Positions 1 to 64,000 of a stretch of 64,000 nt of DNA are shown here, one piece after another. A program made the translations under genes and the position numbers. Every line of letters begins with the position of its first letter. The stretch's first letter is position 1. The notes under the pieces were generated by a model. That model saw only the letters and a list, made by a program, of their open reading frames with translations, had not been told where the DNA came from and searched no databases. Source of the DNA: Polytrichum commune (lineage: Eukaryota > Streptophyta > Polytrichopsida > Polytrichales > Polytrichaceae); NCBI GenBank assembly GCA_950295325.1, contig OX485808.1:26494527-26558526 (forward strand), given 5' to 3'.

Positions 1-466
1 AGCCGGCCCTAATGGCCCTAAGATGAGCATTCCAAATGCCATGGTCTTCTGGTTTTGTGTTAGGCCCACCTCCAAGAGGTGGTGGTTGAAATTAGTCCAA
101 GTGACCATGAAACATGATCCATCCAATGCCAGGCAAGAATCCATGTAGACTTTACATCCATCTTGCATTTACATACTCCATTGGTCCCTCAAGTGTAGTG
201 TGAAGTGAACTTAGACACGGGACCGCCTTTCCACCAATGAGAGTGCCTGAAGTGTACTGGTCACGGGCTCTCAGTCTCATGTGTGAAGTTGCCCTAACAC
301 GAGGGAGTTGGTGAAAACTGTTTGGATAGAATTATAGACCGATTCTTACTCTTCATTCTGCTCAAATTAACTCTGATCGTGGTGCAAGATAAATAGCAAA
401 TCCTAATCGTGCCCGCAATCATTTGTTTTGTAATTTTAGAAGCTTAAATGAATATCTTATTCATTA
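1..466. repeat. Array repeat block P, copy 1
   Basis: This block has no open frame of note. It aligns by eye with 9,462-9,920 and 36,180-36,650, and part of it recurs at about 12,487-12,649. In the other two places the block lies 2.6-4.5 kb downstream of a membrane-protein gene. The window therefore probably starts inside a further array unit whose gene lies upstream. Confidence 0.75.
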
Positions 467-1676
467 AGAAAAGTGTTGGTAGTCCTTTCCACTTCGACGA
501 GGGACTGGATATGATTTCTATATTCATTTCACAAAGTTTTAACCAATAAGGAGGATATATAGGTGCATGATTGCAGAGAAAAGAGGCTCATGATAATTTT
601 GTCTTGAAGTCCAAGAGTGTGTATTCATTAGTGTGTAGGAGCAAGAAACTTGGGTTGAAGAAACTTTACGGACCTTCACTTTTGGACTCAAACTTGAACC
701 CAAGCATGAACTTTAGTGTTGCAAAATGAATGGAAAAATATGGAGTCATGATTGACAAGATTTGGCCCCTATTTCGGGGACTAGTGGTGCCCCATAATCG
801 TTTCTCAGTGGGATTGGGATAGTAGTGTCAATTGCTTGGGTCCAAAACATTATTTTGACCAATAGGATTGCTTGACCTTTGAGTTATCACGGTTTCTTTG
901 TTCTCGAACCCTAATGTAAACCGAACATGAGTCAAGGACATGAGAAAGGGTGAACCATGTAAGTTAATATGGGATCCACCAAACCCCCCACCAAAGAATT
1001 ATTGTGTACTTAAGCATGGGTTTATATTAAGGTCTTGGTCCCAGAGATTCAAGGTCCAAATAACCCCTTCAAGTTGATGAACTTCACTCTTGGACTTTGG
1101 CTTGACGATCAATTTCTCAACCTAGGTGAGGTATTTTCTTGAATTGATGGGAAAGGTTTGGCCCACTAGCACCACTTCAGTGTTCCATACCTTGGACCCA
1201 AACCCTAGTGTCACTTTCGTTGGGTTTATATTTGGATCTTAACCAATAAGAGTGCTCAAATTTGGAGTTTCTTTGATTTTGGACCCTAGTGTGAGTGCAT
1301 CACAAAAAACATTTGTGAGAGCATGACCACATATTATCATTACATGCCTTGCAACCTTTGACCAAGTAGAGTCTTAGCTTCAAATGTTTCTATGTAAAGC
1401 CTTGCGTATTGTGAGACATTAGTTGTGATCATGGGACCCATAGATTTGGAAGCTCACGTAGAGTGAACATGAGGGATATATAATAAACTAATTCCCTCTA
1501 AAATAATGTTACATGGTTTAGCACATTTTTGTGTTAGCGTTAGGTATACAACATGTATGTAAAGAGGCCTTTAGTTAGTGCAATAGACTCCTTGGGTCGA
1601 AGATTGTTTGATACAATAGGAATGTTTGACTTAAGACTATCTTTGGTGGGTGAGTCTAGTGAATCCTAACGTAAAC
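467..1676. repeat. Array repeat block Q, copy 1
   Basis: Non-coding sequence that aligns with 21,190-21,284 plus 22,561-23,665. In the second copy a foldback element interrupts it with a 9-bp duplication. The right part, from about 960, is also related to 10,745-11,370 and 37,500-38,300. No gene is visible. Confidence 0.7.
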
Positions 1677-1680
1677 ACTG

Positions 1681-1688
1681 CACTAAAT
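1681..1688. repeat. Target-site duplication CACTAAAT, left
   Basis: Eight bases repeated exactly at 2,029-2,036, flanking the poly-G MITE. The uninterrupted form of the site is visible in the family member at 14,970. Confidence 0.85.
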
Positions 1689-2028
1689 CTCGGGGGGGGG
1701 GGGGGGGGCAGTGTGTTAAAAAATTATGGATATAGGTGCGAACAACCACTATTTTATAGGGGGGTATTACTTTCAATTCTTTTTTTTTCACATGCTATCA
1801 TTATGTAAATTTTTACTTTGGGTTAATAGAAAAATGGCTTGCATTACTTATAATTCCAAATTACCTATTATTCCATACCCTATAGTACTTTAAAGATGTC
1901 CAATGTCATTTTGGATACCCTATATTACTTTTAAGTCCATTTATAATTTTTTGCCCCCATGTTTTTAAAAGACCCGATCATTTGTTCGCACGTATATTGC
2001 TACTCCAACCAATGACTACCCCCCCGAC
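1689..2028. mobile_element. Poly-G-ended MITE, copy 1 (hAT-like)
   Basis: A 340-bp element. It begins CTCG followed by a G run (17 G at 1,692-1,708) and ends with a C run and GAC, so its termini are inverted repeats of the form CTCGGGG. It is flanked by the exact 8-bp duplication CACTAAAT. Subterminal inverted GTGCGAAC motifs lie near both ends. A second copy lies in opposite orientation at 31,857-32,213. Eight-base duplications are typical of the hAT superfamily. No protein is encoded, so mobility must have come from elsewhere. Confidence 0.85.
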
Positions 2029-2345
2029 CACTAAATATAATATTTAATGTCACCAATTCTAATTGTCTTGCTTGACACTAATTGTAAACCATGGTATAGT
2101 GTCACCAACACTAAATTTTAACCCAACATTAATTGTCATTCATGGTAATTTTATTGGGGGATTGTAGATTTACAGTGTTGCAATTACTGTCACTTACCAA
2201 GTGATTTTTCATCCAAATTTCAAATGTCCATGACAATATTTCATGACAAGTTGCTGACAAGGGAAGGCAAGGTTTTGGCCAATGGATGAACTCATCCAGC
2301 ATCCATGACAAAATGAGAAGTGTCATCTGAAATGTTACCATAGTG

Positions 2346-2552
2346 ATGTATTTACCTTATTCAAAACGAAGAAAATCACGTCATACACTCACCTCACAAG
2401 AAGGAAAGAAAAGAAAATTTTGATAGTGGTGGTGGAAGCTTGGGTGAGGGCCAAATTCCAAACCAATCCAAGGTCCATCCTCAAATCCGAGGTTCCTATC
2501 CCAACTTGAAGGGTATCTTCAGATGGGGCCCATGCTTTGGGAGCAGAAATGG
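2346..2552. repeat. Repeat block Y, upstream of a foldback element
   Basis: This block recurs at about 18,640-18,868, 24,950-25,169 and 25,500-25,728. Three of the four copies end at the target site of a foldback MULE. In the array it is part of the far-upstream region of the membrane-protein genes. Confidence 0.7.
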
Positions 2553-3606
2553 GGGTCTCTCTAAATACCCCCTATGAGCGTTGCACGCGTTAGGGTGGTG
2601 GGTAGGGGCAACACAGAAAAAACCAAAGCCTCGGCCCCCAACCCTTGGCCTACCCCGATCATGGCCTAACCCCCCGACCTTGGCCTAACCCCCCGACCTT
2701 GGCTTGACCCTTGCATTCTTGAAGGCCGCTTGTCCATATAACCCATATTCAGTGCACTTCATTTTCAAGGTCCAAAATCCAATATATATGTTCACTTCCA
2801 TGATTGAGTAAATAAGAAATTGATTAGGATTTCCTTTTCGAAGTGAAACCGTTAATAAAGCATGTAATTAACTTGGAAGTCAAAAACATCACAAAATCCT
2901 CATTAGCACCGAGGTTATAATTTTTGTGACTTACCATTCAAGAGGTCTTTGTCATTCAAAAATGGGACTAGAATTAGTGTTTTATTTGTAGTGTGTTTAT
3001 TTTATAATATTTTAGTTAATACCTTCTACTTTCACAAAGTATTCATACACACTCAAACTAATTAAGTGTGATTAAATGTAATTAAGTCTAATTAAATCAG
3101 AAAGTATGCTTATCAAATTCAATAAGTCTAATCAAATATAAAATGCACTTGATCATGATTTAATGCAGATACGAGGAATGATGTGCTTAAAAACACTTGT
3201 TTAGGCTTCATTACGCTTAATTAGGCTGAATGCAGTTACTTGCACTTAATCAGTTCGAATGTGTATGAACACTTGTAGAAACATAGGCCTTGCGCCGAAT
3301 TACCTTCGAATACAGTTATTTAGACTTAATAACATTTCATCACACTCAATTAGTTTGAGTGTGTATAAATACTTTGTGAACGTAGAAGATATTAACTACA
3401 ATGTTATGAAATGAACATACTTATAACAAAACACTAATTTTAGTCCCATGTTAGAATGACAAAGACTCTTTGAACAGTAAGTCACATAAATTATAACCTC
3501 AATGCTAATGAGGGTTATGCAATGTTTTTGACTTTCAAGTTAATTAAATGCTTTATTGGCGGTTTCACATGACAAAAGAAATCCCAATCAATTGCTTATT
3601 AACTCA

Positions 3607-3986
3607 GAAAGAAAGAGAAAGAAAGAAAGAGAAACTCCGGTCCCTTTTTAGCAAGGGGCCGGCGTGAATAAAGTGTCCGTTCGTAATACCAATGACCCGA
3701 TGCCCCCTGGACAAGGGGACATTGGGACAATACTACTCTCCCCTTTCGAGGATGGACACTATAGTGACACACTATACTAGTTCCTAGCTAGCCACTGGTG
3801 CCTTGAAGATACCGGACATGGTATCCCCCCAAAGGGCTTTGAGGTACCCATACAACAAGGTCCAAGGACCCCCCACCATAGTTGGGTGGACTAAGGTGGT
3901 GAGCACCACGCCGGCATGGGGAATAGAACCCACAACCTCATTGGGGGCCATGAGCCCTAACCACCAAGCCAAGGCCCGTGGTGCCT
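3607..3986 (-). mobile_element. tRNA-derived SINE
   Basis: Read on the minus strand, the element starts near 3,986. It has a box-A-like stretch (complement of 3,954-3,972, TTGGCTTGGTGGTTAGGGC) and a box-B-like GGTTCTATTCC (complement of 3,920-3,930). It ends in a CTTT-rich tail at 3,607-3,636. It is flanked by TTATTAACTCA on both sides (3,596-3,606 and 3,987-3,997). The empty site is seen at about 26,756 in the second array unit, so the insertion came after the duplication. Short translations across it are not real genes. Confidence 0.85.
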
Positions 3987-4165
3987 TTATTAACTCAATT
4001 GAAGTGAACATATATATTAGATTTTGGACCTTGTAAATGAAGTGCACTCAATATAGGTTATATGGACAAGTTGCCTTCAAGAATGCAAGGGTCAGGCCAG
4101 GGTCGGGGGGTTGAGGCTCTGACTTTTCCGGTGTTGCCCCTACCCGCCGCCCTGATGTATGTAAA

Positions 4166-4846
4166 CAATGGTGATTTTTCACAAGGTCCCTAACATGTCC
4201 AGGGACATGTTCATTAAAAAAACATTTCCAGTGGACGGGTTCTTAGAAAATGAACCGGTTTTGGACGTGTCAAATTCACTTTGGATGGGTTTTAAAAATA
4301 ACAATTTGTTTGATAAATTTTCCCCAAAATATAAATGATACAAATATCAATTACATTATGTCATATATGACATGTGAATATAAGCATAATGCAATCAAAC
4401 CACTAATACCCAATCAATATATCAATCTTGAAGTGCTTGATCCACTTGCATACATTAATTCATCAACCACAAAATTTAGAATGGAGTGTATTGGAAAGAT
4501 GAGAATCGACAACAAAAGACAGATAACTGATGAACATTGAAGGCATAATTTGTCAAGATCCTATTGTTTCCAAGTGCAACCAATCACATGTTGACAACTT
4601 TTGGTTTTTTTTTTTTTTTTTTTTTCTAATTTTTCACCAACATTATAAGAGACTTATTTATACCTCTTGCGGAACGGGTATTTTCATTTTCAAACCGGTT
4701 TTAGGACGGGTTGTTTTTTCTTTAACCTTTCTATGCACGGGTTGGTTTAGAAATGATTGGTTTTGGGACGGGTTGCAATTCTTTTTGCCTTTCAATTCAA
4801 GGTTTTTGGACACGGACAGGCAAAAACTTTGTGAAAATCAGCCCTG
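4166..4846. mobile_element. hAT non-autonomous element, copy 1
   Basis: A 681-bp element with ends of the form CAATGGTGATTTTTCACAA and TTGTGAAAATCAGCCCTG. The flanking octamers are TATGTAAA and TGTGTAAC. The orthologous insertion at 29,016-29,695 keeps an exact TGTGTAAC pair, so this is the same event with one decayed duplication. Subterminal GACGGGTT repeats occur near both ends. It lies 35 bp from the right end of foldback element A. There is no transposase. Confidence 0.85.
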
Positions 4847-4881
4847 TGTGTAACACTCGTTGGAGGTATTTAAAGAGACCC

Positions 4882-5585
4882 CATAATTGGGAGGCCAATG
4901 CCCTTTACGAAAACCTAATGGGCAACTAAGGAATCAGGATCATTCTAAGAAAGTCATGCCCACGTTTGCCAGCTTGTCTCGGGGTTGATAGACATCCGTA
5001 GGATGTAGATACGATGGATGGCTGAGATACTCCGCTCTTCCCGCGGCTCCATCGGCTGTTAGTGAAGCTCCATGCTCTTTCTTAAGCGACGGCCTGCAAC
5101 TTCTCCTCAGCCGACCCTCGGATAGCCATAGCCATAGCCATAGCGCGTTCATTTCAGCATAGTGTGTTGCAGGGCATTGAACTGGTGTTGTTGCGTTGGT
5201 GGCGGTGTTGGCGAAGTTGTTCCCTGTAAGCTGGGGGTGGAGATGTTGGGCATCATCGCGTGAAGAAGGATGGCCAAATAGGCTGGGGTTTTAGTTTATA
5301 CCATATTGGCAAGAGCTTGTTGGAAATTCAGTGTGACTAATTCGTTTCTCAACATGCACAGGCGATCTGGCATTAAAGAGCTGTAACTCATGAGTACTCT
5401 CTCGTTCAAGTGAACTAGATCGTGGCTACTACATCTTCTGAACCAGTAGTGTATCTCCGAAGGCAATCGCAAGGCAGCAGTTCAAAGATCAGTCGCACAC
5501 AGATGCTAGTACCACCAGAATTTTGACGAGTGCCAAAGGAAAGAGCAATCTCACTTCGAGGTGAAATAAAGTGGGTGGGATACAA
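4882..5585 (+). promoter_or_regulatory. Upstream region of membrane-protein gene 1
   Basis: About 700 bp between the end of foldback element A and the start codon, strongly matching 29,734-30,419 upstream of gene 2. It contains the stretch CCGTAGGATGTAGATACGAT with a downstream GGCTGAGATACTCC, also found in gene-less relics near 18,290 and 20,875. No TATA box is clear enough to call. Conservation between the copies suggests, but does not prove, a promoter and 5' leader. Confidence 0.45.
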
Positions 5586-6848
5586 ATGAAGGGGGTTTTG
5601 GAATGGTTGCGCAGGTTGCGTTGGTGTGCACGCTTGGATCACCTGACTTTCTCGGCCATAGTGATCAGTTTGTGGTCCGTTGTGTCTGTTGCTCAAACTT
5701 CTGGGATATCTGACTGTGATCAACAGTCCCCTAAGACAAGGGAGTTGGTGACAACTGTTTGGGGCGGTGCTGTCACCATCTTTGTGCTCTCCTTTGATGT
5801 CTGGAGTGCAATGAAGCCATTGGTGGGCGGTGATGGGTCGAGATCAAATAAAGTTATGAACATGGTCATACTCTTCATTATGGGCGTTTTAAATCCGGTT
5901 TATACCCTTTTTGTGACCATAGAAGATGTGGCATGGAGATATCACATGAGGCGGAATATGGCTGGGTTTACAGTTTTGTCCTTGTTGTCACCATGGACGA
6001 AAGATCCTGCAAAGATCGTATGCGGTTGTCAAGTTGTCATCTCTGTGCCTGAAATGATTTGTATTCCTGACGACTTTATTGATTCGAACTTGCCGATCCT
6101 TTCAGAAGCAGTGGTGATTGGTCGTGGACCAGAAGAACCAGGGGAGACCAACAACATTTGCCTCAATGAGAAGGGAAAAGACGTTTTGTTGCAAATGGAT
6201 GTTCTTCCTCCATACGATCAACTCAGGGTCTTGCAAGGAAGTTCTGGGTTGGCTATAATTATATCCGGAGTGCAGAGTGTGGGATATATATATGGTGTTG
6301 TGGTTCGGACTATACAAGGACTCCCGGTGAGTCCAATTGAAGTTATTGCGTTAACGTTGAGCGTACAAATCTTGATCAAGGCTCTCCTACACAATATTGT
6401 AAGTTTATGTTCTAGGCCCCTTCATGTTTATTTGACACATGACCAAGCACAAAATTTAGTAGGTAAGTGCGAAAAATACACTGCACATGGAGTTCCTAAT
6501 AGTAAGGTTGTGGGCCCAATCGTGGTTATGGTCTCGTTGATGTCAAGTGTGGTGATTTATTACATCATACATATGTTGCAAACAACAAGAAGGATCATGG
6601 TTGTCCCAATAATGCTTACACTTGTTGGGTTATATTTAGGACTACCCAACATATGGGTAATTCTATATAGGGATCCAGATATGACTCAAAATATGATTAT
6701 AACTGTTTGCACTATGATAATGTGCGCCATGGTAAATGCAATTTCATATATTCTTGCATTAGTTGTCACAATTAAATATTGGGAGGTTGATAGGTTGAAT
6801 GCGAAAACATCTAGCATGTTAGCTCAAATATTACCATACATTGGTTAA
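5586..6848 (+). CDS. Multi-pass membrane protein of unknown function, array copy 1
   Basis: This is an intronless frame of 420 codons. I start at the first ATG (5,586); the open frame extends 15 bp further upstream only through a GTG. I do not recognise the family. About eight hydrophobic segments are visible, near residues 20-37, 55-72, 91-112, 220-240, 251-270, 309-329, 337-360 and 368-396. The first could be a signal anchor. A soluble stretch at about 160-215 contains acidic residues and Cys192. The protein ends at TTA ATA-rich DNA with no extension. The copy at 30,420-31,682 has the same length and differs at 57 of 420 residues by eye count, mostly around 305-320 and 355-390. Two intact frames at this divergence, inside decayed flanks, suggest selection. 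Substrate and localisation cannot be told from sequence. Confidence 0.75.
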   Translation: MKGVLEWLRRLRWCARLDHLTFSAIVISLWSVVSVAQTSGISDCDQQSPKTRELVTTVWGGAVTIFVLSFDVWSAMKPLVGGDGSRSNKVMNMVILFIMGVLNPVYTLFVTIEDVAWRYHMRRNMAGFTVLSLLSPWTKDPAKIVCGCQVVISVPEMICIPDDFIDSNLPILSEAVVIGRGPEEPGETNNICLNEKGKDVLLQMDVLPPYDQLRVLQGSSGLAIIISGVQSVGYIYGVVVRTIQGLPVSPIEVIALTLSVQILIKALLHNIVSLCSRPLHVYLTHDQAQNLVGKCEKYTAHGVPNSKVVGPIVVMVSLMSSVVIYYIIHMLQTTRRIMVVPIMLTLVGLYLGLPNIWVILYRDPDMTQNMIITVCTMIMCAMVNAISYILALVVTIKYWEVDRLNAKTSSMLAQILPYIG

Positions 6849-8035
6849 TAAAGATATTTTCCATTATGATTTGCACATGTAGTGTCATTTTATTGGAATG
6901 TATTTCATTTCCATTTGTACTAGGCTAGTCACTATAATAACTTTTCTATTTAGAAAAATAATAAGTTAATAGATTGACTAATGTCAAATTATGTACATCA
7001 AATTAGAATTTGATGGTCATTCCAGGTTGGCTTTGATGGTGAATCTTGCCAAAATGTTGTTATTCTAAATTCTCAAAATATATTGAAATAGGTCGGCCCA
7101 AAACTTGGTGTCATTTAATTGGTAGCATAGCCTTTGCACATACAATCTCACCATGACATTGCAACACCTTGATTATATGACGTATTTCCCATCAACCAAA
7201 CTGTTTCGTGTTAATCTAACCCCATATTACAATTATGATGCTTGTAATTTGACATATTTTAGGCTTGATTTGTCATGTTGTAGAGGTGATTAATGTGTAC
7301 AAATGATGTACCCACACTAAGGTAAAGCTATGGGATTGACGGGTTGTTCCGAGTACCACATTAGTTTGATGGTCAGTTAGCTTAACTTAACTCAAGTTAA
7401 TTGTTTCAAATCTTGGTTCCAAAAAAGATGTTGCAATTTTGAGTCTTTGGGTTTGGGTGGATGTTGTAGAGTTTAGGAATTGCAACTATTGAGATCAACC
7501 TCTGGATCCGGGATGCAATGAGCATTGTAATTGAATGACCTGACATGAGGTGAGAGAGATGCAAGTTGCTCATGAGCGTTGTTGCCACCCTTGCCTCCTC
7601 ATGAAGTAGGAAGTGCATTATGTAGTATTTTAGGTTTCAGGTTACGCTAGTGGTGCAACCAACATATTTAAAGTTGACGACTTTGAAAAGAGGTTTTGAT
7701 AATACATCACCTGTGAAGGTTTTGTTTAACTTGGCAGAACCCACATTTGAATCTTGGAATTTTGGAAACATCTGAATATTTTGAATTATGGATTCCTTTG
7801 AATCTTGGAATCTTGGAATTGAAGAATATGTGTAGTTGATAGACAACCTATTAAAGAATATGTGGAATTGGGAGGGGAGTATTGTTGATGCAAAATACAA
7901 CATGGTGTAGTTGATGAATTTGGCATGAGGTAGAGAAAACCCTTTGGATTTAGAGGAACAATGAATGGACGGGAATGATGTGGATGACCAACCAACACCA
8001 ATAGTCTATCTTACTCAACCTCGTGAGTGTGGAGT
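6849..8035. repeat. Downstream flank of gene 1 (array block R)
   Basis: This matches 31,683-33,233 almost base for base, apart from the poly-G MITE inserted in the second copy at the GGTCATTC site (empty here at about 7,017-7,024). Short frames are present but not conserved as proteins. It probably contains the 3' UTR of gene 1. Confidence 0.7.
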
Positions 8036-9461
8036 GTAACATAATCACATTATACACCACAAGGTGTAATTTTGATATACATATTTATTGATAATATCAC
8101 ACTTGGAAGTATGCGATGAGCATCATTTCATTGCGAGTTAGACATTCGGTGCAAGAGGGAGAGCATGCTTGTTAGTATTGCAGAGCATTTTCAAAGGAAG
8201 ACCACCACTTTTCATGCTATTGATTGAAGCCTCAGATTGAGAATAGTGCAAATCAAGGTTTGGTGTTTAGGATTTAACATGTACTAAGAAGATTCTACAT
8301 GAGAAGAGCCATCTTATAGTCATCCTTAAAACTCAAAGGGATTTTTGTCCGGAGTTGGTCCTCTATGATTTCCCATTAGTTGGAATCAATGATTTATTCC
8401 TACCTATGGTGCATTCTTAAGGAAGTGTTCAACTTTGAAAGGTCGACGTATCAAGATTCATTCAAACTCAAACTCAAATTGAGCACCTTTTGGCATGCCA
8501 AAACGAGCTTGACCCACAATGAACCAGTATAGAATGTTCTTCGTGCAAACCTCCACACGACCTCCAACCATGCATCAAGTATGGAAGATGTTGTATGCAA
8601 AACAACCAATTCCCGACCAAAAGCTCCATTGACTTAAAGGATACCTCTATTGAGCAAGGTTCAAGAGAATATCCGAGTCATTGTTTGAAGAGGATTTTGG
8701 GCATAATCAATCAAAGTCCTAGTGTTTTCAAGTCCAACCGGTTACATGTTGTGATCTGTCAGTTTCCTTCATCAATTTGAGGTATATTCTATAGATGCCT
8801 CTAAAATGATCGGTAGTCTTGGACTCCAGCCGGTTATTTCTCAAACTCCACCAATTCACCAGGAACTAGCAGTTGGTTCTCTTCGTTCAGCTATTCAAGT
8901 CGTGCTTTAATAGCAAAAGCCATGTTAGGCTCAAAACATACAAACTCCCAATACATGGTGCCCTTCAGGAGTTGAGAATGCATGAAGTGCAAAGAGACTA
9001 GAACAGTATATGGGGGACTGTTGTTGACCATTGGTACCAGCCTGAAATGATGTCCCATGTGAAATTGCTCCTATTGGCCCTTCAGCAAGAATTGCTAAAT
9101 TGTTACTCTTGAATTGTGTTGTCATGATGTTTTCAATAGCCGTGAGAGCTTGTTCCTGAAATGCTGAACATGTTTAAAATAAAATTGTTACAGATTGGGC
9201 GAAGACAAAGGTCCGTGCACTTTGAATATTGGGGATTCAACCTTTCTTGGCCTAAACATCAATGGGACTCTCAATTTCAAAAGACAACATATTTCTCAGC
9301 CAACATTTTCCCCATTCGTAGCCGCTGATATTGTTTTCCACCTCCGAAAGTTTGTTCATAAATGGTTATCCATTACCCTTTATGAAATGCTCACATCTCA
9401 AGCGACATAGAAACTAGAATCTAAGGGTCGGTTTACACTATGGACCATGTAGTTGTAAATT
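8036..9461. repeat. Array block S, copy 1
   Basis: Aligns with 34,748-36,179, and partly with 11,371-12,480, so the block is present three times. The minus strand of about 8,830-9,080 reads as a protein-like frame but has an in-frame stop here (TAG, complement of 8,888-8,890). The equivalent frame is open at 12,130-12,384 and 35,553-35,792. No product is recognised. Confidence 0.6.
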
Positions 9462-11370
9462 GGCCCTAAGATGGCCCTAAGATGAGTGTTCTGAATGCCA
9501 TGGTCTTCTGGTCCTGTGTTCGACGTACCTCCAAGAAGTGGTTGTTGAAATTAGTCCACGTGACCATGAAACACGATCCATATGATGCCAAGTAGGAATC
9601 CATCTAGACTTTACATCCATCTTGCATTCACATACTCCATTGGTCCCTCAACAGTAGTGTGAAGTGAACTTGGACCGGCTCCGCCTTTCCATCAATGAGA
9701 GTGCCTAAAGTGTACTGGTCACATGATCTCAGTCTCGTGTGTGAAGTTGCCCTAACACGAGGGAGTTGGTGACAACTGTTTGGAAAGAATTGTAGACCGA
9801 TTATTACTCTTCATTCTGCTCAAATTAACTCTGATCGTGGTGCGAGATAAATAGCAAATCCTAATCGTGCCCGCAATCATTTGTCTTGTAATTTTAGAAG
9901 CTTAAATGAATATATATATCTTATTCATTATGAAAGTCGAGATTCTCATAGTCATTAAATGGTCACATAGGCTTTCACAACATTGAGAGATGGAAGAGTC
10001 CCCCCCTATTACACCATAGTGAAAAGCAAAGAATTTTTTAATCTCGAAGCCTAAATCGACACCTTCTTCAACTCATGTTTTAATTATTTCAAATCTTTTT
10101 TTTTGGTCATGCTTTGTAATTGCTAAGTTGCTCGAGCTTCTCATGCTTGAATCCATTGGTTGGATGATTCCACATGATTGTAGGTGTCCACATTAACCTC
10201 ATCTACCTTCGTTTGAGGTAGCCATGTGTTACAACGAGACCCACTTCTCATAGGTTATGAAACATGGAACAAGCTTGAGAAAAGTAGCAAATGCTAATCG
10301 TGCCCACAACCATTTATCTCATAAGTTTAGAAGCTTCTATTAAAATATCATATCCATTGTGAATGTAGGGATTCTCATAGTCATTAATGGTCATATAGCC
10401 CCCCATCTCCAATTATGTTGACTATTGAGCTCATAATTATTGTCAACATATTTTGAGCACATAGTCCTATCCCGTTTCTACATTTTCTTCATTTGGTGTG
10501 AGGGCTGAGATCTACACTCGACCATATTCCAATCAAATTTAGGTGTCTATATTATTGGTATTTTTGGATTTAGGCACTTCCACCTTATATGTCAAGACTC
10601 ATATCAAAAGTTCACACACTTTTTGACAATTTTATCACTTCATAGGCATAATGTTCTTGCAACTTTTTAACATGTTTATCATGACAAGTTTATCATAAAA
10701 GTAAGATGTTTGTGATCATAATAGAGTTATATGATGAATGAAGTAGAGAAAGGGTGAACCATGTAAGTTAATATGGGACCCACCAAACCCCCACCAAGAA
10801 AATATTATACACTTTAGCGTGGGTTTATATCAAGGTCTAGGTCCAAAAGATTTGGGGTCCAAATAACTCCTCGATGAACCTTACTCTTGGACTCCATCTC
10901 GACAACCAATTTCTCAAACTAGGTGACCTAGTTTGTTGAATCGATGGGAAAGGTTTGCCCCAGTAGTGCCACTCTAGTGTTCCATGCCTTGGATCTAAGC
11001 CATAGTGTAAATTCCATTGGGTCTACATTTTGATCTTGACCACTAAGATTGCTCAAATTTGGAGTTTCTTTGATCTGGGACCCTAGTGTGAATGAATCAT
11101 AAAAAAGATTAAAAAAAATCCTAAGAGCATGACCACATGTTATCATTACATGCACCTACAATGGAATAGTGGTGGTTTAGCCGACGAGCTAGACCCATGC
11201 GTTAGGCCTCACCAGTATCGTACCATTGGCAGGGCCCCGAAAGCCCTCCCAACTTTCAAATCTTTTATGAGAAAATCAATACCTCACAAACTTTGACCAA
11301 GTAGAGTCTTAGCTTCAAATGTTTCTATGTAAAGCCTTGTGTATTGTAAGACATTAGTTGTGATCATGGG
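9462..11370. repeat. Array blocks P and T, copy 2
   Basis: Aligns with 36,180-38,115. An internal duplication is visible: a stretch around 9,846-9,972 is repeated in diverged form at about 10,270-10,395. At about 11,150-11,270 both array copies carry an extra segment of about 120 bp that block Q lacks. No gene is visible. Confidence 0.65.
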
Positions 11371-12649
11371 ACCCATATCACACTTGGAAGTATGTGATGA
11401 GCATCATTTCATTGCGAGTTCGACATTCGGTGCAAGAGGGAAAGCATGCTTGTTAGTATTGTAGAGCACTTTCAAAGGAAGACCACCAATTTTCATGCTA
11501 TTGATTCAATCCTCAGATTGAGAATAGTGCAAATCAAGGTTTGGTGTTTAGGATTTAACATGTACTAAGAAAATTCTACATGAGAAGAGCCATCTTCTAG
11601 TCATCCTTAAAACTCAAAGGGATTTTTGTCCGGAGTTGGTCCTCTATGATTTCCCATTAGTTGGAATCAATGATTTATTTCTACCTAGGGTGCATTCTCA
11701 AGGAAGTGTTCAATTTTGAAAGGTCGACCTATCAAGATTCATTCAAACTCAAACTCAATTGAGTAGCTTTTGGCATGCCAAAACGAGTTTGATCCACAAT
11801 GAATGGGTATAAGTTTAGAAATTCTTTGTGCAAACCTCCACACGACCTCCAACCATGCACCAAGTATGGAAGATGTTGTATGCAAAACAACCAATTTCCG
11901 ACCAAAAGCTCCATTGAGTTAAAGGATACCTCTATTGAACAAGGTTCAAGAGAATATCCGAGTCACTGTCTCAAGAGGATTTTGGGCATAATCAGTCAAA
12001 GTCCTAATGTTTCGAGATGCAATCGGGTATATGTTGTGATCTGGCAGTTTCCTTCATGAATTTGAGGTATATTCTATAGATGCCTCTAAAATGATCGGTA
12101 GTCTTCCTGAAGACTTGGACTCCAGCCGGTTATTTCTCAAACTCCACCAATTCACCAGGAACTAGCAGTTGGTTCTCTTCGTTCAGCGATTCAAGTCGTG
12201 CTTTAATAGCAAAAGCCATGTTAGGCTCCAAACATATAAACTCCCAATACCTGGTGCCCTTCAGGAGTTGAGAATGCTTGAAGTGCAAAGAGACTGGAAC
12301 AGTAGATGGGGGACTGTTGTTGACCATTGGTACCGGCCTGAAATGATGTCCCATGTGAAACTCCTCCCATCGGCCCTTCAGCAAGAATCGCTAAATTGCC
12401 ACTCTTCAATTGTGTTGTTATGATGTTCTCAATGGCCTTGAGAGCTTGTTCCTGAAATGCTGACCATGTTTAAAAAGATTTGTTACAGATTGAAACATGA
12501 TCCATCCGATGCCAGGTAGGAATCCATGTAGATTTTATATCCATCTTGCATTCACATACTCCGTTGGTCCCTCAAGCATAGTGTGAAGTGAACTTGGACC
12601 AGCTCCACCAATGAGAGTGCTTGAAGTTTACTGGTTACAGGTTCTCAGG
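11371..12649. repeat. Array block S, third copy, with a partial P block
   Basis: Bases 11,371-12,480 repeat 8,098-9,180, and 12,487-12,649 repeat part of block P. The junction at 11,371 joins S directly to block T. This shows an extra internal duplication in the first array unit that the second unit lacks. An 84-codon minus-strand frame at 12,130-12,384 is open but unrecognised. Confidence 0.65.
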
Positions 12650-14380
12650 GCCAAGTTCCATGTACCAGTCCCGGTCCGTTTTTTAAATGGGTGATGTCAC
12701 TCATTTTATGAAGGGGTACTTCTATGTGGGGTACCGGTCTATTTCAATTTCCTACTTTCTAACTAAATTTGGTGAGAGATAAGACATGACACTTTATGAA
12801 GGTCACCGGCAATGGAGATCATCATCATTTAATTTTTCATATTTGATTTGCACAACAATTTCCATACATTTATTGAATGAATTCAAAATTATGTGTTGTT
12901 GATATGCGTAGGTTGGTACTACTGTCATCTATGGAAATGTGTACATATATATAAGTGTATTGAAATTGTCATTGTACATTGTTTATAAGTGATTTTTGAT
13001 ACATTTCTTTTTATTCAACCCGACATGTAACATGGGCCATCATTAGTACATATTGACTAGAATTAAGATAACGGTAGTCTAGAATGAATTTAAAGTAAAC
13101 GTACATAGTTCTTTATTTTTGGGTCCATTCACGGTTGGGGTACTACTTTTGGGACAAAGGACTTAAGGACTATGTCGCATTGGATCTCTGCGTTTATCAT
13201 GATTTACTATTATTTGATCAATAAATTTTAAATAAATAAGTATGTAGTTCATAGGCTTTATCAAGAAAGATATTATTTCTTATTAAATAATCACCAATAA
13301 TGGATAAATTCCCTATGAAATGAGTAGATAAGTCATAAAACTTGTAAAGAGGTCATATGACTTGTTTGGGCCACATCAATGGCAATTTTTACTATTCAAG
13401 TGTACATCAGAGGTCAATTTTTTCCTGTTTTGCATCCTAATACCTTGGTGTAAGTGTCATGTGTCCATACATATATTTTTTAATGTCCAACTTTAATACT
13501 AAACGTTCATTTTTCATGTAGCTATGATTTTGTGTATTGTTGGCCATGTTTGGTGTCACTTGTAAAGTTATACAATTGGTATGCAATACATTTTTGGTTC
13601 TATTGGTACACACTTGAACGATGATTGTGAGGAAAAAAATTGGGATCGTTTCGATTAATTTTTGTTGTCCTTTTCATTCCTTGATCCTAAGGTGAACAAT
13701 TTTGACAACACCCATAAATGTCCTTTAAGGAATCAAAATGATATCTTAGATAACCCTATTCCTTGTAAATTAACTTTGTCGGTGTACTCAATATGGAGTA
13801 TAAAATGTAGGTATGATCCAAAATATGCTTCACAATACAAATCTAAGCACACCAAGTATGTGAAGTTATCTAAAATAGTCCTTTTACCGTTAGACACCCA
13901 AAAGTAGTACTCCAATCGTGAATGCCCCCTTTTGCGTTAATAAATTTGGAAAAATAACATGTATTTACATGGTTAAGGGTTTGTTACATGGTTTGTTGCA
14001 TGGTTTAGGGTTTGCCTCGTAGAAGAATTGAATTATTACAGAGGCGAGATTCCTCATGTGATTGTCAATATGTGGTTTAGCTTATTGACGCAATCCATGA
14101 ATATTTTTATTACTTTGGCCAAGATTGGGTAAAAGGCTATAGCAAAACAACCTAATTTAAAATTATAATTAATCTAAGAATGTTGAAATTTTTGATTAAT
14201 GTTGACTACATTGTAAATTTCAAGTTACACTAATTTTCAAAAATGAAATGCAAGAGTATGAACTATACCCAAGTGCCCCAGGTTTTGGTAAGTAAATGGC
14301 CTACTCACTGCCGGATTGTTCTTTGGGTAATTAGAGTGAGGCGAGCGACTATCAACATTGCATGTATTGATACATAGAGA
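12650..14380. other. Unique insertion in the first array unit
   Basis: AT-rich sequence with no counterpart in the second array unit. It separates a partial P block from sequence resembling 36,778-36,870. Apart from the inverted-repeat element at 13,121-13,929 I see no gene or terminal repeats that would explain the whole insertion. Confidence 0.5.
13121..13929. mobile_element. Element with about 33-bp terminal inverted repeats
   Basis: The left end GGGTCCATTCACGGTTGGGG is matched by the reverse complement of the right end, GGGGGCATTCACGATTGGAG. The match continues through TACTACTTTTGGG. The flanks are T-rich on both sides, so the duplication is ambiguous (TTT or TTTT). The short duplication and GGG start fit PIF/Harbinger, but this is not decisive. 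No transposase is present. Confidence 0.6.
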
Positions 14381-14965
14381 TTTTTTTAAGTTTATACCCC
14401 TAAATTGACACCTTCCTTAACTCATGTTTCAATGATTTCAAATCCTTTTTTGTTAGCTTCGTAATTGTTAAGTTGCTCAAGCTTCTAATGCTGCTCAAAT
14501 TAACTCCGATTGTGGTCCGAGATAAATAGCAAATCCTAATCGTGCCCGCAATCATTTGTCTCGTAATTTTAGAAGCTTAAATGACTATCTTATTCATTAT
14601 GAAGGTAGAGATTCTCATAGTCATTAAATGGTCATGTAGGCTTTCACAACATTGAACGATGGAAGAGTCCCCCCCTTATAACACCATATTGGAAAGCAAA
14701 GAATTTTTGATGTCGAAGCCAAATTGACACCTTTCTTAACTTATGTTTCAATGATTTCAAATCCTTTTTTGTTCTGCTACTCCCCCCTAAAATATTGTTA
14801 CATGATTTAGCACCTTTTCGTATTGTTGTTACATATACAAGATGTGTGTAAAGCAACCTTTAATAAGTGCAATAGACTTCTTGGGTCGAACATTGTTTGA
14901 CACAATAGGAATGTTTGATGTAAGACTTTCTTTGGTGGGTGAGTCTCGTGGATCCTAATGTAAAC
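14381..14965. repeat. Array block T, partial copy
   Basis: Rearranged fragments of blocks P and T. The stretch at about 14,500-14,640 matches 9,840-9,975, and 14,770-14,965 matches 1,495-1,680 and 38,170-38,365. No gene is visible. Confidence 0.6.
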
Positions 14966-15345
14966 ACTACACTAAATATGATATTTAGTGTGACCAATTC
15001 TAATTCTCTTGGTCCATACTAATTGTAAACCGCGGTATAGTGTCACAAACACTAAATGTTAACCCAACATTGACTGTCATTCCTGGTAAATTTATGGGGG
15101 AATTGAAGATTGACAGTATTGCAATTTTTGTCACTTACCAAGTAATTTTCCATCCAAATTTCAAACATCCATGACATAATTTCATCACAAGTTGCGGACA
15201 AGAGAAGGCATGGTTTTGGCCATTGGATGAAGTCATCCATCATCCGTGACAGTTTTCCGTCACCTATTCACAAGAAGTGTTATTTGAAAAGTTCCCATAG
15301 TGATATAAAATACCATATGACACTAAATATCATATTTAGTGTAGT
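14966..15345. mobile_element. Complete ACTACACTAAAT-family MITE
   Basis: A 380-bp element with about 26-bp terminal inverted repeats, starting ACTACACTAAATATGATATT and ending with the complement. Each terminus is itself nearly palindromic. The superfamily is unresolved: the ends recall CACTA elements, but no 3-bp duplication is visible. A TA duplication outside CACTAAAT is equally possible. It is the reference for the truncated copies elsewhere in the window. Confidence 0.7.
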
Positions 15346-15671
15346 ATTTTAATAAAATTGGGGTCTGCATTTTTACAAGTACAGTCTCACCTGTTTAGTA
15401 CGACACTCGTTTATACGACACCCTCGATATTACGACACGTTTTTGCGCAACCAAACTTTCTAGTTCAAAATTGCCTCTTTTATACGACTACGACACTCTA
15501 TGATACGACATTTAGAATCTCCGTTTTGTCATATTAAAGAGGTAATTAGGGCTAAGATTCCTTTCATCTATGTTTTGTACATCTAAAATACATTCATTTT
15601 CACTTGGGAACTACTTGGGAACTTGACTTATCATTGGGAACTTAATGATAATTAGGGTTACTAGTGTAGAA

Positions 15672-16789
15672 AGTACGCGCACATTCGGGCATTACCGGAA
15701 ATGAAATTGCCAATACACTAGCGAATGAAGGAACACTTAAGGGAAAACCATGCACAACACCCTAGATACACGCAACCCACCCCACCCCACCCCGTACTGG
15801 CTAGCCAGCTGCCCAACAGCCACACACGACGGAGCCATTTGCAACCTCCAAACATTCAGAACCAAAGAACATAGAAAGTGAGAATTTGTATTAGCGAAAC
15901 ACAAATTCCCATACATGGAAAAATGGTTATCCAACACTCAAATAAACCGAAACTTCTAGAAAAATGAAAGCATGACAGACGACCAAATCACTCAGACTCT
16001 AAAATTCAAATATGCACAATCCATGGATAATCACAGGTAGAATATATTTTGGCCCTTCACACACCAAAACCCCAAGTTGCATGACACAACAAAGCAATAC
16101 ATCTCATCACCCAAATGCTACAGGCCAACAAAAACACGAGGTTCTTCACATTAACTAACGCAAGCACTTTTAACAACAAACCACATGAACAAACAATCCC
16201 ATAGTGGCTCCTCAAATACACATGCTCACACTCAGTCTGCCAATGCCAAGCTAAACTAACGCCATACATCCTTTGCATTGTAGGAGCCCCGAACCAAACA
16301 CAAATACCAATCGCACCCTCCCCTACAACTCATTGAGCTCACATACTGCCATGACAAATTCCATGAACAGGCTCTCACACGTAAACATACCAAATATGAC
16401 CCACTAATTCAAAACGGTGGTTGGAAAACCAACCCCCTCGTTACTATCACAGCCAGAGTAGGAGGGGCTATACATGAACACTCAATTGATAAACTTACCA
16501 ACCTTAAAATCCCAAAACCCAACATCAATACTTTCATGAAAAACACACACCAAAATGCCATCAAATACCTCACATACCTTGTCCTAAACAAAAGAAAACT
16601 TGACGATAAACAAACACCCGTCCCCCAACCGTCATGAATTAGGAAACTACTAACACACCACCCACGCCCACCTCCCAAAGAGGAAAAATACCTTAAGTTG
16701 CATCACGGATAACCGTGATCAACATTAGGTTAATGGTCTCACATTCACGCCGGTACCTAGATACGGTCGTTATTTTTTCTTTTCTTTTC
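15672..16789 (+). mobile_element. 5'-truncated LINE, RNase H to 3' end
   Basis: The fragment opens inside an RNase H domain: from 15,674 it reads VRAHSGITGNEIANTLANEG, the C-terminal His-Asn-Asp-type region of LINE-encoded RNase H. Further down, several frames carry a degraded conserved tail (IEFTYCHDKF near 16,330 and NPLVTITARVGGAIHEHS near 16,425-16,480) with frameshifts and stops. It ends in a TTTTC-rich tail rather than poly-A. Target-site duplication TTACTAGTGTAGAA lies at 15,658-15,671 and 16,790-16,803. The tail resembles a PD-(D/E)XK-like nuclease layout, but that is inference. Inactive. Confidence 0.85.
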
Positions 16790-16829
16790 TTACTAGTGTA
16801 GAATGGACCTAGTTAGGGCTAGAGTGGCC

Positions 16830-17862
16830 TCCTTCTTATTCTTTTGTCAGATTATGAGCTTGAAGATGTTTATAGCATGGATGAGATTGGATTGCATCTT
16901 AGAGCACATCCTCATAAAACATTAATTAGCACAGGGGAAGGTGAAGGGTCGGAAGTTATAGAAGGAGTGTGTAACGCTTGCTCTTGTTGTTAATTCAATT
17001 GGGACTGATAAGTTGAAGTTGCTTGTGAGTTATACACCTAAGCAACCACGATGTTTTGGAAGGTGGCAACCTCATAAGAATGTTCGGTGGCACTCAAATA
17101 AAATAGCTTGGATGAATGGGGAAATATTTGAAGCTTGGATTTGGCAGCTCAACAATCAGTTGAAAGGCCAAAATCGAAAGGTGATTATGATTTTGGATAA
17201 TGCATCTTCACATGTTGTTAGCTCTGTCAAAATTGGTAAGTCTCGTGGTTTTTCAACCTTGGAATTGAGCAACATGACTTTGGTATTCCTTCCTCCCAAT
17301 GTTGCAAGCGTAGTTCAACATTTGGATCAAGGTATAATAGCATCTTTCAAAATTCAATACAAGAAAAAACTTTTGCAGTGGGTTTTATCACAATATGATA
17401 ATGCTACAATGAAGGACTTAAGGAAGGTGGTGCCCAACATCAGACAAGCTATCATGTGAATTATGAAGTAAGGAGTGAGTTGAATGAACAAGCAACCAGG
17501 TATTGTAGGAGGATGGCGTGTATATTACTTGCATCATGCAACGTTATTTTGCCCTAGTTGATGAAAGGGAGAAGAATAGAATGCAAGAAGAATCATATGA
17601 ACGTGGTGCTATGATTTCAAAGTTGCGATTGGGTGATGATGAGATGTCAATCAAGACTTACATTCAGATGGAAGGGGAAGACATTATTGAGATAGAAGTG
17701 AGTATTGACGAGTTGGTGGATGTTGCTTTGGGAATCAATTATGCACAAGGCTTTGATCTTAATGTTGATCTACATTCATTAAATGTGGATGATGTTGCTC
17801 CACCTGTAATATCGTTAAGTGATGCTAAACTTCTTGCATCATTGTTGTCTAATCTCGTTTAG
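16830..17862 (+). pseudogene. Tigger/pogo DDE_1 transposase, frameshifted
   Basis: DDE_1-family transposases cut and paste Tc1/mariner-like elements in the nucleus. The first acidic residue lies in SMDEIGL (about 16,875-16,895; the usual motif is DETG). A frameshift follows. The frame at 17,013-17,459 carries the second acidic residue in ILDNASSH and the third in VQHLDQGI. After a stop, a further frame at 17,518-17,862 supplies an acidic C-terminal tail. The DNA-binding N-terminus expected for Tigger is not found between the left end and the LINE insertion. All three catalytic positions survive, but the gene is broken. Confidence 0.85.
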
Positions 17863-18214
17863 ACAACTCTTCACATTTTGGTGTTAATTAAATATTATTT
17901 TTCAAAAGCTATTAAGAGATTTAGATAAGATGACAATTGCTAACTTGGGTAAGCAACACTAGAGATCTTTGAACTCCTATTTCAAGAGTTCTTGAAAATA
18001 CTTGTATTTGTTGCAGTTATAAGTTTTTATTTCATACAATCTATATTGCTTAAACTTGTTGTAAACATTTTTAAGCTCATTATGCTTATGTTTTTGTATT
18101 CCCTTGACAGTACGACAATTTTACGCCATTTGTCATATCAAAGAGAAGACGACACCTCGATATTACGACTTTGTTTGTGTTTCCCCAACATGTCATACTA
18201 AAGAGGGAGTAAGG

Positions 18215-18640
18215 TATTGTTCTATGGAAGAAATGTTATGTCCATCCTGTTTTAACAGCCACCTTGCTCAGGCTGTGACAGAGAGCCGACAGATATAGAT
18301 TCATTGGACGGCTGAGATGCCTCCCACGTCTCCCACGAGATGCTGTCAGTGGAGCTCAGGCTCCCAAGAAGGAAAGCCTACGTGGGTGATATTTCAGTGT
18401 GTTCTTCATGTTCTCCAACTTCTACTAATTACATTTCCACAACAAAACTCGTGTCGCCAGCAAATCTTTAATGAAGCATGATCATAAAACGGATTGAAAA
18501 TCGGACCTTTGTTAAATTGATTATAGTCATCACAAGTGCACGTTTGTTAACTCCTCAACTGAATACATAGGTCCTCCCACTTGTGTTCACAATTGAATGT
18601 GGAGCAATCAACAACATGTCCATCTTAGGCATGCTTACCT
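18215..18640. other. Relic of the membrane-gene upstream region
   Basis: The stretch from about 18,260 to 18,420 resembles 4,960-5,170: GAGAGCCGACAGATATAGAT, then GGACGGCTGAGATGCCTCC, then GGAGCTCAGGCTC. No membrane-protein frame follows. It looks like a decayed array fragment whose gene has been lost. Confidence 0.45.
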
Positions 18641-18868
18641 TATTCGACTATCTTGAAAAACAAACAAAATTATGTTATGCACTCACTGGGCAAAGCTTGA
18701 ATGCGAGAAGGAAGGAAAAAATGTTCGATAGTGCTAGTGGAAGCTTGGGCTACGGCCCAAGTTCCAAAGGAATTGGGGGCCCATCCTCAATTTTGAGGTC
18801 CCGATCCCATCTTGAGGGGTATCTTCAGGGTCGGGCCCATGCTTTGGGAGCAAAATTGGCAGTCCCCA
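18641..18868. repeat. Repeat block Y, copy 2
   Basis: Matches 2,346-2,552 and the two copies near 25,000 and 25,600. Its last nine bases (18,860-18,868) are the left target-site duplication of foldback element C. Confidence 0.65.
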
Positions 18869-20769
18869 TGGACGGATGTTAAACACCCCCCACAAACTTT
18901 TCAAGGGAGGTAGATTTGGGCAAGCGCAGCCCCCCATAAAGAAATCCAAATTTTTTGGACCCGACCATAAACTTCGACCCGCCCACCCAACTTCGAAGAA
19001 ACCATTGCCCTTGCATTCTTGAAGGCCACTTATCCACAAATCCCATAATGAGTGCACTTCACCTTCCAGGTCCAAAATCCAATATATATGTTCACTTCCA
19101 CTGAGTAAATTAGCATTTGACTGGGATTTCGTTTTCAAAGTGAAACCATCAATAAAGCATGTAATTTAAATTGGAAGTCAATAATATTACAAAACCCTCA
19201 CTAACACCAAGGTTATAATTCTTGTGACTCACCATTGAAAAAGGCCTTTGTTATTCTTAAAATGGAAATAAATTTTAATCTATTATTTTTAATACATGTA
19301 TTTTATAATATTTTGAATACCTTCTACTTTCACAAAGTATCCATACGCATTTAAACTAATTTCTGACATGGGATTTGCAGGTATGTAGTGTGATTGAATG
19401 TGATTAAATCTACGTAATCTTGATTAATCTTAGTAAAAACCAATTATATCCGCAAGTATGCTTACTAAAATAGTTAATTATAAAATATAGTTATTGGAAT
19501 TAATATATGGATTTCTTTCTAGGGGGCTGCCCTTGCCCGAATCTACTTCCCCCGAAAAGTTTGTGGTGGGTGCTTAACGTCAGGGGTGTTTTTTCACAAG
19601 GTCCCTAACATGTCTAGGGACATGTTCATAAAAAAAAAACATTTCCAGTGGACGGGTTCTTAGAAAATGAACCGGTTTTGGGACGTGTCAAATTCACTTT
19701 GGACGGGTTCTAAAAATAAAAATATAAAAAATATAAAAAATGGTAAAAATATCAATTACGTTATGTCATATATGACATGTGAATATAAGCATAATGCAAT
19801 CAAACTATTAATACCCAATCAAACTATCAATCTTGAAGTGCTTGATTCACATGCATACATTAATTCATTAACCACAAAATTTAGAACCTTTTTAACATAA
19901 TGTCAAAGATTACAATTGAAGGTAAACTTAGTAATTGAATAAGAATTAGTATATATAAACATGTTAAAAAATTTAAAAATAAAGAGCTACTTACCCTTCA
20001 AATATCTACTCATACATTGACCCAACAACTTACAAGCTCAACCCTGCAATTTGCTAGGGTTTAACTCGAATTGACAGAAATTTCCTGCACAGCCCTCGAA
20101 TCTGCACTCACCCCACAACAAAAGAGAGGAATAAGACTCTCAAGATTTAGGATGCTAATGAATCGAACATATGCAACTGAAAGCTAAAGCAACTGAGAGA
20201 CCGGTGAGAGATAACTTGATTGCAGTCGTCAAATGAACCGGTTGAGTTTGAGAAAACACCTGTTGAAGTTCAAGATTGCAGGAGAAGATTGTTCCAGCGG
20301 CACTCTTCAACTTCTTGAATTCGAGTTAGTTTCAAATGAACCGGTTGAGTTTGAGTGACTAAGTTTGAGTGACTGAGTCTAGTTCAGTTTCTCTGAACTA
20401 GTCTGTGGACAAACAGACAAAATGGGGCAGTGGCAGGCTGGCAAATTGGTAATTATAATAGAAAAAGCAGAAATGAACAAAGATAGTTAGATACTATTGT
20501 TTCCAAGTGGCAAGTGCACCAATCACATGCCGACATCTTTCGGGTTATCTTTATCGATTTGTTTTTTCCTTTAACCTTTTCATGGACGGGTTGGTTTAGA
20601 AATTACCGGTTTTGGGACGGGTTGTTTTTTCTTCAACCTTTTCATGGACGAGTTGGTTTTGAAATTACCGGTTTTGGGACGGGTTGCAATTTTTTTTGCC
20701 TTTCAATTCGAGGTTTTGGGACGTGGACGGGTAAAAACTTTGTGAAAAAACAGCCCTGCTTAACGTCCA
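18869..20769. mobile_element. Foldback Mutator-like element C (non-autonomous)
   Basis: The left end starts TGGACGGATGTTAAACACC. The right end, split by a hAT element, reads back as TGGACGTTAAGCACCCACC, and the match continues for about 75 bp. The flanking 9-mers CAGTCCCCA (18,860-18,868) and CAGTCCCGA (20,770-20,778) differ at one base. The left arm beyond about 19,010 is homologous to the arms of elements A, B and D, although the outer ends differ from theirs. No transposase is present. Confidence 0.8.
19581..20758. mobile_element. hAT non-autonomous element, copy 2
   Basis: A 1,178-bp element with ends CAGGGGTGTTTTTTCACAA and TTGTGAAAAAACAGCCCTG. It has an exact 8-bp duplication CTTAACGT (19,573-19,580 and 20,759-20,766). 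It shares both ends and the following 200-300 bp with the hAT elements at 4,166 and 29,016, but has a different, longer middle. It is inserted in the right terminal repeat of foldback element C. CAGGG-type ends and 8-bp duplications are standard for hAT. No transposase is seen. Confidence 0.9.
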
Positions 20770-20778
20770 CAGTCCCGA

Positions 20779-21180
20779 TGCCCTTACGAAGACATTTTTG
20801 GTAACTAAGGAATCAGGATCGTTTTAAGAAAGTCATGTTCACGTTTGCCAGCATGGCTTGGGGATGACAGGCAGCCGTTGGATGTAGATATGATGGACGG
20901 CGGAGATACTCCACGTCTCCCGTGGCTCCATCGGCTGTTAGTCAAGGTGCATTGGCTGTTAGTCAAGGTCCATGCTCTTAAGCGCCGGCCCTGCAAGCTT
21001 TCCTTAGCCGATGCTCCAAAACAACGGGTGATGTCATTCCCAAGATAGGATTGTGGAAAATAACACGACCTATTCTTCCTTCAGCTTTTTCCATCTTCAA
21101 TATGGATTGCATGTGAACTAGTCCACTCAATGATGTAAACTCAAGATTATGGATGGAATGCCCTATGCCTGACAAAGAAT
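20779..21180. other. Second relic of the membrane-gene upstream region
   Basis: Bases 20,779-21,010 match 4,890-5,120 (AACTAAGGAATCAGGATCGT, then the CCGTTGGATGTAGATATGAT stretch and the TCCATCGGCTGTTAGT stretch). The gene itself is absent and block Q follows at about 21,180. A 22-bp piece containing TTGGCTGTTAGTCAAGGT is duplicated in tandem at about 20,930-20,970. Confidence 0.6.
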
Positions 21181-23670
21181 GCACAAGAAAATTGTTGGTA
21201 GTTCTCTCCACTTCAACGAGGGACTGGATATGATGTCTATATTCATTTCATGGACTTTTAACCAATCAGGAGGATATATAGGTGGGCAGACGATATGCTA
21301 CCCCCTACGAGCTTTGGGGGGGGGGGGAATATTCTGTCAGGGGGCAGCCCCTGACATTTTCCCTGCACCCGCCCGAAAACTGTTGCCCGGCCGCCCGATT
21401 TCAAAAAAACTAGTGTACTTGCATTTTTGAAGGCTACTTGTCCACAAATCCCATATTGAGTGCACTTCATTTTCAAGGTCTCAAATGCAATATATATGTT
21501 CACTTCCATTGAGTAAGTAAGCAATTGACTAGATTTCATTTTCAAAGTGAAACCGTCAATAAAGCATGTAATTAACTTGGAAGTCCAAAATATTACAAAA
21601 TCCTCATTACCACTGAGGTTATAATTTTTGTCACTTACAATTGAAAGGGACTTTGTCATTCTAAAATGAAACTAAAATTCATGGTTTATTTTTATATTTT
21701 ATATTTTATAATATAGTTAATACCTTCTACTATCACAAAGTTTTCATATGCATTTAAACTAGTTAAGTAAGATTGAATGCAACTAAGTCTAATATATTCT
21801 GATTAATCCTAATTAAACCCAATTAAATCAGAAAATATGCTTACCAAATTAATTAAGCCTAATTAATCATAAATTATATTTACTGGATTTAATTCCATTT
21901 AAATCATGACTAATTCCAGTAAGTACATTTCATAATTAATTAGGGTTAATTAATTTGGTACACATATTTTCTGATTTAAATGGGTTTGAATAGGATTAAT
22001 CAGAAATTATTAGACTAAGTTGCATTCAATCTTACTTAACTAGTTTAAATGCGTATGAAAACTTTGTGATTGTAGAAGGTATTAAATATATATTAGATGT
22101 TATATAATATAGTATATAGTATATTATATTATATTAAAATAAAATAAAATAAAAACCATAAATTTTAGTTTCATTTTAGAATGACAAAGTCCCTTTCAAT
22201 TGTAAGTGACAAAAATTGTAACCTCAGTGGTAATGAGGATTTTGTAATATTTTTGACTTCCAAGTTAATTACATGCTTTATTGACGGTTTCACTTTGAAA
22301 ATGAAATCTAGTCAATTGCTTATTTACTCAATGGAAGTGAACATATATATATTGCATTTGAGACCTTGAAAATGAAGTGCACTCAATATGGGATTTGTGG
22401 ACAAGTAGCCTTCAAAAATGCAAGTACACTAGTTTTTTTGAAATCGGGCGGCCGGGCAGCAATTTTCGGGCGGGTGCAGGAAAAATGTCGGGGGCTGCCC
22501 CCTTACAGAATATTCCCCCCCCCCCCCGAAAAGCTCGTAGGGGGTAGCATATCGTCTGCCATATAGGTGCATGAGAGCCGAGAAAAGAGGCTCATGATAA
22601 CTTTGTCTTGAAGTACAAGATTGTGTATACATTAGTGTGTAGGACCAAGAAACTTGGGTTGAAGAAACTTCACGGACCTTCAACTTTGGACTCAAATTTG
22701 AACCCAAGCATGAACTTTTGTGTTGCAAAATGAGTGGGAAAATATGGAGTCATGGTTGACAAGATTTGGCCCTTATTTGGGGGACTAGTGGTGCCACATA
22801 AGTGCGACTTATTGGGATTGGGATAGTAGTGTCAATTGCTTGGGTCCAAAACATTATTTCGACCAATAGGACTGCTTGACCTTTGACTTATCAAAGATTT
22901 TGTGTTCTCGAACTCTAATGTAAACCAAACAAAAGTTAAGGACCTGAGAAAAGGGTGAACCATGTAAGTTAATAGGAGACCCACCAAACCCCCACCAAGA
23001 AATTATTGTGCACTTAAACATGGTCCAAGAGATTCATGGGTCCAAGAGATTCGGGGTCCAAATAACCCCTTGATGAACATTGCTCTTGGACTCTGGCTTG
23101 ACAATCAATTTCTCAACCTAGGTGAGGTTTCTTTCTTGAATTGACGGGAAAGGTTTGCCCCATTAGCACCATTTCAATGTTCCATAACTTGGACCCAACC
23201 CTAATGTAAATTTCATTGGGTCTATATTTTGATCTTAACCAATAAGAATGCTCAAATTTGGAGTTTCCTTGATTTTGGACCATGGTGTGAATGCATCACC
23301 AAAAATATTTGTGAGAGCATGACCACATAATATCATTACATACCTTGCAACCTTTGACCAAGTAGAGTCTTAGATTCAAATGTTTCTATGTAAAGCCTTG
23401 AGTATTATGAGACATTAGTTGTGATCATGGGACCCAAAGATTTGGAAGCTCATATAGAGTGAACATGAGGGATATATAAGCAAACTACTCCCCTCTAAAA
23501 TAATGTTACGTAATTTAGCACCTTTTGTGTTAGCGTTAGGTATACGACAGGTGTGTAAAGAGGCCTTTAGCTAGTGCAATTGACTCCTTGGGTTGAAGAT
23601 TGCTTGCCACAATAGGAATGTTTGACTTAAGACTATCTTTGGTGGGTAAGTCTAGTGGATCCTAATGTAA
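21181..23670. repeat. Array block Q, copy 2
   Basis: This is the second copy of 480-1,676, interrupted by foldback element D. Alignment with the first copy shows the exact empty site (AGGATATATAGGTGCATG near 550-567). No gene is visible. Confidence 0.7.
21285..22560. mobile_element. Foldback Mutator-like element D, near-perfect palindrome
   Basis: A 1,276-bp element made almost entirely of two inverted arms of about 600 bp, meeting near 21,900. The ends read GGCAGACGATATGCTACC and its complement. It has an exact 9-bp duplication ATATAGGTG (21,276-21,284 and 22,561-22,569). A run of 14 G lies about 30 bp from the left end, with a matching C run on the right. The inner arm sequence (CTTGCATTTTTGAAGGCTAC onward) is shared with elements A, B and C. 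The arms are so similar that the insertion looks recent. It encodes nothing. Confidence 0.9.
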
Positions 23671-23965
23671 ACACTACACTAAATATGATATTTAGTGGCA
23701 CCAATTCAAATTGTCTTGCTCGACACTAATTGTAAACTGCGGTTGAGTGTCACCAACACTAAATGTTCACCCCACATTAATTGTCATTCCTGGTAATTGG
23801 GGAATTTTATTGGGGGATTGTAGAGTTACAATGTTGCAAATACTGTCACTTACCAAGTGAATTTTCATGCAAATTTCAATCGTCCGTGACAATATTTCAT
23901 CACAAGTTGCTGACAAGGGAAGGCAGGGTTTTGGCCAAAGGATGAATTCATCCATCATCCATGAT
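23671..23965. mobile_element. ACTACACTAAAT-family MITE, left part
   Basis: The left terminus reads ACTACACTAAATATGATATT, followed by family body sequence. The body is cut by a solo LTR at 23,966, and its continuation after 24,898 runs into block Y without a right terminus. Confidence 0.6.
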
Positions 23966-24893
23966 TGTTGCAACCCTTGCTAGTTTTCCTTCACTTAGCT
24001 TGACCACCTTTCCAACCTAGCAAGTGCCACGAGCGCTAACCTGCACATCCCACGCACATGCATGGTTAGCTCCCAAAACCGCGGACCTTCAAGCTCATGG
24101 CTAGGTCACCAAACCCTCCTACACATGCATTCGGGACTCTCCCCTTAGTAGGTAACCAATGGCTAAGGTGGACTTCCATCCATGGAAGTCCACTCTTGAG
24201 TTGATCATCGTGTTGCCAAAACAACACTACAACTACCCGGAGCACATTGCCAAGTATGCTCGGTCGGCTAAGCCGCCTCACCCATATAAGCCTCTAGGAC
24301 TTTGGGCGGGGCCCCTACCCCACCTTCAAGTATCCTTTTGTCTCTCTACAAGGGTTGGGGCCAAGTGGACATTTTCCCTTAGCCGCTGGGGCTAGAACCC
24401 CCCCAGCAGCTTCAGACCACCATAACTTCTACATATGATGTGTGATGCTCTTAAGCGACCACTCTATCGTCACCTACTCTTTGCGTAGATGCCGATGGAC
24501 CCCTCACTTGCCTCATTCGGGCAAGTATTGAAGAAGTTATGGCTCTTCAAACCTTGGCAGTCCCGGGCACCACTCCCAGGTCACTGCTGTCCCAGGGTGC
24601 TGTCCCGGGACAGCGCCTCACTCAAATGGCCATATCTCCTAGCTAGCACCTCCGATTGAGGTGTTCCTTAGCATTCTAGAATTCCACCGCCATAAGCTAC
24701 TCATAACTTATGACCTTACCCTCATGACTCTTAGTCCCCGTGGGTGAGAGGCGTTCTCAACGCCCGGGGCCCTCACCCACACTAAGAGTACTTGGGCCCT
24801 CTCACCAATGGCGCCACAAGTCCCGGGTGTCACTCCGGGGTCCCCCTTGTGCCCATGGTGTTGCGGGCACTCCTCATGGAGAGGTGCGCGACA
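23966..24893. mobile_element. Solo LTR, 928 bp
   Basis: The insertion starts TGTTGCAACCC and ends GTGCGCGACA, so it has the canonical TG...CA ends. Flanking 5-mers are ATGAT (23,961-23,965) and ATGAC (24,894-24,898). A TATA-like CCCATATAAGCC lies at about 24,280-24,292, as expected for an LTR promoter. No gag or pol is present, which fits a single LTR left by recombination. The related MITE copy at 38,630 shows the empty context. Confidence 0.75.
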
Positions 24894-24898
24894 ATGAC

Positions 24899-25169
24899 AG
24901 TATTTGTTCACCTATTCATAAGAAGTGTCATCCGAAACGTTACCATAGTGATGTATTTACGTTATTCGACTATCTTGAAAAACAAAGAAAATCACTCTAT
25001 GCCCTCACCACGCAAAGCTGGAATGCGAGAAGGAAAGAAAAAAATGTTCGATAGCAGTGGCGGAAGCTTGGGTAAGGGCCCAAGTCCCAAAGAAATCAAA
25101 GGCTCATCCTCAAATCCGAGGTTCCGATCCCAGCTTGAGGGGTATCTTCAGGTGGGGCCTATGTTTTAA
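24899..25169. repeat. MITE body end and repeat block Y, copy 3
   Basis: Continues from the MITE split by the solo LTR, then matches 2,346-2,540. It stops abruptly at about 25,169, where another copy of the MITE and Y segment begins. This marks a local tandem duplication. Confidence 0.6.
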
Positions 25170-25728
25170 TGATATTAAACACTGCACTAATGTTATTTAA
25201 TGTCACCAATTCTAATTGTCTTGCTCGACACTAATTGTAAACCGCGGTATAGTGTCACCAACACTAAATTTTAACCCAACATTAATTTTCATTTCTAGTG
25301 ATTTTATTGGGGGATTGTAGATTTACAGTGTTGCAATTACTGTCACTTACCAAGTGAATTTTCATCCAAATTTCAGTCATCCATGACAATATTTCGTCAC
25401 TAGTTGCTGACAACGGAAGGCAAGGTTTTGGCCAATGGATGAACTCATCCAGCATCCATGACAAAATGAGGAGTGTCATCTGAAAAGTTACCACAGTGAT
25501 GTATCTACCTTATTCAACTATCTTGAAAAACAAAGAAAATCACGTCATGCATTCACCTCACGAAGCTTGAATGCATGAAGGAAAGAAAGAAAATTTTGAT
25601 AGTGGTGGTGGAAGCTTGGGTGAGGGCCAAATTCCAAACCAATTGAAGGCCTGTCCTCAAATCCGAGGTTCCTTTCCCAGGTTTAGGGGTATCTTCAGGT
25701 GGGGCCTGTGTTTTGGGAGCATAATTGG
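25170..25728. repeat. MITE body and repeat block Y, copy 4
   Basis: Aligns with 1,670-2,552 without the poly-G MITE, so that insertion is specific to the first array unit. It ends with CATAATTGG (25,720-25,728), the left target-site duplication of foldback element B. Confidence 0.7.
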
Positions 25729-26775
25729 GGGTCTCTTTAAATATCCCCTACGAGTGTTATACGCATTAGGGCGCACGGGCAGGGGCAACAGCGAAAAAGC
25801 CAGAGCCTTGGCCCTTGCCTGCCCCGACCATGGCCTAACCCCCGATTTTGGCCTAACCCTTGCATTCTTGAAGGCCGCTTGTCCATATAACCCATATTGA
25901 GTGCACTTCATTTTCAAGGTCCAAAATCTAATATATATGTTCACTTCCATGATTGAGTAAATAAGCAATTGATTAGGATTTCCTTTTCGAAGTGAAACCG
26001 TCAATAAAGCATGTAATTAACTTGGAAGTCAAAAACATCACAAAAACCTCATTAGCACCGAGATTATAATTTTTGTGACTTACCATGCAAAAGGTCTTTG
26101 TCATTCTAAAATGGGACTAAAATTAGTTTTTTATTTGTAGTGTGTTTATTTTATAATATTATAGTTAATACCTTCTACTTTCACAAAGTATTCATATACA
26201 CTCAAACTAAATAAGTGTGATTAAATGTAATTAAGTCTAATTAAATCAGAAAGTATGCTTATCAAATTAAATAAGCCTAATCAATTATAAAATGCACTTG
26301 ATCATGATTAAATGCAGATATGAGGAATGATGTGCTTAACAATGCTTGTTTAGGCTCCATTACGCTTAATTAGGCTGAATGCAGTTACTTGCACTTAATC
26401 AGGCTTAATTAGTTGGAATGTGTATGAACAGTTGTAGAAACGTAGGCCTTGCGCCGAATTACCTTCTAATACAGTTATCTAGACTTAATTACATTTCATC
26501 ACACTTGATTAGTTTGAGTGTGTATAAGTACTTTGTGAAAGTAGAAGGTATTAACTACAATATTATAAAATAAACATACTTAAAACAAAACACTAATTTT
26601 TGTCCCATTTTAGAATGACAAAGACCTTTTGCATGGTAAGTCACAAAAATTATAACCTCGGTGCTAATGAGGATTTTGTGATGTTTTTGACTTCCAAGTT
26701 AATTACATGCTTTATTGACGGTTTCACTTGACAAAGAAAGCCCCAATCAATTGCTTATTAACTCAATTGAAGTGA

Positions 26776-26778
<3 letters not shown>

Positions 26779-26811
<33 letters not shown>
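26779..26811. repeat. (AT)n microsatellite
   Basis: About 16 AT units in the right arm of foldback element B. The same site is only a few units long in elements A and D. Confidence 0.9.
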
Positions 26812-26813
<2 letters not shown>

Positions 26814-26912
26814 AATTTTGGACCTTGAAAATGAAGTGCACTGAATATGGGTTATATGGACAAGTTGCTTTCAGGAATGCAAGGGTCAAGCCAGGGTCGG
26901 GGGTTTGAGGCT

Positions 26913-28963
26913 TGTCGAGGTCACCTTCAACCCTCAGCCTTAGACGGTGTAACCCGCTGCTGAACCGGTTTACATGGAAGTTACTCCCACCAAAATTAGA
27001 TCATCTTAGCTTTTCATACTTGTGAAGGTGTTTGTATTCTCTCTGTTACCTTAATCTTATAACATGTAATCTTAATGCTCTTTTGAATTCTCAAGAAGTA
27101 GTTGACCTAAGTTTGCAAGTTTATGTTCCCCGAAATGTCAAGGTTAGGTGTTCCTAAGAACAACCACTTCCTAGTTCCTAATCATCTATTAGATCTTGTA
27201 TCTTTCATGGTTAGATGACTAGCTAGATATTCTTATTCCTATTCAATCTAGAATGTTGTATTAATGTCTTTTATAAATCTCTAAGGAGAAAGTGTCCTAG
27301 TATTTTAAGCTTATGTTCCCCGAAATCCTAATGTCAGGGTTAAGTGTTTAAAAGGAACTCTTATTCTCCCATACAATATCTTTCATGGTTTGAATGATTT
27401 GTACAATATTCTTATTCCCTTTCAATTCCAAAAATATTGTGCTAAGAGATTTTGAGATTCTAGCATACTCCTTCTCTAATGCAATCTCATTAAAGAGTAC
27501 TTGATTATACAAATTTATGTCTCAATCACTTGTATGTTTCTTTCCTCAAAGTTATTTATCATTATCCTCCTTCCTTTATAACTCCAATCTCATAATTCCA
27601 ATGTTCCTATATTTTCTATGTGATTTTCTCAATTATCCACAAACTATTTTCACTTGATAGAATGAGATCTTAATTGGGTAGGTGACGTTGATGATGAAGC
27701 TCCCGTTTCGTTTCCTCTTTTGAATCTTTACTCCTCCCGCTATCCGGTCTCGTGTTGATCTCCAACCTTACCGGAGCTTGGGACAACCTTTAAGTGCAAA
27801 TCCAATTTTCCTAATTAGGTTGCTCCTTCATATTCTCTTTGAGATTGTGAAAAACATCATCCACCGAGTCCTTTGTTGGATCCTCCTAATTTACACTTGA
27901 TTGGCCCTAGATGTTCGGCCGTTCCTCAAGCTTCTTTAGAGTCCTTATGAATTTCCGGTAATCTTTATAAATTTTCTCAAATTTTGTCCATCTTGTAAAA
28001 TCCTAAGAATTTAGCTCAATCCCCCCTTTCCGGGATTCATTTGGCCTTCCTTTGATTCTCCCAATGCTTCATTTCCTAGCATTCTAAATTTGATGGCCCA
28101 TTAGTTTGTTCGAGTGGTTTTTCCCACTTTATAAACCCAAGTTTGTTCGAGTGGTTTCCCACTTTGTTTCTAAGTCTAGTTTGACAACTCCACGTTGGAT
28201 CCTGTCGTAGCGAATGAAGTGTAATAGGGCCCTCAACTTGGCCTCTTTATATAGTGTTTTAAATCTACCAATTGTCTAATTTCCTCAAATATCAGTCTCG
28301 GCTATAATTAGCTATGTATCTAAAAATAGCCTGAATTCAACCGTCCTAATCTAAATGCTAGTAATCTACCACCGTTGATATGTTCCAACTAGGTACATAT
28401 CTTCGGTTGTGAGTTCATTCATCTACCTCCATTCATTACCCTAATTCTAACACGTGTCCTAATTAAAATGCCTCTTCGACTCTCGGTCGTTCCCGGCCAT
28501 TCTCCACTTGTTCTCGGCCTGTTCCCTCAGTCGTTGTTCCTGAGTTCTCTCGTACGTTCCCGGTTCTCTCGCTTGCTCCCGATCGTTCCCATCGTCGTTC
28601 CCGGGTCTTGCTTGCTCCTGATCGTTCCCATCGTTGTTCCTGGGCCTTGCTTGCTCCCGGCCGTTCCCATCGTCGTTCCCGGGCCTTGCTTGCTCCCGGC
28701 CGTTCCCGGGCCTCGCGGTGACGCGTGGCAGCCTACTGCTGCCGGCCCTAAGTCATTTCGCCGGCACTTGGTCATTTCAGGGCCATTTTGGCTCGGCCCT
28801 TGGTCACTTCAATCCCAGTCTTCTCTCATGCTCTCCGTCCTCGGTGCGGGACCTTCTCTCCCGCTCTCCATCTTTTGCGTGGGACCTCAGCTCCACACGC
28901 TCCTGATTCCTTCTCCACTTCGCTGCGGGTGCGGTGCGGTCCTTGATCTCCTGTGGCTCTACA
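26913..28963. mobile_element. Solo LTR, 2,051 bp
   Basis: Starts TGTCGAGGTC and ends GGCTCTACA, with the 5-bp duplication AGGCT on both sides (26,908-26,912 and 28,964-28,968). The uninterrupted site is visible in element A at about 4,110-4,118. The length and TG...CA ends suit a Gypsy-type LTR, although the class is inferred. A tract of 39-bp repeats lies near its right end. The long plus-strand frame at 28,468-29,043 runs through those repeats and out of the LTR, so I do not regard it as a gene. Confidence 0.8.
28581..28711. repeat. 39-bp tandem repeat inside the LTR
   Basis: About 3.3 units, starting at 28,581, 28,620, 28,659 and 28,698, each of the form GTTCCCATCGTCGTTCCCGG followed by a TTGCTTGCTCC stretch. 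GC-rich compared with the surroundings. Confidence 0.85.
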
Positions 28964-29015
28964 AGGCTCTTACTTTTCCAGTGCTACCCTTGCCCGCCAT
29001 CCTGATGTGTGTAAC

Positions 29016-29695
29016 AAGTGGTGATTTTTCACAAGGTCCCTAACATGTCCAGGGACATGTTCATAAATTTTTTTTTCTAGTGGACGGGTTCTTAGAAAAT
29101 GAATCGGTTTTTGGACGTGTCAAATTCACTTTGGACATGTTCTAAAAATAACAATTTGTTTGATAAAATTTTCCCCAAAAAATAAATAATACAAATATCA
29201 ATTACAGCATGTCATATATGACATGTGAATGTAAGCATAATGCAATCAAACCACTAATACCCAATCAATATATCAATCTTGAAGTGCTTGATTCACTTGC
29301 ATACATTAATTCATCAACCACAAAATTTAGAATGGGGTGTACTGGAAAGATGAGAATCGACAGCAAAAGATAGATAACTGACGAACATTGAAGGCATAAT
29401 TTGTCAAGATCCTATTGTTTCCAAGTGCAACCAGTCACATGTTGACATCTTTCGGTTTTTTTGTTTTTTTTTTCTAATTTTTTACCAACATTATAAGAGA
29501 CTTATTTATACCTCTTGCGGAATGGGTATTTTCATTTTCAAACCGGGTTTGGGACAAGTTGTTTTTTCTTTAACCTTTCCATGGACAGGTTGGTTTGGAA
29601 ATTACCGGTTTTGGGACGAGTTGCAATTTCTTTTGCCTTTCAATTCAAGGTTTTTGGATGTGGACGCGCAAAATCTTTGTGAAAAATCAGCCTTG
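29016..29695. mobile_element. hAT non-autonomous element, copy 3
   Basis: Ortholog of the element at 4,166-4,846. It has an exact 8-bp duplication TGTGTAAC (29,008-29,015 and 29,696-29,703), and its ends are AAGTGGTGATTTTTCAC and GTGAAAAATCAGCCTTG. The insertion predates the array duplication because both units have it at the same place in the foldback arm. Confidence 0.9.
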
Positions 29696-29733
29696 TGTGT
29701 AACACTCGTTGGAGGTATTTATTAGAGAGACCC

Positions 29734-30419
29734 CATAATTGGGAGCCCGATGCCCTTTACGAAAACCTTATGAGCAACTAAGGAATCCGGATCGTACTAA
29801 GAAAGTCATGCCCACGTTTGCCAGCTTGTCTTGGGGTTGATAGTCAGCCGTAGGATGTAGATACGATGGACAGCTGAGATACTCCGCCCCTCCCGTGGCT
29901 CCATCGGCTGTTAGTGAAGCTCCATGCTCTTTCTTAAGCGACGGCCTGCAACTTCTCCTCAGCCGACCCTCAGATAGTGGCAGTGCATTTGTTTCAGCAT
30001 AACTTGTCGCAGGGCATTGAACTCGTGGTGTTGCGTTGGTGGCGGTGTTGGCGAAGTTGTTCCCTGTAAGCTGGGGGTGGAGATGTTGGGCATCATCGCA
30101 TGAAGAAGGATGGCCAAATAGGCTGGGGTTTTAGTTTATACCATATTGGCAAGAGCTTGTTGGAAAATCAGTGTGACTTCGTTTCTCAACACTCACAGGC
30201 GATCTGGCATCAAAGAGCTGTAACCGATGAGTACTCTCTCGTTCAAGTGAACTAGATCGTGGCTACTACATCTTCTGAATCAATAGTGCATGTCCGAAGG
30301 CAAACGCAAGGCAGCAGAAAGATCAGTCGCACATAGATACTAGTACCACCAGAATTTTGACGAGTGCCAAAGGAAAGAGCATTCTCATTTCGAGGTGAAA
30401 TAAAGTGAGTGGGATACAA
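29734..30419 (+). promoter_or_regulatory. Upstream region of membrane-protein gene 2
   Basis: Matches 4,882-5,585 with small indels and contains the same CCGTAGGATGTAGATACGAT stretch. It is likely to contain the promoter and 5' leader, judged only from position and conservation. Confidence 0.45.
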
Positions 30420-31682
30420 ATGAAGGGGGTTTTGGAATGGCTGCGCAGGTTGCGTTGGTGTGCGCGCTTGGATCATCTGACTTTCTCGGCCATAGTGATC
30501 AGTTTGTGGTCCGTTGTGTCTGCTGCTCAAACTTCTGGGATATCTGACTGTGATCAACAGTCCCCTAAGACAAGGGAGTTGGTGACAACTGTTTGGGGCG
30601 GTGCTGTCACCATCTTTGTGCTCTCCGTTGATGTATGGAGTGCAGTGAAGCCATTGGTGGGCGGTGATGGGTCGAGGTCAGATAAAGCTGTGAACATGGT
30701 CGTACTCTTCATTGGGGGCGTTTTAAATCCGGTTTATATCCTTTTTGTGACCATAGAAGATGTGGTGTCGAGATATTGCATGAGGCGGAGAATGCCTGGG
30801 TGTACAGTTCTGTCCTTGTTGTCACCATGGACGAAAGATCCTGCAAAGATCCTATGCGGTTGTCGAGTTGTCATCACTGTGCCTGAAATGATTTGTATTC
30901 CGGACGACTTTATTGATTCGGACTTGCCGATCCTTTCAGAAGCAGTGGTGATTGGTCGTGGACCAGAAGAACGAGTGGAGACCAACAACATTTGCCTCAA
31001 TAATAAGGGAAAAGAAGTTTTGTTGCAAATGGATGTTCTTCCTCCATACGATCAACTCAGGGTCTTGCAAGGAAGTTCTGGGTTGGCTATAATTATATCC
31101 GCAGTGCAGAGTGTGGGATATATATATGGTGTTGTGGTTCGGACTATACAAGGACTCCGAGTGAGTCCTATTGAAGTTGTTGCGTTAACATTGAGCATAC
31201 AAATCTTGATAAAGGCTCTCCTACACAATATTGTAAGTTTATGTTCTAGGCCCCTTCATGTTTATTTGACACATGACCAAGCACAAAATTTAGTAGGTAA
31301 ATGCGAAAAATACGTTGCACATGGAGTTCCTAAGAGTACGGTTGTGGTCGCATTCATGGCTATGGTCTTGTTGGTGACAAGTGTGGTGATTTATTACATC
31401 ATACATATGTGGCAAACAACAAGGATGATCATGGTTGTCCCAATAATGCTAACACTTGTTGGGTTACATTTAGGGCTACCCATCATATGGGTACTTATAT
31501 ATGGGGATCGAGATATGACTCAAAATAAGATTCTAAGTTTGTGCACAACAGCAATGTGCGCCATAGTAAATGCAACATCATATATTTTTGCATTAGTTGT
31601 TACAATTAAATATTGGGAGGTTGATATGTTGAATGCGAAAACTTCTAGCATGTTATCTCAAATATTACCATACATTGGTTAA
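30420..31682 (+). CDS. Multi-pass membrane protein of unknown function, array copy 2
   Basis: An intronless 420-codon frame, with the start taken at ATG 30,420 for the same reason as in copy 1 (only a GTG lies further upstream). It has the same length and about eight hydrophobic segments as copy 1, and is about 86% identical by eye count. Residues 1-34 and the soluble stretch around 200-225 are almost unchanged. The loop and membrane segment at 305-320 and the C-terminal membrane segments have most of the replacements. The stretch SRPLHVYLTHDQAQNLVGKC (residues 276-295) is identical in both and would be a good family signature. It ends at the same codon, and the 3' flank continues to match copy 1. 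Function is unknown. Confidence 0.75.
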   Translation: MKGVLEWLRRLRWCARLDHLTFSAIVISLWSVVSAAQTSGISDCDQQSPKTRELVTTVWGGAVTIFVLSVDVWSAVKPLVGGDGSRSDKAVNMVVLFIGGVLNPVYILFVTIEDVVSRYCMRRRMPGCTVLSLLSPWTKDPAKILCGCRVVITVPEMICIPDDFIDSDLPILSEAVVIGRGPEERVETNNICLNNKGKEVLLQMDVLPPYDQLRVLQGSSGLAIIISAVQSVGYIYGVVVRTIQGLRVSPIEVVALTLSIQILIKALLHNIVSLCSRPLHVYLTHDQAQNLVGKCEKYVAHGVPKSTVVVAFMAMVLLVTSVVIYYIIHMWQTTRMIMVVPIMLTLVGLHLGLPIIWVLIYGDRDMTQNKILSLCTTAMCAIVNATSYIFALVVTIKYWEVDMLNAKTSSMLSQILPYIG

Positions 31683-33233
31683 TAAAAATATTTTCCATTA
31701 TGATTTGCACATGTAGTGTGCTTTTATTGGAATATATTTCATTTCCATTTGTACTAGGCTAGTCACTATAATAACTTTTCTATTTAGAAAAGTAATAAAT
31801 TAATAGATTGACTAATGTCAAATTATATACATCAAATTAGAATTTGATGGTCATTCCTCGGGGGGGGGGGGGGTGGGGGGCAATCATTGGTTGGAGTAGC
31901 AATATACGTGCGAACAAATGATAGGGTATTTTTAAAACTTGGGGGCAAAAAATTATAATTGGACTTAGGAGTAATATAGGGTATCAAAAATGGCATTGGA
32001 CATCTTTAAAGTACTATAGGGTATGGAATAATAGGTAATTTGGAATTATAAGTGATGCAAGCCATTTTTCTATTAACGTAAAGTAGAAAATTATATAATG
32101 ATAGCATGTGAAAAAACGAAGAGAATTGAAAGTAATACCCCCCTATAAAATAGTGGTTGTTTGCACCTATATCCTTAACTTTTTAACACACTGCCCCCCC
32201 CCCCCCCCCCGAGGGTCATTCCAGGTTGGGTTTGATGGTGAATCTTGCAAAAATGTTGTTATTCTAAATTCTCAAAATATATTGTAATAGGTGGGCCCAC
32301 AACTTGGTGTCATTTAATTGGTAGCATACCCTTTGCACATACAATCTCACCATGATATTGCAACACCTTGATTATATGACGTATTTCCCATCAACCAAAT
32401 TGTTTGGTGTTAATCTAACCCCATATTACAATTATGATGCTTGTAATTTGACATATTTTAGGCTTGATTTGTCATGTTGTAGAGGTGATTAATGTGTACA
32501 AATGATGTACCCACACTAAGGTAAGGCTCTGGGATAGACGGGTTGTTCCGAGTACCACATTGGTTTGATGGTCAGTTAGCTTAACTTAACTCAAGTTAAT
32601 TGTTTCAAATCTTGGTTCCAAAAAAAATGTTGCAATTTTGAGTCTTTGGGTTTGGGTGGATGTTGTAAAGTTTAGGAATTGCAACTATTGAGATCAACCT
32701 GTGGATCCGGGATGCAATGAGCATTGTAATTGAAAGACCTGACATGAGGTAAGAGAGATGCAAGTTGCTCATGAGCGTTGTTGCCACCCTTGCCTCCTCA
32801 TGAAGTAGGAAGTGCATTATGTAGTACTATTTTAGGTTTCACGTTACGCTAGTGGTGCAACCAACATATTTAAAGTTGACGACTTTGAAAAGAGGTCTTT
32901 TGATAATACATCACCTTTGAAGGTTTTGTTTAACTTGGCATAACCCACATTTGAATCTTGGAATTTTGGAAACATCTAAATATTTCGAAGCATGGATTCC
33001 TTTGAATCTTTGAATCTTGGAAGTGAAGAATATGTGTAGTTGATAGACAACCTATTAAAGAATATGTGGAATTGGGAGGGGAGTATTGTTGATGCAAAAT
33101 ACAACATGGTGTAGTTGATGAATTTGGCATGAGGTAGAGAAAATCCTTTGGATTTAGAGGAACAATGAATGGACGGGAATGATGTGGATGACCAACAAAC
33201 ACCAATAGTCTATCTTACTCAACCTCGTGAGTG
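31683..33233. repeat. Downstream flank of gene 2 (array block R)
   Basis: Second copy of 6,849-8,035, with the poly-G MITE inserted at 31,857. No additional gene is visible. Homology with the first unit stops at 33,233 and resumes at 34,748. Confidence 0.7.
31857..32213. mobile_element. Poly-G-ended MITE, copy 2 (hAT-like)
   Basis: A 357-bp element starting CTCG plus a G run and ending in a C run plus GAG. It has an exact 8-bp duplication GGTCATTC (31,849-31,856 and 32,214-32,221). The empty site is preserved in array copy 1 near 7,017. Its sequence is the reverse complement of the element at 1,689-2,028. It inserted after the array duplicated. Confidence 0.92.
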
Positions 33234-34747
33234 TGCCCAATTACTATCAAGTATTTGCAATGGGGCATTCATTGGAAATAACAATTGTAGATGTGATGAG
33301 CATGTATTCTATTACTGATAAATTAATCATGACGTCAAATTCCAACATCAAAAAGCATTATCATATTACTATAGATTCTTACTTTCGTAGTGTGATATGA
33401 TGAAGACATCATCATGGGAGCATAATATTTTTAACTCCATATTGAGTGACATTGGAAGCATATTCCTTTAATAAAAATGTTCTTTCATACTTCGGTATCT
33501 TCATTGTGTATACCAAGTCATATTTTAAATAAGAATAGGCCATTCTGGTGAGAAAACTTCATACTACGACATTTGAGATTAAATTGTCATATTCTTGAGA
33601 ATATGGCATACATTTGATACAATACTTTCTTGCACGACCAAACATGTCATCTCAAAGAAGTAGAACAATAGTCCAGTCATTTTCCAACCTTGTCAAAGAA
33701 TTTCTCGCTTATACCCTAAGTAATCGAAGTATCCTAACTGACCTTATAGTCTTCTCTCTACCAAATTAAGTTTCTAATTTTTCTATGACGGTTAGATTAC
33801 TACATTCTATTGGTCACGTGAGTAGTACATTGGCTAGTATTGCAAGTACCAATATCTATCTTTGGAAGGTTATTGGTTGCGGTCCCTATACTAGCTTGCC
33901 ACCGGTCTAACTATACTATCAATATTCTCGTGTATTTCCTTATACATTACGACTATCGGTCGGCTAGCCCTTTCCTCACCTATTAAGTCTTTTGGTTACC
34001 CATAACCCATGAGAATACCTAACTAGGTAATCCCAACTTCAAGTACTGGTAGCCCTTTCCTACTATTACTAATACCATCCCTATTACCAGAAGCTAGTTT
34101 TCGCATTGACCACTTATCACCTAGGAATCCCAATTCTCCAAATGTGTCAGTACCTATGTCTAGAATTTGGTGCTACCGCCTACCATTAACATATAAACAT
34201 GCTACTCTCTACCCCCATTTGTATTCCAAACCCCTATTCTTGTGGACACACACTTTGTTAGCAACATTGATATTGTAGCTAGCATAAAATCCATGATATG
34301 GCCAACTCCACATAATTATCAGCACACCGCTACCAATGACTGCGTAATCCTTAATTCAATATACACCCACACTCACAGTAAGGGTTTCCAACAACATTCT
34401 CACTCCTTTATTCGAAATGGTCACCACACACAAGAATTCCATAACAATTGATCACATTTGACATTGTTCAATCTATGCTTAAATACTTGCTTTCTACTTT
34501 TATTTAAACTTCTTACTTTTAGTCTTAACCACACCTCTAATAGGGGTTCTTCTTCGTTTGATGAATTTTACTTTCATGGTTAATTCCCAAAATGTAACTT
34601 CTACGAACCATTACGAAACACTTTGTTTTTTTCTACTTAGTTCGTAGATCCACACTTAACCACTCAAGTAAAGGTGTCGAAATTTTTCTTATTTATTATG
34701 TTTCACATTACGCTTCTACCCACAAAAATTTTATGTAAGAAAAATGA
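33234..34747. other. 1.5-kb segment present only in the second array unit
   Basis: In the first unit GAGTGTG at about 8,031 joins directly to GAGTGTAAC. Here 1,514 bp lie between. I find no TG...CA ends, no terminal inverted repeats, no clear duplication and no recognisable frame. It may be an insertion of unknown type or sequence deleted from the first unit. Confidence 0.5.
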
Positions 34748-36179
34748 ATGGAGTGTAACATAATCACATTATACACCACAAGGTATAATTTTGATATACA
34801 TATTTATTGATAATATCACACTTGGAAGTATGCAATGAGCACCATTTCATTGCGAGTTAGACATTCGGTGCAAGAGGGAAAGCATGCTTGTTAGTGTTGC
34901 AGAGCATTTTCAAAGGAAGACCACCACTTTTCATGCTATTGATTGAAGCCTCAGATTGAGAATAGTGCAAATCACGGTTTGGTGTTTAGGATTTAACATG
35001 TACTAAGAAGATTCTACATGAGAAGAGCCATCTTATAGTCATCCTTAAAACTCAAAGGGATTTTTGTCCGGAGTTGGTCCTCTATGATTTCCCATTAGTT
35101 GGAATCAATGATTTATTCCTACCTAGGGTGCATTCTCAAGGAAGTGTTCAACTTTGAAAGGTCGACGTATCAAGATTCATTCAAACTCAAACTCAAATTG
35201 AGCACCTTTTGGCATGCCAAAACGAGCTTGACCCACAATGAACCAGTATAGAATGTTCTTCGTGCAAACCTCCACACGACCTCCAACCATGCATCAAGTA
35301 TGGAAGATGTTGTATGCAAAACAACCAATTCCCGACCAAAAGCTCCATTGACTTAAAGGATACCTCTATTGAGCAAGGTTCAAGAGAATATCCGAGTCAT
35401 TGTTTGAAGAGGATTTTGGGCATAATCAATCAAAGTCCTAGTGTTTTCAAGTCCAACCGGTTACATGTTGTGATCTGTCAGTTTCCTTCATCAATTTGAG
35501 GTATATTCTATAGATGCCTCTAAAATGATCGGTAGTCTTGGACTCCAGCCGGTTATTTCTCAAACTCCACCAGTTCACCAGGAACTAGCAGTTCGTTCTC
35601 TTCGTTTAGCGATTCAAGTCGTGCTTTAATAGCAAAAGCCATGTTAGGCTCAAAACATACAAACTCCCAATACATGGTGCCCTTCAGGAGTTGAGAATGC
35701 ATGAAGTGGAAAGAGACTGGAACAATATATGGGGGACTGTTGTTGACCATTGGTACCAGCCTGAAATGATGTCCCATGTGAAATTGCTCCAATTAGCCCT
35801 TCAGCAAGAATTGCTAAATTGCGAGTCTTCAATTGTGTTGTCATGATGTTTTCTATAGCCGTGAGAGCTTGTTCCTGAAATGCTGAACACGTTTAAAATA
35901 AAATTGTTATAGATTGGGGGAAGACAAAGGTCCGTGCACTTTGAATATTGGGGATTCAACCTTTCTTGGCCTAAACATCAATGGGACTCTCAATTTCAAA
36001 AGACAACATATTTCTCAGCCAACATTTTCCCCATTCGTTGCCGTTGATATTGTTTACCACCTCTGAAAGCTTGTTCATAAATGGTTATCCATTACCCTTT
36101 ATGAAATGCTCACATCTCAAGCGACATAGAAACTAGAATCTAAGGGTCGGTTTATACTATGGACCATGAAGTTGTAAAT
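34748..36179. repeat. Array block S, copy in unit 2
   Basis: Very close match to 8,036-9,461. The minus-strand frame 35,553-35,792 (79 codons) is open and matches the frame at 12,130-12,384. I do not recognise it. Confidence 0.65.
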
Positions 36180-38363
36180 TGGCCCTAAGATGGCCCTAAG
36201 ATGAGCGTTCCGAATGCCATGGTCTTTTGGTCTTGTGTTAGACGTACCTCCAAGAAGTGGTTGTTGAAATTAGTCCACGTGACCACGAAACACGATCCAT
36301 CTGATGCCAAGTAGGAATCCATGTAGACTTTACATCCATCTTGCATTCACATACTCCATTTGTCCCTCAACCGTAGTGTGAAGTGAACTTGGACCGGCTC
36401 CGCCTTTCCATCAATGAGAGTGCCTGAAGTGTACTGGTCACGGGATCTCAGTCTCGTGTGTGAAGTTGCCCTAACACGAGGGAGTTGGTGACAACTGTTT
36501 GGATAGAATTATAGACTGATTCTTACTCTTCATTCTGCTCAAATTAACTCTGATAGTGGTGCGAGATAAATAGAAAATCCTAATCGTGCCCGCAATCATT
36601 TGTCTTGTAATTTTAGAAGCTTAAATGAATATATATATATATATATATATCTTATTCATTATGAAAGTCGAGATTCTCATAGTCATTAAATGGTCATATA
36701 GGCTTTCACAACATTGAGAGATAGAAGAGTCCCCCCTATAACACCATAGTGGAAAGCAAAGAATTTTTTTATTTCGAAGCCTAAATCGACACCTTCTTCA
36801 ACTCATGTTTTAATTATTTCAAATCTTTTTTTGTCATGCTTTGTAATTGCTAAGTTGCTCGAGCTTCTAATGCTTGAATCCATTGGTTAGATGATTCCAC
36901 ATGATTGTAGGTGTCCACATTAACCTCATCTACCTTCGTTTCAGGTAGCCATGTGTTACAACGATACCCACTTCTCATAGGATATGAAACACATAACAAG
37001 TTTGAGATAAGTAGCAAATGCTAATCGTGCCCACAACCATTTATCTCATAAGTTTAGAAGCTTCTATTAAAATATTGTATCCATTGTGAAAGTAGGGATT
37101 CTCATAGTCATTAATGGTCATATAGCCCCTCCCCATCTCCAATTATGTTCACTATTGAACTCATAATTGTCAACATATTTTGAGCACATAGTCCTATCCC
37201 ATTTCTACATTTTCTTCATTTGGTCTGAGGGCTTAGATCTACACTCGACCATAGTCCAATCAAATATAGGTGTCTATATCATTGCTATTTTTGGATTTAG
37301 GCACTTCCACCTTATATGTCAAGACTCGTATCAAAATTTCACCCACTTTTTGACAATTTTATCACTTCATAGGCATAATGTTCCTACAACTTTCTAACAT
37401 TCTATAGTATTTGTAATTTGGACATATCATGACAAGTTTATCATAAAAGTAAGATGTTTGTGATCATAATAGAGTTATATGATGAATTAAGTAGAGAAAG
37501 GGTGAACCATGTAAGTTAATATGGGACCCACCAAACCCCCACCAAGAAAATATTATACACTTTAGCGTGGGTTTATATTAAGGTCTAGGTCCTAGAGATT
37601 TGAGGTCCAAATAACTCCTTGATGAATCTTACTCTTGGACTCCATCTCGACAACCAAATTCTCAAACTAGGTGACCTAGTTTCTTGAATCGATGGGAAAG
37701 GTTTGCCCCAGTAGTGCCACTCTAGTGTTCTATGCCTTGGATCCAAGCCATAGTGTAAATTCCATTGGGTTTACATTTTGATCTTGACCACTAAGATTGC
37801 TCAAATTTGGAGTTTCTTTGATCTGGGACCCTAGTGTGAATGGATCATAAAAAAAAATTAAAAAAATCCTAAGAGCATGACCACATGTTATCATTACATG
37901 CGCCTACAATGGAATAGTGGTGGTTTAGCCGACGAGCTAGACCCATGCGTTAGGCCTCACCGCTATCGTACCATTGGCAAGGCCCAAAAAGCCCTCCCAA
38001 CTTTCAAATCTTTTATGAGAAAATCAATACCTCACAAACTTTGACCAAGTAGAGTCTTAGCTTCAAATGTTTCTATGTAAAAGCCTTGTGTATTGTAAGA
38101 CATTAGTTGTGATCATGGGACCCATAGTTTTTGAAGCTCATATAGAGTGAACACGAGGGATATATAATAAAGTACTCCCTCCTAAAATAATGTTACATGA
38201 TTTAACACCCTTTTGTATTATTCTTACACATACAATGGGTGTGTAAAGAAGCCTTTAGCTAGTGCAATAGACTCCTTGGGTTGACATTTATTTGACACAA
38301 TAGGAATGGTTGACGTAGGACTACCTTTGGTGGGTGAGTCTAGTGGATCCTAACGTAAACACT
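36180..38363. repeat. Array blocks P and T, unit 2
   Basis: Matches 9,462-11,370, then continues with sequence resembling 1,430-1,676. An (AT)n run at about 36,629-36,650 is longer than in the first unit. No gene is visible. Confidence 0.65.
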
Positions 38364-38705
38364 ATAGTAAATATGATATTTAGTGTCACCAATTCTAATT
38401 GTCTTGGTCCATACTAATTGTAAAGCGCGGTATAGTGTCACCAACACTAAATGGTAACCCAACATTGACTGTCATTCTTGGTAAATTTATGGGGGATTGA
38501 AGATTGACTGCATTGCAATTACGTACTGTCACTTACCAAGTGATTTTCCATCCAAATTTCAATCTTCCATGACATTATTTCATCACAAGTTGCTGACGTG
38601 AGAAGACAGGGTTTTGGCCATTGGATGAAGTCATCCATCATCCATGACAATATTTCGTCACCTATTCACAATAAGTGTCATTTGAAAAGTTACTATACTG
38701 ATATA
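38364..38705. mobile_element. ACTACACTAAAT-family MITE, right end lost
   Basis: The left terminus reads ACTATAGTAAATATGATATT. The body matches 14,990-15,320 and breaks off in ATAAAATACCATTATG before the right terminus. This is also where homology with the array ends. Confidence 0.6.
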
Positions 38706-38879
38706 AAATACCATTATGCCCCCTCCCCACCTGACTTTAGCTAAGATTGGGTCTTAAAGCTAAAACCCACCGTTATATCCGGTGGTAGGGTATTAGGGTT
38801 CACCACCATGTTTGGGGTGGATGGCAGCCTCGGGCCTAATCCCAGGGCCGATCTTAATTTTTTTTATCAACCTTCTTCA

Positions 38880-39330
38880 CTCTGTTGCTAGTTTATGGGA
38901 GGGTCCCGGCCTTTGGGCTTCTCGAAGCAACATGTAACGGTCTGTCAACTGCCATTCAATTTGTGTATGAGAAATCTGGAAGTGTGTCACATTGCTAACA
39001 TCATAAGCACTTCTGTCAAATATTCAGATTGTACTGGTGGAAGTTGGATCGATGATCTCATGTGCAGTGGATCAAGAAGGTGGCCTGTGGCTATGGGGTG
39101 TAGTTCCCCCGCCAACTGCAGATTCCAACCTAAGAGTAAGGTTAGTCAACCTTTTCTCCATCTCTTTGATCCACTTCTTAACCATCGCATCAACTCCATG
39201 GTTTTGTTTTTATTTTTTATTTTTTGCCTTTGCCAGCTTCTTTTGCTCAATAGCTATTTCCTTGGTTCTTTTTGCTTCTTCTTTTGCCCTTGTCTCAACA
39301 AGGAACCCTTCACTTGTTAGCAATCCACCA
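38880..39330 (+). pseudogene. Possible fragment of an RCC1-repeat protein gene
   Basis: From about 39,049 one frame reads ISCAVDQEGGLWLWGVVPPP, which fits the WxWG core of an RCC1 beta-propeller repeat. Upstream and downstream frames do not extend the similarity convincingly, and only one repeat is visible where the family has about seven. It may be a captured exon or pseudogene. RCC1-type proteins act as exchange factors or scaffolds, but no function should be read into this fragment. Confidence 0.4.
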
Positions 39331-40161
39331 TGACAATGATAATTGTTAGTCTTCTTTCTAGATGTAGATGCATCAAATCTTGGAATTGCTAGAATTTATG
39401 ACAATGTTTGGCCTTTGCCTCTCTCAATGTTCTCTGACCTATATCTAGGAACAAGATGTTGATGGAAAGGTGTGGAGCATGGAGCAATCTCAAGGGAAGG
39501 ATCCACTTGAGGGAGAATAGTTGGTTTTGGCAAAAGTCCATATTTTGTTGGAGATAGACGAAGCTCTCTTGGGAGTCCATATAGTTGTGAAACCATCCTT
39601 GGTAGTCCACGGAAATCTCTTCGGTGAGATTAATTGCTCTCTCATCCTCATTAGTTGCATCCTTCCTGTTATAGCTACACATAATAAGCTAATAATTAAT
39701 AGCAAGACCATGTATTATACAATTATTGAATTAGATCATGCACTTTACACTTATTTAACAAAATCATGTATCATGTTAAAAAGAATTGTGAATGGGAAAA
39801 GTGATTGTCATCTACTGACCTTGAATTGTTTGATGTCAAATCTACAAGTGTAGATCCATGTGTCTCTAAGATATCAATCTCTTCATCATAAACATATAAC
39901 TGTAATAGGGATTGAGTCAGGGCTTCATAATCCTCATCAAGCGAATTACTTAAGTTGGATTCCTCTCTTGCATGAGTCGAAGGCGAGTCACATTGTGATA
40001 GTCTTCCATGCGGCAATAAGTTTATTGTGGGTGAATGAAACAAGATTAAGTTCAGGGAATAGGCTTAAATTGGGTGATGAAATTGGTGGAAATCCTGATT
40101 GTGGGAATAAGTTGCAAATGGGTGATTGCACTTGGTCTCTGTGGTCATCTTGTTCTCTTTC

Positions 40162-40575
40162 CCCGGGGAGTGCACTTAAAGTTAAGATTAGGAATACACG
40201 TGAGTGCGTTTTAATGGCATACCCCCTACAATACTTGGCCTTGAAATAGTTTTTAAATTAAGACTTTTTAAGTGCCAAATCATTACGTATATATCTATCA
40301 CTTGGTATAAATTTCAGGATGAAAAGTTTTTAAAAATTATTAAAAAAAAGATAGAAGTTTGAATTAAAATGCGTTGTTTTTTGCTTCAAAAATCAATCTA
40401 AAGATATTTACAATTGATCATTTTTTGAAATTTATATAACAAGAAGTTTAGATTTGTGTTTAACAACTTCATATTTTTTTTACAATTTTTAGATGATTTT
40501 TTAGTACATACATAGGGGGGTCAAAAGTACGCACTCACGTGATTCCTAGTCTTAACTTTAAGTGCACTCCCCGAG
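40162..40575. mobile_element. MITE with CYCGGGGAGTGCAC ends
   Basis: A 414-bp element with terminal inverted repeats of about 45 bp. The left end reads CCCGGGGAGTGCACTTAAAG and the right end reads back as CTCGGGGAGTGCACTTAAAG. It has an exact 8-bp duplication TCTCTTTC (40,154-40,161 and 40,576-40,583). The CTCGGGG start and 8-bp duplication match the poly-G MITEs, although the bodies are unrelated. It sits within or beside the decayed pogo-type transposase gene. Confidence 0.88.
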
Positions 40576-40599
40576 TCTCTTTCTGCTAGACTTGTCATT

Positions 40600-41963
40600 T
40601 CTACTTCATCATCTTGTTCTGTTGATGTTCTTCCTCTGTTGTAAACCATATCAATACCAAGTTTTTACTCCATTTCTTTTTAATTCAAATGATATAAACC
40701 AGTAGTTGCAAAACCAACCTTAATGCTTTCCGGTTTGAGTGCCTTGATGAGACCTTTGAAGCCATTTCAACAAGAGTGATCTTTAATATAGATCCCTTCG
40801 CCCAATGAGGGTCTTTCCTCATCATTTATGTTTTCTCTTGTGCCAGGTTGAGTTTAAATGGATGAAATATTGTCATGTCCAATGGCTGCAACTCATGAGT
40901 AGAATGAGCTGGGAGGGTGAGAATATCTAGCCCAACTTCCAATCCATACAACACCGTTTTTTTGTGACATGGTTGCAATGTCCATCTATGATGAGTAAAT
41001 GTTTGTTGTCTCTTGATATTCCTCCATGTACATTAGCTTTGAAGTGTTGTAGCCATTCTAGGAATATCTCAGTTGTCATATACCCATTCTCTTGCCATGA
41101 CATCGCAACATTTGGCTCACAATTTCTGATGTAATTAATAATTGGTTTGGTCTTTCTTTTGAAAATGTATAGGTTTGAGATTGAAGACCCAACTACATTT
41201 ACACATGTCATTATACTCAACCATTCTTTATCATCTGCAACTGTACATCTGACTGCTTTGGTGCCTTTTTTTGCCACCACTTTCATTGTTGAGTTCCCCC
41301 CTCCTGCACACACCCCAGTTTCATATGAATTCCAGATGTGATTCGGGTGATACTCATGTGCATTGTAGACTTGCTCAAGAAGGTTGTAGAAATAGGTTGT
41401 AGAGTCCCTATTGAGACCCAATGCTCTCTTCATTTCCAAACCATCTGCACATCTTAGGGATATATCGGGGTGCCTTTTTTTGAACCCAACCCACCATTTG
41501 TGCCCTGGTATTCCATTTCTAAAGGGGTGTGTTCTTGGTGCATTTTTCATAATGGTTTGGATGGTGCATTTCAACATGTTCAAGGTCACACATAGGGCTA
41601 CTTTTTGCATGGTAAAGCACCACTCTACAAGTGCCATTTCCTCAAGTTCTGTCAAGTAAATTTGATGTCCAATCTTCTTGCTTGAGGTTTTGCCAATCTT
41701 CCAGTCTTGAATGCTTGATGGGTGTATGCCATAAAGTTCTCATGCCTGCCTAATAGAGAGTCTTTTTTATTTAACTGCATCAAGTGCCAATCGCATAGAC
41801 TCTTCTGACCATGTTCTTCTTTTGCCACATGTTCTTTTTTCCCATGGTTTCTTGGAGCAGGGTTATTCTCTCTAGATTTGAGAGGACCACTTCTAATTCG
41901 TTTTGGAACTTGCACATTGGTTCTAACTTGTTGCCATGGGTGTAGAATAGGATGTCTGGCCAT
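40600..41963 (-). pseudogene. Pogo/Tigger-type DDE_1 transposase, decayed
   Basis: On the minus strand, 41,963-41,652 and 41,655-40,927 give overlapping frames in N- to C-terminal order. An HTH-like segment (HKWWVGFKKRHPDISLR) is followed by the DDE_1 core. The first catalytic motif reads NSYETG where NxDETG is expected, so the Asp is replaced by Tyr. The second survives as LLIIDGHCNHV. After a frameshift near 40,926, HELQPLDMTIFHPFK (about 40,850-40,895) supplies the third acidic position. With a lost catalytic Asp and a frameshift it cannot be active. Its outer ends are not defined. Confidence 0.85.
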
Positions 41964-42115
41964 CTAATCTTGCAAAATCACATCAACAAATAACTTAGGG
42001 TTTTAGCATGCTTTTAGAATTTTCAAAAATTGTAATCTAGTATGGCCATCTAATCTAGGAAAAATCACATCAACAAAGAACTTAGAGTTTAGCATACTTT
42101 AAGAATTTTTTTGTC
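41957..42115. repeat. Imperfect direct duplication of about 90 bp
   Basis: GGCCATCTAATCT followed by AATCACATCAACAAA and TTAGCAT occurs twice, starting near 41,957 and 42,043. It lies just upstream of the minus-strand transposase remains. Confidence 0.7.
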
Positions 42116-42399
42116 GTACAAAAACCAAATGCTCCATAAACATGTAACATTGCTAGTATTAGATATTATTACCTTGTATGTGTAGCAATGCTCTTCATTT
42201 CAATTGTTGAAGTACGTCTCTATAAGGAAGTCAGTGAATTGGATACATGCATTGAATCTCCATGAGAACATCGTCTCATCACCTGCGAATGCACATTGCG
42301 AGCCACTCAAACCGCTCACGGATTGAATTAAGGCCCACAATCTACAAAAAGGAAGAAGTTAGTGGTTAGAATTAATCAATATATAGGTGACTATTAGTT

Positions 42400-42600
42400 T
42401 TTAAGACATCTGCATGTGGATGCGAGTTGTGTAAGAGACTGGTATTAGGTCTGGACCAACCCGGGTTCAAATCCGGTTGGTTACATTGATTGGTGCTATC
42501 CCAAATTGAGCTAGTGATAAAGGAGGAATAATCTATAGGCGGATACAAAGAAGGTGTTACTACGCGGTTGTACGTAGAACCTTCTCAAGTAGTTTTTATC
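42400..42600 (+). repeat. Possible tRNA-derived SINE remnant
   Basis: A perfect box-B match GGTTCAAATCC lies at about 42,468-42,478 inside a weak T-arm-like stem. An A-box is not convincing and no duplication was found. I would not call it a tRNA gene. Confidence 0.35.
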
Positions 42601-42749
42601 TTTTAGAAACATGTTATTATATACCCACGTGAAGTAATCAAACCGCTTACGGTTGGATTAACATTAGTGGCCTAAATAGAAAAAATGTCAGTTAATAGAA
42701 ATTAGATTTAGGTGAATTAGTTAGTATGAAGAAAGATAGACAATGGATG

Positions 42750-42965
42750 AAGAACAGCGGAGGACGACGCCGAATGGATGAATGACATCGTAGGACGACG
42801 TGGAATGGATGAAGGACAACGTAAGGTAACATCGAATGGATAAATAACAATGTGAGACGATGTTGAATGGATGAAAGACAACGTAGGATGACCCCGAAGG
42901 GATGAATGACAACGTAAGACGACGTTAAATGAGGGAATGACAACGCATGACGATGTTGGACGTAG
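42750..42965. repeat. 31-bp minisatellite, about 7 units
   Basis: Degenerate tandem units of the form GAATGGATGAATGACAACGT followed by AGGACGACGT. They spread into looser GATGA/GACGA-rich sequence up to about 43,080. Long open frames on the minus strand here are by-products of the repeat. Confidence 0.85.
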
Positions 42966-43589
42966 GACATCAACGAACAAATGATGATATTAAACGGATG
43001 AGATAGTGAGCGGATGAAGGTATAAACGTATGACAACAACGAACGGAAGATGACGTCAGCGGATGAGATGACGAGCAGATAAAGGCCGTTGGATCAACCG
43101 GTTGGGAAACCAAGACCATTGGATCTAAAAATTTAGATAATGGCGGCTAGGGTTGTGGCGGCCGTATAGGCCAGCCGTTAGATGTAGGTATGACTTGATC
43201 TACGGCTAAAAAGACTTTGTGGTTGGAAGGGGTAGTCCCTAGAAGGGAGCGCGGGGGCTCATTCTCACTCTCTCATTCTAGTGGTTAGGACTAGAATTAT
43301 TTCTTTCTCTTTCTCTTTCTGTCTCTGTATGTCTGTCTCTCTCTCGTGGTTAGTACGACTCTTCTCTTGCCCCCTCTCCATGTAGGTAGATGCAATTAGT
43401 TGTTGAAGTATAAGAATATGAATGATGGACAAAGGGGTTTATGAGCCCCATGAATGTTGAATAACAAGGTTTTTGAAGCCTATTGAAGAGATGTATTATT
43501 GTCTAGTTGCATTAGCTTGATATCCTAAGTTATTGGATGTTACTTAATGGTTACTTAATATTCTTTTCAGTAGTTCTTGCATTAGTCTA

Positions 43590-44060
43590 TACGGTAGTTT
43601 ATGTATTAGCCTTACATTATTGTTAGATCAATCTTCTGTAATAATCTTCTATCTTAGTCTCATGCATTACATTCTGTATTAGAATTTGCATTAGTCTCAT
43701 GCATCAATCTCCTATATTAAACTTTTGTATTACGTTCTACATCAGTCCGCTGCATCAACCCTCTATATTAGTCCCCTGCAGTAGATTCTACATTAGACCC
43801 TGCATTAGTTTCCTGCATCAACTTCTACATTACTCTCATGCACTATGTTCGGTATTATTCCTCTGCATTAGGTTTCGTGTTAGACTTGCACTAGTGTTTT
43901 GCATTAGCCTTCTATATCAATATTCTGCATTCGTGCTCTATGATCATGCGCTGCATGTCATGCAGTAGAATCACGCAAGTGTCATGCGTGTCATGTAGTA
44001 ATGTTCGGCATTAATCCTCTGTATCATACCCTACATTGGTCTCCTACATTATGGGAATTA
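43590..44060. repeat. Degenerate short tandem repeat (CTGCATTAGTCTC-like)
   Basis: A long tract in which ATTAGT/ATCAAT, a pyrimidine stretch and TGCATTA/TACATTA recur every 14-16 bp. The open frame 43,699-43,968 is low in complexity and follows the repeat, so I reject it as a gene. A TCTTTCTC-rich tract lies just upstream (43,300-43,345). Confidence 0.7.
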
Positions 44061-46202
44061 AAAGGTCATTGCTTGGAGGCACTAGAGTAGTACACCCATC
44101 CGGCCAATCTTGTGGGTTGTTACTTCGCTTAGAGTAACAATTGTCACCACACACATCCAACCACGCAGAGAGAAATTCTTAAGTAAAAATGTATAAAGAT
44201 ACATATGCGCAATTGGAGTGTGTAGGTTTCATACATAATACCTCATGAGATTCTTAGTTCTAAAAACTCAGAATTAGCAGATGTTATGTTGAATTCATTC
44301 AAGGGGAGTCACAGTTGCAGATAGCAAGATGGGGTTGCACTTGCATTGTCTACTATTTGCTCTATTTGCTATCATTTCTTTATTTGCTACCATTTGCCAT
44401 TTGCTGCCATCACAAGCTCTCCCATCGCAACCTCCGAAAGAAAAGGCGCGGGATCTCCCCAATAAATGACTTTATTCAAGAAGATCACCCTTTATATTAT
44501 TTCATCCCTTTAATAAAAAATAACATTCGTCGTAATTTCATCGACATGATGCTTTCTGTGAAAACATTCCAAAATTCCATCAATGTTCATTCATCATTCA
44601 TCCAATGGGTGCCCAACGTTCCCGAAGTTCCCTCGGGAGTTCTCATAACTGAAAATTGTGCGGTCCGTGGGCCGCGTTCAGTCATTGGCACACTTACCTT
44701 AGGTAGTGTTGCAAAATTCTATGTCTTGTCACAACTGAGTGTAATTCTTGTTTTGTTCTATTCATGTTTACAACTTGTCCATGTTAGCTTTTATATTTTA
44801 CTATCTTCATGTTTATTGGTAACCCTTTAACAAATACCCAAATTCTATTGGTTGTGTTTTGAGTGGTATTTTAAAAGGTTTAGGATTGGTAAAACTAATT
44901 GAAACCACTTGAATGATAAGATGGATGGTATGGAATGTTTGTTGCTCATACCGTCCAATATTTGGTATTTGTACGATTTATAAAAAAAATCATGCCACAA
45001 ATTAGCCTCTTTAAATAATTACAAATAAATATAGGATGCTAAAATATATGTCAAATTAGCTTTATGTCTACAAATAGGGCAGGAAAAATATTGAGAGGTG
45101 CATAAATACCCCCCCCATTAAATATTCCATTATCGCACGTGGTTACAAAATGTAAGGGGGTGTGATCGCCCCGAGACACTTGGGAATAAAAAATTCCCAT
45201 TGCGAGTGAAATTTCACTACGTCATATATGTCATAACAAAGTAAGTGTTTGTTTGTCTTCATGAAAGATGTTGACCTCAATAACACACTAGTGACATTAC
45301 AACATTATAACAAAATTTCGTGCACAGGTTGCACTCAACTTTAGTGAACTATATTTAACCATATTTTTTTTTGCAGGCTGAATTTAGAACAACTGTAGTC
45401 AAATCACAAACAACCATAGTTATGAAAAGCAACTACTTATCTAATAATTGAATTAGTTGGTTAGGTGTCCAAGGTTTGCAATAGCTCATGACATATATTT
45501 GTTTGGATGCAAATTATACCAAACATTAGAAAATCTACCAACAATGGTCTCTCTCTCTCTCTCTCTCTAGTTATTCAAAGTGCTTTAGACATTGGGAATC
45601 AAAGACTGAAGGCGACGAGAGTTTTTTGTAGCATCAGGTTCTAAAAGTTCTTGCCTTCCACACCATAGTGTGAAGTCCAAACAGCTTGAGCCCCTCCATG
45701 ATGAATTCTATTGTAATGCATCAGCTCCACAAAATCCCCAACAGTCCTCAAAATCCTTACACCCTAAACCTTAACCTCTAAACAAGGAGTTCAGCAACAA
45801 AGCATCAGCTCCACAAAAAATCAACAACCCTCAAAATCCCTCTGCCCCAAACCCTACACCCTCAATGATAGAATTGACAGTGACCTAAATTCCTTAAACC
45901 CTTAAGGTTTCATCCATCATCCATCATCCATGACACTATTTGTACACTTCTTGATAAAAGTGTTGTGAAAAAAGTTACCACAGTGACAAACTTTAATACC
46001 GTATGACACAAAGTATCATATTTAGCGAAGTTACTCTGTGACATTGGTGGAGAGTTTCAAGGCCAAAGCATGCGAGAGACAATTATTCTTCATTAAAATT
46101 TCCACTAGAACCCACGGATTGTTTGTCTCCGCTCCACGTTTTGCACCATTAGGAGGGAAGATTGTTTATGCCAAATCGACTGTACAACTACAACTTACAG
46201 AA
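44061..46202. other. Gene-poor interval with MITE debris
   Basis: No recognisable gene. The frame 44,315-44,830 (171 codons) matches nothing I know and its codons look unselected. A (TC)n microsatellite lies at about 45,547-45,569. The end of an ACTACACTAAAT-family MITE (ATGACACAAAGTATCATATT) lies at about 46,003-46,035. Confidence 0.45.
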
Positions 46203-47726
46203 GTGCACTAAATATTGTAGCTAGTGTCACCGATTCTATTTGTCTTGATCAATAAGTAAGTTAGTGTGTTTGGAGGAGCATTGGCTGTATAAATTGCAAA
46301 TTGCCCGTGTAGTGTCACTAGCACTATTTGTAAACCTAACATTATTTATCATTCCTTGTAGTATTTCAGGGCATTGTGGATTTACAAATTGTTGCACTTT
46401 TTGGTCACTTGCTTATGAATGTTCATCCCAATTTCACTCATCCATGACAAAATCTGACTATGAAAGTGTTCGGATGCAGAATCTACCAAACTAACAGTAA
46501 GTTGGGATGACAAAACTTGTAATCTCATTCACAAGAAGTGTCATTAGAAGAATTACCACATAAAATATTAAATACCATATGATAATAAATTCAATATTTA
46601 GGGCTAGTTCACACCGGGTCCCAAGTCCCAAGTCCCAAGCTCACTCATGTGAGCATGCCCCAACATGGAGGCAAAGTCTCAACTTTTTAGCCTCAAGAAC
46701 TATTAAATATGGTTAACTATCATTAAAGTCAAATCTTGATTTTTTTTAATGCAAAAAAAATCGTAGGACTTGCATTGAGAGTTGGGTCTAGCTTTTGCCT
46801 CAACCCAACTCTCAACATAAGTCCCAAGCCTCACCTCCAAAAGAAAGTTGCCATGTAAGCATCCATGTCATACTTGGGACTTGGAATTTCCACCATAAAT
46901 AAAATGTTTCCCTACTAGATAAATGATCATCAACCTTTGCCGAATGTAGGTGCCAACATCATGGGTGATCATCACAACAACAACATAGTATGCATGTGAC
47001 ATGTAATTGGCAAACCTCATATTTTGAGTTTACAAAATAACTTATTCTTCATGTACTCATGTGCAACAATGAGAAGCCATATTCAAACATGGCCATTGTA
47101 ACATAGACGAGATGTGTTGGAGTCGCAGTGGAGAGGCCTCATTATAGGTCCCCACCGTGTGCCACCGTGTGCTACCGTGGGAGAGTACAAACCCATCAAG
47201 GGAAAGGAGAGGAAATGACCAAAATACGCAGGCACATGGGGGGCCAACAACACCCGACACTGGTGCCAAGCCACCCACATATGGCAGCCACCCTCGTCAG
47301 TGCATTGTGCAACCCAAAAATTACAACCCGCATGCAACCCCATGCCCAAAATCTAAACCCAAGACACAAAGAACGCCACCCAAAGGCTACCAAAATGGTG
47401 GTGGTCAGCTGATCGCGTTGACATCACAACCGTCACCCATCTAAACCAGGTTACACCTAGCATTTGGTGACATATACCCAAAGTGCAGTCGCGACGGCAG
47501 TGAAAACGTGGGTTTTAGTCATAATGGCAGTGGACACAGAGGCTGCCATCACCGCTGGCCATGATTGATCTGAACACGATTTCTTTTAGTGTTGGGGCTT
47601 GGGACCCTTTTATGAAGTGGTGAGTCCCAACTTTCATGCTCCCAATGATTACAATTGCATGGATTGATCTCAAGTGACTTGAGACTTACGACTTGGGACC
47701 TGTGTGAACCGGCCCTTAGTGTAGTT
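46203..47726. mobile_element. ACTACACTAAAT-family MITE split by a Harbinger-like element
   Basis: The left terminus reads GTGCACTAAATATTGTAGCT. The right terminus (TTCAATATTTA, then GTGTAGT) is divided by the element at 46,601-47,715. Diverged from the copy at 14,966, so probably older. Confidence 0.6.
46601..47715. mobile_element. PIF/Harbinger-like non-autonomous element
   Basis: The ends read GGGCTAGTTCACACCGGG and CTGTGTGAACCGGCCC. The inverted match continues through GGTCCCAAGTC. The 3-bp duplication is TTA (46,598-46,600 and 47,716-47,718). A TTA duplication with GGGC ends is typical of PIF/Harbinger. A GC-richer middle at 47,100-47,560 has overlapping short frames but no transposase motif. 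Confidence 0.8.
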
Positions 47727-47879
47727 GTGTGTAAATGAAAAAATATTATAGTTTTTGGTTGGAGGTGGGTCAAAACTCGAACCTCCAAAACTCCACATGC
47801 TAACTCAATGACTGTTGTGTGTTCGACCCTTCGACGATTTAGTCATATTCATCCGCTTTTCAAATGTTCATTCGTTACT

Positions 47880-48560
47880 ATGTCCATCTCGTTCATCCAT
47901 TAATATTCAAATCAAAAGCGCGGGAACATTCCTCCCAGCTCGTCGCCAGCACTCCTCGCCTGCCATGGCTATGGCGGATGGTGGCTGTGGCGAATTGTTC
48001 ACCGGAGCCATACGATTGTAAGGAGGTTCGTTTCACTCAATATTTCGCCGTTCGGGTCGCTCCATGGCCTTCCAGAAAGAAGGTATAACTAAATGACATG
48101 CACGATTTCATTTCTCTTCCTTTCTTTCAATCCAAGAGACACGTAATTTGACAAAACTTTGTGATTCTTTGTGATCGTCGCCCAAGAGGAAATGTTTCAA
48201 GAATGCAGGACCAGCTTCCGGAGTGTAGAATAAGTTAAAAAATTCCTGGAATTCACTATCTGCTGTGTGATTGTTACGCTGTACATGTGGTTACAAGTTG
48301 GATAGCTTTCACGGGAATGTTAACCAGGTAATTTGATGACTTGAGTTTCCAGGATTCAAATCTCTTAAGCTTCTCGTCCTCCATGATGAGCATTTTTGAA
48401 ATTGCGTCTATACGTTGTCGATGCCTTTTTTTCTTTTCTTATGAATAACACGCATCTGTGAATATATTATCCTTGGTGTGCACTCACGAATTTTCATTTT
48501 GCAATCGATCAGGTTTGAGCATTGAGAGCTCCAGCGGCAGCTAACAAAAGCCGGTCAAGT
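47880..48560 (+). promoter_or_regulatory. Probable 5' leader and leader intron of the haspin gene
   Basis: A GC-richer stretch (47,900-48,080) ends in AAGAAG|GTATAAC, a plausible donor at 48,083. ATCGATCAG at 48,504-48,512 is a plausible acceptor, leaving a 48-bp leader before the ATG at 48,561. A short ATG-initiated frame from about 47,965 would be an upstream frame if this is transcribed. The transcription start is not identified. Confidence 0.45.
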
Positions 48561-51500
48561 ATGGGGGGCGGTGATCCTGCCACGGAGCTCTCCCTATTCG
48601 GTGAGAATTTTACTTTCATGTTTGTTGTCAATTGTAATGTCAGAACTAGGTCCGGGAGGGTATAAGGAAACTATGTAGTCGAGTTCAACATCTAAAATTC
48701 ATTAGTCATTGAATTTTCTTTGGATTATCAATAATGGAAGTTATCTATTAGAGGTATCCTCTAACGCAACATGAATGTTGGTCGGGAGTTGTTATTTTGA
48801 CTATCAATGTTCGGTAAGTTTTCTGTGCATGCGTGGAATTAGTATGGAGGTTTGAATGAACATTCTATATCGGTTCACCGAGGTTCAAACTCATTGTGGG
48901 ATGCCAAGAGTAGCTTAAATGAGGTTGGACCCCAATGAACCGAAATAGTTGCTCTTCGTTCAAATTCAAACACTACCCCAGAGCACGCACCACAAGTGGA
49001 AAAAATAATTTGATGTTGTATTCAAAATAACCAATAGAAAAGTGTAGGGAACCGACTCTCGATGGAAAGTCCCATTGAATTGAAGGACACGTATTTCATT
49101 CTTCGATCATGTTTTATTGTTGGTTGTGTGAAGCTGCTAATTGCTACCGTGTGCCGTGGTTATTTGACTTGTACAGACGATGTTTTCAGTCCCGAAGCAA
49201 AGAAGGTCACTGCTGTCTACACACGTCGTCCAAAGAAAGCTGCACCTCAAGCCCCAGAGCCTTCTGAGCCCTCAAGAGAAGCTGCTGCGAATCCTCCCCC
49301 TGAGAAAAGGAACAGCATATTTGTTTTCAGAGATGAGGGGTAAGTGTAATATTCACCCACATACATACTCCTGCACGTTGTGTATTGAAAGTACGTGGCG
49401 TCCGCATGTGTTGTCGCATGCAGTGTCAAATATACTTGCATTTCTTGCTATTCAGTTCGTTAACAAGGCACTGGGATAATGGAAGGAGCCATACTATGTG
49501 GCTGTACGCAGTAGATGATGTATTTCTCACATTAGGAATTAACAAGAGGTTGCATAATAGGTTGGAGAAGGATAGGAGATATATGCACATGCAAACATTG
49601 GTCACAAATGTGAAGTTTTCCTTGTTTGTAAGATGTCCTTGGATTTTAACCGATCCTCCTTGGTATATCCAGGGCAAGGAACAGAAATGCTCACTTCAAG
49701 AACAGGAAGAGCTGGTACAACCGATCACTTTCGTTCAGGTCAGCAATGGAGATATGTGTGATTCTCGCAGAACTTGATACACAGCTATTGCAATCTACTA
49801 TACAGTTTGGTAATGTTGAACGGTGATGGCAGGAGAAATCATGCAATCGCCGTTCCAAACTTCGAAATGGTTGGCCGTGAAGGACGGCATGATGAGCGCA
49901 CAGTGTGGATGCCCCGGGACATAAATTCATGTTCACGGGCCCATACTACTTTTCAATAGATATGGGGTTACATAGTTCTTTGCATGGGAAGGGCCGTTTC
50001 TTTGGAACTCTCTGATGAAGTCATGAATGTAACCACTGACATTGAACTCTTTGCAGAGGAAGGCGCAGTAGCCTGGTGTCTACTGGCCGACAACCTCTTG
50101 CCTCTGTTCCAAGCAACCTTTTTGAAAACCCGACACTAGTGACTCCTGATCAGAAGGCACATACTCCTACTGGCAACGCCAATGATGTCATCGTGCTCAC
50201 CGCTGTAAAACTCTTATCTTCATTCACATTTTTGCACCACCAACTTGCTAATGTGTTCTTTGTACCACCAACAATGCAAGGTCCAAAACGCAATTAAAAG
50301 ATTTTGTGATTTTCACGTTGTGCGTGGTTTCCTAGCACTTGATTTCTGGTGCACCCTATCACCTATTTATGGTCCATCAATCATAGTGGGGTATCTGGGT
50401 GAACCGGATATTTTCAACCATGTGGATACCTAGGGACTTGCCCTTGGGGGATTAGAAGTGGGCTAGCTTGTCCACGCCCTCTCAAGGTGGCAATAGTCTT
50501 TGGGAACCGTCTAATTCTCGTGATGCCCATGCAACTCGAAGATGAAGCAAAACCATAATTCATGCCGGTGGCAACATCGCAGTTTTGTGCGTGGTTTGAG
50601 GCATAAAGTAGAAGCATTTGCCAATAATTGGAGTACTTTTCTTAGTCTTGTGTACTTATAGATTATAGTTGCATGTTTTATTGGCACTTGGATGCTTCGA
50701 TAGCTATTGCTTCTAAATACAATATACAATGAACGATGGGTACCTATCCATGTGAGTTTGTGAAGCTCATTACTCCAAGCCAACTGTATTTTTATGAGCC
50801 TATGTTTGTGTTGGTTTCATGACATATTGTGTGTACAACAGAATACCAGGAGAACTTGGGCTGGTGTTCCATTGGCATTCTTGAAGGAACAGAGGGCTCA
50901 GTTTGCAGATATTGATGCTTTCAGCCTAGACGCACAGGAAGACGGATACAGCCCCACCCCCAAGAAGCAACTACCACGGGAGAGTTTGGACCTTGCATTC
51001 TCTCAGTACCATGCCAACAGCATTCGCCCTGGAAGAGCACCAGGCTCAGCAGAGTCTTCCACAAATAAATCGGGCTATGATCTTTTGAGTGCTGCATTGA
51101 TGACCCCACGCCCAGCTGCGGTTCCAAGGCCACCATGCAAAATTGCCCCTGCCCCGGTTCCCCGCTTCGAGATTGCAGCATCAGAAACTTCTTTGCCAAG
51201 AGCTTCTCTCAGGTTCTCCATTAACACTCAAATAAGCGAAGATGGAGAAGATCCAGCTCAGCCATCTCAACCACCCTCAGAAAATATGGCAAGTAAACAA
51301 GTAAGACGCAGTAGTAGACGTTCTTCCAAATCAGCCAGCCTGGGAAAAGGGAATAAAAGCATTCCCAGCACTGACCAGGAAATACCAACTTCTAATGACA
51401 TTTTTAACAGGGAAGACAATCCAGGAAGAAGAAGCAAAAGCATCCCCAAGATTCACGATGAGCAATCACGGGCTTCAACTGATAATAATACCAGGGAAGA

Positions 51501-54500
51501 CAATCCAGGAAGAAGCAGAAGCATCCCCGGTTTTGATGAGCAAGCACGGACTTCAACTGATAATATCAACAGGGAGGAGAATCTCGGAAGAAGGAGCAGA
51601 AGCATCCCCACTATTGATGAGCAAGAACCAACTCATAATGAAAATTTCACCATGGAAGACATTATAGGAAGAAGAAGCAGAAGCCTCCCCAAGATTAATG
51701 AGCAAGCACTAACTTCAACTGACCCATTTACAATAGATGGCTGCACTTATCCTGATTTCGGAACCAGCTCTTTGCTAAGTCGATTAGACACTCTTCAAAT
51801 CAGGGAAGACGAGGAGCTGGAATTTCAATTTGGCAAGATCAGCCTGTGTGCACCTGTTATTGAAGAAGATGAGTATGAGGATGGAGAAAATTGTGGTAGT
51901 TCCTCAGATGAAGAAGTTGACGAAATTCAGGTGAGATTTGTTGTTATCTTTAATCATTCCATGTGTTCAATAATTTATTTTTAATCTCTGCCTGGCGGAA
52001 TAGTCGTTGACTGTCCATTTTAGGAAACCAAAGTTGTTTAGATGTGCATGGAAGGCATTCTTACCGAAACAAATGAAGTGTACTTTGTTTCTCCATCTGT
52101 ACAGATTAAATTTACAACTCTAAATGGCTTGAGTGGTGCGTACATGTGAAGGTGGTAGATTTAGATGCTGAGGAGCAGGTGGAAACGGATCAACTTCTGT
52201 CAGTCTTTGATGCACTTCTGCAAGAATGCCAGCAAACGAGGCTTATGACATTCAGTGACGCACTTTCAGATTTTTGGTCATTACCACCCTACTGATATTT
52301 TTGCTCTTAAAACGTTTTCCCTTGAAATTTCACCACTGAAAGAAGTTGCTTCTAAATCTGGAATGAAAACTGATGATCAACCGGCCTTTTAAACTTGAAT
52401 CGGTGTCAGATCTGTATCGAGTTGTCTCGGCTCAAAAGATAGGCATGTGGTCTTCAATAAGAGGAAAATCTTAAGTTCAGACGACCAGGTTTTTTATTTG
52501 ATGTATGTAAAAAGTTCCTACCCTGAAAATTTTCTGGTAAGAGCATCTTGTCTGCTCAACAAGGTACGGTTAGCGTGCGTGATAAAACATGGGAAGTTCT
52601 AAAATCATGCCTATGGTTTGACAGCAATTTGAGGGATATCAAGAAGCTGGGAGAAGGGACTTTTGGAGAGGCTTTCAAAGGAGGCGGAAATGTCTTCAAG
52701 ATTGTTCCCATGGATGGCACTTTCCTTGTTAACGGTGAACACCAAAAGGTAGATAATGTGGAGTGCACATGCATGGCTGGATTATGTTTTGAGTCAGAAA
52801 ATGTTTTGCGATTATCGACGTCACAGGGCAGCAATTGAATCGAGAATAACATTGTAAATGTCTGAAGAGAGTAGTAGTTAGTACTGAGATTTTCATAAAA
52901 AACAAGACTAAGTTTGAATGCTTAGGCTGGGGTTTTGTAACCTGCTCAAAATTGATCATATAGCATAACCCAGCGTAGAGATATATGTCAGATCGATGTT
53001 TACTTGTGTGCGTTCATTGCAGACATCAGCTGAAATGTTTAGTGAGGTGGTTCTTTCCAACGCTCTTAACAAGCTGCGCGGTGGGCCTTTCGGAGATTCT
53101 GATAACATGTGCACGACGTTTGTTGAAACAAAAGCGTATGACATCTGTTGCTTATCCCTTATCCCCTTTCGTTTTGTGTTAAATTTTGAAGAGCCTCTTT
53201 TTTTTCACATGTGGTGATTGGAATGCTCTCAGTTCTTCCAAAATAGGAGGAGCTATGGTTAAAGGATCTGTCTATTGCAGCTAGCAAATTACACAAGAAT
53301 GACAAAATTTTATACAGGACAGGAAGTATATGTGGAGGACTTTCCTGATCGTGAGAAAAGACGCTCCCCAACCTGACAGTGAAGATGATATTTGTGTCAT
53401 TGAAAAGTATCAACATGAAACAGCAAGCTCAGAGACCTCATATTCATTACTGCCGATTGTTCAATTTCTTTCTTGACTGACCAAAGGACAGGGAGATCAG
53501 TATAAAAACTCATAAACCTATCTGGAACGTGGCAGCACGCGTATTTGTCAAGGCTGCTACGACCCTGAGCTTGTGCGAGCTTGGGAGGACTGGGATGCTA
53601 AGAATACCTCCGAGAATGACCATCCCCTTCTCTTTCCAGATCAGCAGGTACTCAAAGATTTGTTGAGCGACGTGTTCCACCTGCAACTCAGATGTACCTT
53701 TGCACATCAATTCAAACACGAGATGCTTATGGGAGATGTGCTGAATCTTTATGCAGGACTACAAAATTACTAGCAACCCTGTATCTATTTTTGACTGAAT
53801 CAGTACTAAACTACCACAACAGAAATGTCCACTTCTATAACCCGTAGCTGAATCATGCAATCATGTGTCCAAGCGCCCCATAATTTAATTCTAGTATTAA
53901 GTGTCCTGTTAGTCCACGAACAAATCTCTAGGAATTTCTAAAGCTAATCAGGACCAAAAAGCAACCTATCTTCCCCCTATCTCGCTTGCATATATTTGCT
54001 TAAATATTCGGAGTGCTACGTAATAGTTGTCAATAGTTTTCAAGAGCGATAACTTTGTGCCCTTCTGCTTTTCATGTTGGGATTGGCACTGATTAGCTAG
54101 GATTGCAGTTGTATGTGGTGTTTGTGCTAACAGATGGAGGACGAGATCTGGAGAGTTTTGTCTTAACTAATTTCAATGAAGCTCGGAGTCTGTTGGTCCA
54201 GGTGAGCTAATTTCTGTTCTAATGTTCTGCGTTACAAGAGCATAAAACTGGATCCATCGCAATCTCTGAAAGTGGTGGTGGCATCTCGACACATGATTGC
54301 CTTTGCAATATAGTCTTTGCTTATGACATGAATCCTACAGCTGGAAGTGCCTTACTGCAGTGATCTAGTAGGAGGCTTTGGCTTATTGTGGTACCAAGTA
54401 ACTGGAAGATGTTTGAATTTTATGGCAAACTTCCCTCACTCGTGGGTAGCATTTAATTTGGTGAATCTGATGAGCACATGCCACCTAACTCAAGTTTGAA

Positions 54501-56707
54501 TCATCACAAACCTCACCGTGTGCAGGTTGTTCTAGCACTAGCAGTAGGAGAAGAGGTTTGCCAATTTGAGCACCGAGATCTCCACTGGTAGCTCTCCTTT
54601 CCTCTTCACATAGTGTCCAGTCAAAGATTTATTCGCAGGCTGCAAATCCAGCTCTTCACCTCCAACCGCAGATTTAGAATAGTACCTGCCTAAGATATAT
54701 AATGTGATTTCTACTTGTCAGATGTCCATAGTACCATAAGAATGTACAAGTCTCTTTTAACTATGAAGTTTTCAGCTCACATTCAAGCATACTTACGGAC
54801 AAAGAGAACTTTAGTGAGTAAAAATGTTGTTGAAATGTTATGCGACCAAGTAACAGTAACATGTGATCGACAGTGTGTACGGTCTAATAGCTGTGTGCTG
54901 CAATATCTGAGTGCATAAAGATGCACAAAGCTGATAAGAAAATAAAATGCATCCAATGCTTACTTATTTGAAATCTGGCTCTGATCTCAACCTAATACTT
55001 TCCATCGACAGGGGAAATATTGTAATTGCAAGAGACGAAGAGGAACATGTGCCATTCCGATTGCTTGGTGAGGACAAGCATGTGAAGTCGTTTGGCGTAC
55101 ATGTGTCCCTGATTGACTTTACTCTCTCGCGTCTTGATACAGGTTTTAATACTGAACATCCTAAAAGAGTACGTTCATTTTGTCATATTCTAAGCACTCC
55201 TTTTACTTCAGTGCCTTGATTCTGAGCTGTTTACTAGGTCTCAAGTTTCTGCAAATTCATTGTCAATACTGTAAATCAAATGTCATAAAAAATAAAGCAA
55301 TTTCGAATTGGTATTGATGCAACAGGGAAAGATGTGTTCTTTTGCAACTTAGCAGCAGACCCAGCTCTCTTTGAAGGCCCTACTGGTGATGTTCAGGTAC
55401 TTCAGAGACTATAGATGCCACATAATTGAGTAGATGACAGTTATTTCACTCTAAGGCAGCACTTCCCTCTTTTGGGCTCTATTTGATTCCATGTATAAAA
55501 ATGCTCAACGTTGCAAGTTTGCCTTTATCCAGAAGTAGGCCAAAGTATTAAATTGAGTGTATTACTGAACTTGATTATATTGTTGTTGCAGGCAGACACA
55601 TATCGACGGATGCTGAAAGTTACTCAAGGGAAATGGGAGGGACGGTAAGTGTCGCTGTTGATGGTGAAGGAGGCTTGTAAACGAGCAGGTTCTGGTGCTC
55701 GTGACCTTTCGTTACTTAATGAAGTCAGTGATGACCTGGATATATTTTGCTGCAGGTTCCTGAAGACAAACTGCTTATGGATTCATTATGTTGCAGATAT
55801 TCTACTGAACAAAAAGGCTTTTGTAAGATTTCCACCCCATATTTCGGTTTAATGTTTGGGGACTTCGAGAGGTAGCTGATGCGTAGAGTCTTAACCTTCA
55901 ATAGCTTAGGATACAGCAATAATTTGCTGCCTTTGTATGGCCGGGTGGTGTAGACCAGTGTTGGACTAGTATAGTCTTCTTTTTTGACAGCTCTCGGGTC
56001 TATGTAATGAAAGTTTACATTTTTTTAAAATATCAGAAGGGCATAGATCTTTGTGGATAATATTGTTCTTTATACCATTTTGTCTATATACCATCCAAGA
56101 TCCTTACCTATGTAAACTTACCGTAGTATCAATATCATATTGACATAATAATGACTTCAGTATACATAGATTTCTAAACTTGTGATACCCACCACCAAGA
56201 ATCAAAAATCTGAGTGGTATTACAATTTTTATACCACTCAGGTAGGTTTTTTATGCCATCATTGATATTGTATATTCATACCATACCCTTGGCCCTCAAG
56301 TGAGTTGAAGATGAGAAAGTTGGGAAGTCCTTATTGCACGGGGATTTCTCTTAGCACATTTGACCCAGGAATTAGTCTAGTGATATTAAGTTGGGGATGT
56401 ATCAATCAGAAACCTATAGGGGGAGGTTTGTATTGGAACCCCTTACATGAGTGGCACAAATTCTAAGCCCGTGTTCTCACCTATATACTCGTCCTACATT
56501 GGTGTAGACATGCTCTAATAGAGTCACAATCAGCTACACATGTCCGTCACTGTAAGTTACTTCTAATGGAAAGTGGTTGCGTTGCAGAGCTGCTCACCAC
56601 ACGACAAGCGGTCTCTACGGGCTTTCCGGAAAAGGGTGCTTCTGTATGAATCTGCAGGAGCTGTGGTTCAAGATAACTTTTTTGATGGCATGTGGGCTGA
56701 TCTCTGA
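48561..56707 (+). CDS. Haspin-type histone H3 kinase, 17 coding exons
   Basis: Haspin phosphorylates histone H3 Thr3 in mitosis. I assembled exons with matching phases and GT/AG borders: 48,561-48,600; 49,177-49,339; 49,673-49,738; 49,833-49,904; 50,057-50,204; 50,842-51,930; 52,152-52,276; 52,625-52,748; 53,023-53,135; 53,536-53,647; 54,109-54,201; 54,526-54,587; 55,012-55,142; 55,326-55,396; 55,592-55,644; 55,756-55,822; 56,588-56,707. The product is 882 residues. The kinase domain fills the C-terminal third. It has a glycine loop GEGTFGEAF (577-585), Lys593, Glu617, HRDLHW (731-736), Asn738 and the haspin-specific DFT (771-773) in place of DFG. All catalytic residues are present, so activity is expected. 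The junction between exons 4 and 5 (weak donor at 49,905) and the acceptor of exon 7 are uncertain. The N-terminal half is low-complexity with a peptide repeat. Confidence 0.9.
48835..48990. mobile_element. Hairpin MITE remnant in haspin intron 1
   Basis: The stretch GGAGGTTTGAATGAACATTC is followed by a CAAACTCATT core and an inverted arm ending in TCAAACACTACC. It is related to the hairpin at 57,901-58,065 and to pieces at about 8,456-8,560, 11,735-11,850 and 35,172-35,280. Confidence 0.5.
51343..51732 (+). repeat. Peptide repeat in haspin exon 6
   Basis: Four coding units of 28, 26, 27 and 27 codons start at 51,409, 51,493, 51,571 and 51,652. A partial unit precedes them. Each has the form (R/M)E(D/E)xxGRRS(R/K)S(I/L)P, then xxDEQ and a Ser/Thr/Asp/Asn-rich tail. 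The repeated basic-serine-proline motif would suit phosphorylation or chromatin binding, which is inference. It covers about residues 353-460. Confidence 0.9.
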
Positions 56708-57900
56708 CACCACATAGCAATCGGTGTTGACTTGTTCCACTGTGACAAGCTCTGGATGTCACGTTTGCACAGGCACGCAAGGTGACATTTGTGTGGCACA
56801 GGTTGGTCAGTGCTACTTCTACTCTTTCACCTAACATTTTATTTCTGTGAGATAGTAGACCTCATCACAGAAATCTTTAATATCACAACACACCTCCAGC
56901 ACAAGACCCCTCAAGTAATTGAGTCAAATGTTTCGGCACAAATTCCAGTGGCTCCAAGGCTCCACTTTCACATAGAAATAATAACCAGAGGATCGTAGAT
57001 TCTTCTCTCCATCCTGTATAATAGTTATGCACTGTCAGATTTGCCTAACAACCTCACTACCTTGGGAAAATTTATTGATTATAAACTTCCTGACTTTCGT
57101 TATGAGATCTGTTTAGTAAACTGCATTCTGCAGTCCTGAATTCTAATAGTGTACCATTGCAGAATGGCAGTCTGATTATGTCTTTGATGGCACTCCACTG
57201 ATGTGTTTAGTACAGAGACTTTGGTGCAATGTAGTAAATGTCTCATATGTTGGACTGTCTTTTAGCTATCCCAATGCATTGTTTAACTCTGGTGGAAGAG
57301 GAAAACTTGTCAAAGCCCTCTTAGCAAAAACATTAAGGTTGAAAACACATGAGCTTATTTTCTTTGGGGCTTTTTGTGTCTACCATATGTTCAAACTAAG
57401 TTGAGTCTATGCCGTCCTAGTCCATTGCACCCATGCATAAGGAATTGATGTCCCATATCATCACTGCACATGTTGTTCTACATATTGTTGTTGACAACAA
57501 CAATTTTGAAACTTTGGAATATTGATTGGGACAACATCTACATATCCAGAATTATAATATAGATAGAGCTCTTTGTAAATATGCTATAAATCAATTTACT
57601 TGAGTTGTCTTGTTACTTCTAGAGATGTAGCAAAAAATTTAGACAAGGATTGATTAATCATGAATTGAATGGGGATGCCGGAGAAGGTGGTTTCTTCTCT
57701 GCCCTTGGTCAAATGACTTTGCCATCATTTGGCTATTGTTGGATGTTTGATTTTTATTCTATGTTGTCCTTATATTTGATTGCTTCATTTTGCTTGCTTT
57801 GGATAGTGTAGAGTTATACTTTTAAAAATCAATTAGAGTTTTGGTCCGGAGTTGGTTGTTTTACATACATTACTTTCCATGTTTAGTAAGTTATATTTGC
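56708..57900. other. Downstream of the haspin gene
   Basis: Contains the 3' UTR of unknown extent. The frame 57,201-57,404 and neighbours are short and unrecognised. I see no gene. Confidence 0.4.
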
Positions 57901-58065
57901 ATGTTTGGACTTGGTGTGGAGGTTTGAAAGAACTTGCTAAATTGATTCATTGAGGGCCAAACTCATTTGGCATGTCATTTGGTATCAAAATGAGTTTGGC
58001 CCTCAATAAACCAATATAGAATGTTCTTCGCTCAAAACCTCCAAACACGAAACCTCCATAACTAA
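57901..58065. mobile_element. Hairpin MITE
   Basis: The left arm (GTTTGGACTTGGTGTGGAGG to GGGCCAAACTCAT) and right arm (ATGAGTTTGGCCCTCAATAA to CCTCCAAACACGAAACC) fold back on each other almost completely around a short loop near 57,975. No duplication is certain. Confidence 0.7.
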
Positions 58066-60988
58066 TGTTTGTACTAAACAAGAAAACGGTAGACCCATGA
58101 GGCTCTATCCTTTGCTATGAAAGACTACAATTGTAGATGTCCACTTTGCTCATGCCAATCCATGGCTATTCACTATACCAAACCTTTCTTGGATTTTGTG
58201 CACCTTCTTCTCAACTACGGGTCAAGGATTGAAGCTACTCATTTATCACCCAAAAGTTTTAATATAAATAATCAAAAACTGCCGAAATAACTATAGTTAA
58301 CTAGATTTCTTTCAATGCATTTTAGGGAGCACTTGTATATATATATAAACTATAGTTAACATCCACATTATATAAAGTGGACCAAAATAACAAGAACAAG
58401 TAATCTAAGTGTGAACACAAAGTGGTTAGGAAATTTGCTCTTGAAATGAAGAAGTTGATGCATAGTCTTTGTTCTACAGATAGAGCCAATAAAGGATTGG
58501 CATAGGAATCCTATGTCTGGAGTATCGGACGTGCATATTAATATCTATGTGCATGTCTTTCTGCCTCCCTGTCAGTCTGTTTGTTTCGAGTGAAAGTAAG
58601 TAAAAAGCAAATAGAAATGTTGGTAATTCTTTCTGTACCGATCTACGATGTATGAACAATATGTATATATACCTAGTGCATGCGGCCGGGGATTCGTGGC
58701 ACTCAAGTAAAGTCATCTGGTAACAAAAATCAGATGAGTCCATCAAAAAGCTTGAATGGAGCTTACTTTAGTGAAACGCCTCCGAGTTGGCACGTAAGAC
58801 CCCCTTGTTCTCTCATAGCTATTATGAACTACTAGTTATTTTGTAAATATCAATTAGTTAGCAAAGGGCCATGATGTGGCTTTGGATGCTCTAAACCACA
58901 CGGGAGGAAGGGCAATGAGTTGGATGAATAGCATTGGTTCAAATGAGCAAGTGGTTGCCACATGAGAGGAAGTATGGGGAGTGGCAACAATGACTTTTTA
59001 GCTTCGGATTTTGCTTTGGATCTTGCTTCGGGATCTACTTGGCAATAAAGTAGAGTGACATGGCACAATAAATGTAGTTCGCAAGTACCGGGCACTAATG
59101 CCCAGAAGTCCCACAATATAAGGAGAAAAATGAGGAAAAGGAGACTTTCCTTGGGTAAAGTGCCACGTTGGAGGAAGTTGTGAAACTTCCGGTGCCTCTC
59201 GTGTGGGAAGGGCTAAGCCTAGTTTCTAATCTGTCATGAGTTGTCACCAAAGCCATGATGTGGCTTGGATTCCACGTGGCTATATTGATAAATATTGCAA
59301 GTTCTCATTGTGTGCAATATTTGGTAAGTGGTTAGGACGTGTCGTCATAGCCATTTTTTTAAATTTCTTTCACAACTCTTTTATTTTGCACGGATGTAAT
59401 TGCTTACACATTTGTAAAATTCAAATTGGTTAAATTTTATGATAAATTGGTTAACTCTAAAAATCAGTTCAAAATAATAACTATTGTCATTTCTCAATTA
59501 TCTAAGTATATATATGTTGAGAGAAATATAATATAATTTATTTGAAGAGATATAATATACATCATATTATTTTAGAGATAATATCATATGTGATGATGAT
59601 AAATTATTACAGTACATCGGATAGACTATAGTCAGAACTTAGGATTTTTTGAGTATACCCCATCTATAATGTTATCCCACAAGTCTAATTCCAATTAAAA
59701 TATCATTTATTTACACATTATATTATATTGTTTTAAAGATCAAATTTATCTTTATATATATCATTTTTTGGGGTATATTATATATATTTTATCTTCATTG
59801 TTTCACTTTGGTCGTTTTATGAACATTTACACTCATTTATTATATTTGTCTTTATACATTATCTTAATTTTATTACAAAAATTATCATCTCAACTCCTTT
59901 TAGATATAATAGATGATGCAATATATTGTTGGATTTCTTTAGATACCTTATCTTGTAATTTGAATATTTATGATTAATTCTATATATTGCGTAACTTATT
60001 GTTTTAAATATTTTGCGACCACCACAAATACATTAATAATAAACATATTACAAATTGACTGCAATAATCATATTTTGGTAAATTTATATTATTTTTAATT
60101 CAATTATTATATATTTCCTATCTTACAACCCATCAAACATATCCAATTAAAAGTTACTTAAATAATATAATGCAAGGTTATTTATTTTTAGAATATAGTT
60201 TATCTTGAGCAATTGATGAGCACAAGAATTTGCACTTGTAATCATGAATATTATATTCATGTGTGCTTCAAACTTTACGAAAAAAGTCGTTATAGGCTTG
60301 ATTTGGATTTGCTAGCAACCTTGAACTGGTCGCGTTTTTTATATCATAGGAGAGGTGGGCTAGTAGAAAAATTAAACAATTGAGACCAATGTACATTAGT
60401 GCTAGTAATGGATCAAGTTGCAATAGGTACCCCATAAACTATACATCCCAAGAGTATTTTTTTGTTTATATAAATAACCTTTGTGAAAATGAAATGATAT
60501 TGTTTTTAAAATCCAAGAACCTAAAAGGCTTATAGCACTAGGTGTACATCAAGATGGTGTCAAAAAAACTAATTTTCTAGAGTAATGAAGTGTAGTCGCA
60601 TTTGTTAGATATAATAATGTATCATGAAAGAGGCACCATGTTGTATCAATTCGATGGTCTGATTGGAATTGATACTGAGACAACCTAGTACAACATTATG
60701 AAATAGGAAAATTAATCTATCTCTAATGGAGTTGTAGAAGGGACACTCCAACACAAAATATGTTTCATTGTCAACTACATTTGGGAGACATAATTAACAT
60801 ATTAATGTTGTAACCTTAGAGATTGAAATAGAAAACAACATGATCAAGCATTGTTCACATCAACAATTCACATTCACAAAATATCACAATTTATGAACGA
60901 GATGATTATGATGATGACAACACACAAAAACCACTAAAGTATATGTGTCTAATTCAAACATGGCAATAATTTGGACACCTATACGTTA
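58066..60988. other. AT-rich intergenic interval
   Basis: No gene recognised. Bases 58,860-59,230 are somewhat GC-richer, with a TATAAGGAG sequence and the phrase GCCATGATGTGGCTT at both edges (58,868 and 59,253). This could be an LTR remnant but no ends were defined. Bases 59,440-60,200 are very AT-rich with no structure I can name. Confidence 0.4.
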
Positions 60989-61269
60989 GGGTCGTTTCAC
61001 GTATGGTCCCAAGTCCCACTCATATTAGCAAACCCAACACGGAGGCAAACTCCCAACTTGTGAGCCTTAAGTAATGTCTTAAACATGGTTGAATATCATT
61101 GTAGTCAAATCTTGATTATTTCAAGTAAATATATTCACGGGATTTAGATGGACAGTTGGCTTGACCCAACTCGCAACACAAGTCCCAAGCCGCACCTTAA
61201 AAAATTGTTGCGATATAGGCATCCATGTCAAAGTTTGGACTTAAGACTTGGGACCCCGAGTGAAGTGGT
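60989..61269. mobile_element. Short relative of the Harbinger-like element
   Basis: The start GGGTCGTTTCACG and the following GGTCCCAAGTCCCA resemble 46,601-46,632. The right side (GACTTGGGACCCCGAGTGAA) is the inverted counterpart. The outermost bases have drifted and the TTA duplication is not exact. The middle matches 46,650-46,870, so this is a short or deleted copy. Confidence 0.55.
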
Positions 61270-61393
61270 AAGTATTGGGATATGATGTCATTCGATAAGG
61301 TAAATTTATAATATATTTTTAGTTACATAGATATTGAATTTAAAGACTATTTGTATTTTGTTAAAGATAAATTGCATATCAACAATATATTTA

Positions 61394-62300
61394 GGGGATC
61401 GCTATTTCCACACCTTTTTTGGCGAGATTCAGACCTTTTTGCCGGTTCGGTTGCTGTGTCATTGAGGCGCTATACATGAGATTCTTCATGGTGCATCCGG
61501 ACCGTTGATCCACCAAGGCCCATCCAAGGGCCTCAATGATCCTAGATGGAGGTGGGGTGGGGGGCGGGGGTGGTGCTTGCCACCAAGGCGGGGTGGGGCT
61601 GTGGGCCTCATGTGAAAGTTACATGGACGAATTTAGTGTTTAGTAGGAAAGAGGTGGCAACAAGGAAGGCGGCGGCGGCGGCGCATTTATATCTAACACT
61701 AATTATCAAAGAATTGAAAATTAGTTTTGAGCAAAGTAGGGTGGTAAAACATTAAATCTAATCAAACACTAAATATCATATTCAGTGTAGTTGGTTAGCC
61801 TTACTCTACTTACTAAATGACTAGTTGGTTATCCTTACTCTACTTACTAAATAACTAATTGGTTAGCCTTATTCTACTTATGGTCACTCTTCTTAATTGG
61901 ACATGTATATTTGAGTGGTATATGTGCAAGTCTTGAAGTTAAGCTTTGATGCGTTAAAGTATTGGAGAGGATTACCAACTAGTTATTTAGTAAGTAGAGT
62001 AAGGCTAACCAACTAGTTATATAATAAGTAGGCCTAGCCACTAGACCCGACACCACCCTAAATCCGGTCTCCCCCAAAAATACATGAGGCCCACGGCCCC
62101 ACCCCGCCTTGGTGGCAAGCACCACCCCCGCCCCCCACCCCACCGCCACCTAGGATCATTGAGGCCCTTGGATGGGCCTTGGTGGATCAACGGTCCGGAT
62201 GCACCATGAAGAATCTCATATATAGCGCTTCAGTGACACAGCAACTGAACCGGCAAAAATGTGTGAATCTAGCCAAAAAAGGTGTAGAAATAGCGATACC
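61394..62300. mobile_element. MULE-like element with about 220-bp terminal inverted repeats
   Basis: The ends read GGGGATCGCTATTTCCACAC and GTGTAGAAATAGCGATACC. The arms pair for about 220 bp (61,394-61,612 with about 62,080-62,300), including a GC-rich G/C-run stretch. The flanking 9-mers ATATATTTA and TTATATTTA match at 8 of 9 bases. A second, inner inverted repeat (TTGGTTAGCCTTACTCTACT at about 61,787 and its complement near 62,000) lies in the middle. No transposase is present. Confidence 0.7.
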
Positions 62301-63019
62301 TTATATTTAATAAATATTTAATAAATATATATATAATTTTTTCATTTAAAATTCTATTGATTAAGTTTTAATATAAATAATTTGTTAGATAAGGTATTGT
62401 ATTTTATAAAATCTATAGATAATATGTATAATTTGTCCAAAATAGGTTATCGTCAACATTATGGCTTACTCTATGGTTATCCAATCGCCCTATACGGAGA
62501 CCTTCAATCACCGCCACTTGCCATGGGCGAAATCTACTTGCGGAATGCGACCTTATAGGATATCTCGCATTCCATTACATCGTTTGGATGACTTCTAAAA
62601 AGGAGAATAAATTGATGATGAAGACATTGAAATTTCTTGGACTATTCACAAAATTCGGAGGTTCCTCTACCATCTGAATATATAATGCTTCGAAAGCAAG
62701 TTCGATCTACATCAAGTCTTAGACACATAACGTAAGATACCTAAATTGGATATGAATGTAGATAAGGTATAGTCAGGATTTTTCTTGTGATATTACTATA
62801 TATTCATATTTTTGTATTATTACAGATATCATTGTTCATATGGCCCTGATGACCATAAAAACAAAAAAATTCAGACAAAATCATAAATAAGGATCTCTTA
62901 TATGATATTCTATTAAGATTTTGGCTAAACCTGTGGACACGGTAGAGATAGCCTATTTCCATGAAGAACACACCTGAATCGATAGAACACCGGCGCATGA
63001 CGCATGGCATTCACTACGC
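62301..63019. other. Interval upstream of the MULE transposase remains
   Basis: AT-rich, with a few short frames. Part of it from 62,450 may be the N-terminus of the decayed transposase, but I cannot align it with confidence. Confidence 0.35.
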
Positions 63020-64000
63020 GATGGTCGGATTCCTTGAAAACCTATATCGACAATAGGTTGAAAAGCGGCCTTAGTGCAAGTCAAATTTATGATGAACATT
63101 ATCAAGTGTTTGCGGATTGATCACACACGGGTTCTCTAATGCACAAGGATAATACTTTCCTTTTGAAAAACATTCGAAACATTGAGCGTATATTTTTACG
63201 AAATAAGTGGAAACGACACACTGACGAAGCGAAAAATGTTGATTCGTGTATTACAGAAAAAAAAAATGATGTTTTTGTTTTACAAGAGTCAAGTTTGTGG
63301 ATGGAAAGAATACGACATTTGTGTTGGGTTAGCAATCACCCGAACAATTCAATGTCATATTAGAATATGGTGATAAGTCCGCTATATGTATGGATTCTAC
63401 GTTTGAAACTAGTACGTGCAATTATTTTCTCTACAGACTTATGATATTCGATGTTTGCCGCAATAGGTTATCATGATGGATTACCGCATGGATTATAACA
63501 AACAAGCAGAATTCCGAAAGACTCATTATTTTCTTTAAGCCTTTGGTGGAGAAGTTGCGAGCGGCCCGACCAGGATGGCGCCCAAATGTTTTTATTGTTG
63601 ACAATAATGAGGCCGAACACAACGCTTTGATATACGTATAGTAAATTTTTAATGTTGTATGAGTTTAGCCTATCTAATTTAAATTTTGGTTGATCTTGAT
63701 ATAGCCTATCTAGAATCCATATCATCTTCATTTTGGTTTAAGTATATTCTATCCGGATATATTATTCTAGTATGTTTTTTTATAGCCTATCTAATGTTTT
63801 TATCATTTCCAGTTTAATTTACCTTAGCTAATTTTTAGTACTCTTCATTCTAGTTAGTTATTTTATTTCATTTTATATGTAGATGCATATTTTGAGAGGA
63901 GATGTCCATATATTTATGTCAATGGCATGTATTGAAGTGTTGAAAAATAAATGCTTTGGCGATGATGAGATCGGATGAAGAATCTCGAGATTTGGAAATT
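63020..64000 (+). pseudogene. Mutator-like (MULE) transposase, decayed, open at the window end
   Basis: MULE transposases mobilise elements with 9-bp duplications. From about 63,026 one frame reads SDSLKTYIDNRLKSGLSASQ, a stop, then DNTFLLKNIRNIERI and KNDVFVLQES, the usual pre-catalytic region. After a frameshift, MDSTFETSTCNYFLYRLM (from 63,389) gives the first catalytic Asp. An in-frame TGA follows. PGWRPNVFIVDNNEAEHNAL (about 63,561-63,630) gives the second. A gap of about 240 bp precedes LCQWHVLKCW (about 63,915-63,945), the conserved CxWH motif, itself followed by a stop. The third acidic residue would lie beyond the window. Confidence 0.85.

Follow-up and report, generated by a model that had tools for sequence, protein, structure and literature searches.

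Results

Two gene units in the window share one order of blocks

The 64,000-nt window, by which we mean the whole stretch of DNA that was analysed, carries two intact 420-codon single-exon genes with a common start and stop, whose products differ at 57 of 420 residues (Table 1). Self-comparison of the window placed the two genes in units with the same order of blocks. Identity between the units was 88.8% in the Y blocks, 88.4% in the foldback region (2041-3606 vs 25194-26765), 92.2% across the upstream block and gene (4114-7023 vs 28964-31857), 96.6% (7012-8031 vs 32211-33235) and 95.5% (8030-11377 vs 34749-38126, with the S repeat inside) in the 3' flank, and 88.2% in the P/T blocks. From about position 4960 on, the upstream block of gene 1 was common to the intact copies compared, including those on contigs C1, C3 and C5. 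These results agree with a preliminary description of the locus, in which the gene pair and the shared block order had been proposed. That description also held that everything around the genes had decayed. Indels and insertions bear this out but substitutions do not, as K between the units was 0.030-0.033 in the 3' flank vs 0.074 in the upstream block plus gene.

Table 1. Positions of the features in the window.
Feature	Positions	Strand	Basis or remark
S block of preceding unit	5-471	+	matches 9462-9935; intact gene of that unit lies upstream of the window
Y block, unit 1	557-1688	+	window self-comparison
Foldback element, unit 1	2683-4117	.	two inverted arms of about 413 bp, of a dispersed repeat
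Upstream block, gene 1	4114-5585	+	sequence comparison
Gene 1, intact 420-codon single-exon ORF	5586-6848	+	C6:26500112-26501374; predicted multi-pass membrane protein (hydropathy)
HV1 of gene 1 (aa 75-113)	5808-5924	+	alignment, site tests
HV2 of gene 1 (aa 355-378)	6648-6719	+	alignment, site tests; alignment caveat
3' flank, gene 1	6849-11377	+	sequence comparison; S repeat (9462-9935) inside
34-bp gene fragment (around codons 48-59) in S block	9750-9783	+	also at 292-325 and 36469-36502
Additional copy of 3'-flank block 8094-9197	11375-12492	+	self-comparison; 92.3%
P/T block, unit 1	14778-15316	+	sequence comparison
Relic of gene-upstream block, without gene	19585-21011	+	matches at 19585-19886 and 20605-21011
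Y block, unit 2	22561-23684	+	window self-comparison
Foldback element, unit 2	25839-26911	.	self-comparison
Upstream block, gene 2	28964-30419	+	sequence comparison
Gene 2, intact 420-codon paralogue	30420-31682	+	C6:26524946-26526208; 86% protein identity
HV1 of gene 2 (aa 75-113)	30642-30758	+	alignment, site tests
HV2 of gene 2 (aa 355-378)	31482-31553	+	alignment, site tests
3' flank, gene 2	31683-38126	+	sequence comparison; two inserts
P/T block, unit 2	38173-38714	+	sequence comparison

The window was said to begin in a block that normally follows a gene, and its first 471 nt are indeed an S block. The search for a further gene copy before position 1, which the description had proposed as a check, found an intact gene at C6:26486812-26488077 (window -7714 to -6449, 6.4-7.7 kb before position 1). 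Two gene-less relics of the upstream region had been claimed between the units; one was found, and no second one was detected in the window at E 1e-3. The interval between the units otherwise held foldback relics (18636-19361 and 21316-22526) and, around 25728-25808, remnants some 40 bp long.

The right arm of the unit 1 foldback is broken by a 379-bp insert (3607-3985), which has a GAAA-rich end, an 11-bp sequence, TTATTAACTCA, repeated at its edges, and an end resembling a tRNA A box. By these marks the insert looks SINE-like rather than a hAT element, as it had been called. The 3' flank of gene 2 has one insert with a 9-bp target duplication (31858-32210) and a second at about 33236-34748. 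Rfam at gathering scores gave nothing in the window, and the tRNA scan of the window was empty.

The genes belong to a family of at least 18 loci

The two genes had been regarded as an orphan pair, but we found at least 18 related loci in the genome, 17 of them an ingroup and one an outlier paralogue on C1 that is about 30% identical. The local array has six copies in about 112 kb (C6, 26.469-26.582 Mb), all on the + strand, and two of the six contain a stop codon. Two other clusters on C6, of five loci and two loci, bring that contig to 13 of the 18 loci; single loci are dispersed on C1, C5, C3 and C2. Twelve of the 17 ingroup loci are intact and five are broken, and with the outlier there are 13 intact frames. 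Protein identity among the 12 intact ingroup copies is 61-86%, showing that the copies diverge and are not homogenised. Tandem and dispersed duplicates, pseudogenes and diverging copies are all present, which supports the proposal of a birth-and-death array at this locus. The window covers the middle part of this array, in a land plant that is probably of bryophyte grade. Contig C8 (146,561 bp) carries rbcL with an open frame, tRNA-Arg(CCG) and a putative accD in this order, and not one of 42 EF-Tu matches falls on it, features of a land plant outside the flowering plants.

The coding-region scan revealed a mosaic copy, L003, which follows L004 over aa 3-288 and then L001. In the exchange scan, 21 of 1320 triplets reached p < 0.005, whereas four simulated data sets gave 1, 4, 4 and 4 such triplets, and the best z in the real data (6.6) was hardly above the best simulated value (6.3). 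Some exchange between copies exists, with limited mosaicism, and it can inflate site tests.

Variable segments alternate with a conserved core

The hydropathy profile shows an N-terminal peak like that of a signal peptide, followed by seven main peaks and a weaker one at 149-157, suggesting a membrane protein with a signal peptide and about seven transmembrane segments. AlphaFold2 gave no usable model for either window protein (pLDDT 33.9, pTM 0.18). Amino acid changes cluster in three places, namely HV1 (aa 75-113), aa 149-195 and HV2 (aa 355-378); the frame is conserved. The hot sites of the site tests fall mostly in loops and TM2, not in the conserved core; with segments drawn by hand, none fell in the signal peptide, TM3, TM4, TM5 or the tail. 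The hydropathy profile would place HV1 on the cytosolic side, an awkward position if the protein is a receptor directed outwards.

No Pfam cut-off was reached by any of the 13 members (the two window proteins, the outlier and the other ten), and no transposase or related domain was found in their ORFs. The best match, TVHS-like in L013 (E 0.00017), scored 21.8 bits against a cut-off of 27 over 28 residues and was set aside as chance. The nearest Pfam 7TM family was 7TMR-DISM_7TM, which scored 15.7 bits in a single member (L011), below its cut-off of 29. NCBIfam gave weak matches only (best E 0.023, one of 13 members), and PDB sequences gave no match at E <= 1. Searches for relatives yielded 40 pattern-matching stretches in prokaryote genome contigs and 10 in viral contigs, none of which was confirmed, and nothing in plasmids with the C1 outlier as the query. 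Among the matches listed in literature searches for such a family or for transferred fungal genes, none dealt with this family, and a 14-letter peptide used as a text query retrieved no paper.

The family is under diversifying selection

The pair of window genes has a dN/dS of 0.90. The preliminary description had named a value near 1, combined with a lack of transcript support, as evidence against its reading, and for the pair this value is literally what was found; the family as a whole, however, is not neutral. Among the 12 intact genes, mean dN was 0.178 vs a mean dS of 0.153, which equals the mean K of the 5' flank (0.153). Of the 66 pairs of intact ingroup genes, 52 had a dN greater than their 5'-flank K. 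The NG86 dN/dS was above 1 in 57 of the 66 (median 1.18) and at or below 1 in the other nine. Codon maximum likelihood under M0 gave a whole-gene omega of 1.55 (lnL -7146.49, vs -7146.59 in IQ-TREE). M2a improved on M1a by a 2dlnL of 405, with about 16% of codons at omega ~7, site posteriors being empirical Bayes at point estimates and not BEB. In five null simulations with omega up to 1, the maximum was 0.87.

The site test remained significant without gapped columns (2dlnL 180.3) and without HV1 and HV2 (97.1). When each block was given its own tree, four of five blocks were significant (48.6, 91.7, 20.7 and 166.6), and the N-terminal block was not (2.9). Some of these robustness runs gave numerical warnings. 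Constrained 20-residue bins had NG86 ratios of about 0.4-0.65, with 0.36 at aa 241-260 and 0.56 at aa 41-60. Contrary to dN > dS, aa 361-380, which is part of HV2, had a ratio of 0.74 with pS 0.56, so that alignment errors or segments of old age may account for many of the hot sites in HV2. The value of 0.90 for the pair is the mean of constrained stretches and segments with dN > dS, which shows that the family is neither neutral nor simply conserved amid decay. A pairwise dN/dS near 1 can therefore mask strong diversifying selection.

Discussion

Genes in recognition conflict are typically duplicated, broken and driven apart by selection. We propose that the family described here is a birth-and-death family of signal-peptide proteins with about seven membrane segments under diversifying selection, probably in a conflict over recognition or defence. 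Sequence comparison shows that copies of the single-exon gene arise by duplication, both tandem and segmental, and that some ectopic exchange takes place; some copies die by stop codons or frameshifts, and diversifying selection drives the survivors apart. Most likely, the protein sits in a membrane, where its variable segments would either bind a partner that changes fast or avoid being bound by it. Our first guess for this partner is a pathogen- or symbiont-derived molecule, and our second a reproductive or self-recognition partner. The conserved core and the C-terminal tail might do an unchanging job such as transport, channel activity or signalling.

Known diversifying plant arrays are mostly of NLR and receptor-like genes. 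The family resembles these and the MHC in its tandem clusters, intact copies beside stop-bearing ones, segmental dN > dS and some exchange. It differs in being multi-pass, with a signal-peptide-like N-terminus, and in lacking NBS, LRR, kinase and immunoglobulin-type domains: against Pfam cut-offs, the diagnostic domains of NLR, receptor-kinase and MHC-type genes were absent from the 13 members. MLO-type 7TM plant proteins also have about seven hydrophobic segments, but no Pfam 7TM family reached its cut-off here. A similar ungapped core, R-x2-Q-G-L-P-[IV]-[ST]-x2-E, presumably lies between membrane segments in a large family of multi-pass membrane proteins of fungi that has no name. A more far-reaching proposal, that these are a new class of plant recognition protein, signal-peptide 7-TM in form, possibly of fungal origin, which in a bryophyte became a hypervariable receptor or a target for susceptibility and diversified by birth-and-death with whole-gene omega > 1, seems doubtful to us. 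In a plant of bryophyte grade, a multi-pass membrane family with whole-gene omega > 1 would indicate a conflict partner that has gone unstudied, and it would supply defined residues for testing.

Diversification might instead be driven by reproductive or self/non-self recognition, such as gamete or mating compatibility. The selection signature would be identical to that expected for defence, and most of the loci are on one contig, C6; copy-number expansion, however, is commoner for defence, and we regard a reproductive role as unlikely. The seven or so hydrophobic segments and the conserved core would also suit transporters or channels that adapt to varied substrates or evade a toxin, but hot sites lying mainly in loops and TM2, and the failure of any Pfam transporter profile to reach its cut-off, together with the weak NCBIfam result, make this quite unlikely.

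Relaxed constraint, under which recent duplicates, being redundant, would decay into pseudogenes by neutral drift and a near-1 dN/dS would mean nothing more, fits the ratio of the pair, the five broken ingroup loci and the nine pairs at or below 1. Neutral drift does not produce an omega well above 1, as was estimated here together with the M2a improvement. Mean dN is above both dS and flank K, dN exceeds flank K in most pairs, the five simulations did not reproduce the signal, and aa 241-260 and aa 41-60 look constrained; we consider this explanation very unlikely.

It is highly improbable that a mobile element carries the gene as an accessory ORF, with copy number and dispersal arising by transposition. 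In favour of this, copies are dispersed on C1, C2, C3 and C5, the foldback-arm repeat lies upstream of the gene block in L006, L008, L009, L017, L020, L032 and L033, alignments to the window unit stop at 8029-8031 in L006, L008, L009, L012, L018, L032, L033 and L034, and the upstream sequences of the C1 and C5 copies have no detectable similarity until about position 3600 in L032, which is close to the foldback arm. The ORF has no transposase domain and reaches no Pfam cut-off, and the gene copies (at least 18) compare with 3273 candidate copies of the foldback arm at first look. Among the other copies the 3' end also varies, with flanks shared beyond that point: L006 and L009 aligned across the full ~4.28 kb compared, and L032 and L033 aligned to 9586 of 10,000 and 8917 of 9,000.

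Members of the family across the genome

A whole-genome protein search of the 408-Mb assembly (64 contigs, with the window at C6:26,494,527-26,558,526) returned 24 matches, all of which were scored, and these collapsed to 18 loci, a lower bound because of masked stretches and missed matches. The two window genes, taken in the preliminary description for an orphan pair, are thus two of at least 18 loci. The window array consists of six loci, all on the plus strand; since one of them is an intact copy upstream of the window, the gene predicted before position 1 is real. Apart from a distant C1 paralogue (the outlier), 12 of the 17 loci (the ingroup) are intact. The outlier as query recovered the same 17 loci and one weak match (E 4.87).

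Loci of the putative membrane-protein family, by contig (C) or window position
Locus	Position	Strand	State
Array locus	C6 26,469,174	+	one TAA
Array locus	C6 26,486,812	+	intact, upstream of window
Gene 1 (array)	window 5586-6848	+	intact, 420 codons
Gene 2 (array)	window 30420-31682	+	intact, 420 codons
Array locus	C6 26,570,468	+	one TAA
Array locus	C6 26,580,472	+	intact
Second C6 cluster, five loci	C6 23.72-23.94 Mb		one broken
Third C6 cluster, two loci	C6 31.31-31.34 Mb		one frameshifted
Single locus	C1 4.33 Mb
Single locus	C5 10.12 Mb
Single locus	C3 50.06 Mb
Single locus	C2 6.21 Mb		broken
Outlier	C1 44.99 Mb		28-31% identity

Repeated units and origin of the copies

Self-comparison of the window confirmed the order of blocks reported for both units: Y, foldback, upstream block and gene, followed by the 3' flank (containing S) and P/T. 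Of two gene-less upstream-block relics claimed between the units, one was present (19585-21011) and the second was not found at E 1e-3. Gene 1 and gene 2 differ at 57 residues and 85 of 1263 bases. The decay described around the genes was not uniform: substitution divergence (K) between the units was 0.074 over 4114-7023, which spans the upstream block and the gene, but 0.030 over 7012-8031 and 0.033 over 8030-11377, both in the 3' flank. The gene is therefore richer in substitutions than its 3' flank, and what is preserved in it is the reading frame. The drop in divergence near 7000 may reflect a more recent exchange affecting the 3' flank.

Array copies have units in common, whole or in part. 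Dispersed copies also have flanks in common beyond the gene: loci L006 and L009 aligned across the full ~4.28 kb compared, and L032 (C1) aligned with L033 (C5) to 9586 of 10,000 and 8917 of 9,000, with nothing detectable in common upstream before the foldback arm. Alignments of the window unit with several other copies ended at window 8029-8031. On these alignments, we read the copies as probable segmental duplications with different break points, rather than transpositions. The foldback arm represents a dispersed repeat of its own (3273 first-look candidates, 40 of these scored).

The copies also exchange sequence. With the 12 intact copies, p < 0.005 was reached by 21 of the 1320 triplets; sets of 1320 simulated with no exchange gave 1, 4, 4 and 4, and their best z was 3.9-6.3, compared with 6.6 in the real data. 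In a scan of 2184 triplets, nine had p < 1e-4, each with L003 or L004 as the child; the minimum p of this test (5e-5) exceeds the Bonferroni level (2.3e-5), which is thus unreachable.

In the S blocks of four units (9750-9783, 292-325, 36469-36502 and C6:26476137), a 34-bp gene piece (codons about 48-59) lies beside the S repeat. Its 23-base core, at ≤2 mismatches, matched the genome 20 times (16 gene copies and the 4 S-block pieces), and a backwards control gave 0 matches.

Diversifying selection

Between gene 1 and gene 2, dN was 0.069 and dS 0.076 (ratio 0.90), with a ratio of 0.10 at aa 1-60 and 1.69 at aa 301-360. Among the 12 intact ingroup genes, dN/dS exceeded 1 in 57 of 66 pairs (median 1.18, range 0.87-2.00); mean dN was 0.178, mean dS equalled mean 5'-flank K (0.153), and in 52 of the 66 pairs dN was larger than the K of the flank. 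Our own codon model gave an M0 omega of 1.55 (lnL -7146.49, versus -7146.59 with IQ-TREE). Under M2a, omega was 7.3 at 16% of codons, 0.08 at 25% and 1 at 59% (2dlnL 405), and five M1a simulations gave 2dlnL of 0.00-0.87. The statistic was 180.3 on 334 codons, with gapped columns and their neighbours dropped, and 97.1 on 300 codons when the hypervariable segments HV1 (aa 75-113) and HV2 (aa 355-378) were dropped as well. With its own tree for each block, 2dlnL was 2.9 (not significant) at the N-terminus, then 48.6, 91.7 and 20.7, in a run that printed numerical warnings; a further block gave 166.6. The block at 91.7 (aa 130-205) lies mostly outside gapped parts, except for insertions in L011 and L017. 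Contrary to the diversifying signal, aa 361-380 had an NG86 ratio of 0.74 with pS 0.56, and pS was 0.33 at aa 81-100; in HV2 especially, part of the alignment may be wrong, or the segment may be old. The exchange between copies described above is a further point against the signal, since it can inflate site tests. The birth-and-death array proposed earlier holds, whereas mere preservation of its genes does not, selection being diversifying.

The protein

After an N-terminus that resembles a signal peptide (aa 1-37), the protein shows about seven hydrophobic peaks, near residues 63, 103, 231, 259, 321, 345 and 387; a further peak, at aa 149-157, is weaker. Posterior values above 0.9 were found at 48 gene-1 residues. 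Among these, aa 77-92 account for 9, TM2 for 7, aa 113-220 for 11 and aa 358-372 for 10; with segment boundaries drawn by hand, the signal peptide, TM3, TM4, TM5 and the tail contain none. The outlier also keeps TRELxxxxWGG, the core VLPxYxQLxxLQGxSGxA...Q..GYIxG and TIKxW; in one member, L013, F replaces S in the core. No Pfam model matched any of 13 members at cut-off, a PDB search matched nothing and NCBIfam gave weak matches only. As a lead, the core may resemble a large unnamed fungal membrane-protein family. Plants are reported to have acquired a microbial gene (PMC12454661), so a fungal origin would have precedent. The function may lie foremost in recognition or defence conflict and secondarily in reproductive recognition.

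Other features of the window and genome

Two related short elements (31858-32210 and 1689-2024; 93% identical, inverted, with G-run ends) carry target duplications of 9 bp (GGTCATTCC) and 8 bp (CACTAAAT), respectively, and are presumably MULE-like. A Pogo/Tc5-type transposase fragment lies at 40927-41634 (minus strand; Pfam DDE_1 E 2e-11, HTH_Tnp_Tc5 E 1e-4). A 396-aa reading frame (50794-51984, plus strand), with no Pfam match found at cut-off, overlaps internal repeats at 51340-51722.

On C8 (146,561 bp) the gene order is rbcL, tRNA-Arg(CCG) and what we take to be accD, and none of 42 EF-Tu matches fell there; this suggests a land plant outside the flowering plants, perhaps of bryophyte grade. 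Two EF-Tu-like genes on C7 (251156-252881, plus; 324862-326591, minus), about 72 kb apart, have identical scores and opposite orientation, suggesting a recent inverted duplication. Four elongation-factor-like copies at C6:13897398-14092101, two per strand with near-identical scores, are apparently another.
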